From: Perkinsus marinus ATCC 50983
Lineage: Eukaryota > Perkinsozoa > Perkinsida > Perkinsidae
Assembly: GCF_000006405.1 (NCBI RefSeq)
Contig: NW_003212397.1
Span: forward strand, 99,031 to 163,030
Reading direction: 5' to 3'
DNA length: 64,000 nt
The position numbers and the translations under genes are program-made. This document shows, in pieces, positions 1 through 64,000 of this stretch; the first letter of the stretch is position 1; each line of letters starts with the position of its first letter. The notes under the pieces are model-generated. The model saw nothing but the letters and a program-made list of their open reading frames with translations. It did no database searches and had not been told where the DNA came from.

Positions 1-833
1 GATCCCGATGGATTTGGCTCAGACATCAAGATCAACGAGTGATCTGGATCATGTGCTTGATCTGTGGATCAGGATCCGCATACCGGCCCTGCTCTATCTT
101 ACCCTTGCATTATATCTCATGCCACATCGTTCCCCCTCACGATTTTGTCTCATGATATTCCTGCATCACTGTCTACTTGTCGAGGATTGCTTTCACATTT
201 GTCAGGCTTCGGCCTTTCTTTCTACTGAGTTACGTCGTACTTGCCACTACCTTTGCCCAACAGTTGCTCCCGTGTTCTTTCGCTCAGTTGTCTCATTTTA
301 TGCATTCGCATTCGCCCCGCGTTAGTCGTTCTTCCTTGTCGTTCCAGGTACTATCAATTCGGCGTTGTGCCCGAAATCGTTTGCTGGACAAGACGTCAAC
401 ACCACGTGCAGCACCAGTGGCAGCGGGCTATTATCCTTTTCGAATACTACCTCAGTTGCGTTTGCAGCGAGCATGGTCTACTGTATGAACTGGGAACCAT
501 CGCGATGTCTTCTCGCTCTGGACCATCTTACTGTCAATGTTTACCACCATGATTCCCGGTGTATTCTGCCCAGTGCCGAAGAAGCAAGAGGAGCGTCTAC
601 TGTACCGTCGTCGACTTGACTTACTTCCCCTAACCAACCGCAGCTGTATTCTGTCTGCCGTGTAAACCCTGTTCTGGTGGTTCATTTCCCTCCCCGTGCT
701 TCTCTTAGCATATATCGTGCGATGTCATCACTTTCGCATATGTTAGAGCTGCCCGGGGTCTATATCGTCCTCCTTATAGTAGTCGTATTTCTTTCCCTAT
801 CATTTTCAACTCCTTTTTTTCAAGTTTTAAACT
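1..833. other. no recognisable gene
   Basis: Short overlapping open frames occur on both strands, but none shows a family motif, signal peptide or convincing splice pattern. I see nothing that I can name here. Confidence 0.5.
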
Positions 834-864
834 AGATATAATACCTAAATTTGGTATTATATCT
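834..864. repeat. perfect 12-bp inverted repeat, 7-nt loop
   Basis: The arms AGATATAATACC and GGTATTATATCT are exact reverse complements around the loop TAAATTT. It is AT-rich and lies in non-coding sequence. Confidence 0.85.
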
Positions 865-1040
865 GGCCCCGCTCTTTGCATTATTTACCTTTCTCTCTCG
901 TTGTAGTAGTAGCAGCCACATATCTCTGGTGTCGACGGGGTTATAGCCTCACTGTCTCTGCAGGTGCTTCTGAGCCGGCTATTGTACGTTTGAGGGCGAT
1001 CGGCTGCTAGCCCGTAAAGCCCAGCAATAAGCATTGCTTT

Positions 1041-1090
1041 GCGTTGCGTTGCGTTGCGTTGCGTTGCGTTGCGTTGCGTTGCGTTGCGTT
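1041..1090. repeat. (GCGTT)10 pentanucleotide microsatellite
   Basis: Ten uninterrupted copies of GCGTT. Open frames across it on the minus strand merely translate the repeat and are not genes. Confidence 0.97.
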
Positions 1091-1902
1091 GCACTACACT
1101 TGTCGTCTAAGACGTCTGTAACACGTCTTGTCTTTTACGCCGTGATCCTCTCTAACTTCAATCCTTGAACATCTACCACTCCAGCTTACGTCGGTATGTC
1201 CGCGACACGGCCTCCATATCTCAGTGTTCGTGTAACAGGCCCTTCGTTTGACGGCCAGACCATCAAACGCTCCCAACAGTGATCATCCCTGAGTCGAACT
1301 CTCTTCCCTTGAATGGTCTTGTGCTGACCATGGTTCCACACGTCACGGCGTGGCGTCATCACGAGAACTCACTAGACGCACGAAACTTTCATGACTACGT
1401 TACCTGACATACAGCAACGAAACGGGATCTTCAGGTTTCTTACGCTTCTTTTCCTATCCGTAGCGACTCGCGAATCGGTAAATCGCGACAGCCTTCTCCA
1501 TTGTGGGTCGGTGGTTTGGATCGCGCAAAACTTTTGTGCGGATGATCGGCTTTTGTCGATAGCATCGAAAGGTTATAAGACTTGTGGAACACAACACCAT
1601 GAATATACGGTTGACTTCAATTAGTATATTCAGATCAATGGAATAGCCCTAAACTACGGGCTGAACTACGGGGACAGCTGTTTCACAGTATGCTCAACAG
1701 GCTCCATGATGAGTTATAAGCATCTCACTGGTGAGAAATCCATCGTGTACTATAATGCTCCCTGAGGAGCTCTAAGTCCCGAGTACTATAGTGACTCACT
1801 AATAGTGAGCGTGATCCACCATAACAGATTCGATGGCGTCACACCGTCTCTTAATTGCCCACACTCTCGAGCATTTGTTTTAGCGTTGATACTCCCATTC
1901 AC
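1091..1902. other. no recognisable gene; one template-switch-like hairpin
   Basis: No gene is supported. At 1789-1808 the 6-mer TAGTGA occurs, then its reverse complement TCACTA after one base, then TAGTGA again after one base; the flanking base is not complementary to the second spacer, unlike the other copies of this structure. Confidence 0.5.
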
Positions 1903-2100
1903 ATGCGTCTTCCTGTCATACTCTTCATGGTATACTGCTTCATGCAGTGCTCAGGCCTCAAGTATGGCTCAGAGGGTAACGATCTTGTGGCCCCGAACGA
2001 AGAGTTGACTATACATTGTGGTGCTGAAACGTGCTCGGGGCCGAGCTGTACATGTTGTCCGATGCCTCCCGAATATTATGAAGTATGTTGCGAATGTTGA
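1903..2100 (+). CDS. small secreted cysteine-rich peptide (65 aa)
   Basis: The frame from ATG 1903 to TGA 2098-2100 encodes 65 residues. The N-terminus has a basic residue followed by a hydrophobic stretch (MRLPVILFMVYCFMQC), a good signal-peptide candidate. The remainder is short and holds eight cysteines at residues 39, 44, 49, 51, 52, 62, 63 and 65, spaced like a disulfide-knotted secreted peptide, ending CCEC just before the stop. I cannot assign a family. Topology recalls the six-cysteine peptides at 36.2, 55.4 and 63.6 kb, but the spacing differs, so homology is not shown. An upstream in-frame ATG at 1855 would place the hydrophobic segment internally, which is why 1903 was preferred. 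Confidence 0.55.
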   Translation: MRLPVILFMVYCFMQCSGLKYGSEGNDLVAPNEELTIHCGAETCSGPSCTCCPMPPEYYEVCCEC

Positions 2101-2651
2101 TGTATGGCAGGTTGCAATTGTATGTGAAGGCCCAAGATCCTCTACACCAAGTACAACTTCTTCTTGCGCGCAATCTCCTGATGCCGATAGTGACATATGT
2201 ACGATCAGCACCGTTCATTGCACCCTTTTCCATGCGACATTCTTTGCTAAATTTTTCCCACACCGTTACGAGTTATGATCGTACATTTTTCTGTGCCATC
2301 TCTAGTTTCCCATTTTCCGACGCCCAACTCACACAACCTATTTGAAACCTCATCTTCAGAGTGCGGAGGGATTGAGTTGCCATCATGTCAAGCGTAAATT
2401 CTGCTACATAGGAAAAAGCCGTATCAAATTCGCACCACCCTGTATAAAAGGGAATGGTGAACCAATTTGATCCCTCTGAGGTTCCCCTGGAAATTGAAGT
2501 AACTAAATAACAGGTGATCCCAGAAACCGTGTATTGACGGCGAGAAACGGTTGAATCTGAAATTGGTGACCAATACGTAGAATAATCACACATTCTTTCA
2601 CTTGCTTGTACGAGTATGTTATTTCAGTGTTGAAATATGTTTTTGGTTACT

Positions 2652-2774
2652 CCACCTGAGCTCAGGAATCATCGAAACTCCCACACGACCTGTGCAGAAA
2701 GCAACGATATTTCCCGACATTTCCTTCTTGTCACTAACACATGCAGTTGACCATATGTATATTCCCCAACACTT
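2652..2774 (+). repeat. dispersed ~150-bp repeat, copy 1
   Basis: It starts near CCTGAGCTCAGG and ends near CCCCAACACTT, with the internal core CTAACACATGCAGTTGACC. The same ordered blocks occur at 10.74, 45.28 and, inverted, 26.70 kb. No coding capacity is preserved among copies. Confidence 0.75.
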
Positions 2775-3670
2775 CTATGCAAAGCACCTTAGTGATATCA
2801 GGTTGAACTGTTCACGTCCATATATGAACCCAACATCACCATCATCGATCTCAATACTTCTAGTAACTAGTTGTATCTACTCACGTGCACTAGTCGTAGT
2901 AAATACTCAGTAGACCAGAGAACTAGTACAATACGTATCAACCCAGGGATTGTAATCAATCGCTCAAAGGAGTAACCAATCAGTCAACAACTTTATCACA
3001 ATCAGTACAGAGTACTTCCACGTGACCGTTACGGATACGTTGCGGAATCCGAAACCGTCGGATACGTCGGGCGAAGATACTCATCTTGCGCACTTTTCGG
3101 AAAATACAATTATCATAAAGCATGATACACCGAGTCATGCGAGTACAACAAATCATCATGACATGTCTTATACTGCGAACTCGGTCGACTTAATTACGGC
3201 CACCCTTTCTCCTTGGCCGCCGCTTCATCCCTTTGATTCAGTCTTGAGTCGTCCAAGAATCCGAAGAGCTTCGGTCCAGATCCAACTTCGAGGCTCGCCA
3301 TCTTCAAGTTGCTGCCAGTGCTTCAGGTCCAGTCTTCTCCAACTCCCTCCGTCCTTCAGGTTCTTCTCTCGAGGCTTGACCAACAAGAACTGGATCCAGC
3401 ATATGGTAGAGTGCCAGGGTAGGTACCGGTAGACATGTCACTGGTCAAGATTGGCCCAGGTGCTGAGGGACTCAAAAGCATGAGATCCCCACCTTCTATG
3501 CGCAGGTACAACATCCCGGAGGGTAGGCGCAAGAAGGGGCTGACCCATTGGAGAGGTCAGAGCAGCATGCATCGAGGCATCAGTCCCTTGGTCCTCTCTA
3601 ACCCTAAAGGTTAGCAGAGGATGGAGCTAGGCTCTCTTTTCATTTCTTTTCTGGTGCTCGGGACTTGAGT
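2775..3670. other. no recognisable gene
   Basis: A 136-codon open frame at 3022-3432 (+) has no recognisable motif, a low-complexity Ser/Pro-rich middle and no splice context. It may belong to the 3' flank of the adjacent LINE. I do not call it. Confidence 0.45.
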
Positions 3671-4195
3671 TCATATAGTAAGAACTCGCACCGTGCTCAA
3701 GGCACAGACCACAAACCTCTGGCGTAGGCAAGATCCAGAGGCGGGTCTTAGCGACATTAGAGATCGCAAGGACCAAGTGACAGTACCGGACACCACACCA
3801 CTAGACCAAGGGGCACGAAGCCCATCACCCGGCTTGATTGTTAGACATCCCGGAGGGTAAAGCCTGCAGTGACCCAGGGGTAGCTTGCCGCGCCCTGGCA
3901 TGGTCCGGCCCATAGCCTTTACCAGGAACTTGTGGACAGCGGCCTCAAGAGCAAGACACATCCAGACTTCAGGAGTTGGAGAGACCTGACCATCCACACC
4001 AGCGAACAACTATCCAACAGCTCACCCTTCCGCTTTCTCCTTCCCTAACCCTTCTTCATCAAGTGGCCGATCTCGGACTTTACTCTCCAGGAATCGGCGT
4101 TGGACGCCAGAGTACTCATGGAAAGGACAAAAACAAAACTGTCCTGGGCCTTGGATGAGCGCCAGCAGAGACGCTGACGCCATCAGTCCGCACTG

Positions 4196-4590
4196 CTAAG
4201 GCTGAGTCTCCGCTTCTCGGAGATTCTTCAGCCACTCGAAGGTCAGCTTCGCCATCTTCAGTAGGGAAGGACGATACCGACGGTCGAGGATCATCTTGTA
4301 ATTCGCCTTCGGCAGAACTCGCGAAAGCTTCGAGTCGCGTCGGGCACCGTCCAATAAAGGACAGTCTCGTAATAAGTGCTTCACATCTCCGTTGTCCCAG
4401 CCGCAGGGGCAGGAAGGATCGGCTCTGATGCCCATCGTACACCGGTGGTGCGGTGTGAGGGCATGACCTGTAATTAAGGCAGCAAGCTCGGGAGAAGACC
4501 TACCAGCCTTCAAATAGCGCTTGGCGTGGCTGTAGCCCCATAGAAATCTTGCGCACTTGTCGTTCGGAACGACTCGTTCCTAGGCTCACG
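4196..4590 (-). pseudogene. LINE (non-LTR retrotransposon) C-terminal fragment
   Basis: The minus-strand frame ending at 4196 reads into a region typical of the C-terminus of LINE polyproteins downstream of reverse transcriptase/RNase H: a GHxxxxxH segment (LITGHALTPHHRC), then CPCG followed by HLLRDCPLLDGAR, i.e. a CxC...H...C zinc-knuckle-like arrangement. Upstream the frame includes FLWGYSHAKRY and then meets stops near 4580 and 4591, so the element is 5'-truncated and no reverse transcriptase is present. A 14-nt template-switch-like insertion at 4559-4579 shifts the frame at the upstream edge. Likely an old dead copy; the leftward flank (about 3430-4190) is probably its 3' UTR. Confidence 0.65.
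4559..4579. repeat. 21-bp W-n-W'-m-W hairpin, exact
   Basis: W is TCGTTC (4560-4565), spacer G, reverse complement GAACGA (4567-4572), spacer C, then TCGTTC (4574-4579). Preceding base G4559 pairs with spacer C4573. Confidence 0.9.
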
Positions 4591-4878
4591 TTAGCCGCGG
4601 TGACCGCGCAATGTATTCCTACTCCAACACTGAATTTTATTCATGAGTTGCACATGGAAATTCAAAAAGTCTTCACCTACTTTACGATAATTCCATCGGA
4701 ATTTTCGCAGTGCGTAAAGATTCCACTCACTTGTGGTCAAATGGTGGTGCCTCCGCTTCGCCTGATTTTCCGTCGCCCCACTTCTGTACGTATCCACTTC
4801 TGGGGACGAAGTCAGTCCCAGAAGCGTCACTCGTCATGAAAACCTTTGGCCCGTCTTGTGTGTTGTTACCGTGCGCTA

Positions 4879-4899
4879 CTATGCAGTGCATCGTATGCA
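4879..4899. repeat. 21-bp W-n-W'-m-W hairpin, one mismatch
   Basis: W is TATGCA (4880-4885), inverted copy TGCATC with one substitution (4887-4892), and W again at 4894-4899. C4879 pairs with spacer G4893. Confidence 0.75.
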
Positions 4900-5022
4900 T
4901 AGTATGCACGCATCATTTCATATCTGTAACCACTGACACTTCTGTAACCATCTCCCGTAGATGTTTGTATGTCTATCATTGATTCACTCCATTATTGCTA
5001 TGTCTGCAACGTCACCTGCAGC

Positions 5023-5043
5023 AGGTGACGGTCACCTGGTGAC
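5023..5043. repeat. 21-bp W-n-W'-m-W hairpin, exact
   Basis: W is GGTGAC (5024-5029), inverted copy GTCACC (5031-5036), W again (5038-5043). A5023 pairs with spacer T5037. An older palindrome, GTCACCTGC/GCAGGTGAC, overlaps its left side. Confidence 0.9.
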
Positions 5044-5082
5044 CTGCGTCGCGTATTATGATCCCGGGGTCAGGGTTCTCCC

Positions 5083-5200
5083 TAATTATTTCTTTTTATT
5101 TCTTTCTAGGTATTTCTTTTCGAAAAGAATACGAAGAAATATTAGTTCGATTGTTTCTAGAAAGAATTGAAAAGAATTGAAAAGAATTAAAAAGAATTCA
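5083..5200. repeat. AT-rich foldback and GAAAAGAATT tandem
   Basis: A 16-bp perfect palindrome TTCTTTTCGAAAAGAA (5114-5129) is flanked on the left by TTTCTTTTT runs and on the right by tandem copies of a GAAAAGAATT-like decamer (about 5159-5200). A similar polypyrimidine/polypurine foldback lies at 8430-8520; both adjoin a CCCGGGGTC motif. Confidence 0.6.
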
Positions 5201-6320
5201 GTTTTTCGGGTTTTTTGAGATTTAGTCTTACAAAATGGTCGGGTCTATTGACTATGACATGATATAAGAGTTAACCAATGCCGTCGGTAGGTTAGTTGAC
5301 TCAACCTACTTGAGTCTGCTACTGGAGCCTTCAGTCTGAAGGTTTCGCGGCCAAACTTTGGCCAGACGAGAGGCGGTCTCTCAGAGGCCAGTGGCCGGAG
5401 GTGTGGCCGAGGATGACACGTATGAATAATCAAGTTCGGTCGAATTTCTGCCTTTTTTACACTGACCCTGATATACTCCGTCTGAATAGGTCCGGAGGGC
5501 CCATTGTATTCAGACTCTGAATTTGGGAAGAATCAATTGGGAACAGAATCTTGATCATAGCTGTTGGAAACTCCAACCACAAAATTCTTGTCCATCGCTT
5601 AGAGTCCGCCAGAATAATGCTGACACCTTAACTCAATGGCCCACTCTAATGGAAAGCACTGAGCAGTCTACCAAGCTAAGGGTTTAACTTAAACCGTTTG
5701 AGTAACAAGGTAGGACTTCCTCCTCAGAAACTTGATATTCAATCAAAGAATAGGTTAATTTGATGAGAACTGCCAGCGAATCAGAGCGCGACGAATGAAG
5801 GTTGCTATGGTAGGCCTGACAAAAGAGGTGAAGTAAAGGCAAATGAAGCTTGAAGTATTCGGGACCTACTTGCAACGGTCAGGCTGTTTGAATAATGCTG
5901 CAGGCTCACACGTAGTTGCCGGAATCGATGACAAGCTGTGCATTAGAGCAGCGAATGATGATGTATCTCTGTACATAAACCAAGACTGGCTTGGCCTCAT
6001 TGTGCACATAATTTTGTCATCTAAGTCCGCATAGGCCCCTAAAACCCTTGACTCACTCAAGAGAATAATGTCAAGAGTTAATGCCCAATGAGAATCTCTT
6101 ACCTTGATGGAAGAGATATTTCGTTGCGTCCTTGCCACTCTCCATATCAATGATCTTCATGAGTGGACGACTCTTGCTTTGCTGCGAAAAAACGCCAAGG
6201 CTTTCTCTTTTCCATGCCGAGTCATCTCTGAATTCCCGTGGATCGAATCTTGCGATCCAAAGAAGGTGACATGATGCATCGCACAACCTGAGCTGTCAGT
6301 TCGAAGATAATGTCCAATTG
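5201..6320. other. no recognisable gene
   Basis: Several frames of 60-95 codons exist on both strands without motif, signal or splice support. Nothing is called. Confidence 0.45.
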
Positions 6321-6324
6321 CAAC

Positions 6325-8190
6325 GCCTTTCCACACTCCAATACTCTATAGCTCATAGAATCTGGGTGTATACTTGTGTTGTATCAGAATCGCCATGGAC
6401 TAGATATTCGAGACACCAAAACTCAGCAATTATTGACATTGACCCCAAATTTCTTCCACACTCTACTACTCTATAGCTCAAAGAATCTGGGTATATACCT
6501 GTATTGTATCAGAATCGCCATGGACTAGATATTCGACACACCGAAATCCAGCAATTATTGACATTGACCCCAAATTCCTTCCACACTCTACTACTCTATA
6601 GTTCAGAGAATTTAGGCGTATGCGTGTATTGTATCAGAGTCGCCATGGACAAGATATTCGAGACACCGAAGTTCAACAACTATCGACATTGACCTTAATG
6701 TCCTTCCAAACTCCACACTCCACTACTCTATAGCTTATAGAATCTAGGTGTATACTTGTATGGTATCAGAATCGCCATGGACAAGATATTCGAGACGCCG
6801 AACTTCAGCATTTATTGACATTGACCTTGAATTCATCCCATGCTCTACTACTCTATAGTTCTTAAAACCTAGGTGTATACTTGTATTGTATCAGAATAGC
6901 CATGTAGAAGGTATTGGAGACACCAAAAATCAGCAATTATTGACATTGACCTTAAGTTTATCCCACGCTCCACTGCTCTATAGTTCATAGAATCTAGGTG
7001 TATACGTGTATTGTATAAGAGTCGCCATGGACAAGATATTCGAGACACCGAAGTTCAGCTATTATTGAAACTGACCCCACAGTCCTTCCACACTCCACTA
7101 CTCTATAATTCATAGAATCTAGGTGTATACTTGTATTGTATCAGAATGGCCATGGACATGAAATTCGAGACACCAAAATTCGGTAATTATTGATATTGAC
7201 CCCAAGTTCCTTCCACATTCCAATACTCTATAGCTCATAGAATCTGGGTGTATAATTGTATTGTATCAGAATCGTCATATACTAGATATCCGAGAGTCTC
7301 GAATCGAGACACCGAAATCCAGCAATTATTGACATTGACCCCAAATTCGTTCCTCACTCTACTATATAGCTCAGAGAATTTAGGTGTATACGTGTATTGT
7401 ATCGGAGTCGCCATGGACAAGATATTCGAGACACCGAAGTTCAACAACTATCGACATTGACCTTAATGTCCTTCCAAACTCCACACTCCACTACTCTATA
7501 GCTCATAGAATCTAGGTGTATACTTGTATGGTATCAGAATCGCCATGGACAAGATGTTCGAGACGCCGAACTTCAGCATTTATTGACATTGACCTTAAAT
7601 TCATCCCATGCTCTACTACTCTATAGTTCTTCAAACCTAGGTGTATACTTGTATTGTATCAGAATAGCCATGTAGAAGGTATTGGAGACACCGAAACTCA
7701 GCAATTATTGACATTGACCCCAGATTCCTTCCACACTCTACTACTCTATAGCTCATAGAATTTAGGTGTATACGTGTATTGTACCAGAGTCGCCATGGAC
7801 AAGATATTCGAGACACCGAAGTTCTACAACTATTGACATTGACCTTAGTGTCCTTCCACACTCCACTACCCTATAGCTCATAGAATCTAGGTGTATACTT
7901 GTATGGTATCAGAATCGCCATGGACGAGATATTCGAGACACCAAAATTTGGTAATTATTGACATTGACCCCGAATTTCTTCCACACCCTACTACTCTATA
8001 GCTCACAAAATCTGGGTGTATACTTGTATTGTATCAAAATCGCCATGGACTGGATATTCGAGACACCGAAGTTCAACAACTATTGACATTGACCTTGAAT
8101 CTATCGTTCATTCACAATCTATCCCACGATCTACTACTCTATGGTTCATATAATCTAGGTGTATACTTGTATTGTATCAGAATCGCCCAG
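6325..8190. repeat. 125-bp satellite with 6-unit (768-bp) higher-order repeat
   Basis: About fifteen head-to-tail units. Using the word CGCCATGG as a phase marker, it or its variant occurs at 6391, 6516, 6641, 6773, 6898, 7023, 7148, 7273, 7409, 7541, 7666, 7791, 7916, 8041 and 8184. The basic step is 125 bp; a 132-bp step follows 6641 and again 7409. Six consecutive markers from 6641 to 7273 recur exactly 768 bp later, together with diagnostic variants such as AGCCATGTAG at 6898 and 7666. The single 136-bp unit contains a 14-nt hairpin insertion and a 3-nt deletion. Open frames inside are repeat translations and are not annotated. Confidence 0.93.
7289..7309. repeat. W-n-W'-m-W insertion in one satellite unit
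   Basis: W2 is TCGAGA (7304-7309), inverted copy TCTCGA (7297-7302), W1 CCGAGA with one substitution (7290-7295). T7289 pairs with A7303. Sister units read GATATTCGAGACACC without the extra 14 nt. Confidence 0.85.
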
Positions 8191-9260
8191 TTCTCATTAA
8201 ATGATGCCCGATTGTTCTCTGTTGAAGCCTAGTTGCTCATGACCCTCGAGTATCACCTCCTCCGTTACCTTTACCGCGGGGACTTATTAATAACGTCCTC
8301 GTAAGTCGCATTTTCTTGTAATATCTCGACTGTCAATCATCACCGATAGGCGGTGCCTTGTATTTCCATGCTCATACCTTCAAATCATCTTTCGTAAATT
8401 CTCAGACTAGAAATTGTAGCATATAATTCAATTGTTTTCATTTCTTTCTCGTTTCTTTTTAAAAATTTTTGAAAGAAATAATGAAAAAGAAATAAATGAA
8501 TTCTTTTTGAAAAAGAAAGAACTCTGCCCGGGGTCCTTCCCAACACCAGAGAGTAGTGCAACCGATCGAGGGTGAAGTGACAACAATCCCGCTGTGGAAA
8601 AACATTAGTTGTTTGGGGGACATTGCCTATGTGCCTGGCAGGCACTGCGTGCGTGCTAGGCAATGTGACTGTGGTATTGAGCCATTTTCGGGGCGCCGGC
8701 GCAGTTTAGCGGCCGCCGGCAGGCTTATACCAAATTTTCCCAAGTGATCCGAGTGGTTCTGAAATCTGCGGTTCTGGAAACGATTTCAGAAACGCGCAGA
8801 AGAATTTTTGAACACGTTCAGTAGTGATTTTGGAAACGTTCCCGGAAGAAAATTCCAGAATCGGTTCTCTGAACATGGCTTTTCAAAAACGATTCTCGAG
8901 TCGATTTTGAAACTCGAATCGATTTACTGAACAGGCCGTGAGTGCATAATGACATTAAGATACCACTAGGGACTATAATAGGGCTTGGCCGGTTACAGCC
9001 ATAGCCCAAAGATAGATAGGAACCTCTCCGAGTAAGAAGCGACCGAAGGCTCGCGTTTGACCTTCTTAAACGTCCCCCTAGCGGTTTGCCTACGCTCGAC
9101 GCGTAAACTGCCCATGTCGGGACCGCGGGTCAATTTAAGTGCAACAACCATTGGGTAAACTTTTCCTTCGAATCATGAATAGAATCAAAAGTGGGATATA
9201 AGGTGAAGTAGACCAGCAACAGTAGCATGACTGATGAAGATTGCTCAGAGAGCTTCCAGA
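8191..9260. other. no recognisable gene; foldbacks and degenerate repeats
   Basis: Contents: a poly-TTTCTTT / GAAAGAAA foldback at about 8430-8520; a W-n-W'-m-W hairpin at 8631-8651 (TGCCTG, CAGGCA, TGCGTG; one mismatch); and about 8750-8940, a degenerate series of GATTCTGGAAACG-like words on both strands. No gene is supported. Confidence 0.5.
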
Positions 9261-9840
9261 TCAGCAGGCCTCATCCATATTGTTGTACTGGCGATGATTG
9301 CATGTAAGGCGCTGGAAGGGAGCTGAATTGGATGTTCGAGTGAGGCGATCTCGCAGTTGTTCTTCCCCTTTTGTAATGGTGACCACCATTGCCCACGAAC
9401 CTACAGATGCTTTTAAGCGATACTCAATAATGCGTGTCGGAGCACTGAGGACCATTTGTAAGGAAAAAGGCTTACCTTTTGACGGTGAGCAGCAAGGGAC
9501 TCGTATTTGAGTTGGGTTCTATTGTGAGGATCTTAGGTCGTAAAGAAGATCTTGTAACCCGTCTTTGTAATAATTGCAGCTCCGCCGCCTCTTCTGGTCT
9601 AATTAATGCAAGAATATCATCATCAGTCGTTGAGAGCTCCTCCGGAGCATACCCTTCAAAGTCTCCTACGGAAGTTGATATCAGCGAGAGAGCTTCCTCT
9701 GAGGGAGGTATTACAACTCCTCTTGGAGCATCATTAGCCACGTCTTCGAGAAAAGTAAGGAGCTCCCTCATCTGTCCGTTCTTCCACCAGTAAGGGCGTT
9801 GTTCGTCAGGGCGATGACAGTTTGAACAACAACCGCTTGA
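9261..9840 (-). CDS. unidentified gene fragment, two exons
   Basis: A plausible acceptor (9845-9841) opens an exon at 9840-9476 that reads continuously through a CCSNCHRP segment and EQRPYWWKNGQMRELLTFL to a GTAAGC donor at 9475. A 31-bp intron leads to a second exon at 9444-9261 that keeps frame (phase 2) and ends in TGA. The first part contains a possible CxxC zinc pair and an aromatic YWW; the rest is acidic/hydrophobic with no family I recognise. A continuous frame across two splice sites argues for a real gene; the N-terminus, probably to the right on the same strand, was not resolved. Confidence 0.45.
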
Positions 9841-10740
9841 CTACCAGTGAACTTCATGAGCTCGCAAGCATCGCCGATGAGATAAGGCATATAAGGAAGC
9901 AGACAGTGAGCCCTTTGCCTCGATACTGTTGGGAACTTCCTCTCGTTGAAGGAGTTCAGCATACTGCGCGTAGCTGGGCTTGTCACGGATTATCCACCGC
10001 CATCGACACGCCTTGCTCCTGACAATCGCTATGGTCCGGTGCAGAAGTCGACACCCTATGGGGTAAGCAGTGCGTACCCACCTATTGAATCAAGTATATG
10101 TCCTGTTGTCAGTATCCGTTCGCACCTACTTCTCGAGCTACCGTCTCGCTGCACCATCCACAAAAGCAGCATAAGCAGTATTGTTCATACGAAAGATAAT
10201 CAGGCTTGGGTAAGGTTCGCCCTCTGTTCCTCAGAAGGAAATCGTTGTTTATGTTGTCAGGATCTCAGTGATGCGCTATTAGCCAACAGAGTCCCGGCAT
10301 TAACTACTGAATGTGAAAAACCTCCTGATGTCATCATTATCCTACACTTTTCTCGACCATCCCGCATCTTATTCTCTCCTTTTTTGTCTGACTCATTGTC
10401 TTCTTAATGAAGTGAAGTTCTGTGTGAGCGGTACCAGCAGCAGTATTGGTGCCTACACCAGCTGGTCCTCGCTACTACCAACATACAGAATCGCCATCGG
10501 GTGCTCGATCGGGCATAATTTGAATCCAGGCAAGCCACTCCCCATTGAGTGTGCTGGTGCTGTAGCCCGCGCAACTGATGTTGTCTTCCCTAGTCTCTCT
10601 GGTGAAAGCATTGAGTTCAGTCGGTATTCCAAAACGGTGAATGCAAAAGCCAATTATTCAATCCGATCACATATGTGTGGACTGCAGGCTAGAAGTGAAA
10701 ATTATCGTCCGATAAAACTTGGAGGAATATATGTTCACTT
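9841..10740. other. open frames on both strands, not assignable
   Basis: A minus-strand frame at 9768-9986 and plus-strand frames of 153 and 179 codons overlap here. The longer plus frame runs into the dispersed repeat at 10741, so it is not a clean gene. Upstream exons of the 9261-9840 gene may lie here. Confidence 0.35.
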
Positions 10741-10882
10741 TCCTCAACTAAGCTCAGGAGTTTACATACAAATCCGGGTAGAGGTGTACGGCAACCAACA
10801 AAAACCGCCCCAGGTTTCCTCAGAATTTCCCTATTGTCACCAACACATGTAGTTGACCATTTGCATATTCTCCCACACTGTG
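10741..10882 (+). repeat. dispersed ~150-bp repeat, copy 2
   Basis: Blocks CCTCAACTAAGCTCAGGAG, CAACCAACAAAAACC, CAACACATGTAGTTGACC and TCCCACACTG occur in the same order as in the other copies. Confidence 0.8.
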
Positions 10883-12635
10883 TCCAAACCGTGGTGCTAT
10901 AGCGGGTATGTAAACTGAACACTGATGGAACAATTTGTTCTCACGAGTGCTACCTGGGATGAAGGTTGGTTATTCGGCATGATTAAGTGTATCATGTTAT
11001 CTGGTAATATATTCTTCCCGGAGAAAGTGAGTCGTATTGATTTGAAGTTGCCAATGACACCATTGGCTTATACCATACTCTCTAATGAGAGTACGGATAT
11101 CCTCCGCCAGAACGGCTCCCCAACCGAAGAGACCGCGGTCAGCGGGCGGAGTCAACAGCTGACCCTTCATTGATATGCATTCGGGTTTCGGATCCACCCT
11201 ATGGGTGCGGCTCAGCGAAGAGCATCCCTATATGGCGCGAGGGAGGGTCATCAGCACGTAATGTGGAGGAAGTGTGGTATCTGCACGCGTGCCGCCGTTT
11301 CATATCGAGAATAGGTTCGCAAATCTTCAAGCTTGGCATTTAGCACCCTTTGCGAACCAATAGAATGATGGAGTATTCATTGCTTTAGATGCAGACTGCA
11401 TCATGCAGTGTGTCATTGGACAACAGACATTCAACAATAGTCTATTAGAGTGTTCAGGGTGAGCCAGCGGGCGATTCAAGTTTAATTATGTTATGAATAC
11501 ACTTTAGAGTCCGTAGTGTAGACCATCCCGTTGAGCTCAAGACTAATTGTATAATATCAAGTTCATAGGTTGGATCGAATTGGCCATGCATCATCTTCGT
11601 GACTCTATTCCCTGTGGTGGCCTAACCATGATAGAGAAGTGCAGAGGTTGAACTTCACCACATAATATACCATTTCCCGATGAATCAACAGATATACTCA
11701 TTCAGGAAACCATCATTTGGCACTGCAAGCTACATCTACATTTGTAAAAGCAGCGAGTGCCCCGTAGCCGATCATCGAGGTTGCTTTGGTGATTGTCGAT
11801 TCTCTCTATCATAGCCCGTGACTCAGAGAGGTTATTGTCCATACAGAGCCTCCAGTTCTCCACTCCAACCCCCGACAACGACAACTCAAAGCATTGTTGC
11901 CTGACAAATGGAAATAGTAACAGTAGGGACTATACAAGTCGTGCAGTGATTCAATGCCGACTGCCGGTTGCTGGTGTAATGAAAATCATCCCATGCTTGA
12001 CCAGTTACCTAAACAGCGAGTGTCCCTATGACTCACCAAGTATTGGAGCCTCTCAATGAACACACGAGTTCGACAAGATACGGTATTCATTCTGTCGTTT
12101 TACGTACTAAAACCGAAGACTGTAATGAAAACCAGTGCATCCCTTAGCATCAATACAATGCGCCGAATTTAACCGAAGCGTGGTATGCGGATCAATATAG
12201 AAAGCCCCATCTCCTCACTACGGATGTGATGAAGATTTTGCATTCAGAGCCAGAGTTTTACCAAAGCGCATGGGGGCATTATAAAACATGAGCAGTGCCG
12301 GCGCATCCCAAGACAACCGAGCAAGAAACACTAATCGCAGTCCCAGTGGGAACAACGTCAACTAGCAGCTCGAATTTCAAGAACCACATGAGCGGCATCG
12401 TCCTCTGAAAAGGATGATGAATGTGCACATTGCCATCGAGACACGGTGGGCCAATCAAATCTCACCTACTGCCGTTATCCCACCTCTCGCGTTTCCTCCT
12501 AGTACGACTATTGAAATGATATCACTACGTGCACGCTCCTCTGAAGCCATGTTGTTTAGTCGGATAGAAACAGTTGTAGGCTCGAGTGTAGCCTACAACC
12601 TAGAGGTATCATTCGGCCCCCTCGGTCCAATGAGC
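10883..12635. other. no recognisable gene
   Basis: Two inverted structures only: an exact W-n-W'-m-W hairpin at 11388-11408 (W ATGCAG, inverted CTGCAT, G11388 pairing with C11402) and a 10-bp-arm hairpin at 12573-12599 (GTTGTAGGCT / AGCCTACAAC, 7-nt loop). Plus-strand frames lack motifs. Confidence 0.5.
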
Positions 12636-12850
12636 TCACTGCTGTTCAAGCTCAGAGTACCCTAGCATTCGTAAACTAACGTATGTGTGGGCAAGTTGTA
12701 CTACTCCGTCAAAGCAGGTGAGCAATGGTAGAAAGTCCTCAAGGACAATTGATATATCCTTGAAAATGTCAGCGGCCTTCTCACGCATATCTCGCCGGGC
12801 ATAGATCGGGTTGTTGCCCAGCTGGCTCATTGAAGTTCGATTACCTTGGT
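12636..12850 (-). CDS. unidentified C-terminal exon
   Basis: The minus-strand frame reads IYARRDMREKAADIFKDI and then a hydrophobic LEDFLPLLTCFDGVVQLAHTY segment to a stop at 12636. Composition looks coding (amphipathic helices) and an acceptor-like TTCCAG lies just upstream, but no family is recognised and the rest of the gene was not found. Confidence 0.35.
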
Positions 12851-13389
12851 CGTTCACTGGAAGGGAGCTGCAAGTATGAATGGAGGAAGATGTGCTCTTC
12901 GAAATCTATGTCCATCGCTCTCGGTATCACTGAGAGTATACGGCTGTTCAAGGCATACACTTCACTCCTGCGTCCAATAAACAATAGTATTCATCTTAGG
13001 GCAACGTATCGCCTTATCTACAGCACTATGTTTTCTCCGAGATGTGTGAGTTCTGCTCGATAACAGTCTACGATAAGAGAACGGTCGGTTCGGTCGTATT
13101 CTTATCGTGCCGAAGCCATAGCGGCCGATAAGGAGAACTCTACCAAAAAAATCATACAACTGAGCACTGCTGACCCGACTTGCAGTAGTATCAAGCCACG
13201 TAGTAATCAGTGATACTTCTCATTATCCCCGACTACTTAGTGATACATAGCGTCATCTTTTTTAGTGTCATTAATAGTGATAACTTATCGCCACTAGTGA
13301 ATAACTTCCCCACTGCCACCAGGGCTCAACGAAATCCCGACCAATCAAGAACTTTTGGTACAAAGAGCAATGATAAACGGGCATTTGGA

Positions 13390-14915
13390 TCAAACCAATA
13401 CAGGGCCTTTCAATGGCAACGGCTTGAAATGGCCTTTTTCAATCAGCTCGCGCTCGGCCGCAATGGGAGAATCTCTTCCTGGGCTGGTCCAGTATGCGAC
13501 AACACAAGCCATGATTCCGAGTGCCATGGATGTCGCCGATAAGCTGAAGGGACCCGGCTGTGCTTGGGGACTGACAAAGATGACAACACTGAGACAACTA
13601 TCAATTCAATACTGATTCACTGTGTGTTATCTCAGGAAGATCAATCGAGGCTTACTTGAAAACGTTCTTCCCGAGAACCATAGTGAGCGCGTAAGTGAGT
13701 GCAGTCGATCCAGCCTGGGTGACGTTCTTTGTTGTAGACGACAAGCGCTTCGTTATGTAAGCTACCAGCCAACCCGAAAGTACATAAATTGCTACCACTA
13801 CTAATGTGCCTGAAACACAGTGATTACTCAGAAGAACGTATACACGGTGAATTGGTTCTCGAAGCCGTACGTTGGTCCCAGTGAATGAGAGCGTTCCAAG
13901 ATGTACCCTCGAGCCCCTGGTTGAGCCAGTGGGTAGTGAAAGCAACAAAGCCGATCATAACGCTACAGGACTTCATATGAACCACTTGAATCGGCAGAGG
14001 ATCTCCCGTGGTCTTCAATAATTTCTCCGACAAAATACTCCCGGAGCCTGAGCAATGCAAATCTTCAACGGAGGGTCGAACAAGGCAATGCAATCCCGGA
14101 ACGAACAAAAGGCGTGTGTCACAACTCTGCTTACATGAGGACAAAACAAACACTATAGTGTACATAAGACCCACAGCAGACGTCGCCACGACGTCCGCTG
14201 TCTCCTGTCGGGACTTCGCAACGTAGAAGAGAATTGAGAATATGAAAACTCCAGTAACACAGAGGATCTGCCTCCTAGTGTATCTGGTGGGAATATCAGA
14301 GTAAACTGAGAGCACGTAGTAGTGCGTCTCACAATCTTCCGAGAAAACACCATGAGAAGAATGCTATCGTGGGAAGACAGACTTGCAACAGTAACTTGAA
14401 CGTGCCTAACCACACGAGCATTGTCATCCTCCTATAAGTAGCTCTGAACACCTACCAGGATCTAGATAACTAAGCGCCTTCAGCGCACAAGTTTGACTCG
14501 TCATGAACAACAACGCCACTGGTAGAAACCTGAAGGTGTCATAGCCTAGGACATTCACTTTGTTGTTGCCATCGTTCCCCATAAGCTTCGAAACAGCATA
14601 TCCCATCGCCAACGATACCACATCTTTCACGAAAAGTATGCTTATTTCGCTCGGTGTTTTCCCTGGGTCTTTGTTCGCCAAGGACCATGACACTATGAGG
14701 CCCTTGCTGAGGTCAACCAGAAGGTATATAAGTATAAGCCATAATTTGGCCGACCCGAGAGAGCCATATGTATAGTAGTACAAGGCCACGGCAGCAACGA
14801 TAGGCACCACTGGTGACTGCAGTACATAGGCGACGACTATACCCGCGAAGATCAGGAAAACCACCGTCGTACAAACCTGGAGCTTTCTTCGTACTGTCGG
14901 CTTCAGAGTCACCAT
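13390..14915 (-). CDS. SLC35-type nucleotide-sugar transporter (403 aa, 6 exons)
   Basis: Exons on the minus strand: 14915-14456, 14405-14333, 14283-14135, 14047-13871, 13809-13656 and 13588-13390. All junctions are GT-AG and the sum (1,212 nt) is in frame from ATG to TGA. The product is an approximately ten-segment membrane protein of the drug/metabolite transporter superfamily. SLC35A-like signatures: SYLDPGTFKLLLQ in place of the LD(A)TxQVxYQ motif, then a FLGRL segment, GSILSEKLLK and a C-terminal FSLSATSMALGIM helix. Such proteins exchange nucleotide sugars for nucleoside monophosphates in Golgi/ER membranes; the sugar cannot be read from sequence. An N-gap lies about 85 bp upstream. Confidence 0.85.
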
Positions 14916-14999
14916 TGAAAGATACGAGTTTCTGAATTGTTTCTATCTGCTTTTATCCAGTTGATAACGCCACAACTATGGAATTCCGGAAACACTATT

Positions 15000-15099
15000 N
15001 NNNNNNNNNNNNNNNNNNNNNNNNNNNNNNNNNNNNNNNNNNNNNNNNNNNNNNNNNNNNNNNNNNNNNNNNNNNNNNNNNNNNNNNNNNNNNNNNNNN
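15000..15099. other. assembly gap (100 N)
   Basis: Exactly 100 N, the conventional placeholder, so true size is unknown. Frames crossing it are not interpretable. Confidence 0.99.
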
Positions 15100-15312
15100 T
15101 CTGCTGTTCTATCGTACAGTGAACCTTAGCATAGGGAATCACTGGCTTGCCCATAAGGGTCCAGTCTTTGGTACCAACCAATAAGACAGAGCCAAACACT
15201 ATCTGAATACCAACAATATTCTCGTATCGACCTCCACGTGCGACTTCAGCGACCCGCTGACTATCTACTGATTAAAAGGCTCATATATCGCTACTGCATG
15301 GGAGAATTGATC

Positions 15313-16087
15313 TCAAAGAAATATGCAGCTCCAAGGGAACACATGCACGGTCTGCTGAAGCGATGACGCCGACGAGTTCCGACTGACCTGGTCGCCGGCC
15401 TGCTTCCTTTTGATCCGCTCAGTTTGGATTATGTCTCCAATGGTGGCCTTATGCTGCAGCCACTTGCCAGATAGGAATACCACAAAGGCGTTATCAAGGT
15501 CCAGCTTGATTCCAGGGGGAGGATCTTTCGGGGGTTCCGTACTGAAATCCACGTAATTCCGGAGTCTTCGTGTGCACTTTTTCGAAGATTCAGTGTGTTT
15601 GAATTTTTCGAGTCCAACATCGAGAAACGCCCTAGTCAGACTAGCATCAATGTATCTTGTTCCAAAAGGACTGAGTTGGGCTTGCATGAAAAGTAACATT
15701 AAGCAGTGCCCAGATTCATGATTCTCGAGGGCCCAGGATAAGACTAGCGTGTGAGGCCTCCGATCGCATCTATGGGCCCCTTTGAGCAAGGCCCCTAAGC
15801 GTGAACCCCCACGATACAGCAGCTGGAACATTGCCCATGCACTACATGAAAGGCATCCGATCGTGTTGGACAAATGCTGTAGTAACCTCCCGCTTAGGAT
15901 GCCTATTCGGAAAGGACTTCCATTTCCTCCTCATATTCATCCTATTGCGTCGAACATCTCCAACATAGTTCCACCGCAACTTCAAGTCCGCATAAGTGAC
16001 GATCTCATTCATGTTCTGATCTGTGTCCAACAGTGGGTGCTTCGGGACCTTGTGCGGGACTTTCATATTCTCCCCTGAGACGAACAA
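15313..16087 (-). CDS. unidentified protein gene, at least two exons
   Basis: Two long minus-strand frames abut. The upstream one begins with ATG at 16087 and is very basic (NRMNMRRKWKSFPNRHPKR). The second, from about 15850 to a stop at 15313, contains FGTRYIDASLTRAFLDVG, a basic CTRRLRNYVDF segment and LDNAFVVFLSGKWLQHKA. An acceptor-like ATGTAG lies at the boundary near 15845 and a GTCAGT donor near the end of the conserved-looking part. I recognise no domain. The basic N-terminus could suit a ribosomal or organellar protein, which is only a guess. A run of 12 C residues (16365-16376) lies upstream. Confidence 0.45.
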
Positions 16088-16663
16088 ACCACCACATTTC
16101 CTGTCAGCCCACCAGGTATTCCTCAGAGTAACAATGAGAAATATTATGAACTTATCCAGAAGTTAAAAGTCTTATTCCCATCAGCTTAGAAACCGCAGAT
16201 TTTGCAAGAAGAGGATATCCCAGTAGCAAGGACTCGTCCAGTTTTGAGAACTAACGTTCGGGCTTGACAACTATAGTGAAAACGTTCCTTATGTGATGAT
16301 GACACTCACATGAGAAACCGCGTGAATAAACTGTTCCTAACCATGTGAGCATCTTCAATGAATTCCCCCCCCCCCCGCAGCCCAGTAGTGGTTACCTCCT
16401 CTATGCTTGCCCACTTGGAACTCCAATTTATGCGCGTACGATGCGCGTCTACGATGCTTCACGTCTACCTTCACCAGCCGTTGTAAAAACCGGCGGAACA
16501 TATCCTCCTAGAACTAAGGAGGAAACCCCTTCAACTCACTAACACAAAATGAGCTTCGTTCGGTACGTGGATAGAAACCAACTAATATCACTAAAACTAG
16601 ATTGTGCAATAGGAGTCCTAAACGAGATCTCATTCTCCCACTGCTTACGAGCATTGCGGGCTC

Positions 16664-18865
16664 TCAATGACGACAAGGACTGTATGAGAGATCAAAAGTA
16701 CGGAACCGTACGAAACGATTTTCCTGAATTGAGTTGAAATACGTTCAATGCGAAAAAAATAACTCACCATTGAGGTTAGAGGCGTTTCCAAGTCCTTAAA
16801 GTCTTCAGTACCACGAACAGAAATATTGTAGATAAAATCCCGGCTGACAGGATGGTCCAAGTGAGCCATGGGATGAGAAACTCCGAGGAGATCCCAAACC
16901 TTACCGAGACGCCTAGAGAATAGCATAGCCGAAAACACGGCGAATTGAAGGGAACCTTACAGCTGGGGAGGAGCTTTTGTACGAGTATAGTTAATATAAG
17001 CACTCCTAGGGAAGTCCTCGATCTCAGCGACACGACGACGTAGCTCGACGAATGGGACAGAGTACGGTACGAAGTCCCTGGAGGAAAATGGCATACAACC
17101 AATACAGTTCATATGGCCGTCACCTTGTAGGAGGATAAGGCCAACCCTTGGCAGGTGGGGCGATCCAGAACTCACTAGAAATATTGTACTCGTGAAGAAA
17201 TCTCTTAGTCTCGTTGGTAAATAGCTGCCCAAGATCCACCTGTAACCACTCAATGCTGGCAATGTTGCTGCTATGCACCTAATAACGGGACATTCAATTT
17301 GATATGAAATTCCACCCTACCGTCACGTAGTCCCTTTGATAGCCTAGGAAATCAAAGTCATCACCAAACACGAACGAGTTGGGCTGCCCGCCCTCAGTGC
17401 GAAGATTCGAGAACATCGCCAACGCGGGGTAGTTGCGAATGCCGAGATACGGACATGCTGAAAGAAAGTGGAAACACGAGGACGGCGAAAGGCTCAAAGC
17501 TCACCAGCAAGGCAGCAGATAAAGATCCACGGGAGGCTCCCAAGGAGACTGCCTCTGGCGTACACTCTCTCAACTGGAATATCACTCTGGAGCGTAGGCC
17601 AGATCGTGACACAGAGGAAATACACACACGAGTAGAGACTCCATACAGCTGCAAACGCCCATAGGCCATACGGAGGGTACCTCATCATCGGATGCTACCC
17701 ACTCTTTCATGCGAGAGTCTACGAGCTTACTCGAAAGGCATCGCGCCGTTCAACTCGGGAGCCATGAACTGAGGCCAAACACCCACGATAGAAAAGAATA
17801 TCCCCAAAAAACTGCCCCAACGAAGCACTGGTTGTACATTCAACCAGTTGACAATCTTGTCAGCAACAAGAGCCGCTTGTTCTGGTAGGACCTAAGGAGG
17901 AGATCGATAGGGCCTATAGGAGCTCGAGATGACTTACGAAAGTGTACATGGGGGCCATAGCCATTGTGAAGGGATATACGCTCATAGGAGACAGGGGTTC
18001 AGCAAGAACACAGTGGAAGAGGGCACCCCAGAAACACACAAATCGGAACCACAAATAGTTACCTATGAGCCGATAAGACAAACACACAGTAGTGAAGGGC
18101 TCACCCTTAGCGGCGCCGAGGATAAGAGCGATGGGCAGGGCCATCTCGATGATTACAGCGACGTGAGGCATGAGATCCCAAGGGGCCCAGGATGGGACCC
18201 ACAACTTGAACACAGGGAGGCCGACAAAACCAGCGAACATGAGTATCTAAAAAAACAAGATAATGACGACTTGGCCGAGGTGTTATAAGGCTTACACAAC
18301 AGCTATACTCGTGGCTCGCCCAACCGTCGTTCATTTTATCGATTCCAGTGACGACGTAGAGAGCGATAACCGTGGCTCGCATGGCCCAGGTCGTCCTGTT
18401 AACCCATTCTGAACGATCTCTCTTGTACGTGAGGAATACCTTGAAGAGAATATCTTTACCCACAGCTCGACCAGGGGGCCTTACGCATAATCCGAGGGCA
18501 ATATCGATGAAAATGTGGTTACTGTAGTGACCAGTGAGGAATATAACGATGAAGCCAACCAAGAGAGAGCCCATCGTCACGTAACGACAGTGAGGTTTGA
18601 CCAAGGCTAGGAAGTCAACACTGCCAAGTGCGACAAGGGGAATCGCGTTCTCCACTGTGCGTGAGCCTGAACTAACGATATACTTATGTGTGATCGAGTG
18701 GTACTCACTTTTGAAGATAAAGAAAAGCTTGACACATTGGAGTAGCATAAGTTGCGACCAGAAGAAGGTGAAGACCGATATGGCATCCATTGTAGATTTA
18801 CAACCCTCGGACGCATTCTTCTTCACTAACTTGTCTCCCTCACTCTGTGATACCGCACGAGACAT
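16664..18865 (-). CDS. HTTM / vitamin-K-carboxylase-like membrane protein (609 aa, 9 exons)
   Basis: Exons: 18865-18296, 18246-17938, 17891-17731, 17680-17505, 17457-17321, 17278-17124, 17077-16961, 16912-16768, 16723-16664; 1,830 nt in frame, all introns 37-50 bp GT-AG. Several hydrophobic segments fill the first two thirds. HTTM/VKGC-family hallmarks are visible: GHYSNHIFIDIALG followed by YVVTGIDKMNDGW early, an FWGALFHCVLA segment, the FSNLRTEGGQPN motif, a late PYSVPFVELRRRV and a C-terminal RFRTFDLSYSPCRH. Family members carboxylate glutamate or have unknown substrates; catalytic identity here is not claimed. ATG 18865 is the first in frame. A 26-bp perfect hairpin lies 127 bp upstream. 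Confidence 0.82.
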
Positions 18866-18991
18866 TTATCAACCCAGCTGAGGGACAGTGGCCAATCCCT
18901 GCTCTGTTAACAACGGTATAGGAAAGACTCCATCACCACCCTAATGCGATGGTATATCGTAGTATACAAATTATATATATCGCCATTATGA

Positions 18992-19052
18992 AAAAGGTGT
19001 ATATGCACTATATATTATTTATAATATAATATATAGTGCATATACACCTTTT
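18992..19052. repeat. 26-bp perfect inverted repeat, 9-nt loop
   Basis: The left arm is 18992-19017 and the right arm 19027-19052, with no mismatch; the loop is TTTATAATA. The arms contain GGTGTATATGCACTATATA. It lies 127 bp upstream of the start codon at 18865. It could be a foldback transposon remnant or a cruciform-forming element in the promoter region. Confidence 0.95.
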
Positions 19053-19881
19053 ACATACATAACCTCATGTGTTCACTCGTATGCGAATCCCTTACTCCAA
19101 CGATGCGTCGGGAACTGTGTGGAATTGCCCTGGGGCCATTGGTCATACAGGCCCACGCGTGTTTTATATACACGCAATGATGTCTGCGAAAAAATCGTGT
19201 AAAACCTGACGGGAAAATTTCCCGAACATCCTAAATTCGCCACTTTTCCACTACGACTATCTTGTTTGAATTCTCCACCACGATGAAGTCGATTCCTTTT
19301 CAAAGCACAGTGTGCTCCAACGACACAGACCAGAGAGAACAACCGCACACACAACACGAACTGTTCGAAAACAAAGGGAAAACTACGAGAAATTTGGTAA
19401 ATTAGAAAACTACATACATTAGGGCGGAAAAATGAGAATCATTTTCCATGAGTTCTGTAAATAGAAGCTGAATCGGCGATGGAACTATGCGGTAGGCCGA
19501 ACATTCCTTGCTCCTGTCCCGATCGCACAAAAGGATATTGTTATTGCATTTCCCAACCTAACTCTTATCACAGTATTGAGGGAAAGTATCTCAACTCAGG
19601 CAAAAGGAGGAGGAGGACATATTCTCCCATTTTCTATTGATTCCTTCACCGCATTTTGTAGTAGCCACCGAGCTGCTGAGTCCTTCTTGTAGAGTAAAAA
19701 CGATGGACGTGCACTCTGAGAGTCCCAAGACCTATACAGGATGAATTGCCATACAATGTACTTTCACCCTAGTGAAAAACACTATGATAAACATACTGGC
19801 CGCGAATATCGCGTTTTCACCGAGTTTTACGCCACTTCACATGCAAAGGGTTAAACTCCAAGTTATTACGTGCCGTATAAC
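19053..19881. other. no confident gene; one copy of a ~55-bp repeat
   Basis: A minus-strand frame (19073-19357) has a hydrophobic N-terminus but no ATG and no splice context. At about 19801-19857 the sequence ATCGCGTTTTCACCGAGTTT... recurs at about 20229-20294, inside an intron of the adjacent gene. Confidence 0.45.
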
Positions 19882-20589
19882 TTACATGTGAGTTTTCTGA
19901 TCAGCCAATCTGATGGGCTTGAAATCTCCTATGACCGCCATAAACGCTATAGCCGCTCCGATGGCACTCTCCAGAATCACCTTAGGACGAATCGGCCGGT
20001 TTGAATGAAAAACCATTGAGAGCACTTACTGCGACCATGAATGCTGTTCCCATGGTATTCTCCTCAACTGCCGATGCGGGCATCTCCTGAAAGGCCGAGC
20101 ATATGTTACGATATACAGCATCCCGATGGCCTCCTCAATGAGCTTGAGACCAACCCAGCGGAGCAGTAGTCAGTGGAGGTTTACCCGTGACATGAAAAAT
20201 ACTAGTGAAAAATATATTCCACGACTACTGCATATCGCGAATGTCGCGTTTTTCACCGAGTTTTACGCCACTCACGTAAAACGGGTGAAACTCCATTATT
20301 TTAGTCAGATCAACCGTGCCATCCTGTTGGGTCTCATAAACGCTTCTCGAAATCATAAGAGCGAGGACAGAATAACAATAACGGAGAGCTCACAGTGATC
20401 AAGTCGCCAACTACCATTGCTACAAGCCTGCTAGTGCTCTTTATCCAATGGAAGAGCATGTGCCACGTCAGACGTTACCGTATTCAATTCTGCCACAGCA
20501 ATGTGCTCCACTTGAGCATTCATCCTATAGGCCGCATGAAACAACATAGCCAATCCCACTAGAAGCAATGACCGGTCCAACACACGCAT
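19882..20589 (-). CDS. EMC5/MMGT-like small ER membrane protein (tentative)
   Basis: Supported exons: 20589-20479, 20086-20030 and 19980-19882, each phase 0 with GT-AG borders, giving 88 residues. The N-terminus, MRVLDRSLLLVGLAMLFHAA, followed by YRMNAQVE, resembles the first helix of EMC5/MMGT1 with its conserved HAAY. The last exon carries a second helix (ESAIGAAIAFMAVIGDFKPI), matching the family's terminal helix plus FKPI-like tail. EMC5 is a core subunit of the ER membrane insertase complex. The large intron (20478-20087) contains another open segment, GLKLIEEAIGML, that may be an additional exon, so the model may be incomplete. Confidence 0.45.
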
Positions 20590-20719
20590 CGGTGGGGAAA
20601 GGGATAATGCAAAACAAACTACTCAAGATGGCCGTATTCGCCGAGACAGAGTTCTATCAACACGATTCACCAATGGTCGTGTGGAAACTATGAAAAATGA
20701 GTTATTCTATTATATCAAT

Positions 20720-21074
20720 CCGCACGTACTGCAACGAGGCCTCGAACACCTCCAATGACTCCTCGATCGAACTGCACAAAGACCACATCACTATTGACAC
20801 CAACATCGTTAGGCTGAGAATTTCAATGATCGTTCGTTTGCCGAGAAATTCACTGCCGCATACCGCAAACCGTTAACACCAGCACGGAAGCTCTCGAATC
20901 AATATACATCTACGACTACAATGACAAGCCCCACCCCTACTACCAAATCAGCTGTAGTCCCATAAAACGTCCCATAAGCACACACAGCGTCCTCCCCATG
21001 GACCGATACATGCCTGGGAATTTTCTCCTTGAAAGTGGCATACCGTAACTTCGTGAACTCCTTCCACTCTAAGG
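20720..21074 (-). CDS. unidentified gene, several short exons
   Basis: After an acceptor near 21075 the minus strand reads KEFTKLRYATFKEKIPRHV and on through VHGEDAVCAYGTFYGTTADL to about 20950. Further open segments (AGVNGLRYAAVNFSANERS, then DVVFVQFDRGVIGGVRGLV) follow to about 20720 but exon borders are ambiguous. I do not recognise the family. The segments are coherent protein, so a gene is likely; both ends are uncertain. Confidence 0.35.
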
Positions 21075-21228
21075 TAAGATACTCATTACTCGATTCAGAT
21101 CAGTACAACTTCTATAGTAAGCTAGGTTATAGAATACCATAGTCATACAAAACTATGCCGTCCTGGAGGGGGGTCTTATAAAATCGAAGCACCAGCGAGC
21201 ACTAACATTTCTTTTCAGCACTGTCCGA

Positions 21229-22748
21229 TCACACCAACAGAAGTCGAAAAACTCTCTGAAGATTCCTTTTCTCTGTAGATCTCATTTGAAATCTATGATG
21301 GAAAAGCCCGTCAAGTGAAGTGCCATGATCATCACCAGCAGTTGTCCGTTCAGAATCCAGAAATTTGATATTGTTTTTTCCAAAAACTGTCTCTAATTCA
21401 GCACGGTACTCCTCGACCGTACACAGAGCCGGACATGCCACTATATCTCGCAGAGCTTCCCGATCTGACAAAATAGAAGAAGTCATGAGTCAACACAACA
21501 ACAAGGGTTATTGCGGAGCGAACGAAGTAATATCGGAGCTATATACTACAACTCGAGTAAGTGTGCGTGCGTGCGTACGAAATATTTCTCCACGACTAGA
21601 GTTTGAACATGACGCAAGCACCAATCGAGAGCTAAACGAATGGCTACACCCAGCAAAGTATAAAGATCTCCATTTGGTACCTCCCGGAAACAATTTTTTG
21701 CGTGAAAATTACCCGAGCCTGGGATTCGAACCGGAGACCTATGTCGCGCTACAGGGTTGAACACAACAGGCGGTCTAATCCCGTCAAGAATCAGCTAAAC
21801 ACGTAGCGAGCGCCGCCACTTCATCGAGAAGGTCTAGTGGGACTTACCTTCCTTCTGTACCGTATTGGAGTGAATTAAGACCAGATCTTCAAAATACAAG
21901 TCACAGCTTGCTTGTGGAGATGCCTATGTGAACATAACGTCACCACCACATTGCAACACCCAAAAGCCTACGGGCCGGAGGATTTCCTTCACCCTTTCAA
22001 AAAGCTTTCTTTTATCGTCCATATGACACTGAGAAAAACCAGCTGTTCTCAACCATGCTGAGTCTATTACAAAACATAGAAGGCTGATAGCAAAGTCGAA
22101 TGGCCCTCCTAAAGAGGCCTGAGTCGCGTTAAAAATATCAGCGGTGATGTATTTCGCTTTGCTCCCTTCGCAGTAACCTGAAGACAGCGTCACAGAGCAC
22201 ACCTCGAGCTCATATACATGAATTAACCATGCTTTAAATCTTTCAGTGATTATTTATAGAAACGGGTCGTCGTCAAGCAAGGATCACAGTGAATAACACT
22301 AGCACTTTTTCCCCTACTACTGGAGCATTCCTTGCTATCTATCTCTTCAGCGAGACGAGCAAAGCTGTCGAATATGTCCATACTGATACCTTCCACATAG
22401 GGTAAGTTACTTGTCATGTACCTTACCGTACTGCCAAGCCCACCACCTATGTCCAACACCTACAATACCAAATGAGGATGCTCATACAATCATCGTTTAT
22501 GCGACGATCGGTCTGAGTCTAGTTACGCTGACATTGTTCACGTCGTGAACTTCACGACCAGCCTTCCAAAGGCTGGGGTACTCTCCCATCCTCATTACCT
22601 TAACAGGTCTATCCCTAGAAGGGTTCATATGCAAAGCCACTATAGCATTTGCTACAGCGGTGTGCCCCAGGTAGTGCTGACTCGTGAGCCCTTCTTCATC
22701 AGCACATAGAATCTGAAAAAGCAACTTATCGCATCGACAGACTATCAA
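21229..22748 (-). CDS. SAM-dependent methyltransferase (class I fold), multi-exon
   Basis: Four minus-strand exons can be seen. The first, at about 22718-22529, carries LTSQHYLGHTAVANAIVAL and is spliced in phase 0 to the second (22459 leftwards), which opens with VLDIGGGLGSTVRYMTSN, a clear SAM-binding motif I. A third (about 22175-21990) contains YITADIFNATQ and GGPFDFAISLLCFVID, suiting motifs II-IV. A last exon runs to a stop at 21229. The order fits small-molecule methyltransferases (phosphoethanolamine/sterol type); the substrate is not readable. The intron before the last exon contains a SINE-like insertion, and a W-n-W'-m-W hairpin sits in the first exon. The start codon was not resolved. 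Confidence 0.65.
21490..21765 (-). mobile_element. possible tRNA-derived SINE in an intron
   Basis: On the minus strand 21765-21700 reads CTCCGGTTCGAATCCCAGG, matching a pol III B box (GGTTCGAANCC), preceded by GCGCGACATAGG like an anticodon arm. No matching 5' acceptor stem is present, so it is not a tRNA. About 250 bp of unrelated sequence follow, ending in a GTGTGCGTGCGTGCG-like simple repeat. Confidence 0.4.
22536..22556. repeat. 21-bp W-n-W'-m-W hairpin inside a coding exon
   Basis: W is TTCACG (22537-22542), inverted copy CGTGAA (22544-22549), W again (22551-22556). G22536 pairs with spacer C22550. It lies at the 3' edge of the first visible methyltransferase exon, next to its splice donor. 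Confidence 0.88.
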
Positions 22749-23270
22749 ACATAGGTTCTAAAAATAACCAAGGTAAGCCAGTGAGATCAAATCAGCAGCT
22801 TAGATCGACTGTAAAAGGCTCACTACATTGTCAGAATTTTCTTTCTCTAGTATCATAATTTCTTCCTCAGCCCATCGAGTTCGATACCAATACCTACACA
22901 ATTCTTATCACGCGAGAGGCTCTCAAGAATAGTTACATATTCTGGAGCAAAGCCTTCTGCCCTTCCTTATCGGACTGCACGACATGATCCCGAATTGCCG
23001 TTGCTGAATCCACGGCAGTCATGAAGGATGCTATATACAAATTACACTGACCGCTTGCTCCTGTGAAAACTAAAACACGACATTTTTCCCATCATTGCGT
23101 CAACAGCCCAAGTCTATAACAGCTTATAAAACCACGTGTTGTTCAATAGTGCCGAGCAAAAACACATATAGTAGCCAACCCATTATAGACGAGATGCCGC
23201 AGCCGCCACTAACAACTCCGCTAAAAAAGTAAAACTCCATCTTCCCTAGCTACTGGGAATAAGAGATAGC
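22749..23270. other. no recognisable gene
   Basis: It should hold the missing 5' end of the methyltransferase gene, which I could not place. No other feature seen. Confidence 0.4.
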
Positions 23271-23570
<300 letters not shown>

Positions 23571-24031
23571 ATTTGGTCTCAAGATGGCCAACAGTAAAAA
23601 CGTGGACTAACGAACTGAATAGTAGACAATGTGTCCCAACAATCAATAATATACTATTTATAATTGTCAGATGCACGGCAAAAGCCGGTATGAAAATTAT
23701 CAAGGATAGATCTTGACAATCGCCTATCATCACCACCGCGGCACCAGGCAAACAGTGAGATCAAAACATTCGTTATCCATATACGTTTTTATATAGTGTG
23801 GTTATTATAAAATACAATATAATCGATATTAGGAACAACATCACACAATAACTTCACCATAGTAGACAGCTACTCAACGCAACAGATGGAATTACTCCTT
23901 GTGAAACCCTCACGAACGAGCTAGAGTACAGGAATCGTAAATCGCGACCATTTGCAGTGTAGAAACAATTTTACGCGACTGGTTGTACACCAACGGTAAC
24001 AGCAGAATGCTACTGTAGCCAAATCTCTCAC
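23571..24031. other. no recognisable gene
   Basis: Intergenic AT-rich sequence between the RAMP4 gene start and the AsnRS gene end. The genes are arranged head-to-tail on the minus strand. Confidence 0.5.
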
Positions 24032-26585
24032 TTAGAACTCACACCGGCCCGGGTATCTGCCATACAGAGGCTCCACTCGAGCCAAGAGCACCGACGGCAG
24101 GCCTACCTTGGATAGGGGATGACATCCCTTATGTTCTCAACTCCGGTCATCATCATGATCAGGCGCTCAAACCCTATGCCGAAGCCGGCATGAGGAACAC
24201 TCCCAAAACGTCTGAGGTGAAGAGACACTAGCCTCCAGGCAACTCGAAAAGTTAACCGGTACGCACCTGAGATCGCGGTACCACCAGTAGTCCTCAACGT
24301 CCATGTTGAGATCAGATAGCTTCTTATCCAAAACGTCAAGGCGCTCCTCACGAACAGAGCCGCCGCATACCTGTCACATTGGAATAATAAGATAATAGTA
24401 AATCACCGTCAACCTTACCTCGCCCACTAGAGGAGCAAGGATGTCCATAGCAGCCACAGTCTGCTTGGATTCATCCTCATCAGCTTCATTAGCTCGCATA
24501 TAGAATGCTTTAATAGCAGCAGGATAGTTATATACAATAACTGGCTTCTTATAGATCTTCTCTGTGAGGTACCTAATCTAGCCATACCCAACCCAACTCT
24601 GTCAACCTCACACACCTCTCGTGCTCAGAGTCCAGATCGAAACCCCAGTAGATGTTGGTGTTCTCGAACTTAGCCTGAAACGACCGACTCGCCGACGAGT
24701 GCAACTTGCGAATGTCCCACCTTGCCGTTCTTCTGAGCCTTCAAAAGCTTATCGATGGCTTCAGTGTAGCTGACTCTGGCGAAGGGCTCAGCGATCAGGT
24801 TCTCAAGACGCTTGATAAGGCCTTTCTCGATGAACTTGTCAAAGAACGCTATGTCCTCTCGGCAATGAGCTGACAATAAAAATATCCACAAATGATGAAC
24901 ATCGTGAAACACTTCGCTCCGCTGTGTTCGGGACGAGATGATATCAGCTTTAAATCTATGGATTTCGAGACACCTTCCTCACGTGTTAAGTCCACTAACC
25001 CCACCAACTAGGTCGACGACTCAATCACCAGCTTCGTAATTTCGCATCAGCTCCCAATTTATATCGTTATCATTAAAGTTAAGATATTCTATAAATATTA
25101 CCCAAAACATGGCGAGCGCAGTGCTGGATGAACTCCTCAGCACACTTCATGTTATCGTGGATATCAGCAAAGCACAGCTCGGGCTCGATCATCCAGAACT
25201 CAGCCAAATGCCGGGAAGTATGTGAGTTCTCAGCACGGAAGCAAGGACCAAAGGTATACACATCCGACAACGCACAAGCGTAGTTCTCAACATTCAGCTG
25301 ACCAGACACTGTAAGATACGTAGGACGACCAAAGAAGTCTTGCTTGTAGCTGAACATCGCGGGGAAGCGATCTCCACTGTAGAAAAGACAAATAGAACTC
25401 ACTCAAAACGGCCGGTGTTGGAGTCAATCTTGACGTCCTGATGAGCACCTTCAGCCTTCTGCAACAACGATGTCACCTGAACGAACCATCCCCAGAGCAC
25501 AAGACCAGTATGTCCCTACCTGGAACATTTCACCAGCACCTTCGCAATCAGCACTTGTAATAAGGGGAGTATGGACATACTTGAAGTCGCGGCTCATAAA
25601 GAAGGCATGAACAGCACCACTCAAGGACGATCTACGGGGAGGACATAACCCAAGCATGCCGCAGACGTCAGAGGTCACTCACCTCACACGAGCGACAGCA
25701 CCAATAAGGTTGGTCCTGGGTCTGAGATGGGCGATCTCACGGAGGAACTCTCTACTGTGCTGCTTCTTAGCAAGAGGATACGCGGCCGACTCAACTCCTC
25801 CAATGACCTGAACAAGGAAGGTCCAGGCAACAACACTATGAACTACACAAGTTTAACAGCAAAGCCAAACTAGCGCGGTTACGACTCACCTTAATTTTGC
25901 CCTTCTCACGAACGCTAACCTCAACAGCTTGGCCTTTAGCAGGGCTTGCAACCAAAGCGCCAATTGCCTGTATGGAGGCACCGGTGGCGATCTGTGCAAT
26001 AGTACCTTGCCAGAGCAACGATCTAGCCACGGTAACGGACAAAGAGACGGCCTACCTTCGAAATCAGGGCAGCTACTGTCCAGGACCAACTGCAACCCCT
26101 GTAAGCATGAGCCATCAGAGATCTCTACAAAGGCAAAACCGCTGCCCTGGCTTCGCTTGGTTCTTACCCAGCCGCACACGCTGACCTAAAACGCAGTGAA
26201 TATGCAGACAAGGTAATCCTCATGCTGCTGCTGGTACAGTCTTCCCGATGAGACCGGCACCGCCATCAGTCCTCAGAAGGATGTCCTTCACACGAGTTCG
26301 ACCTGACAGAGTACAACTGCTAAGATGAAATAACCAACATATGCGCGTACCTCCAACGCAGGTCGAATAGGGATGGATCGGGGGCTCGCTGCCCTCAGGA
26401 ATAGGGCTCACAGTATTGGTAGACACAGACTCGGGAGAAGGCATGGAGAGCTGAATGGCAATAATAACCCATACGAAGTGCCAAGGTCCTACCTCCGTAT
26501 GGCTGACCTTGGCGTTCTGTCGGTCACCTGCGCGCTTCTTGATCGGCTGGTCCTTTTCGGGTTTCTCCGACTCTACCTTGGTCGC
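24032..26585 (-). CDS. asparaginyl-tRNA synthetase, cytosolic type (561 aa without start codon)
   Basis: Fifteen exons from 26585 to 24032 keep frame over 1,686 nt: 26585-26493, 26450-26351, 26302-26238, 26185-26056, 26005-25890, 25807-25683, 25631-25520, 25476-25403, 25376-25102, 24869-24721, 24674-24616, 24572-24419, 24370-24267, 24211-24107, 24056-24032. An OB-fold anticodon-binding domain ([20 protein letters not shown]) is followed by the class II core: motif 2 region [20 protein letters not shown] and motif 3 [15 protein letters not shown], ending [11 protein letters not shown]. It charges tRNA-Asn. The first exon (Lys-rich, IKKRAG) lacks an ATG and has an in-frame stop just upstream, so translation starts at the internal ATG 26444 or the gene is joined to the GST-like exons at 26923-27628. 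Confidence 0.93.
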
Positions 26586-26699
26586 CTGAACATGTTGACC
26601 TCAAGCCGATGGTTGATGAAATGAGCGCCCAAGCAACCCTGAGAATCCGTCATTTCTAGTGCAGCTAGGAATATGGAGTGTTCGACTTGATTAGAAAAT

Positions 26700-26865
26700 T
26701 TGAGCCAGCGTGGGAAAATATGCACATAGTCAACTGCATGTGTAGATGACAATATGAAACTACTGAGGAAATTTTGCGAATTTCTTGTTGGTTTCCGAAC
26801 ACTTCTACTCGAATTCATGGTGAACATCTACAAAAGTAAGGAAACTGCTGAGCTCAGCTGAGGGA
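26700..26865 (-). repeat. dispersed ~150-bp repeat, copy 3 (inverted)
   Basis: Read on the minus strand it has CTCAGCTGAGCTCAGCAG, AAACCAACAAGAAATTC, CTACACATGCAGTTGAC and TTTCCCACGCTGG in the same order as the other three copies. It lies within the 337-bp interval between the GST-like exons and the first AsnRS exon. Confidence 0.8.
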
Positions 26866-26922
26866 AGCGATCACATATACTTCAACACTGATTTAAACCA
26901 CCTGATCGGCGACCTTACTCAC

Positions 26923-27628
26923 CTCGGAGTCCGTGGACTCAACTTCCTCCTTACCGGGCACGAACGGGGTGACCTCAGGGACGGGGAACTTCGCAGAGTA
27001 GCGAGAGAGGACATCAGCTACGGCAGGGTTGCCCAAACACGTTCGGATGTACCGCAAGACGTTGGGATAGTCCTTCCTGAAGGGACACCATAAGCCATCA
27101 CAGAGAGAAGTCTTGTTCCACACTTACAGGTCAGCTTCAGAAGCAAGGCCAGCCACCAATGTGGTCACGACCGACGCGTCAGCAATACTGAGTAGATCGC
27201 CAGAAAGGTATGTATGAGTCCTGAGGTGGTCCTCAAGCATACTAAGGCCACCCTCAACAGGGCTCAGCTCGAGCTCAGCGAAGTCCAGCCAAGAATCAAT
27301 CAACGCGGACTTGCCGATGATAGACTTTTGATCGCAAGTGCCGCTTTGGTCGGTATGGAGACGGCTGATGTAGCGCAGGACCGGGCCAGTGTACCGGGCA
27401 GTGGGGACGCTAGCAGTGCTGGGGTTGAAAAGCTCCAAAACCTGCAGGGAGAGCTATGGGTGAAAAGAATATAATACCACATTTCCGCCACATCGCAGGA
27501 GCCATACCCACCTTGGCGCTTCCAGAGTTCTCACAGGTAAGAGGCATGTTAGCCAGCTTAGCTGCGATCTGAACCTTGAGAGTGGGCACCTCGAGCGCCT
27601 TGGACGTGACAAGGCGAAGACTAGTCAT
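26923..27628 (-). CDS. GST-like domain (eEF1B-gamma / synthetase-appended type)
   Basis: Exons 27628-27512, 27453-27128 and 27076-26923 give 199 in-frame codons from ATG 27628. The second half has a GST C-terminal fold signature close to eEF1B-gamma and synthetase-appended GST domains: MLEDHLRTHTYLSGDLLSIA, DASVVTTLVAG and YPNVLRYIRTCLGNPAV. The sequence then becomes a Pro/Glu-rich linker and meets a strong donor (GAG|GTGAGTAAG) at 26922, phase 0. Reading through instead gives a stop at 26893 and a 208-aa free protein. Because the next downstream exon is the phase-0, start-less first exon of AsnRS, I infer a possible GST-AsnRS fusion; a separate gene remains possible. Confidence 0.7.
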
Positions 27629-28124
27629 GTGCGCAGATGGAGACAGGATGAATGAAAACTAGACTGGAAATCAGCGCATCAAAGCAAACCACAAGTCATA
27701 ACACTACTTACAAGGAAAACAACTTTCCACAACATTTCAAGTACGCCGAATTATCCCACTAAAAGGAACCAGGAGGAACCTCTTCTACTCCACACGAGGT
27801 GAACTTCCAATCATCTGTAGTTATATCATTACTATCCATGATATCATTATAATACAATATGATATAATCTATTGCAATATCTAATGTGATGGGAGTCTAT
27901 ATTATTATATACCAGGGATTACTCATCCCTCAAGGAACGTCTAATCCGCGTACAACCATACGACGAGCCTGGCCTTGCTATTACCCGAACTGGCATCCAG
28001 TGGCCATCACTTGGCACGGTAGTAATCAGCAATGTGACGACATCTGGTCGCAATCGTAAGAGTACGTAATCAGACCGATCTTCAACCATGTACTCAACAC
28101 AGCGTTGCCGCCTATGAAAGCCCT
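27629..28124. other. no recognisable gene; AT-rich
   Basis: It includes about 27820-27920, rich in ATATCATTATAAT-like words and short palindromes. Presumed promoter side of the GST-like gene. Confidence 0.45.
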
Positions 28125-29051
28125 TCAGGTCATCATCATCTCAATGGCCGTCCCTTGAACTGTGACGAGCCGCTCAGCCGACGTTTCCATATAGACTTGA
28201 GTCATGTGCAGGCTCCCTAGGGTATCTCCTGTCGAGAGGCTTCTGGCAGAGACGGTGAATGATATTGAATGGAACCCGATCGCCAGTGTATCTGACGATT
28301 TAACAAAGGGGTGGTATAGGATTGGATACAACTTCTTAGCTACACCTTTTAAAGGCCTAGAAAGGAGCTTTCTATCGAGTGCACTGGCCAAATTGATCTT
28401 ACTAAGGAATATCTTTGTAGAGTATGCTCGCTTGCTTTGCGAAGTTGATCTCACTAAACGCGAAATAGGCCTTTAAAAGGTGTAGCCATTAAGGACTCTG
28501 AGACCCGGTCCATAGGAATGGCTTGGACGATAGATTTCAAGAGTGATTTCAAATCCTCTTCCTCGGGAGCATGTGGAAAAATCTTGACAACCTATAAGTT
28601 GACGAGTTTCACACTACCACGCACATCTTAGAGAGTGCATTCCTATCAAGATCGATAAGCAGCGCTTGTGACGCTTCCTTGGAATGACGTCTGAAAACCA
28701 TCATCCTTCCTAACCTGCCGACCAGAGATCCAAGTCGAACCTGTTCACAATCTATACGTGTCAGCTTAGCGTTATTAGCCAACACAGTGTACTTATTCTC
28801 AATGGTATTGCGTAGTACCTGCAAGTGGCACCAGTGCCATCCCCGCGTACTACACTGCATAGCCTGAATGAACGTGGCAAAGGGCTTTCAACCGTGGAGT
28901 CCTGTCTTATCCTCCCGTGGCTTGGGTTGAAATAAGTTGCCAAAAACCGATCTCCTGTTAGGGCTGAGGTGAACCCCTGCACTACTCGTGGAACCCCACG
29001 ATCCACTAGGCTCTGGTGAGTAGTACTAAGCAGCAACAGTAGCGGCAGCAT
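28125..29051 (-). CDS. putative secreted protein, unknown family
   Basis: ATG 29051 starts a signal-peptide-like MLPLLLLLSTTHQ, followed by VDRGVPRVVQGFTSAL. A 35-bp intron (GTAGTACG...TTGCAG) joins in phase 0 to an exon reading NTIENKYTVLANNAKLTR through RALLIDLDRNALSK-like sequence to about 28615. Further open segments (FPHAPEEEDLKSLLKSIVQA; KLYPILYHPFVKSSDTLAIG) continue to a stop at 28125, but the junction across the inverted repeat at 28339-28486 was not resolved. No family recognised; an ER-routed or secreted role is inferred from the leader only. Confidence 0.45.
28339..28486. repeat. 21-bp terminal inverted repeats, 106-bp spacer
   Basis: The arms GCTACACCTTTTAAAGGCCT+A (28339-28359) and their exact complement (28466-28486) enclose 106 bp. 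No clear target-site duplication. It falls inside the transcribed region of the secreted-protein gene, in or next to an intron, so it could be a MITE or an introner-like insertion. Confidence 0.85.
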
Positions 29052-29643
29052 TTGGGCTTTCACTGGTCACCACTCCAGAAAGAGCGCCTGTCGCTGGTCG
29101 CCTGGTGACACAGCTTACTGCAAGGCTTACGAAGCAGAAACATCCTACCGCAAGGTATATATACCATCTTTCACAGGGGCAATATCGATTACGAGGGCGC
29201 GCGCGCAATGAGTCATTCGACATCCTGTGACATCAGTGATGACTCTTCGCTCCATGGCTCCGACAAGATGTAGACTTTTATATGTCGAACGGAAGCTACA
29301 CCCTCGAATGGGCAGGAAGATGTCAGGAAAGTCAACCTGACAATCGGCCATCAGCTTGTTGTCGCAAACCATCTAGGGCTTACTATGGACAGCTCGACAC
29401 GCAAATGATGTCCAAAAACACGCAGAAAGGAAGCCCCATGACCGTCTTTCTGACACGAAGTATCAAGCGGTCAACCATGGCGGCTTTCGCCTCTCACACG
29501 TTGCATCACCAGAGAGAACCCTTACGGGGTGTTATGTACACATGTCGCGAAAACTCGTTTGGACAAATAAGTGCTGTTGTCCAAAGGATCATTGATTATC
29601 CACAAGTCCCGTTGTTTTCAATTTGATCATGTTACCGTCATTG
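29052..29643. other. divergent intergenic region; one small minus frame
   Basis: A 75-codon ATG-initiated minus frame (29372-29145) lacks motifs; otherwise this separates two divergent genes and probably holds both promoters. Confidence 0.4.
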
Positions 29644-31491
29644 ATGCGTTTAAGCGCGTTGGTGGCAGCTTCAGTGCTACTTGCAGTCGATGCCAAGGTG
29701 GAGGTCGACCCCAGTAAACATGATGTTGTCAAGGTGAGTGCATATGCATATCTTACGTTCAGCGGGGTCTTAGTTCGTTCGACATTGCTCAACACGACTT
29801 CCTATGGTTTCAGCTGACCCCCCAATCGTTCGGCTCCGTTATCGAGCGCCATAGAGACTGGCAGATCAGTGCCGTCTTCTTCTATGACGACAATACCCCT
29901 GTCAAAGACTTCAACAAGATTAACGAAGTTGCCCAACAGACCAAGCGTAGCTAACTTTAAGCAGGATAATCTCCTACAGTATCGCGGTGCTCAGGTATGG
30001 TAAAAATCGGAGCCGTAGATTGCGACGAAAACCATGCCTTGTGCGAGCAAAATAACATCAAGGATTGTCCCAAGGTGACTACTTACAACTCCAGTTGAGT
30101 TGGCTATTTTCAACTGCTTTCAGTTGGTCATTTATCCCCGGAATCCTATCCCACAGTTCATATATGAAGGCAAAATGGAAGTCCACGATGTGAAGAAGGC
30201 CGTGTTGAGGTACTTGCCAACAGAACTCATCAAAAAGCTGGACCCTGCTAGTACGTATTAATACCTTATGAATGGGTTCGTGAATCTTTCCCTACCTTAG
30301 ATGTTGACGTTTTCCTTACCACTGATGCGGCCATGCCCAAGGTCTTGCTTTTCACCGAGAAAGACTCTCCGCCACCGATGTTCAAGGCGCTCAGTAAGTC
30401 TTGTATTTCATGAGGGTTGGTAAAGTGCTGTGGTTAGGCAATGAATTCCGCAAGGAGATGCAGTTTGGTTTGGTGAACGTGAAAAAACAGGCAGATCTTG
30501 CTAAGCGGTTTGGTGTGAAAAAAGCACCCAAGATTTTACTACAACAGGCTGCTGGCAAGAAACCCGAAGCGTAAGACCGCCAACTATGGTCATTTCGTTC
30601 TATTCGATCGCGACTATCTTGTGGCACGCATATAATTTTTCAGTGAATTCTATATTAAAATTGCAGTGAAACTGCGTGAATTGTTCTTGTAGGTATAAGG
30701 GGGAAGTGTCGTATGTTCCTATTGCTGATTGGGTCAACCTACACAGAGAGACATTCTCCAGGGGAGGTAACTATGTGCTGTGATAGTGTGTGGTTAGTTG
30801 AGCTGGATGGTCACAGGTGGATTTGAGGAGACTGCGAGGACTGGCTCGGGCAGTGAGACTGAGGCGCCTTCTAGACCGTGGCTTGCCCAGGAGATACCGG
30901 AAATCACTAAGAGGAGCGCCAAACATGTTTGTTTTGACGGTGGAGAGGTATTGTTATTATGAGTGTTTGATTTGACTTGGCTCACTACAGGGTCACTGTG
31001 TTATCTATTTGAAGGACGGTGGGCCTTTGTCCAAGGAGGAAGAGGGTGGACTTGTTGAGCTCAGGGAACGATTCACTTCACAACTACATAACCGGTAGAA
31101 AAAATTTCCTGGTTTGGTCGTATGAGCCCATCGATCATCTCAGAGGCGCTAAGCTGCGTTGGGTGTGGCTGGACGTGTCCAAGGAGGCAGCTTGGGCTGA
31201 GATGTTTGGCATTAGCCAGTTCCCCAATGTTGTCGTTTTCAACCCTCATAAGCGTCTCCGCTTCTGCAAGTTTGACGAGGATGACGAGGAGTAAGTGTTG
31301 GTCGGCGGTTCGTGGGTGGTATATCCGATTGTCTCAGGCATAAGGGAGATAAGGAAGGCATTGAATACCTAGTGGATAAGGTGCTGGGAGGTGACGGCCG
31401 ATTCAAGATTGTTAAGGGACAGAAACTCCCGGAACTTTCGGAAAGGGAGGAGGATACGAAGAAGCCTCAAAATGGGAAGGATGAGTTGTAA
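29644..31491 (+). CDS. PDI/thioredoxin-domain ER protein without visible CxxC
   Basis: ATG 29644 begins a signal peptide (MRLSALVAASVLLAVDA) followed by KVEVDPSKHDVVK and a GTGAGT donor. Later exons read FGSVIERHRDWQISAVFFYD, KIGAVDCDENHALCEQNNIK, DCPKLVIYPRNPIPQFIYEG and EFRKEMQFGLVNVKKQADLA, ending in a charged KKPQNGKDEL tail that resembles a KDEL-type ER-retention signal. Order and motifs match P5/PDIA6-like proteins: a thioredoxin fold with the VDC...LC...P cis-proline strand, then a second domain. The usual redox CGHC is absent where expected (FFYDDN), so a chaperone or scaffold role is more likely than oxidoreductase. About ten short introns; frame was followed through the first half in detail. 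Confidence 0.75.
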
Positions 31492-31662
31492 ATGCCGTGT
31501 ACGGCTAATCCAGTTTTACTCGTGGCTGAGATGCTTTTTTGGATGTTTCCCACAGGCACAATTATTTCCAGTGTTGTGTTGTCAGTGGTGGCGATAGACA
31601 TTGACTTGGTTTGTAGCAACTGTCGCGGAATTTGTCTTGATCTGTGAATGGTCAACGCCCAA

Positions 31663-31762
31663 NNNNNNNNNNNNNNNNNNNNNNNNNNNNNNNNNNNNNN
31701 NNNNNNNNNNNNNNNNNNNNNNNNNNNNNNNNNNNNNNNNNNNNNNNNNNNNNNNNNNNNNN
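31663..31762. other. assembly gap (100 N)
   Basis: Placeholder gap; it hides the 5' end of the following gene. Confidence 0.99.
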
Positions 31763-31800
31763 TTAACATGAAGAATACATCATTCAGATGAGGGCAGGTT

Positions 31801-32264
31801 GAACTGGACCCGGAGCTGGAGCGTATGGGAGCATCTGTTACGGCTGTGGTTCACACCAATCAGCCTTATCGTTCGCATCTAGAGCAAGTAGGAGTCTCGA
31901 AGTTAGAATGAGTGAATCAGTGAGTATCCAGATACGGGAGATACCATCTGGAGATGATGTACCAGCACTCGTGGTCGCCTTCCTTGACGACGACGCAGCC
32001 TTGGCGACTTTCAGTCAGTTCGAGGCTGACCAAATCGATCGACATTTACCCAAGGCGAAGACTAGGCTCATTCTCTCTCTGTCACAGTCCAAGGGTAACT
32101 AAGCTCTTGATAAGTAACGATTCGGTCGGAGCAATCCAGGACCGAGTGAGTTGAAAGCCAATCTCGTGTTGAAAGGCATAGACTGGCAGGATGAATGTGC
32201 TGACTTGCCAGCCACGGCAATCGAGGCTATTCTGGCGGTAGATATTGCGCGTCGGAAGAAGTGA
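31801..32264 (+). CDS. unidentified protein, 3' part only
   Basis: Three exons are consistent: one from about 31801 ending at CTAGAGCAA|GTAGG (ELERMGASVTAVVHTNQPYR), one starting ATACGGGAGATA and ending TCCAAGG|GTAACT (DDVPALVVAFLDDDAALATF), and a last one (SELKANLVLKGIDWQDECAD...AVDIARRKK) ending with TGA near 32264. Frames agree across both introns (44 and 47 bp). The 5' part is in the gap. No family recognised. Confidence 0.5.
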
Positions 32265-32714
32265 GAATGTCAGACATGTACCGCGATGGGTTCATCTGTT
32301 GCGTGTCACAGACCTCCAAGCCAATTCAAATCCCGAGTTCAAACATCCGTTAGTAGTTCGGTCGACGCATCGCGGACTGGTGCATCGGGAGACATCGTGT
32401 GGATCGTAGTGACACCTGCAGAGACGTAGCGTTACAGCGTTAGGTGGTCTCAGGCCATGTTACAGCAGATTCCCGGGGTGGGTGCTGATATGGCAGCAGC
32501 AATAGCGAGCAGGTCATATGTGTGACCTGTTATAAATTTTGAGCCTCAAATAGATACCCCACTTTACCGAGCTTGCTAGAGGCATTGAGCAACGGGGCGA
32601 GCCAGGTCGAGAACACCATTGCTATGCTTGAGCTAAAGGTGATACGATCAGGATAGTCAGGTCACTTCGTGCTCATTCATGTCGAAGCCATGCGTTATCG
32701 TATTATTCTTCAAT
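32265..32714. other. no recognisable gene
   Basis: Intergenic between the preceding gene and tRNA-Arg; nothing named. Confidence 0.5.
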
Positions 32715-32787
32715 GGTCTCGTGGCCTAATGGATAAGGCGTTGGTCTTCGGAACCAAAGATTGTGGGTTCGAGTCCCACCGAGATCG
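32715..32787 (+). tRNA. tRNA-Arg (anticodon UCG)
   Basis: A 73-nt cloverleaf: acceptor GGTCTCG / CGAGATC (one G-U), discriminator G, D-arm GCCTAATGGATAAGGC, anticodon arm TTGGT-CTTCGGA-ACCAA with TCG at positions 34-36, T-arm GTGGGTTCGAGTCCCAC. Internal A box (TGGCCTAATGG) and B box (GGTTCGAGTCC, 32766-32776) are intact, and a T-rich pol III terminator begins at 32788. It has no intron, and CCA is not encoded. Reads CGA codons. Confidence 0.96.
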
Positions 32788-32893
32788 TTTTTCTTTTTTC
32801 AGGTTCGATCCAAGCAAGGCGTTCGAAAGATCGGGCCCGCCGTCGCCTCCCGCATAAGTCGTGTATTCACTGCAACTTCTCATGAAACATTAG

Positions 32894-33109
32894 TCAATTA
32901 AGTTTCGTTCCTCCCAGGATGATGCCTTGCGTTCGGAATTTTGAATTATTTCGAGCTCGACGCCCTTCTAGCTCCCCAGGAGACGCTCGTCGAACCACGC
33001 TTGTTGAACAAGCCTTGTTCACCTTATCCCACCCAGTCTCTATCGTGGTTGAGTCACCCAGGTTAATTGCATGCTGCCTGATCTGGCATCGCTGACATAG
33101 TTTAGCCAT
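32894..33109 (-). CDS. hypothetical 71-aa protein
   Basis: ATG 33107-33109 to TGA encodes a basic protein (MAKLCQRCQIRQHAINLG; RRASPGELEGRRARNNSK). An N-terminal CxxC pair is present. No family recognised. The frame crosses an exact W-n-W'-m-W hairpin at 32999-33019, so either the ORF arose after that insertion or it is spurious. Confidence 0.3.
   Translation of the reverse strand: MAKLCQRCQIRQHAINLGDSTTIETGWDKVNKACSTSVVRRASPGELEGRRARNNSKFRTQGIILGGTKLN
32999..33019. repeat. 21-bp W-n-W'-m-W hairpin, exact
   Basis: W is CTTGTT (33000-33005), inverted AACAAG (33007-33012), W again (33014-33019). G32999 pairs with spacer C33013. Confidence 0.9.
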
Positions 33110-33431
33110 TGTTTCGGCTCTAGTCTACTTTTTACCTCTGTTTACAAGATCACAGCAAGCCAGCGCCAAGTTTATGCACTCCCAATTATTCTCACTTGTT
33201 CCGTATGTATCTGGGCTAGGATATATCACACCCCGTGCTCGTCGGAAACACAGCGGGAATCCTCTCGAGTTTCAGAAGTTAGTGTGGACTTCTCTCTGGC
33301 CCTGATCATGTGGGATATTGAGCTTATCTAGTATGCAATTAACTGGATCTATCGGGGCGTAGCACTCCGTGATTATAATCCTTAGACTCAGAACAGTCTG
33401 TTGCAGCGATAGTTCTTATTCGCCAGCCACC
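33110..33431. other. upstream region of the SHMT gene
   Basis: No gene seen. The SHMT start codon is in a good context, CCACCATG. No TATA-like element was identified with confidence. Confidence 0.4.
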
Positions 33432-35402
33432 ATGTCTGCAGAGCTGATGAATACCCATCTCGAACAAGCCGATCCCAAGGCCAGTGGTTCGTTTCTGCGG
33501 ATGACTGCTGAGTTTGCCTGTAGGTTTTCGATATCATCGAACATGAGAAGGAGCGTCAACGTACCAATGTTTGCCTGATAGCATCAGAGAACTTCACCAG
33601 CCAGGCGGTAAAGGCCTCTCCCATTACTACGTCTGTTATACTATTGGCAGGTTCTTGATGCAATCGGATCTGTCATGACAAATAAATATTCGGAGGGTTA
33701 TCCTGGGGCTAGGTGGGCATCAACGCGATTCTGGTCATGAGAATTTCGTTGGCAGATACTATGGGGGCAACGAGTTTATCGACCAGATGGAGACTCTATG
33801 CATGGACCGTGCTTTGGAGACCTTTCGTCTTGACCCCATAAAATGGGGTGTCAACGTACAGACTTTGAGCGGTGAGTGGAGCCTTTTACTTGGGTTGAGT
33901 ATGCGTCTACCAATTCAGGTTCACCCGCCAATCTGGCGTTGTACACCGCCTTGCTGGATGTCCATGATCGCATTATGGCGTTGGACTTACCTCATGGTGG
34001 CCATCTCAGTCACGGCTATCAGACTGATACGAAGAAGGTTTCAATGATATCCAAATTTTATACATCCATGCCGTAATGCCTCCTGAGACGTGTGAGCGAG
34101 ATTTGGACTCTGGCAGATACCGTCTGAATGAGAAGACTGGTCTCATCGACTACGACGAATTGGAAAAATTTGCACAGCGTTTTAGGCCTAAGCTTCTTAT
34201 CTGTGGCTATTCCGCGTAGTGAATCCAAAGCCCGATATGAGTCTTCACCGTGACGCAGGTACCCTCGTCATTTCGACTTTGCCCGTCTCAGAGCTATCGC
34301 GGACTCAGTCGGCGCGATACTGCATTGTGATATGGCACATGTGGCAGGTTTGGTGGCAGCTGGGGTCCACCCATCTCCTTTTGTAAGCTCTCATTATACG
34401 TTACGTAGGCTTATTATGTGCACTTGACAGGAACTGTGCGATGTTGTTACTACTACTAGCCATAAGACCCTCAGAGGACCGCGTGGGGCGATGATTTTCT
34501 ACCGTGTGGGCCAGAAGGGTAGCAAGAGCATGAGTAGGGTTCATCGTGACAGAGGATGAGCTCATGTGTTGATAAGAATGGCAACCCTATTATGTATGAC
34601 TATAAGGAAAAAATCAACGCTACGGTGTTCCCGGGGTTGCAAGTAATTTGCCGTACCTCAATCCTGCTAGTGTTATATAGGGCGGACCCCATAACCATAT
34701 CATTGCCGGACTGGCTGTGGCATTGAAACAGGCTCAAACTGAGGAATACAGGCACTACCAGGAACAGGTATATACTTCCATGCCACGCCGCACTGTATCG
34801 GTTTCAGTACAGGTAGTGAAGAACTCGAAAGCCTTGGCGGAAGAACTGATGAAATTAGGATACGATCTAGTCTCGGGAGGTAGTAACAATATCCCTCATA
34901 CATCATCCAATAGTATGTGCCTTGTTAACCAGGCACGGACAACCATCTAGTTCTTCTGGACTTGCGCAGTAAGGGCATCAACGGTAACAAGACCGAGAAG
35001 CTATGCGACCATGTTGCGATTTCTCTCAATAAGAATACAGTATGTTCATAGGAGACCAGGACTGTGTTCGTAAGGCTCTCCAGGTTCCCGGGGATAAATC
35101 GGCTATCACTCCCTCGGGACTGAGGATCGGGGCTCCCGCCATGACCACTCGCGGTGCTAATGAAGACGACTTCCGCAAGATTGCCCAATTCATCCACCGT
35201 GTCGTGGAAATAGGTTTGCAGGTTATCGGTTATTTCGCACATGCTATACCCCACGTTTAGCTATTAGTAGGTCCAGAAACAGTCCGGACCGAAGCTCAAG
35301 GACTTTCTAGCTATTTTGGATAACTCTCCTCCGCCTGAGCTCGCTCAGCTGCGCGACGAGGTCATGACTTTCAGCCGTGGATTCGTCCCGATCGGTCAAT
35401 GA
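33432..35402 (+). CDS. serine hydroxymethyltransferase (cytosolic type)
   Basis: About 13 exons from ATG 33432 to TGA 35400-35402. Diagnostic PLP-fold-I sequence appears throughout: [78 protein letters not shown], the [14 protein letters not shown] strand with the PLP-pairing Asp, and [18 protein letters not shown] with the Schiff-base Lys; it ends [10 protein letters not shown]. It interconverts serine and glycine with tetrahydrofolate. No targeting presequence precedes the enzyme core, so it is probably cytosolic. The first intron fits only with a GC donor (AAG|GCCAGT ... TGTAG|GTT), giving DPK-VFDIIEH in frame; all the others are GT-AG, 36-60 bp. Confidence 0.95.
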
Positions 35403-35579
35403 AGTGTGGAATGGGAGTTTTTCTGACTCTGGGATGGTGTCTGGGTTATGGATCTTTTGAATGTTTCATGAAGTCAAGACAAATGATTGGTTCTTGCGTT
35501 GTAGTCTTCTTTAGTGCCATAAGGTCGCCTGAGGTAAGGCCATAAGGCCATAAGGTACTAATTGAAGAATTCGCATATT

Positions 35580-35610
35580 GTGGCAGGAGTAGGGCCCCTG
35601 CTCCTGCCAC
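35580..35610. repeat. 15-bp-arm hairpin downstream of SHMT
   Basis: GTGGCAGGAGTAGGG and CCCTGCTCCTGCCAC pair around a single C with one T-G mismatch. Very GC-rich, 178 bp after the stop codon; possible 3' processing or replication-pausing element. Confidence 0.8.
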
Positions 35611-36216
35611 GGTAGTGGCACCCCGGCTTGTATGCGCTGAACAACATTTATGATATAAAGCTCGGCTGTTGGCATCAACCACAGTGTTCATACTATTAAG
35701 ACTCGTATCCGACCATATTATACTACTGATGATACTGTTTGATTATAATGTTGAAGATCAAGGACGAAGGGGGGCCTCGAGTCCCATAAGGAAAATTCTC
35801 AGAAGTTCTCTCTGTTACCTTTCATCCTATCTGTGTCGTAACGCGAGTAACTGGACCTTGGGCAGAACACAACAGGACAGTCTGTAAGGAGCCTGGAAAC
35901 TCAAGGGTATTATTAGAACCTTTAAAGCCATGTCCTATCGATCAGCTGGACGCTTACAGCATATTTCAACCAGGACACAGAGGTAGAGTCGGAATCGAGA
36001 AAAAGATGAACGGAGCGAAGATGATGAAGTGATAACGACCAGGTCGTCAAGGTTCCGGGCAATGACTGGTTGTGAATCGTCATTGAATGAAAGCGAACCA
36101 ATGTTCGCTACTCATGCGAAACGCCTCTGAACTCCTCATTCGTTAACCTGAACATGCTTGCGTATTCCGTATTCCAAAATATACAAGAATCACTCACGGA
36201 GAACGCCATGACTTAC

Positions 36217-36412
36217 CGTCTGGACACCAACAAAATGGAAGACTAGCCCTCGGTGCACATTGGCAGCTGTAGGGGCATTCCTTGCACATGTGATGAAGCA
36301 AAACTCTCGGCTGTGAAATCTGCTCCAGCCTTCTTTCAGTATCATCGTTCACTGCATGGGAAAGCATGGTCAAAGCAGTAATGATCAACACGACGTGGAA
36401 GACGCTTTTCAT
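36217..36412 (-). CDS. secreted six-cysteine peptide, copy 1 (exon 1)
   Basis: ATG 36412 opens a signal peptide (MKSVFHVVLIITALTMLSHA), then DDTERRLEQISQPR and a C-x2-C-x3-C-x-C-x8-C-x-C domain (CKECPYSCQC ... FCWCP). The exon ends in phase 1 at a GTAAGT donor (36216). Copies at 55.4 and 63.6 kb have the same 196-nt length and the same donor, so a following exon is expected; reading on gives only a short tail and stop at 36194. The RRLEQ sequence just after the leader fits the RxLxE/Q/D export-motif pattern of some apicomplexans; that is only a pattern match. Confidence 0.7.
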
Positions 36413-36807
36413 ATGTAGCAGAAGCTAAATATAGTGCCTGAGGCTCGCACTGGTCCACTTAACAACTGAAGGAATGATAGGAGTGCACTATGCAACACTC
36501 AGTGTAGCGCTTTCGTGATCCAGCCAATCACCACTGGTGAACAAGCCAACACTAGGGACTAAATGATATCGAAGTTCAATACTGATACTATCCAATGAAG
36601 AGATCCCAGAAGTCCTCTTCATTCCGGAGTCCATCTGCCTCACCAAGATCGATCAACTCGCCTACTTCACGTGAAACGCTACGAATGAACAAGATTCCGC
36701 ACAACCAGCTCTGTATCCCAAGTAGACCTGCTGCCAGAAAAATAAGGGAATCGGCCTCAGTCGGGAAATTTCAGTTGCTCACCAAGGACATAACTTCCTG
36801 TTAGTCG

Positions 36808-37010
36808 CAGTTCACTTGATTTCTCGAGAATCGCCTTCATGAAGCCACTGGTAGAGCCGCTGAGGAAAAGTGTTGCATCAAAGACTACGTTCAGGTGGTG
36901 TTGGATCCAAACTTCGGATTCCGAATAATATTATCTTCAACGTGACTAAATTAGACAATGCAATTGTCACACTGCGCGGGTCTGCGTTGCACTCTGACGA
37001 TTAGCGCGGT
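36808..37010 (+). pseudogene. remnant of EF-hand gene exon 4
   Basis: It aligns by eye with 47335-47560 (GATTTCTCGAGAATCGCCTT, then AGTGTTGCATCAAAGACTAC) but carries frameshifts and stops and has no EF-hand exons upstream. The membrane-protein remnant follows on the other strand at 37171-37413, also broken. Confidence 0.7.
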
Positions 37011-37119
37011 CGACTCGCCCTAGTCTGATTTTATTTTTTCTCCTTCAAAACTGTGATCCAACAAGATGTCTTGAACATATGGTCTTAAACTCCTCAAGCC
37101 AGAGATGGACATATGTCTA

Positions 37120-37140
37120 GTGTGTAATACACACTGTGTA
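37120..37140. repeat. 21-bp W-n-W'-m-W hairpin, exact; insertion vs array copies
   Basis: W is TGTGTA (37121-37126), inverted TACACA (37128-37133), W again (37135-37140). G37120 pairs with C37134. Homologous positions near 47850, 52110 and 59790 read CTAGTGTTTATATCTGC without it. Confidence 0.92.
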
Positions 37141-37489
37141 TATCTGCCCATGATCTGTTTCGAAACGTATTCACTTCCATTCTTCAGCACCTCGTTGTGC
37201 TGAAGACTTGAAGTTGGTCGAATTAGAGTACCACTGTGACAGTTTCAGTGTAGTCCTTCGATCTTGGCAAAGCCAGCATATGCACCAATGACAACCCAGC
37301 AAACGAGGCCCCCACCAAGCCCGGCATGCACCATGAAGTTGCTGGTTATTTGAGAGATTCCCTCCTGGATTAAACGTGGCACTGTCGGCGAGCTCTCCGG
37401 GTCTACATAACACTGGATAGCTTTGATTCGAGCATGATGACTTCTGCTCGAATTAGACTCTAAATTTTAGAGTAGTCAAGTGATGAAGC

Positions 37490-38062
37490 TTACATTAGAA
37501 TGTCATTCATGACAGTATTCAGCCAGGACTTGGCTGGCAGGTTCAAATGTATACCCATGGTTCGAAGCTCCTTTGTACACTCATTAGCATGATCATGCTA
37601 AGAGCGTATATCTCCTAACCAACAGGATTCGAGAGGGTGGGAGAAGAAATAACGATCTTCCTTCGAGGGTGCCACAAGGGTGTCATTAGCTATAGCTTTC
37701 TTAATTGTGGCCGTATCGCTCTGTCAATCTGTTCTGAGGCGATTCGCTAGGGCGCAGGATCACTTTACTCACGCACACCAACTCTTCAAGAGTTACTTTC
37801 GGTGGGAACATCATATGGTCGACATTCTTCATAACGAGACTCCGTGAACCGATCTCTAACACAGCCTGGAAGAGGCAATCGACGCGTCATAGCATCGGGG
37901 TCCAATGAGTGTTCACGAAGGGAATACCGAGTGGTCCCATTTTGTGTCACGAAATTCGTGATGGTACTGTGGAGTCCATAGTATGGACATCTTCATCTTA
38001 TACGAGCCTCAGCTCACGACGACTCCATCACCTTGGCGATTCCCATGCAATTGACAGCTTGA
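37490..38062 (-). CDS. unidentified small multi-exon gene
   Basis: Minus-strand open segments in plausible order: MGIAKVMESS (about 38062-38030); VLEIGSRSLVMKNVDHMMFP followed by PKVTLEELV (about 37870-37780); SDTATIKKAIANDTL; and HANECTKELRTMGIHLNLPA to KSWLNTVMNDILM, stop near 37490. GT and AG dinucleotides fit at each junction, but exon borders were only partly verified. No family recognised. The first intron carries two W-n-W'-m-W hairpins. Confidence 0.4.
37940..37960. repeat. 21-bp W-n-W'-m-W hairpin, one mismatch
   Basis: TTTGTG (37941-37946), inverted CACGAA (37948-37953), TTCGTG (37955-37960). T37940 pairs with A37954. Confidence 0.75.
37967..37987. repeat. 21-bp W-n-W'-m-W hairpin, one mismatch
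   Basis: TGTGGA (37968-37973), inverted TCCATA (37975-37980), TATGGA (37982-37987). C37967 pairs with G37981. Only 6 bp from the preceding one. Confidence 0.75.
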
Positions 38063-38084
38063 CGTGATGATCATGCAGAAACGG

Positions 38085-40376
38085 TCAGCATGGCAACCAC
38101 GCATCATCATCGTGTTCATCTTCATCATTGTCAGTTTCACAGTCGCTAACATTGTCTGGTAAATCTGGTCCGACCACTTTCGCCAAGAAGCCGTCGTCTT
38201 GTTTTGGGTCATAGAATCGATATCTGACAATGTAACGAGAACGAAATAATAAACAGTAGATTGCACTCAACCCTTCCTCTGCGAAGCTCGGCACGAAATT
38301 CTCCTGAGGTAGCTGCGCCGGAGCTGTGGCAAAGTTGACGAAATAGATTCCTTTGCTGTGGAACGCTCGCAGTAACCTGAGGTGTTCGCGATGACTATTA
38401 ATAGTGGAGATCATACCCTTCTTGTTCGAGTGGTAAGCCAAAGATTCCATTCATGACTATGAGCAAACAATCGAATGACGATAAATGAAATCAGTGAAGT
38501 CGCATCATAATGTATCGCTCACGGAACAGAGAAATTCGAGCGAGATATATGCGTGTGTGCCATAGTGAGATAGCGGTATACTCTAAGAAAACCACATAAT
38601 GTAGTATTGACACGCTCGAGGTTTCTTGAGTTCTCTAGAGAGTACCTCTCGAAATGATGATAGTCCATACGTCTTGCCTTCTTAAATGTCAGATTGCACT
38701 GGTCGAGGGCTTCAAGACAATAGTCGCGGAAACACAAGGTGGATGTCGGCTGAGTCGGTAAACCTTTCGAATTAGTCACGGACACGGCCATTCTCACTAT
38801 GCGGTTGATGGAGCACCACATCTTATAATTATGTTCTAGCATATTGAGTACGGTGAGGCGCTTGAACATCTTGAAGACATCTTGGTTTTTACGGAAGAAC
38901 GCTATCCGGATCATAGCGTCCCACTCCTGACAACGCAGGTCCCGGGTTCGATTCCGACTCACTGCACTTCTTACTGCAAAATCGACCTTCGGCGCCGGAA
39001 CACGTGGTGTGAGCCGAATTATCACTGAAGTAGTCTGCGGCTGCGGGAAAAATGCTCGGCCCGGTACCTGAGGATCAAGTGAGTCAAACAATGATTCGCA
39101 AGGTTTGCCGAACTTGGCACTGCCAAGACAAGGCAACACTGGGGTCTATACACAGAACGACTGACACTCTCGACGGGGCATATCTCAACTCCCAAGTAGA
39201 AAGCCCCTCGAGTCCAGTTCAGGACGCACAACATTCACTGAGGAAAAGAACGCCGCGAGATTGAGAGTGACAGTCGAACAAACGATTTCAAGAAGCATGA
39301 TAGTATTCTCAATGGTTGGTTACCTTGCATATCCGTTCTGCTTTGAAGAACATCCGCATGTTTAGCGACAATCGAGAGTATATCTTCTCTCCAGGGTCCG
39401 CTAGGAGCTTCTTTCCAAATTCATGCCTGATACCAAAGCTGGCCAATACTGTACGTAAGCCGACTTACTGCAGCATAATGATACCAGTCCGGAACGGATG
39501 GCCCATCAGCTTCAAAAGGAATCCCGTTGCCAAGTGGTATCTACAATAGCCCATTCTACATTCAACTCACCCTCGAGAAGGCTGCCCCGTCAAGCGCAAT
39601 CTCGAGCTGGTGTACACATGGAGGTGAGTCAGGCCCGGTTGATCGAACAGTTGAAGTCCAGTTGATGGGAACCCGCGAATGATTCTTAGAGTCAATTGCC
39701 AGGGAGAGAGTAGATCGAAATGAGCGTCTTAGCGGAGGAAAAAATTCGAACGTCACTCACGGTAGGTTAGCTATGACAACGTCAAACCTTGGCAAAGCCA
39801 GTCTCTTGAAATCACCCGTAACAACTTCCATATTTGAGGCTCCTCTGAAAGCATGCCATAATCATTTTACGAGAATTGATAAGCTAACTTCATCTCCGCA
39901 CGTCTTTCAACCTCCTTAGCCAACCCTTCGTTAACTTCCATTGCCACCACTCGATTCGCCAGCTCGCTCAGTTTGACGCTCATATTCCCTGTTCCCGGAC
40001 CCATCTCCAGAACAGTGTCTGAAGGTCGAATTCTAGCCGCCTGAAGATGACACAAGTTCATATTTTCCTGTGAGTTTCACAGCTCTCTGCGACGCGTATT
40101 GGCATCAGCAACACATCAACACTCTGGGCATCCGATGACGTAATCCCGATCATAAACACAGTCATCATTGACTCAAGACGGCTCGAACAATGAGTCGACT
40201 TTTACCAGTAGTATTCTAGTGATAATGTCCTCATTCTGCAGCAAGTGGCCGCCTCGATTCCTATACATAACTAGCGCGCTATGAGGATGCATGATGGTTT
40301 TTTGCAATGGAGCCGGCTTCGAGCTGTAGACCCCTCGCAGCGGACGATGCACTCGAGGATGCTGGCGTATAAACAT
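38085..40376 (-). CDS. DIM1/KsgA-type rRNA adenine dimethyltransferase
   Basis: Multi-exon, minus strand. Order of family signatures: GGHLLQNEDIITRILL near the N-terminus; motif I VLEMGPGTGNMSVKLSE with VVAMEVNEGL; VVTGDFKRL and FDVVIANLP (motif IV); EFGKKLLADPGEKIYSRLSL; FFPQPQTTSVIIRLTPRVP, equivalent to the FxPPPKVxSxVVxxxP signature; then EWDAMIRIAFFRKNQ, KKARRMDYHHFERY and GIYFVNF. These enzymes dimethylate two adjacent adenines near the 3' end of small-subunit rRNA. The only in-frame ATG upstream of the core is 40376, adding a basic, acid-free leader (MFIRQHPRVHRPLRGVYSSK), compatible with an organellar presequence. A 3' exon adds an acidic tail (DCETDNDEDEHDDDAW). Confidence 0.82.
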
Positions 40377-40567
40377 CAGAAACCACACAACTGTGGTGGC
40401 CAGACACACTCCTGCAGCGACATCTATTCCTGTGTTCCTCAGCGGATGTTCACCACAGCCTGATGAACAACCCCAAGTCACTTCCAAGGTTAAGTTGGCA
40501 GCAACCCTATGAAGGTGAGAAGGTCAGTGACTTCTCGCTTCCACAACTAACTTGCGCTCGCCCGTAG

Positions 40568-41110
40568 ACTATTCAGAAATATATTTGGCAAACGGGGCCG
40601 CTATGCCATTGGACTATATCATTTAGGAATATATCGAGCGCAAGGGGCCACTATGCCCGCGGACTCTATCGTTCAGAAATATATTTGGCAAACGGGGCCG
40701 CTATGCCATTGGACTATATCATTTAGGAATATATCGAGCGCAAGGGGCCACTATGCCCGCGGACTCTATCGTTCAGAAATATATTTGGCGAACGGGGCCG
40801 CTATGCCACGGGACTACACCATTTAGAAACACATCGAGCGCAAGGGACCACTATGCCCGCGGACTCTACCGTTCAGAAATATATTTGGCGAACGGGGCCG
40901 CTATGCCACTGGACTATACCATTTAGGAATATATCGAGCGCAAGGGGCCACTATGCCCGCGGACTCTACCGTTCAGAAAGGTATTTGGCGAAGTAGGCTG
41001 CTATGCCAGTGGGCTATATCATCTTCAAACCTATCCAGCGAGTGGGGCCGCTATGCCGGTGGAATACACCGACCAGGAAGGTATTTGGTGGATGGGGCAG
41101 CTATGCCAGC
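40568..41110. repeat. 100-bp minisatellite built of two ~50-bp halves
   Basis: TTCAGAAAT recurs at 40572, 40672, 40772, 40872 and 40972, an exact 100-bp period. Each period contains two related halves with cores GGGGCCGCTATGCC and GGGGCCACTATGCC. Later copies (after about 40980) diverge. The unit is not a multiple of three, and frames through it are not genes. The same core, GGGGCCGCTATGCCACT, begins the 65-codon ORF in each array unit. Confidence 0.93.
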
Positions 41111-42259
41111 GGTCTACGATCCCACATACGAATGTAGAGATATCAACTCCAAAGATTGAGCTTGCCTCCAGGTCTCGACAGAAATTCCCCGCGTCGACAT
41201 CTATAGCCCATGAGATAACTCCGGCGATTTATGGAAGCAATTAGAGGTATCATTCACGTACAACTTTAGTTCTCAATCTTAAACGTGCGATCCTACGGCC
41301 GGGACGACCCTCTTCACCAAATAGATGGTATGGAACCTCCAAAAGATTCCCCCCGAGCTAAATCGAACAACAATACTAGAAATGAAACTCACGGCATGCA
41401 TTGAGTGCTGTTACACGTTACTACGTTCGACACAGTAACGATAATCCCTTGCAAAGGGACGGTAAACGTAAAAGGGATACCCATCATCACCTGAACAGCA
41501 ATGACGATGCCTCGTGCCATCCCCTGAACCGACCTGTGAAGGATCTCTTGAACTCGCCAGTGCTACAGAAGACCAGTTCATCCTCGACCAACTCCTCACA
41601 TGAGGTTACATACTGGTCGCAAATGAATACCTAGCGGAGAACTAGTACAGCTGAGCTGAACTTAGCGCGGTGACGCACAGCATTGGGCGGGGCGTGAAGT
41701 TGTAACATATGGTCTAGCCCCCAGATGACCGGCTGAACCTCCTGTGACACGGGACAAAGATGAGCTTGTTGCGCAATGGCTCGGAAAAACTGACAGTTCA
41801 TCACACTTCATAAAAATATAACGGACTAGTGTTACTTCTCTGTTCGTGATCATTTGCCTCTCCTCCTTTGTACCAGCCCTTGTGCTTTCTAGTTGTCTTA
41901 CGATGCAGTTGCTGTATAGTTTACGACATACCTACAAAATTATCTCATACCACTCATCGAAAACAACATGGAGACCTAGATTTGTCACTACGCTGTGAAG
42001 CCGTCTACGGAGAATTGAATGCAATGAGGAACCTAGCAACCCTACCTCACTTTTTGTAATCTTCCGAACACAGATAATACTGTGCGCAGGACATATACAC
42101 ACATTATTATATTGACAGGAATGGTAACGATACGCGAGGCTAAGGACCTCGATGGGCGTGGCAGTTCCATTTCTTCACGTGTCACTACGTCTAGAGGTAT
42201 CCATTAGACGCAGCAATGATGGCCGATCGATAAACCGTCCGGGCATACCAGGTTGAAGG
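41111..42259. other. no recognisable gene
   Basis: Short frames only. The C-terminal exons of the DNA polymerase epsilon subunit gene may extend into its right end (to about 42100), which I could not settle. Confidence 0.4.
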
Positions 42260-44575
42260 ATGCTTACGATCAGTCGTAACACACGTCGAACACACGCCTC
42301 ACATCTGGCGACCGGAACGCAATGAAGTCCGCTTTGTTGGAGAGGTCGCTTCCGTGCTCCTCGACAACTTGTCCTCCCAAATCCATACGTATCCTCACCG
42401 GGTTGGAGCACATATGAACGCCCTTGAATTTTTCTGAGGTACACCACTAAACCCGCGAGAAACCGAGCCACCATACTTGCAATCCTCTCCGTGAGATAGT
42501 CCCCAAGGGCAGGAATCGGCAGGAGACCTCCGATGCCAGCAGGATCGTCCGGGCCGGGTACGAATACAAGCTGGGAGTTGGCCATAGTTTCTGAAAATGG
42601 ACAGTAGAGGGATCGAACCAGGAACCTCGGGCATGTGCAATCCACATCATTCCTAATCTTACTCGGGTATTGTTCCAATTCTTCCGATAACCGAGCCCAG
42701 CATGCTCTATAATCTCTGACACTTTTCGCTGACTGACAGAAAAGCCAATGCCACTACTATACCCACTCATCCTTCATTCTATTATAGAATTTCTATAGCT
42801 TCTCATACCAAGTATGGTAGAGCTAATTCTAATAGTATATTCTAAAAACGAATCGAGAAATTCCGGACCAGAATTCTGACGGGGGGATTTTGCAATAATC
42901 CTCATTTAACTCACTTCGCGAATCATCAATAGCCGAAAAATTCCAATCCATGTAATACCTTCATATTGACAGGCTTCTTGGTGAAGTTGCCCATGAAAAC
43001 ATACACTGCTGGAGGCGGCTGATCCATCCTCTCAAAGCCGAAGAGAATATCGGCCAATTTTTCCAAGGTATCATCGTCATCCAAATGGACCTGAAAAGAC
43101 ACCTCCCTATTGCCAGAGCTACTAATGACACGATTTACTTCGCCCATGACCACCACCATGAGGTCCTCGGCCGACTCAAGGCCAGGTTGGCCGATCTCGG
43201 AGATCTCGAGCAAGCCGGTATGGTTACCGAGCTGATTGTCTCTGGCCGTCGCACCAAAGATGTCTATGGTGGGGTCGCAGAACTTCCGTGAAACTACCTC
43301 GGGAAGAGAACGACGATATGTATTTGTTAGATTTGTTAGCCATGCTCTTTCGTATCAGATCACGAACGTCAATTGAACATGAAAAATGATGGCAATCTAG
43401 CTACAACTACGGGCAGATATTGCTTTTTCACTAAACCGTCCGTCCTCAACAGGAGATCTAATGCATTAAGATCATACTGGCTGGTAGCTATAGGTTACTC
43501 TTAGGAGGCATCTTCATCTCAAGTACGTGAAAGATCCCGTCACCCAAGTCGGACATTTCTCCTTTCAGAAGCACCTACGGTAGCCAATGCATAAAGAGAA
43601 TGGATCGATACTCCTACGAAGCTCGCATCCACAACGATGAGCTCGCTACTCGGCACACACTGAGAGAAATCTAACTTGACATTCTGGTGAATATCCTCAA
43701 TCTGCAATGACCCCTCAGATGCTCTCGAGAGAAGACCGAATACGAACTGAAGAAAGTCGTCTCGACAAGCCTCAAATCAGCTTGCAAGAATATACTCACT
43801 TTAACACCCGCGTTGCCCGGCAAATTCTCAACGGCAGTTATTACAATACGCTCGCTAGTACCCGGATTGAGGAGTGACTGCTCTTCTGGCTTCGGGGGCT
43901 CCTCAATGCAAATGTCCTAGACAAAACGCTCAATATGAAATATTCCTAGTAGGAGCTAAATCTTGTTGGATCATATATGATGGAAAGTTATATAGTCACA
44001 TCAAAAGAACTGAATGCTGCAGTTCTCATTGAGAAGTACTTCAACATCAGGATTGATGCTGATTCTCTCCATCATTCCTCCCGTCGATGCCTGGAAAACG
44101 TCCCCCAGGCCCTTGACACGGATCTGTAGTAATATATTCGATCAAGTTGAGATCCTACTCCTAACCTTGGGCATTTTAGATCCCTCCGAAGCGATTTTTT
44201 CCATTGCCAAATCCACGTACGTAGGATTACCGGACGATTCTGATAGGAGATATGAACAAGCTTGCTCACCAGAGCCGTACGCCAGAGAGCTTTCCGAAGG
44301 GCCAGGAACCTCTCCCGATACATCGCAGAATGTTCTGGCGCGCCACCCATCACTGAGGGCAGCTTACGAGCCGGCACCTAGCGGAAGACGATGCGAGCCC
44401 TTAGAGTCAATGGCATTACGAACTGCTGGGCATCCTGAGCGTTGGTGTACCGTAAACCTGCTCTAACAGGACCACCAAGAGAGCCATAGGCATCGATGAG
44501 GCGAATGCACGCGGGTCGAGAAGATGAGGAGACTCCGTCTAATGGCATTACTCGGGCTCCCTTATTGACACTCAT
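42260..44575 (-). CDS. DNA polymerase epsilon subunit B (POLE2/DPB2)
   Basis: Minus-strand exons in order: a less certain N-terminal part from ATG 44575; MYRERFLALRKALWRT (about 44320); NPGTSERIVITAVENLPGNA (about 43870); IEDIHQNVKLDFSQCVPSS and LIVVDASF (about 43700-43620), matching the OB-fold LEDPTGxVQLDLS region; VLLKGEMSDLGDGIFHVLE; LADILFGFERMDQPPPAVYV with FMGNFTKKP (about 43030), equivalent to PPxxFILCGNF; and LVFVPGPDDPAGIGGLLPIP (about 42570), the hallmark VFVPGPEDPG of the inactive phosphoesterase domain; then NPVRIRMDLGGQ. It is the essential structural subunit of the leading-strand replicase. The C-terminus is tentative. Confidence 0.82.
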
Positions 44576-45280
44576 GTTGGAGTCACTTGCGACAACACAA
44601 CACTCAGACACGATGGGAGACGCTTCCCTGTGGGAACAGGATTATACACCTCTGACATGGTAGATGATTATACGAATCACAAGAGAAACGTTCATGAATA
44701 AAACCAGTCATACAAGTAGTCAGACCCTATAGATAAACGCGTGAAACAATGGTATGTAGTATTCACGTACTGCACAGCCATAGAAAGCCGTTGAATTCGA
44801 AGAAGTTCAACACGGAGAACCGTTCAAGTCGGCATGGAGACACCGTTGAGGAGCACTGAGTCATAACAAGAGCGCAAGATATCACCTTAGATTAGTATGA
44901 ATTGCTCTCCGTCAGTCTCCAATGCATCGGTTCTACGAAATGATGGAGATCTGTCGAAATTTGGTTGATTTTTTGTCTATTTCTTCTCATTGGGTTCAAT
45001 ATTACACTTTAGAACATCTAGTTTGTTCTTGGATCCATCTACTTCGGCGAGACGCGCTAATTCGGTGGTTCGAATCCGAAATTAAAAACGCAAATACGCG
45101 TCTCGAACTTTCAGTTTTACTATCTTCGAACTTTGAAGTACGTCCAATATGAATAGGAAGTTTAATTTAGTGTGAATAGTCGGACATTTCAATTTGGATG
45201 ATATTCGAACCTTCGGTTTTCGTCTCGGAGGCATGTGTTGAGAGTCCCAACATATCCCGACTTGGGACTTATGTTCCCTT
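44576..45280. other. no recognisable gene
   Basis: Contains an isolated GGTTCGAATCC (about 45067), which resembles a B box but has no tRNA structure around it. Nothing else assigned. Confidence 0.45.
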
Positions 45281-45443
45281 TCCTCAGCTCAGTCCGGAGA
45301 TTTCCTCACACTTTATGGGAGTTTACATACAAATTCTCTCACAACTGCACAGAAACCAACGAGAATTCCCTCCAAACTCCTCTCAACTTTCTTACTGTTA
45401 CCAGCACGTGTAATTGACCATGTGTTTATTCCCCCACACTGTA
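45281..45443 (+). repeat. dispersed ~150-bp repeat, copy 4
   Basis: Longest-looking copy: CCTCAGCTCAGTCCGG, GGGAGTTTACATACAAATTC, AACCAACGAGAATTCC, CAGCACGTGTAATTGACCAT and CCCCCACACTGTACGG. It lies just left of the tandem array. Confidence 0.8.
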
Positions 45444-45608
45444 CGGAAGAGAAACAATGCGATTTCTTGACTTTTGTATTACTTCCAAGTACATCTAAGG
45501 TAAATTGGAAATTCAATTTCGTGTAAATATTCGGCCATTCCAATTTGGATAATTTATTACCGTCGACAGTTTTGCCTCGGATTCGTGTCTTTGGGGAAAT
45601 CGAACGTT

Positions 45609-45806
45609 ATGGGGCCGCTATGCCACTGCTACGATCCGAAACAAAGATTCTTCCGTAGACCCTATCGGATCTGGTCGTATCATTGGATGTGCTCGATAGT
45701 GAACCGTAAAGCTGTTGGTTTCGCGAACCCCAATGAAATTGATGGTTCCAATGACGAACTAGATGTCCGGAAGCTGTTGAAATACGCCAGTGCTCAGATA
45801 GCCTGA
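45609..45806 (+). CDS. conserved 65-aa ORF of the array, copy A
   Basis: ATG 45609 to TGA; begins MGPLCHCYDPKQRFFRRP and ends ELDVRKLLKYASAQIA. Open in all three units (also 49885-50082 and 57562-57759) with a few substitutions. The opposite strand is also open, so coding strand and reality are uncertain. No family recognised. Confidence 0.3.
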   Translation: MGPLCHCYDPKQRFFRRPYRIWSYHWMCSIVNRKAVGFANPNEIDGSNDELDVRKLLKYASAQIA

Positions 45807-46621
45807 TCCCTGAGTATACCCAACTGATCGCGGGTGCACTCAAGGCGCAGCGCACCTTGTGCATGAGAATTCCACGAGTTCATACAAGATTTCTTGGATG
45901 GCTCCGGTACTTGGCAGATTTCGGAAAGACGAAAGTTACAGTATCATCTGAGCAGGGTTTTATGTGTCAGAAAGTGCCATGTTGCCTAACTCAAATTTAA
46001 CTTGCTATCAGCCGACTCAACTGAAGGTGAAAAACGTCTCTTACGAGCAGGTGAGAATTATGGGAACTACCACTCACTGCATTGCATTCTGTTTGTCTCC
46101 AGAATTCAACGATGAAAGCTCTAGCTCGACAACCTAGGAGGAATCTCATCTCTTCTTATCCACAGCTCGTAAGCAGGATCTGAGCTCGACACAGTATCTG
46201 AACACGATCATAACAATCGCAGGACTTGCCCAAGATGCCACGATCTGAATGCTGCCGGTTGATCCACGAGTTCAAGGAACGCCAATGGCTCGCCTCACGA
46301 GGTCCTTCAGTTTTAGCGTTGATTCAGCCCCATTCTGGACTGCTGTGGACTTCGGTTTGAATCTGAGTGAATTGCTGGTCTTGTCTGACTCACTCTGAGG
46401 CCTCCATTCGCAAGCTCGAAAGAAGGAGCTCTATGAGCCTCATAGCATGGGGCATCCTGGGAGTTTCTCGCGAATGTTTCGGCCTAAATCGCGCAACTTC
46501 CACATGAGGTTCCTAACTTAGTTGGTCTCACGTAGATTCGGGTGTCTTTCGAAATCCGGGTGTTTGGTCGGGGGTGTTCCATTGAGTAGATCGGCTGCTG
46601 TTATGGGTAGGTCGAGGGTGT

Positions 46622-47690
46622 ATGATTGATTTTGATGACCAAGAACGGAAGATGCTTCGAACGTATTTTGATGCTCTTGACGATGACGGTTCCGGATCTA
46701 TAGATGTCAGTGAACTCGAGGAGGTCAGTGCGGACGTTTCTGCTGGAGGGTCGAATCAAAACGATGACACAGCTTCACTCAGTAGTCGTTCGATCTTCTA
46801 TTTGAGCCTGTTTCGGTTGGATGCCCGTATCGTTAAGGCGCCAGCTTAGGTTATGGTGGCCCTCGGACTGGCGGAAAAGTCCTCAGATGTGGAGAAAATG
46901 GTTGCTAATGTTGACGAAGATGGTTCTGGGGAAATCGAATTTCACGAGTTCCTCAGCATAGTAATAGTCACTCTTTTGAGTGCCTTCACGTCATTGCTGA
47001 CTATTAGTTACGTAGAGGTCACCAGTCGAGTGATCCGAGTTCAGCTGCAATGTTTAAGGTCTGAATTTTATGATCTTTCAGCTTGATAGGTTTTCTTCTT
47101 AGGTGTTCAAATCTTTGATTCGTGGCGACCTCGGCGACACCGAAAACATTGGCTTCAAGCTCCTCACGTCTGCGTATCGACGGAAGAGAATTATGGATGC
47201 AATGATGGGGAAGAAGGAGTCGGCTCAGCAGGTGAATGAATTTCTAGGAATAGATCAGCTTCGCATAACTCTTTAGTTCAACGACATACGTCTTATAACT
47301 CGGCTTTCTCTGATGAACGGCCGCAAGTTTGCCGCAGCTCACTCGATTTCTCGAGAATCGTTTTTGTGATGCCCCTGTTAGAGTCGTTGAGGAGAAGTGT
47401 TGCATCAAAAATTACGCCCAGACTGCGTTGGGTGCGTATCATATTATCTCCAACGCGGCTAGGTTAGAAAATGCATATTCGCCAATCCAGGTCCAAGGGA
47501 TGCGCATCCTAAGAGCCTTTGAAAGGCAACTGAATGAGTCTAGGCATTCAAATCAATCCATAAATTCCCAAAAAGTGAGTCTCTAGTGATCTTTGATAGC
47601 CAACTGTACTTGTCGCAGAGTGAACAGGAGTGTACTGTCAAAAACTCTCCCCGACAACAGGTGATGCCCTCACTTTATGTGCAGCATTAA
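46622..47690 (+). CDS. EF-hand calcium-binding protein, array copy A (216 aa, 5 exons)
   Basis: Exons 46622-46723, 46850-46960, 47103-47231, 47338-47574 and 47619-47690 total 651 nt in frame from ATG to TAA. Exon 1 holds a canonical EF-hand loop DDDGSGSIDVSE, exon 2 a second, DEDGSGEIEFHE; both keep Asp1, Asp3, Ser5, Gly6, Ile8 and Glu12. The C-terminal half is basic then mixed (SAYRRKRIMDAMMGKKESAQ; NRFCDAPVRVVEEKCCIKNY) and unlike calmodulin or centrin, which have four hands; this is a two-handed calmodulin-like protein. No leader or membrane span. The membrane-protein gene faces it convergently 265 bp away. Confidence 0.8.
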
Positions 47691-47955
47691 TTTCAACGTG
47701 TCAGCGCCTCTACGTTGCACCCTTACGATTAGCGGGGTCGACTCGTCCTCATCGACGTGATCTGGTGCAAGTTCTCAAAAACTATGATCTTAAGATGTCT
47801 TGAACATATGGTCCTAAACTCTTCAAGCCAGAAATGGACATATGTCTAGTGTTTATATCTGCCCGTCGTGTGTTTTGAAACGTATTCACTTTTATTATAT
47901 TAATCTCGTTGTGTTAAGGACTTGAAGTTAGTCGAATTAGAATATCTGTGGAAGT

Positions 47956-48180
47956 TTAAGTGTAGTCCTTCGATCCTGGTAATGCCAGCATATTCACCAA
48001 TAACAACCCAGCAAATGAGGCCACCACCAAACCCGGCATGCACCACATGTATTTGCGAGGATTCTTTCCCGGATTAGGCATGACACTGTCGGCGGGCTGT
48101 CCATCCTCGTAGACGTTCCGTGGTCGTTTGCCTGCTTCACGTGAACACTGGTCATTTACATTACACTGGGTAGGACACAT
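47956..48180 (-). CDS. small single-span membrane protein, array copy A (74 aa)
   Basis: ATG 48180 to TAA 47956. N-terminal CPTQCNVNDQCSREAGKRPR, then a polar stretch ending NPGKNPRKYMW and one hydrophobic segment (LVVASFAGLLLVNML) near the C-terminus, as in tail-anchored or signal-anchor proteins. No family recognised. In units B and C the codon after NPR is TAG, so only this copy is complete. Confidence 0.5.
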   Translation of the reverse strand: MCPTQCNVNDQCSREAGKRPRNVYEDGQPADSVMPNPGKNPRKYMWCMPGLVVASFAGLLLVNMLALPGSKDYT

Positions 48181-48416
48181 CAGGCATTCATGCGATTATC
48201 CACCGTTTTAGATGGTCAGGACGCTCATCCCCTTAGCAAAGGTGCACATGATTGGCCTTTGAATCTCACCGCCTTTCTTATCTCATAGTATCAACATATT
48301 TACCATGTTATATGGAGAATAAGTATATGATGTATTATACATCATTCGTCGTACTCGAGAATTCCTCATCGGCTCAACACAGAGAGACTCGCTACTGAAT
48401 GTCTGCGGCAGGCTGC

Positions 48417-48516
48417 NNNNNNNNNNNNNNNNNNNNNNNNNNNNNNNNNNNNNNNNNNNNNNNNNNNNNNNNNNNNNNNNNNNNNNNNNNNNNNNNNNNN
48501 NNNNNNNNNNNNNNNN
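48417..48516. other. assembly gap (100 N) inside unit A
   Basis: Flanks map to 52676 and about 56181 of unit B, so about 3.5 kb of unit sequence is probably missing here, including a peptide-gene copy and the SINE-like dimer. Confidence 0.97.
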
Positions 48517-49212
48517 ATGTGGCAGCACATGCCCTCCTCTTTTAGATTGCGGAGTAGCTACTAGCTTCTCAACAGGAATCTTGTCAACTTTCCACTACTT
48601 CGACCTTTTTGACGACGAAGATGCATTGGGCGATAGTGGGAGTAGTTTAACGTCGGTGGAATGGATAGTTGCAGTAGATGGGAGATAAAGACTAGTCGCA
48701 AATAGGGACAAAGCTAGGAGTCTTACCAGTATCACACAGAGCAACATATGAATACAACACTTAGCCATACTGGCACAACGGTAGCTATCCAGCACCTTTC
48801 CAGCTTGCCACCTTGAATTGGAGGGTGATATAGGACTCGCGGTGCAACAGAAAGCTTCGGGGCTGTGTACGGAACCAAACATTGTCGGACATACTCGTAA
48901 TCGGTCCTGCATTCACGAGGCACATGCGTTCCAGGATCCGTCTGGAAGCGGAATATCATCCCATGTGGGCTACTCTCTTTTCTTCTCGTAGTGCTCCACA
49001 ATCTCACCGCTTTGCGAGACAACTCGCAGAAACGCGTATACGTCATTTCCTCACCATTATTGTGGGTTCGCAAGTATTCGTTCACGAAATGATGGAGTCT
49101 TTCCATCTTTCCATTGCAGAACGAACTACCCCTTGGTGTGGTAAAGTGAACGGTGTCCCATGTCTCCAGCAGTGATGCTATGGAGCTCGACGTGTACTAA
49201 CTTCCCATATCG

Positions 49213-49233
49213 GTGTGTACTACACACTGGGTA
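49213..49233. repeat. 21-bp W-n-W'-m-W hairpin, one mismatch
   Basis: TGTGTA (49214-49219), TACACA (49221-49226), TGGGTA (49228-49233); G49213 pairs with C49227. Same in the 56.9-kb integrase copy (56876-56896). Confidence 0.75.
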
Positions 49234-49457
49234 GTATTAACGGTGCTATGCGGAAATTTTCCGCCAATAATGAAAGCAAATCACTGGCATCTGAGGCGAT
49301 AGGCGTATTCAGTGTTGTGCGAATTGCAACGAACCCCGAATAGCTGTCGATCGCCGATACAATATAGTACCGACTACTTCCATCTGTCACCCGAGAATAC
49401 GGCTCAGTGGTATCGGAGTGGATTCGTCTGAATGGGTGCGCGGCCTTGGGAATGGAG

Positions 49458-49478
49458 GACAGAGCCTCTGTCACAGAG
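49458..49478. repeat. 21-bp W-n-W'-m-W hairpin splitting the integrase frame
   Basis: ACAGAG (49459-49464), inverted CTCTGT (49466-49471), ACAGAG (49473-49478); G49458 pairs with C49472. Same at 57121-57141. Confidence 0.92.
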
Positions 49479-49644
49479 GCTCCAGAGACATCCCATCGCC
49501 TGGGAGCGACTTTCCAGCTGCACATGTTTCGCATATGTGTTGATTGATAACACGAGCTAGACTAGCTGAGCTAGTCCTGGACTGTCGAACCATAGTGAAT
49601 ATTCTCCGTTACCATCGACCTCAGTCCCGTCGATGAAAAAATAC

Positions 49645-49835
49645 TATCGAGTACATCTAAGGTAAATAGGAAATTCAATTTCTTGACTTTTCTATTATCG
49701 AGTACATCTAAGGTAAATAGGAAATTCAATTTCGTGACTTTTCTATTACTTCCAAGTACATCTAAGGTAAATAGGAAATTCAATTTCTTGACTTTTCCAT
49801 TACTTCCAAGTAAATCTAAGGCAAATAGGAAATTC
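49645..49835. repeat. ~60-bp minisatellite at unit boundary A/B
   Basis: Four imperfect copies of AAGTACATCTAAGGTAAATA / GGAAATTCAATTTC / TTGACTTTTCTATTACTTCC. A similar four-copy block occurs at 57325-57515 and a single degenerate copy at about 45460-45545. Unit copies differ between blocks, so copy number has changed since duplication. Confidence 0.93.
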
Positions 49836-49884
49836 AAGTCGACAGTTTTGCCTCGGATTCGTGTCTTTGGGGAAATCGAACGTT

Positions 49885-50082
49885 ATGGGGCCGCTATGCC
49901 ACTGCTACGATCCGAAACAAAGATTCTTCCGTAGATCCTATCGGATCTGGTCGTATCGTTGGATCTGCTCGAGAGCGAACCGTAAAGCTGTTGGTTTCGC
50001 GAGCCCCAATGACATTGATGGTTCCAATGACGAACTAGATGTCCGGAAGCTGTTGAAATATGCCAGTGCTCAGATAGCCTGA
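49885..50082 (+). CDS. conserved 65-aa ORF of the array, copy B
   Basis: Same length as copy A with substitutions (e.g. IWSYRWICSR). Uncertain reality; see copy A. Confidence 0.3.
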   Translation: MGPLCHCYDPKQRFFRRSYRIWSYRWICSRANRKAVGFASPNDIDGSNDELDVRKLLKYASAQIA

Positions 50083-50525
50083 TCCCTGAGTATACCCAAC
50101 TGATCGCGGGTGCACTCAAGGGGCAGCGCACCTTGTGCATGAGAATTCCACGAGTCTATACAAGACTTCTTGGATGGCTTCGGTACTTGGCAGATTTCGG
50201 ATAGACGAAAGTTACAGTATCATCTGAGCAGGGTTTTATGTCTCAGAAAATGCCATGTTGTCTAACTCTAGTTTAATTTGCCGTCAGCCGACTCAACTGA
50301 AGGTGAAAAACGTCTCTTACGAGCAGGTGAGAATTACGAGAACCACCACTCACTACACTGCATTCTGTTTTTCCCTAGAATTCAACGATGAAAGCTTGAT
50401 GAATCTGATGAAAGCTCAGATTCTAAGGAAGATCTGAGCTCGACACAGTATCTGAACACGATCATCACAATTGCAGGACTTGCCCGAGATGCCACGATCC
50501 GAATGCTGTCGGTTGATCCACGAGT

Positions 50526-50762
50526 TTAAGGATCGCCGATGGCTCGCCTCACGAGGTCTTTCACTTTCAGCGTTGATCCAGCAAAGCCCCATTCTGGACT
50601 GCTGCCGACTCCGGTTTGAATCTGAGTGAATTGCTGGTCTTGTCTGACTAGCTCTGAGGCCTCCATTCGCAAGCTCGAAAGAATGAGCTCTATGAGCCCC
50701 ATAGCATGGGGCATCCTGGGGGTTTCTCGCCAGTGTTTCGACCTAAATCGCGCAACTTCCAC
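50526..50762 (-). CDS. conserved minus-strand frame upstream of the EF-hand gene, copy B
   Basis: A 78-codon frame without ATG at its upstream end: HAMGLIELILSSLRMEASEL and VRQDQQFTQIQTGVGSSPEW, then a basic tail. It is identical in length at 58205-58441 in unit C, whereas unit A has lost 5 nt here (about 46330). It may be a 3' exon of a gene divergent from the EF-hand gene. No family recognised. Confidence 0.3.
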   Translation of the reverse strand: MEVARFRSKHWRETPRMPHAMGLIELILSSLRMEASELVRQDQQFTQIQTGVGSSPEWGFAGSTLKVKDLVRRAIGDP

Positions 50763-50880
50763 ACGAGGTTCCTAACTTAGTTGGTCTCACGTAGATCCGG
50801 GTGTCTTTCGAAATCCGGGTGTTCGGTCGGGGGTGTTCCATTGAGTAGATCGGTTGCTGTTATGGGTAGGTCGAGGGTGT

Positions 50881-51950
50881 ATGATTGATTTTGATGACCA
50901 AGAGCGGAAGATGCTTCGAACATATTTTGATGCTCTTGACGATGACGGTTCCGGATCTATAGATGTCAGTGAACTCGAGGAGGTCAGTGCGGACGTTTCT
51001 GCTGGAGGGTCGAATCAAAACGATGACACAGCTTCACTCAGTAGTCGTTCGATCTTCTATTTGAGCCTGTTTCGGTTGGATGTCCGTATCGTTAAGGCGC
51101 CAGTTTAGGTTATGGTGGCCCTAGGACTGGCGGAAAAGTCCTCAGATGTGGAGAAAATGGTTGCTAATGTTGACGAAGATGGTTCTGGGGAAATCGAATT
51201 TCACGAGTTCCTTAGGATAGTAATAGTCACCCTGGTGAGTGCCTTCACGTCATTCCTGACTATTAGTTACGTAGAGGTCACCAGTCGAGTGATCCGAGTT
51301 CAGCTGCAATGTTCAAGGTCTGAATTTTATGATCTTTCAGCTTGATAGGTTTTCTGCTTAGGTGTTCAAATCTTTGATTCGTGGCGACCTCGGCGACACC
51401 GAAAACATTGGCTTCAAGCTCCTCACGTCTGCGTTTCGACGAAAGAGAATTATGGTTTGCATTGATGGGGAAGAAGGAGTCGGCTCAGCAGGTGAATGAA
51501 TTTCTAGGAATAGATCAGCTTCGCATAAGTCTTTAGTTCAACGACATACGTCTTATAACTCGGCTTTCTCTGATGAACAGCCGCAAGTTTGCCGCAGCTC
51601 ACTCGATTTCTCGAGAATCGTTTTTGTGATGCCCCTGTTAGAGTCGCTGAGGAGAAGTGTTGCATCAAAAATTACGCCCAGACTGCGTTGGGTGCGTATC
51701 ATATCATCTCCAACGCGGCTAGGTTAGAAAATGCATATTCGCCAATCCAGGTCCAAGGGATGCGCATCCTAAGAGCCTTTGAAAGGCAACTGAATGAGTC
51801 TAGGCATTCAAATCAATCCATAAATTCCCAAAAAGTGAGTCTCTACTGACCCTTGATAGCCAACTGTACTTGTCGCAGAGTGAACAGGAGTGTACTGTCA
51901 AAAACTCTCCCCGACAACAGGTGATGCCCTCACTTTATGTGCAGCATTAA
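50881..51950 (+). pseudogene. EF-hand gene, array copy B (frameshifted)
   Basis: Exons, introns and EF-hand loops match copy A, but exon 3 near 51452-51460 reads ATTATGGTTTGCATTGATGG where A and C read ATTATGGATGCAATGATGG: one extra base, shifting the frame for the rest of exon 3 and the C-terminus. Unless this is an assembly error the copy yields a truncated protein retaining both calcium loops. Confidence 0.7.
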
Positions 51951-52215
51951 TTTCAACGTGTCAGCGCCTCTACGTTGCACCCTTACGATTAGCGGGGTCG
52001 ACTCGTCCTCATCGACGTGATCTGGTGCAAGTTCTCAAAAACTATGATCTTAAGATGTCTTGAACATATGGTCCTAAACTCTTCAAGCCAGAAATGAACA
52101 TATGTCTAGTGTTTATATCTGCCCGTCGTGTGTTTTAAAACGTATTCACTTTTATTATATTAATCTCGTTGTGTTAAAGACTTGAAGTTAGTCGAATTAG
52201 AATATCTGTGGAAGT

Positions 52216-52440
52216 TTAAGTGTAGTCCTTCGATCCTGGTAATGCCAGCATATTCACCAATAACAACCCAGCAAATGAGGCCGCCACCAAGTCCGGCATG
52301 CACCACATGTATTTGCGGGGTTTCTATCTCGGATTAGGCATGGCACTGTCGGCGGGCTGTCCATACTCGTAGGCGTTCTGTGGTCGTTTGCCTGCTTCAC
52401 GTGAACACTGGTCATTTACATTACACTGGGTAGGACACAT
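52216..52440 (-). pseudogene. small membrane protein gene, copy B (premature stop)
   Basis: Same 225-nt frame as 47956-48180, but AATCCGAGATAG replaces AATCCGGGAAAG, giving a stop after NPR and losing the membrane segment. Shared with copy C. Confidence 0.65.
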
Positions 52441-53034
52441 CAGGCATTCATGCGATTATCCACCGTTTTAGATGGTCAGGACGCTCATCCCCTCAGCAAA
52501 GGTGCACATGATTGGCCTTTGAATCTCACCGCCTTTCTTATCTCATAGTATCAACATATTTACCATGTTATATGGAGAATAAGTATATGATGTACTATAC
52601 ATCATTCGTCGTACTCGAGAATTCCTTATCAGCTCAACACAGAGAGATTCGCTACTGAATGTCTGCGGCAGGCTGCCGGGTTGGCAGAACTGATTGCCGG
52701 GTTGATGTTGTTGTCCACGGCTTTGCGGCCGTTCTGTTCTTCGACGAATCTTCGAATGGTCTATCGAGGATGAATCAGTCGATATTCTTCAATCAGGGAT
52801 GAGCAGGTGCCTACCCTTCTCCGTACCGCATGTAGCTCTTTTGCGACGAGCGGTCTCGATTCTGTGATCGAGACCTCCGCGCTGCCCCACGAGGCTCGTG
52901 GAAAGAGCTTGTCACACCCAACCCTGAATGATGAATACTCTCGTCGACGATGAGATCTCAGGAGGTTCTCGTTGACAAACTTTGTCAACCTGTGGATCAG
53001 AAGAGGTATTAGAAACTTTATAATACCTCTTCTG

Positions 53035-53055
53035 GTGTGGACTCCACACTGTGGA
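53035..53055. repeat. 21-bp W-n-W'-m-W hairpin, exact; absent in unit C
   Basis: TGTGGA (53036-53041), TCCACA (53043-53048), TGTGGA (53050-53055); G53035 pairs with C53049. The empty site is at about 60699-60705. Confidence 0.93.
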
Positions 53056-53095
53056 GAGGTGCTTAACTTTCGGGAGATATCAGAACATGACTCCC

Positions 53096-53116
53096 GGTTC
53101 AAATTGAACCGTTCAA
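53096..53116. repeat. 21-bp W-n-W'-m-W hairpin, exact; absent in unit C
   Basis: GTTCAA (53097-53102), TTGAAC (53104-53109), GTTCAA (53111-53116); G53096 pairs with C53110. Empty site 60747-60753. Confidence 0.93.
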
Positions 53117-53489
53117 TACGATCGGCGTTCACGGCGGAGGCCGGTTGTGATAGTTGTACTCAATGAAAGTATCCACTGGAGCACCGACAATAGACTCTAC
53201 TGGATCCTATCTGATGCTGGGGTGCTTATTCGCATACTACTGTTTCGAGGCATGATCATCCGCATGATAATCCATCGTATTCAGCTATACATCGGCTCCG
53301 AGTATCGTGCAGACTGCATGACACAAAGCTTCTCATGATTTGAGAACTTCCTCTTCGGCCTAGGCATAGTATAGACGGTGGTCCGTCCTCGTAGGCGTTC
53401 TCCATCCCTCATCGCTCTCGTTGCCCATCATGGGGACAAGCTCGATCACTGAAGTGCGCGAGTGATCACGTAAGAGTGGTGATGGCCAA

Positions 53490-53510
53490 CTCCACCGGGT
53501 GGAGTCCACC
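53490..53510. repeat. 21-bp W-n-W'-m-W hairpin, exact; absent in unit C
   Basis: TCCACC (53491-53496), GGTGGA (53498-53503), TCCACC (53505-53510); C53490 pairs with G53504. Empty site 61127-61133. Confidence 0.93.
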
Positions 53511-53849
53511 CTACGATTCTCTATCGTAGGGTGTCATGGGCAGCCCATGACACCTTTCTCGATCCAATCCCAAAACTCAAAAGGATGACGATGGAGATCG
53601 GCAGTTGGGCACAATTTCTCCGCGTGTCGAGGTTTCCAAATATCACCGAGCAGGAATCTCGTTCGACCACTAGCGCTTCGTCAGAAGGCGTGCCACTGGG
53701 ATAACATCATCGTTGTGCCGATTCAATCGGCACAACTCACAATTTGTGAGTGTCTCGCAGTGAGACCATATCCACCACGTGCCGGATGACCTATCATCGT
53801 TAGGTGCACTCATGCATCAGGCTCCCGCTCGTCGCAATCAGTAGGTTCA

Positions 53850-54330
53850 ACTATGGGCCGTATGCGGATACTGATTCATGAAGCTGAGTCCATGATTCAA
53901 CTCACCCTTCGATTCTGATTCATGACTCAACTCACACCTCGATTCGAGAGAACTGATTCAGATTCTTTGCTCAGGAGAAAGAGTCGAGATTTCTGAGTAT
54001 GAGTCCTTGAGACAGAGTCAGATTACGTCATCATGAGCAACATCCTTGATCCTTGATTTTAATCAGCTGCTGAATCCGATTTCCGATCGCTAAACACGAT
54101 TCAAGATTCAAATCTATACTCAATGGCTGATTCAGAGTTTTTGGCACTGAGTCAGAGTCTTTCATCAACTCGAGTTTAAATACTCAGAGTTGGGATTTTT
54201 ACTCGTGATTCGAGATTAATTCTAACGAGCCGAGATTCTTTTACTCAACCTCAAAGCTGCTCAGATTCAATATCGCAATCTCACCTTGAATATGATCCGG
54301 GATCATACTCATGATGCATAAGTTCACATT
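53850..54330. repeat. GATTC/GAGTC-rich degenerate repeat spacer, unit B
   Basis: Dense irregular recurrence of GATTCA, GAGTCA and ACTCAA words on both strands; no gene. Counterpart in unit C at about 61510-62000. Confidence 0.7.
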
Positions 54331-54394
54331 TTAACACCGAACCCTGATTCTGATTCACGACTTCAGCGCGCGCCACGGTAGACCTCCCTCAGCT

Positions 54395-54605
54395 CATTGC
54401 GAGGAGGCTCTAAATATGATCGTACCCGGGTATAGAACTTTCGCTTCGATTAAGTGAAAGCATGTCGTTAACCAGTTGAGCTGTGAGATTACGATACCAG
54501 ACGGTGCAAGGAGGTATAGCGCACGTGGTAGATACAGGCTATTAGTATGAACGTGCCCGGGAATAGAACCCCCGTCTCGAGCACGTGGAAGCATACCCTT
54601 GACCA
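54395..54605 (-). mobile_element. dimeric tRNA-derived SINE-like element, unit B
   Basis: On the minus strand two related modules follow each other. Each has an A-box-like CTCAACTGGTTAA / TTCAACTGGTCAA, an anticodon-arm-like ATGCTTCCACGTGCTCGA or equivalent, and a B-box-like GGGTTCTATTCCC or AGTTCTATACCC followed by GGGCACG/GGGTACG. No intact cloverleaf, so neither is a tRNA gene. The counterpart in unit C is at about 62050-62260. Confidence 0.55.
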
Positions 54606-54947
54606 GTTGAAGCTCGAGTTGTAAAATCAGTGCATCAGGGGTTCATACTCACCGTCTGATTTTTTTATCTGGGTGAATACTCTGACACCTGTTACATCAG
54701 GATCCGCATAGATCCCCTGTTAGTAATGTCATAAAGGTATCTTGTAGCCATATTGCTGCATAAGTAGACCACACAAGCATCGACTCTCCAGCAGTTGACT
54801 AGATGGAGGGTGGTAGATGATGTACCAGTCTCCCTCAAGTTTACCGATATGGCTACAAAATACGTTTACAGCATTAATCATTAATGCTGACAGCATCACG
54901 CTGTAGAAATTATTAATGATTAATATCGTAGATCAAATTGAACGGAT

Positions 54948-54968
54948 GTGTGACTGTCACACTGTGAC
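54948..54968. repeat. 21-bp W-n-W'-m-W hairpin, exact; absent in unit C
   Basis: TGTGAC (54949-54954), GTCACA (54956-54961), TGTGAC (54963-54968); G54948 pairs with C54962. Empty site 63162-63168. A related but mutated one lies at 54883-54903 and 63090-63110 (ATGCTG/CAGCAT/ACGCTG) in both units. Confidence 0.93.
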
Positions 54969-55459
54969 AGACAACTCCCATGTTTACGGACACATCAACG
55001 ACGAGGGAGAACCTCGAGTTCCGTAAGGGAGTTCTTGTTGCCTCTCATTCTGCTTGTGTCGTAACGCGTGTAACTAGTCCTTGAGCAGAACACGACAGCA
55101 CAGTCCCCAAGGAGCCTGGAAATTTAAGAGCATGATGAAAACCTCAAAAGCCATACGCTATCGATCAACTGGACGTATACGGCATATTTCAACCAGGACA
55201 AAAGGAGTGGTTTCGGGATCGAGAGAAAAGATGAATGAAGAGAGAATGATGAATGAAAAGAGAATGATGAAGTGATAACGACCAGGTCGTCAAGGTTCCG
55301 GGCAATGACTGTTTGTGAATCGTCATTGAATGAAATTGAACCAATGTTCGCTACTCATGCGAAACGCCTCTGAACTCCTCATTCGTTAACCTGAACATGA
55401 TTGCGTATTCCGTATTGCAAAATGTGCAAGAATCACTCACGGAGAACGCCATGACTTAC

Positions 55460-55655
55460 CGTCCGGACACCAACAATATGGAGGATTAGCCCTCGGTGCA
55501 CATTGGCAGGTGTGGGGGCATTTCTTGCAAATGTCATGAACCAGAATCCTCGGCTGTGAAATCTGCTCCAGCCTTCTTTCAGTATCATCGTTCACTGCAT
55601 GGGAAAGCATGGTCGAAGCAGTAATGATCAACACGACGTGGAAGACGCTTTTCAT
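55460..55655 (-). CDS. secreted six-cysteine peptide, copy 2 (exon 1)
   Basis: ATG 55655; the leader is nearly identical to copy 1 and the mature part has CKKCPHTCQC and YCWCP with the same C-x2-C-x3-C-x-C-x8-C-x-C spacing. The exon is 196 nt, ending in phase 1 at GTAAGT. Differences from copy 1 are concentrated in the mature region (e.g. RILVHDICKKC versus RVLLHHMCKEC), suggesting diversification. The following exon was not found. Confidence 0.7.
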
Positions 55656-56257
55656 ATGTAGCAGAAGCTAAATATAGTGCCTGAGGCTCGCACTGGTCAA
55701 CTTAACAACCGAACAAATAATAGGAGTGCACTATGAAACACTCAGTGTAGCGCTTTCTTGATCTAGTCAATCACCACTGGTGAACAAGCCAACATAAGCA
55801 TCGGGACTAAATGCTATTGAAGTTTAATGCTGATACTATCCAAAGAAGAGATCTCAGAAGCCCTCTTCATTCCGGAGTCCATCTGCTCTACTAAGATCGA
55901 TCAACTCGCCTACTTCACGTGAAACGCTACGAATGAACAAGATTCCGCACAACCAGCTCTGTATCCCCAGTGGGGGCATTTGTAGAACTTGTGGTAGCTT
56001 GTAGATACTCAGCTCCAAGAATATCGTATTCGTGTTCCCGACTGAACGCAACCAGCAATCCGTGATTGTAACCAATACGTAATGGTTGTTAACTTTAAGG
56101 ACGAGCAGCTTCGACCGATTTGGGTTGAGCGAGATCTGCTGTGTCGCACATCTTCTAGCACGTGTGCAAGCATTGCCACGATGCGGCAGTACATGCCCCC
56201 TCTTTCAGATAGCGGAGTACCTACTAGCTTCTCAACAGGAATCTTGCCAACTTTCCA

Positions 56258-57223
56258 CTACTTCGACCTTTTTGACGACGAAGATGCATTGGGCGATAGT
56301 GGGAGTAGTTTAACGTCGGTGGAATGGATAGTTGCAGTAGATGGGAGATAAAGACTAGTCGCAAATAGGGACAAAGCTAGGAGTCTCACCAGTATCACAC
56401 AGAGCAACATATGAATACAACACTTAGCCATACTGGCACAACGGTAGCTATCCAGCACCTTTCCAGCTTGCCACCTTGAATTGGAGGGTGATATAGGACT
56501 CGCGGTGCAACAGAAAGCTTCGGGGCTGTGTACGGAACCAAACATTGTCGGACATACTCGTAATCGGTCCTGCATTCACGAGGCACATGCGTTCCAGGAT
56601 CCGTCTGGAAGCGGAATATCATCCCATGTGGGCTACTCTCTTTTCTTCTCGTAGTGCTCCACAATCTCACCGCTTTGCGAGACAACTCGCAGAAACGCGT
56701 ATACGTCATTTCCTCACCATTATTGTGGGTTCGCAAGTATTCGTTCACGAAATGATGGAGTCTTTCCATCTTTCCATTGCAGAACGAACTACCCCTTGGT
56801 GTGGTAAAGTGAACGGTGTCCCATGTCTCCAGCAGTGATGCTATGGAGCTCGACGTGTACTAACTTCCCATATCGGTGTGTACTACACACTGGGTAGTAT
56901 TAACGGTGCTATGCGGAAATTTTCCGCCAATAATGAAAGCAAATCACTGGCATCTGAGGCGATAGGCGTATTCAGTGTTGTGCGAATTGCAACGAACCCC
57001 GAATAGCTGTCGATCGCCGGTACAATATAGTACCGACTACTTCCATCTGTCACCCGAGAATACGGCTCAGTGGTATCGGAGTGGATTCGTCTGAATGGGT
57101 GCGCGGCCTTGGGAATGGAGGACAGAGCCTCTGTCACAGAGGCTCCAGAGACATCCCATCGCCTGGGAGCGACTTTCCAGCTGCACATGTTTCGCATATG
57201 TGTTGATTGATAACACGAGCTTG
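56258..57223 (-). pseudogene. LTR-retrotransposon integrase fragment, copy 2
   Basis: Counterpart of 48595-49560, offset 7,663 bp, with only a few single-base differences seen (for example near 57020 and 57224). It carries the same frame breaks and the same hairpin insertions, so the damage predates the unit duplication. Confidence 0.72.
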
Positions 57224-57324
57224 ACTAGCTGAGCTAGTCCTGGACTGTCGAACCATAGTGAATATTCTCCGTTACCATCGACCTCAGTCCCGTCGATGAA
57301 AAAATACTTTAGAGGTACTATCGA

Positions 57325-57515
57325 GTACATCTAAGGTAAATAGGAAATTCAATTTCGTGACTTTTCTATTACTTCCAAGTAAATCTAAGGCAAATAGGAA
57401 ATTCAATTTCTTGACTTTTCTATTACTTCCAAGTAAATCTAAGGCAAATAGGAAATTCAATTTCGTGACTTTTCTATTACTTTCAAGTACATCTAAGGTA
57501 AATAGGAAATTCAAG
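57325..57515. repeat. ~60-bp minisatellite at unit boundary B/C
   Basis: Four copies; the order of variants (TTCGTGACTTTT / TTCTTGACTTTT, TACATC / TAAATC) differs from the block at 49645-49835. Confidence 0.92.
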
Positions 57516-57561
57516 TCGACAGTTTTGCCTCGGATCCGTGTCTTTGGGGAAATCGAACGTT

Positions 57562-57759
57562 ATGGGGCCGCTATGCCACTGCTACGATCCGAAACGAAGA
57601 TTCTTCCGTAGATCCTATCGGATCTGGTCGTATCGTTGGATCTGCTCGAGAGTGAACCGTAAAGCTGTTGGTTTCGCGAGCCCCAATGAAATTGATGGTT
57701 CCAATGACGAACTAGATGTCCGGAAGCTGTTGAAATATGCCAGTGCTCAGATAGCCTGA
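57562..57759 (+). CDS. conserved 65-aa ORF of the array, copy C
   Basis: Open over the same 65 codons as A and B (CHCYDPKRRFFRRSYR variant). Uncertain reality. Confidence 0.3.
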   Translation: MGPLCHCYDPKRRFFRRSYRIWSYRWICSRVNRKAVGFASPNEIDGSNDELDVRKLLKYASAQIA

Positions 57760-58204
57760 TCCCTGAGTATACCCAACTGATCGCGGGCGCACTCAAGGCG
57801 CAGCGCACCTTGTGCATGAGAACTCCACGAGTTTATACAAGACTCCTTGGATGGCTTCGGTACTTGGCAGATTTCGGATAGACGAAAGTTACAGTATCAT
57901 CTGAGCAGGGTTTTATGTGTCAGAAAATGCCATGTTGTCTAACTCTAGTTTAATTTGCCGTCAGCCGACTCAACTGAAGGTGAAAAACGTCTCTTACGAG
58001 CAGGTGAGAATTACGAGAACCACCACTCACTACACTGCATTCTGTTTTTCCCTAGAATTCAACGATGAAAGCTTGATGAATCTAGGATGAAAGCTCAGAT
58101 TCTAAGGAAGATCTGAGCTCGACACAGTATCTGAACACGATCATCACAATTGCAGGACTTGCCCGAGATGCCACGATCCGAATGCTGTCGGTTGATCCAC
58201 GAGT

Positions 58205-58441
58205 TTAAGGATCGCCGATGGCTCGCCTCACGAGGTCTTTCACTTTCAGCGTTGATCCAGCAAAGCCCCATTCTGGACTGCTGCCGACTCCGGTTTGAAT
58301 CTGAGTGAATTGCTGGTCTTGTCTGACTAGCTCTGAGGCCTCCATTCGCAAGCTCGAAAGAATGAGCTCTATGAGCCCCATAGCATGGGGCATCCTGGGG
58401 GTTTCTCGCCAGTGTTTCGACCTAAATCGCGCAACTTCCAC
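58205..58441 (-). CDS. conserved minus-strand frame, copy C
   Basis: Same 78 codons as 50526-50762 without a change in the translation. Confidence 0.3.
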   Translation of the reverse strand: MEVARFRSKHWRETPRMPHAMGLIELILSSLRMEASELVRQDQQFTQIQTGVGSSPEWGFAGSTLKVKDLVRRAIGDP

Positions 58442-58559
58442 ACGAGGTTCCTAACTTAGTTGGTCTCACGTAGATCCGGGTGTCTTTCGAAATCCGGGTG
58501 TTTGGTCGGGAGTGTTCCATTGAGTAGATCGGCTGCTGTTATGGGTAGGTCGAGGGTGT

Positions 58560-59627
58560 ATGATTGATTTTGATGACCAAGAGCGGAAGATGCTTCGAAC
58601 ATATTTTGATGCTCTTGACGATGACGGTTCCGGATCTATAGATGTCACTGAACTCGAGGAGGTCAGTGCGGACGTTTCTGCTGGAGGGTCGAATCAAAAC
58701 GATGACACAGCTTCACTCAGTAGTCGGTCGATCTTCTATTTGAGCCTGTTTCGGTTGGATGTCCGTATCGGTAAGGCGCCAGTTTAGGTTATGGTGGCCC
58801 TAGGACTGGCGGAAAAGTCCTCAGATGTGGAGAAAATGGTTGCTAATGTTGACGAAGATGGTTCTGGGGAAATCGAATTTCACGAGTTCCTTAGGATAGT
58901 AATAGTCACCCTGTTGAGTGCCTTCACGTCATTGCTGACTATTAGTTACGTGGAGGTCACCAGTCGAGTGATCCGAGTTCAGCTGCAATGTTTAAGGTCT
59001 GAATTTTATGATCTTTCAGCTTGATAGGTTTTCTTCTTAGGTGTTCAAATCTTTGATTCGTGGCGACCTCGGCGACACCGAAAACATTGGCTTCAAGCTC
59101 CTCACGTCTGCGTATCGACGGAAGAGAATTATGGATGCAATGATGGGGAAGAAGGAGTCGGCTCAGCAGGTGAATGAATTTCTAGGAATAGATCAGCTTC
59201 GCACACTCTTTAGTTCAACAACATACGTCTTATAACTCGGCTTTCTCTGATGAACGGCCGCAAGTTAGCCGCAGCTCACTCGATTTCTCGAGAATCGCTT
59301 TCGTGATGCCCCTGTTAGAGTCGTTGAGGAGAAGTGTTGCATCAAAAATTACGCCCAGACGACGTTGGCTCCGTATCATATAATCTCCAACGCGGCTAGA
59401 TTAGACAGTGCATATTCGCTAATCCAGGTCCAAGGGATGCGCATCCTAAGAGCCTTTGAAAGGCATCTGAATGAGTCTAGGCATTCAAATCAATCCATAA
59501 ATTCCCAAAAAGTGAGTCTCTACTGATCTTTGATAGCCAACAGTGCTTCTCGCAGAGTGAACAGGAGTGTACTGTCAAAAACTCTCCCGGACAACAGGTG
59601 ATGCCCTCACTTTATGTGCAGCATTAA
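58560..59627 (+). CDS. EF-hand calcium-binding protein, array copy C
   Basis: ATG 58560 and the five-exon layout of copy A are kept; loop 1 reads DDDGSGSIDVTE and loop 2 is unchanged. Exon 3 lacks the extra base of copy B. Exon 4 has several substitutions (NRFRDAPVRV, then TTLAPYHIISNAARLD) but stays open, and the last exon ends with the same CAGCATTAA stop. Probably functional. Confidence 0.75.
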
Positions 59628-59888
59628 TTTCAACGTGTCAGCGCCTCTACGTTGCACCCTTACGATTAGCGGGTTCGACTCGTCCTCATCGACGTGATCT
59701 GGTGCAAGTTCTCAAAAACTATGATCTTAAGATGTCTTGAACATATGGTCCTAAACTCTTCAAGCCAGAAATGGACATATGTCTAGTGTTTATATCTGCA
59801 CATCGTGTGTTTTAAAACGTATTCACTTTTATTATATTAATCTCGTTGTGTTAAGGACTTGAATTCGAACTAGAATATCTGTGGAAGT

Positions 59889-60105
59889 TTAAGTGTAGTC
59901 TTTCGATCTCGGTAATGCCAGCATATTCAAACCCAGCAAATGAGGCCGCCACCAAGCCCGGCATGCACCACATGTATTTGCGGGGTTTCTATCTCGGATT
60001 AGGCATGGCACTGTCGGCGGGCTGTCCATCCTCGTAGGCGTTCTGTGGTCGTTTGCCTGCTCCACGTGAACACTGGGTGTTTACATTACACTGGGTAGGA
60101 CACAT
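59889..60105 (-). pseudogene. small membrane protein gene, copy C (stop plus 8-nt deletion)
   Basis: Has the TAG shared with copy B and, in addition, an 8-nt deletion near 59935 within the former membrane-segment region. Confidence 0.65.
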
Positions 60106-60359
60106 CAGGCATTCATGCGATTATCCACCGTTTTAGATGGTCAGGACGCTCATCGCCTCAGCAGAGGTGCGCCCACATGATTGGCCTTTGAATCTGACCG
60201 CCTTTCTCATCTCATAGTATCAGCATATTTACCATGTTATATGGAGGATAAGTATATGAGGTATCATACATCATTCGTCGTACTCGAGAATTCCTTATCA
60301 GCTCAACACAGAGAGACTCGCTACTGAATGTCTGCGGCAGGCTGCTGGGTTGGTAGAAC

Positions 60360-61450
60360 TGATTGCCGGGTTGATGTTGTTGTCCACGGCTTTGCGGCCG
60401 CTCTATTCCCTCACGAATCTTCGAATGGTCTATCGAGGATGAATCAGTCGATATTCTTCAATCAGGGATGAGCAGGTGTTTACTTCTCCGTCCCGCGTAG
60501 CTCTTTTGCGACAAGCGGTCTCGATTCTGTGATCGAGACCTCCGCGCTGCCCCACGAGGATCGTGGAAAGAGCTTGTCACACTCAACCCTGAATGATGAA
60601 TACTCTCGTCGACGATGAGATCTCAGGAGGTTCTCGTTGACAAACTTTGTCAACTAGTGGATCAGAAGAGGTATTAGAAACTTTCTGATACCTCTTCTGG
60701 AGTGGAGAGGTGCTTAACTTTCGGGAGATATCAGAACATGACTCCCGGTTCAATACGCTCGGCGTTCACGGCGGAGGCCGGTTGTGATAGTTCTACTCAA
60801 TAAAAGTATCCACTGGAGCACCGACAAAAGACTCTACTGGATACTATCTGATGCTGGGGTGCTTATTCGCATACTACTGTTTCGAGGCATGACCATCCGC
60901 ATGATAATCCATCGTATTCAGTTACACATCGGCTCCGAGTATCGTGCAGACTGCATGACACAAAGCTTCTCATGATTTGAGAACTTCCTCTTCGGCCTAG
61001 GCATAGTATAGACGGTGGTCCGTCCTCGTAGGCGTTCTCCGTCGCCCACCGTTCTCGTTGCCCATCATGGGCACGAGCTCGATCACTGAAGTACGCGAGT
61101 GATCACGTAAGAGTGGTGATGGCCGACTCCACCCTACGATTCTCTATCGTAGGGTGTCATGGGCAGCCCATGACACCCTTCTCGATCCAGTCTCAAAACT
61201 CAAAAGGGAGACGATGGAGATCGGCAGGTGGGCACAATTTCTCCGCGTGTCGAGGTTTCCAAAGATCACCGAGGCTCGGTGCTCGGTGACCGAGCAGGAA
61301 TCTCGTTCGACCACTAGTGCTTCGTCAGAAGGCGTGCCACTGGGATAACATCATCGTTGTACCGATTGTGAGAGTATCGCAGTGAGACCATATCCACCAC
61401 GTGCAGGATGACCTATCGTCGTTAGGTGCACTGGCTCAGGCTCAGGTGCA
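60360..61450. repeat. hairpin-dense spacer of unit C
   Basis: Counterpart of 52680-53800. It lacks the three 14-nt structures of unit B but has its own at 61267-61294. Near 61435 a GGTGCACTGGCTCAGGCTCA direct duplication is also unit-specific. Confidence 0.8.
61267..61294. repeat. extended hairpin of the same class (28 bp); absent in unit B
   Basis: CACCGAG (61267-61273), G, CTCGGTG (61275-61281), CTCGGTG (61282-61288), ACCGAG (61289-61294). Unit B reads ATCACCGAGCAGG: a 21-nt difference, i.e. the usual 14 plus one more inverted 7-mer. Confidence 0.88.
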
Positions 61451-62049
61451 CTGGCTCAATGCATCAGGCTCCCGCTCGTCGCAATCCGTAGGTTCAACTA
61501 TGGGCCGTATGCGGATACTGATTCATGATCTGAGTCCATGATTCAACTCACCCTTCGATTCTGATTCATGACTCAACTCACACCTCGATTCGAGAGAACT
61601 GATTCAGATCCTTTGCTCAGGAGAAAGAGTCGAGATTTCTGAATATGAGTCCTTGAGACAGAGTCAGATTACGTCATCATGAGCAACATCCTTGATCCTT
61701 GATTTTAATCAGCTGCTGAATCCGATTTCCGATCGCTAAACACGATTCAAGATTCAAATCTATACTCAATGGCTGATTCAGAGTTTTTGGCACTGAGTCA
61801 GAGTCTTTCATCAACTCGAGTTTAAATGCTCAGAGTTGGGATTTTTACTCGTGATTAGAGATTAATTCTAACGAGCCGAGATTCTTTTACTCAACCTCAA
61901 AGCTGCTCAGATTGAATATCGCAATCTCACCTTGAATATGATCCGGGATCATATTCATGATGCATAAGTTCACATTTTAACACCGAACCCTGATTCTGAT
62001 TCACGACTTCAGCGCGCGCCACGGTAGACCTCCCTCAGCTCATTGCAAG

Positions 62050-62260
62050 GAGGCTCTAAATATGACCGTAGCCGGGGATAGAACCTCCCCTTCGCTTCGA
62101 TTAAGTGAAAGCATATCGTTAACCAGTTGAGCTGTGAGATTACGATACCAGACGGTGCAAGGAGGTATAGCGCACGTGGTAGATGCAGGCTATTAGTACG
62201 ACCGTGCCCGGGAACAGAACCCTTGCTTCGAGCACGTGGAAGCATACCCTTAACCAGTTG
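62050..62260 (-). mobile_element. dimeric tRNA-derived SINE-like element, unit C
   Basis: Counterpart of 54395-54605; B-box-like GGTTCTATCCCC and GGGTTCTGTTCCC, both degenerate. Confidence 0.5.
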
Positions 62261-62285
62261 AAGCGAACTAAGTTGAAACTCAAGA

Positions 62286-62630
62286 TCATTGATTATGTGA
62301 CTTGTAACAAGTCACTAGCTTGACCAAATCTATTATTCTGGCGCGGGGATTAACTTTCATCTGGAATTTCTGAATTAGGAACCTAGAGTTAGTTGACTCC
62401 GACGTTCGATTGAGTATATTGAAAAGTTCGAAGTACGGATGTGTACACGTGCGACAAAAGTTCTCTATGGGAGAGTTCCACCATTGTTGTAGTGTAACGG
62501 GAAATGTTCGTGTACTCGCGACGAATCTACCAGGTTCCAACCTCACAGAGTGACGTATTCTTCCATTCTTGAAATTGTCACTGTCGGTTGTGGGGCGTAG
62601 GCTACGCCGCGTAGCGATTATAGTCTTCAT
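62286..62630 (-). CDS. 114-aa ORF within a unit-C-specific insertion
   Basis: ATG 62630 to TGA 62286. A basic N-terminus is followed by TLQQWWNSPIENFCRTCTHP and ELFNILNRTSESTNSRFL. It lies inside about 560 bp (62270-62835) that unit B lacks, and has a hairpin of the 21-bp class at 62594-62614 near its start. No family recognised; possibly a fragment of a mobile element. Confidence 0.35.
   Translation of the reverse strand: MKTIIATRRSLRPTTDSDNFKNGRIRHSVRLEPGRFVASTRTFPVTLQQWWNSPIENFCRTCTHPYFELFNILNRTSESTNSRFLIQKFQMKVNPRARIIDLVKLVTCYKSHNQ
62594..62614. repeat. 21-bp W-n-W'-m-W hairpin, exact
   Basis: GCGTAG (62595-62600), CTACGC (62602-62607), GCGTAG (62609-62614); G62594 pairs with C62608. 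Confidence 0.92.
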
Positions 62631-63210
62631 CTTGTCAAAAATGTCTGATTCAAACTGTGATTCCCTGATTCTCTAAAATACTCAGATTCAATGGAATCAC
62701 CCGAAAAATCAGCCTCGTGAGCAAGGCTTATTAAGTGAGAGTATTAATCAGCCGGAAAATCAACCTTTGACTCTCGAATCAGTTCGGGGATACATATATC
62801 ATCGCGATGATCCTGATTTCTCGCTCTAGAGTTGAAAAATAAGTGAATCAGGGGTTCATACGCACCATCTGATTTTTTATCTGGGTAAATACTCTGACAC
62901 CTGTTGCATCAGGATCCCCATACGGCCCCTGTTAGAAATGTCGTAAAGGTATCTTGTAGCCGTATTGCTGCATAAGTAGACCACACAAGCATCGACTCTC
63001 TAGCGGTTGACTAGATGGAGGGCGGTAGATGATGTACCAGCCTCCCTCAAGTTTACCGATATGGCTACAACATTACAGCATTAATCATTAATGCTGACAG
63101 CATTACGCTGTAGGAATTATTAATTATTAATGATTAATATCGTAGATCAAGTTGAACGGATGTGTGACAAACAGCTGCCATGTTTACGGACACATCAACG
63201 ACGAGGGAGA

Positions 63211-63231
63211 ACCCCGACTCGGGGTCCCCGA
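63211..63231. repeat. 21-bp W-n-W'-m-W hairpin, exact; absent in unit B
   Basis: CCCCGA (63212-63217), TCGGGG (63219-63224), CCCCGA (63226-63231); A63211 pairs with T63225. Empty site 55011-55017; also empty at about 35775. Confidence 0.93.
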
Positions 63232-63576
63232 GGTCCGTAAGGGGATTCTTGTTGCCTTTCATCCTGCCTGTGTCGTAACGCGTGTAATTAGACCTTGGAC
63301 GGAACACGACAGTACAGTCCGCAAGCAGCCTGGAAACTCATCGAGCGAAAAGATGAATGAAGATAGAATGACGAATGAAGAGAGAATGACGAATGATAAC
63401 GACCAGGTCATCAAGGTTCTCGACAATGACTGCTAGTGAACCGTCATTGAATGAGATTGAACCAATGTTCGCTATTCATGCGATACGCTTCTCAACTCCT
63501 CACTCATTTGTCATCTGAAAATGATTGCGTATTGCGAAGTATGCAAGAATCACTCACAGACAATGCCGTGACTTAC

Positions 63577-63772
63577 GTGGACAATAACAAAATGGAGCAG
63601 GATCTATGGTCGCCGGGCATACGCAGGTGTGGGGGCATTTATCGCACGGGTTATGCATTAGAATTCTCGGCTGTAGAATCTGCTCCAGCCTCCTTTCAAC
63701 ACCATCCTTCACTGCATGGGAAAGCAATGTCAAAGCAGTGATGATCAACACGAGCTGGAAGACGCTTTTCAT
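63577..63772 (-). CDS. secreted six-cysteine peptide, copy 3 (exon 1)
   Basis: ATG 63772 chosen because it aligns with copies 1 and 2; an in-frame ATG at 63823 would bury the leader. Leader MKSVFQLVLIITALTLLSHA, then ERRLEQILQPRIL and CDKCPHTCVC ... FCYCP with C-x2-C-x3-C-x-C-x9-C-x-C. The exon is again 196 nt, phase-1 GTAAGT donor. Most divergent copy in the cysteine domain, while the leader and upstream flank remain close to the others. Confidence 0.7.
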
Positions 63773-64000
63773 ATGTAGCTGAAGAATAATATAGTGCTTG
63801 AGACTCGAACTGGTCTGCTTCAACTAAAGAAATGATAGGAGTGCACTATGCAACACTCAGTGTAGCGCTTTCTTGATCTAGTCAATCACCACTGGTGAAC
63901 AAACCAACATTAGCATCGGGACTAATTGCTATCGAAGTTCAATACTAATACTATCCAAAGAAGAGATCTCAGAAGTCCTTTTCATTCCGGAGTCCATCTG

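What the first reader, a model, noticed from the sequence alone, without database searches (positions are those of the whole stretch)
1789..63231. Recurrent 14-nt templated insertions with constant W-n-W'-m-W geometry and variable sequence
About 20 loci share a 21-bp layout: base x, 6-mer W, one base, reverse complement of W, one base m, W again, with x complementary to m. Exact cases: 4559, 5023, 11388, 22536, 32999, 37120, 49458, 53035, 53096, 53490, 54948, 62594, 63211 (start positions); one-mismatch cases: 4879, 7289, 8631, 37940, 37967, 49213, 54883/63090. 1789 fits except for x; 61267 is an extended form. Thirteen constrained bases predict about 64,000/4^13, roughly 0.001, exact hits by chance. 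W differs each time, so this is a mutational or mobilisation signature and not a sequence family. Wherever an empty paralogous site exists the gain is 14 nt (21 at 61267). Candidate mechanisms: snap-back template switching in replication, or a fixed footprint from hairpin-ended DNA transposition.
Basis: seen in the sequence. Interest (0 to 1): 0.93.

Follow-up and report, generated by a model that had tools for sequence, protein, structure and literature searches.

The report
Uniform hAT-type transposon excision scars
The repeated 14-base insertions are real and look like the scars left when DNA transposons of the hAT type jump out, here sealed in one strikingly uniform way in what is probably a relative of the shellfish parasite Perkinsus.

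Summary
The unit is an 8-mer T: each site reads T[1-7] + reverse complement of T + T[2-8], a gain of 14 nt over an empty site T. In the window 15 sites fit exactly, 15 with one mismatch and 16 with two, against means of 0, 0 and 0.4 in ten shuffles. Inverted repeats with a 1-nt centre number 71, against 1-11 for every other spacer from 0 to 20. Five canonical gains separate repeat copies; the empty site is T in three and T with one base changed in two. One ORF's only two protein matches point to Perkinsus.

Best reading: excision footprints of a hAT-type transposon. An 8-bp target duplication, flank hairpins opened 8 nt or more from the tip, and annealing of the two target copies explain every base of the exact sites. 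Each step has precedent; the uniform whole-target inversion at dozens of sites is what I found no report of. The transposase and the genome-wide count are untested, because the genome server answered nothing.

The parts
4559..4580 (.). exact footprint, T=GTCGTTCC
   Evidence: 0 mismatches
5023..5044 (.). exact footprint, T=AGGTGACC, lying inside an older footprint
5013..5048 (.). older footprint, T=CACCTGCT with 1 mismatch once the younger 14-nt gain is discounted
11388..11409 (.). exact footprint, T=GATGCAGT
22536..22557 (.). exact footprint, T=GTTCACGA
32999..33020 (.). exact footprint, T=GCTTGTTC
37120..37141 (.). exact footprint, T=GTGTGTAT
42776..42797 (.). exact footprint, T=ATTCTATA; between two ORFs that weakly match DNA polymerase alpha/epsilon subunit B (both below the curated cut-off), so perhaps intronic
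49458..49479 (.). exact footprint, T=GACAGAGG, also present at 57121 in the repeat copy
53035..53056 (.). exact footprint, T=GTGTGGAG; empty (one base changed) in paralog at 60701
53096..53117 (.). exact footprint, T=GGTTCAAT; empty in paralog at 60748
53490..53511 (.). exact footprint, T=CTCCACCC; empty in paralog at 61128
54948..54969 (.). exact footprint, T=GTGTGACA; empty in paralog at 63163
57121..57142 (.). exact footprint, duplicate of 49458
62594..62615 (.). exact footprint, T=GGCGTAGC, inside a stretch present in only one of the two aligned repeat copies
63211..63232 (.). exact footprint, T=ACCCCGAG; empty (one base changed) in paralog at 55012
61267..61295 (.). variant, gain 21: T[1-7]+rcT+rcT[2-8]+T[2-8], T=CACCGAGC; read as both hairpins opened 8-9 nt from the tip and joined at 2-nt microhomology
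53712..53751 (.). variant, gain 22: two 1-nt-centred palindromes (arms 12 and 8) overlapping by AC; implied duplication only 4 bp (ATTG)
55403..55417 (.). variant, gain 7: T[1-7]+C+T[2-8], T=GCGTATTG, the short-P type
5321..5389 (.). three one-mismatch footprints almost back to back (5321, 5342, 5368)
37940..37988 (.). two one-mismatch footprints (37940, 37967)
5063..8534 (.). possible non-autonomous hAT element 5071-8526 with 8-bp target duplication CCCGGGGT and termini CAGGGTTCTCCC / CAGAGTTCTTTC

Best explanation
Each site is the scar of a cut-and-paste DNA transposon of the hAT type that inserted, duplicating 8 bp (T), and later left. On leaving, the transposase nicks one base inside each flank and seals the flank into a hairpin, whose strand then reads T[1-7]-rc(T) on the left and rc(T)-T[2-8] on the right. 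Each hairpin is opened 8 nt or more from its tip, so each flank carries a 3' tail holding one complete 8-nt copy, rc(T) on one side and T on the other. These anneal, flaps are trimmed and gaps filled, giving T[1-7]+rc(T)+T[2-8], always 14 nt longer than the empty site. Shown: the layout, its near exclusivity, the empty sites, recency, variants. Inferred: the transposase, the hairpins, the annealing and hAT membership.
For: Target length 8 with 1-nt offset has 15 exact sites; settings with as many or nearly as many constraints have 0, and 2 at length 6. The only other setting with many near-fits, length 10 offset 3, is a shadow: 29 of 29 of its hits overlap canonical sites. Inverted repeats with exactly one central base: 71 of arm 7 or more, other spacers 1-11. 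Centres of such palindromes lie 7 nt apart in 20 pairs, other spacings up to 60 have 0-4. Five canonical gains between paralogs, empty site T in 3, T with one change in 2. Ac/Ds footprints are described as inverted repeats centred on the complement of the base bordering the transposon, arms up to 20 nt in S. [quoted passage not shown] T shows G at position 1 (26 of 56 strand-symmetrised, p=2e-4) and T at position 2 (25 of 56, p=0.004; no correction for 16 tests), i.e. GTnnnnAC, as Hermes prefers nTnnnnAn (PMC10368747 passage). Two variants (gains 21 and 22) can be read as both opened hairpins joined at 2 nt. A possible hAT element with an 8-bp duplication lies in the window.
Against: No transposase gene was found: every genome request after did not complete. 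Known hAT footprints are diverse (28 kinds among 128 revertants in Candida), whereas here one product dominates and no short-P class stands out (short classes are hard to see against chance). Three of the five paralog alignments hold no canonical gain among 14 indels, and one has a 14-nt gain that does not fit. The window holds one possible element against about 38 scars, and nine places pass the filter that found it. One variant implies a 4-bp, not 8-bp, duplication. The T at position 2 is not significant with exact sites alone (11 of 28, p=0.14).
Confidence: 0.75

Rival explanations
1. Replication slips: the nascent strand switches template to the other strand and back within a few bases, copying a short inverted piece.
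For: The product can be written as a two-switch event, and short template switching is described in ape genomes (PMC7954356, title and start of abstract seen in the listing).
Against: Such events should vary in length; here only length 8 with offset 1 is clearly enriched, and T carries a target-like bias.
Confidence: 0.07
2. Excision of another superfamily with an 8-bp duplication, such as Merlin or P, or one not yet described in Perkinsus.
For: Merlin-related ORFs and remnants are reported in P. marinus, and Merlin makes 8-9 bp duplications (PMC8101967 passages).
Against: The single central base of the palindromes is what hAT flank hairpins leave (passages); I know of no such hairpin for Merlin or P (recalled, not tested). 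Target bias resembles Hermes.
Confidence: 0.12
3. A domesticated hAT-like nuclease, or an element removed almost at once after insertion, makes the scars as a regular process, so scars far outnumber elements.
For: One possible element against about 38 scars in the window; Kat1 of Kluyveromyces is a domesticated hAT transposase that makes hairpin-capped breaks (PMC4763223 passages).
Against: No direct evidence; scars could simply accumulate over long times, as the even spread of 0, 1 and 2 mismatches suggests.
Confidence: 0.12
4. Assembly or library artefact.
For: The assembly has three 100-N gaps in the window.
Against: Scars of different ages exist, some shared by diverged repeat copies (49458/57121 and 49213/56876), and one is nested in an older one.
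Confidence: 0.02

Closest known systems
Ac/Ds excision footprints in S. cerevisiae, Candida and plants (PMC5873905 and PMC1978519, passages seen)
   Same: Palindromic additions centred on the complement of the base next to the element, explained by flank hairpins; long arms occur in S. cerevisiae; microhomology-mediated joining is inferred for yeast and Arabidopsis. One product can dominate at one site (11 of 17 in PMC1978519).
   Different: No product in the passages seen has the whole target copy inverted; here that product dominates across many sites.
Ascot-1 of Ascobolus immersus (Colot et al. 1998; only the citation seen; content recalled)
   Same: Natural hAT footprints with palindromic additions and biased outcomes (recalled).
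   Different: One locus and 48 products (recalled), not dozens of sites with one product.
Hermes (PMC10368747, PMC2803484, passages seen)
   Same: 8-bp duplication, nTnnnnAn target, hairpins on the donor flanks.
   Different: No such uniform inverted footprint is in the passages seen.
mPing precise excision aided by target-duplication microhomology (PMC4561436, search listing only)
   Same: The two target copies guide repair.
   Different: There the result is precise repair; here hairpin tails would make an inverted copy.
V(D)J P nucleotides (PMC3528771, search listing only)
   Same: Hairpin opening off the tip leaves inverted additions.
   Different: The listing describes one to three base pairs; here 8 nt or more.

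Membership tests
hAT transposon excision footprint | 8-bp target duplication | tested here: met
   Five canonical paralog differences, empty site T in 3 of 5 exactly and in 2 of 5 with one base changed; length 8 with offset 1 enriched. One variant implies 4 bp.
hAT transposon excision footprint | Flank hairpins with one-base offset, giving palindromes centred on the complement of the bordering base | tested here: met
   71 one-base-centred inverted repeats against 1-11 for other spacers. The sequence trace is met; the hairpin itself is inferred.
hAT transposon excision footprint | Target preference nTnnnnAn | tested here: inconclusive
   T at position 2 in 25 of 56, p=0.004, with exact and one-mismatch sites; 11 of 28, p=0.14, with exact sites alone.
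hAT transposon excision footprint | hAT transposase in the genome | not tested
   Search for PF05699 was asked for; none was answered.
hAT transposon excision footprint | Elements with CAGRG-type termini (recalled) and 8-bp duplication | tested here: inconclusive
   One possible element, 5071-8526, terminal 12 bp with 3 mismatches; nine places in the window pass the same filter, so chance is not excluded.
Short template-switch mutation | Variable length of the inverted piece | tested here: not met
   Of lengths 5-12 and offsets 0-3 only length 8, offset 1 is clearly enriched apart from its shadow.
Merlin or P excision footprint | Element-specific termini and transposase | not tested
   Genome tools did not complete; Merlin-related ORFs in P. 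marinus are from a paper.

The most novel reading that the evidence does not exclude
In this lineage hAT-type excision is a major source of small insertions and is sealed by one dedicated route, in which opened hairpin tails anneal through the duplicated target. Elements or a domesticated transposase may cut and leave so quickly that the genome records thousands of scars and few elements.
Probability: 0.2. Interest if true: 0.82.

Novelty: new variant of a known kind. Interest (0 to 1): 0.62.

Why it matters
The scars can be found by script, carry their own target sequence, and can be ranked in age by their mismatches. A genome with many of them would be a natural record of how hairpin-capped breaks are opened and joined, a step usually studied at single reporter loci. 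In the two most informative paralog alignments 8 of 17 indels of 4 nt or more are of this kind (0 of 14 in three further alignments), so locally it is a leading cause of small insertions. It would also give a simple marker of past transposition in other genomes.

Tried and rejected
Other lengths and offsets: target lengths 5-12 with offsets 0-3. Loosely constrained settings (length 5 or 6, offset 2 or 3) have many exact hits at about the chance level. Length 10 offset 3 has many near-fits, all 29 with up to 2 mismatches overlapping canonical sites. Length 6 offset 1 has 2 exact hits and length 5 offset 1 has 5, against about 0.06 and 1 expected; those away from canonical sites are mostly A/T-rich. 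Short or partial P-nucleotide products on an 8-bp target gave no clear second class. The search for full elements by 8-bp duplication plus 12-bp termini gave nine places, of which I judged only 5071-8526 to have hAT-like ends. The 562-bp stretch 62264-62826, present in one aligned copy only, was checked as a source element; its ends share AGTTGAAA near but not clearly at the junctions, and no inverted ends of 7 or more were found. Of the 17 indels in two alignments, 9 were not explained, among them the 92-bp and 25-nt ones; none of the 14 in the other three was explained. An RNA reading was checked: the only Rfam match at gathering level and the only ARAGORN gene is a tRNA. Introners were considered; a term search of PMC9860276 found no mention of Perkinsus.

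Paper searches: 10. The lists are capped: for example one search listed 12 of 3,057 papers and one search listed 10 of 11. I saw no title or abstract start that describes these scars; passages were seen only in the papers named. Limits: 46 sites include duplicates; sites are uneven (2 of 46 between 12 and 36 kb), so no genome total is claimed; clustering (11 gaps under 100 nt, simulated mean 3.1, maximum 10 in 2000) was tested without removing duplicates.
Full report
What is there. The 13 exact sites of the finding are as written. The layout 6-1-6-1-6 occurs 18 times in the 64-kb window, 0-2 times for each other spacer pair from 0 to 10, and never in 20 Markov shuffles. The unit is therefore an 8-mer T, and a site reads T[1-7], then the full reverse complement of T, then T[2-8]: 22 bases where an empty site has 8. 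Scored so, the window has 15 exact sites, 15 with one mismatch and 16 with two, against means of 0, 0 and 0.4 in ten shuffles. Target lengths 5-12 with offsets 0-3 were tried. Only 8 with offset 1 stands out; length 10 with offset 3 has near-fits that are all the same sites seen loosely (29 of 29), and loosely constrained settings have exact hits at about the chance level. 100 kb of E. coli gave 0, 0 and 1.

Independent signs of hairpins. Among inverted repeats with arms of 7 or more, those with exactly one central base number 71, and those with any other spacer from 0 to 20 number 1 to 11. In E. coli the one-base class has 6 and 8 per 50 kb, with 0 to 7 for the other spacers from 0 to 5. Among one-base-centred palindromes with arms of 5 or more, pairs 7 nt apart number 20, with 0 to 4 at every other spacing up to 60.

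Empty sites and recency. The window holds a tandemly repeated block. Five paralog alignments were made. Two of them (97.2% and 87.4% identical) hold 17 indels of 4 nt or more; 5 are canonical 14-nt gains, at 53035, 53096, 53490, 54948 and 63211. In the other copy the site is T in three cases and T with one base changed in two. Three further indels are variants: 61267 (gain 21) is T[1-7], rc(T), rc(T)[2-8], T[2-8]; 53722 (gain 22) is two one-base-centred palindromes with arms 12 and 8 that overlap by AC; 55404 (gain 7) is T[1-7], one complement base, T[2-8]. So 8 of 17 belong here and 9 do not. The other three alignments hold 14 such indels, none canonical, one of them a 14-nt gain at 35795 that does not fit. 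Substitutions in the first two pairs are 170 of 6013 and 145 of 1151. Sites with 0, 1 and 2 mismatches are about equally common, which suggests activity over a long time. At 5023 an exact scar sits inside an older one-mismatch scar, seen when the younger gain is discounted.

Where. Scars are dense at 4-8, 36-40 and 48-64 kb and rare between 12 and 36 kb (2 of 46). The exact site 42776 falls between two ORFs that weakly match DNA polymerase alpha/epsilon subunit B, below the curated cut-off, so it may be intronic. The organism: one ORF (14424-14942) had two protein matches, 97% identical to an unnamed public protein and 76% to a hypothetical protein of Perkinsus chesapeaki. The genome has 54.46 Mb in 347 contigs. 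The species is not determined.

How it most likely works. A hAT transposase cuts one base inside the flank and closes the flank on itself. Passages on Ac/Ds describe such palindromes, centred on the complement of the base that bordered the element, with arms up to 20 nt in S. cerevisiae (PMC5873905), and place the cut at the nucleotide flanking the insertion (PMC1978519); Hermes and Kat1 make flank hairpins (PMC4763223). With an 8-bp duplication the left hairpin strand reads T[1-7]-rc(T) and the right one rc(T)-T[2-8]. If both are opened 8 nt or more from the tip, each side offers a single strand with a full copy of the target, and the two copies are complementary. Annealing them gives the observed product whatever the exact opening points, which would explain its uniformity. 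The two long variants can be read as the same opened hairpins joined at only 2 nt. The target bias, G at position 1 and T at position 2 after strand symmetrising (26 and 25 of 56, uncorrected), agrees with the Hermes pattern nTnnnnAn and looks like the Hermes targets listed in PMC2803484. A possible non-autonomous hAT element, 5071-8526, with duplication CCCGGGGT, lies in the window. Hairpins, transposase and annealing are inferred; none was observed.

Against it. The usual mixture of hAT products is missing or hidden: no short class reached a clear excess, though short products have few constraints and are hard to tell from chance. Elements are scarce next to scars. The 53722 variant implies a 4-bp duplication. 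Other superfamilies with 8-bp duplications are not excluded.

Known or new. Hairpin-born palindromic footprints are known for hAT elements, and one product can dominate at one site (11 of 17), so this is not a new kind of event. What I did not see, in ten paper searches whose lists are capped and in the passages named, is one product with the whole target inverted at dozens of sites in 64 kb. I rate it a new variant of a known kind.

Noticed in passing
5063-8534: Possible non-autonomous hAT element with about 14 copies of a 125-bp tandem repeat inside and AAAGAAT-like motifs near both ends.
   Followed up: partly
45456-64000: A block is repeated at an offset of about 7.7 kb, part of it a third time; an ORF in it (48732-49196, also 56395-56859) reads to me like a retroelement integrase, without a family match.
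   Followed up: partly
53542 and 61165: Long one-base-centred palindrome (arms 12 and 14) in both repeat copies, without the second half of a canonical scar; perhaps a scar with a deletion.
   Followed up: no
5321-5389: Three one-mismatch scars almost back to back, and 11 gaps under 100 nt overall against 3.1 simulated (duplicates not removed); scars may attract further insertions.
   Followed up: partly
40572-41136: Tandem array of 100-bp units.
   Followed up: no
38519-39145: ORF matching the ribosomal RNA adenine dimethylase family above the curated cut-off, with what looks to me like an unspliced short intron.
   Followed up: no
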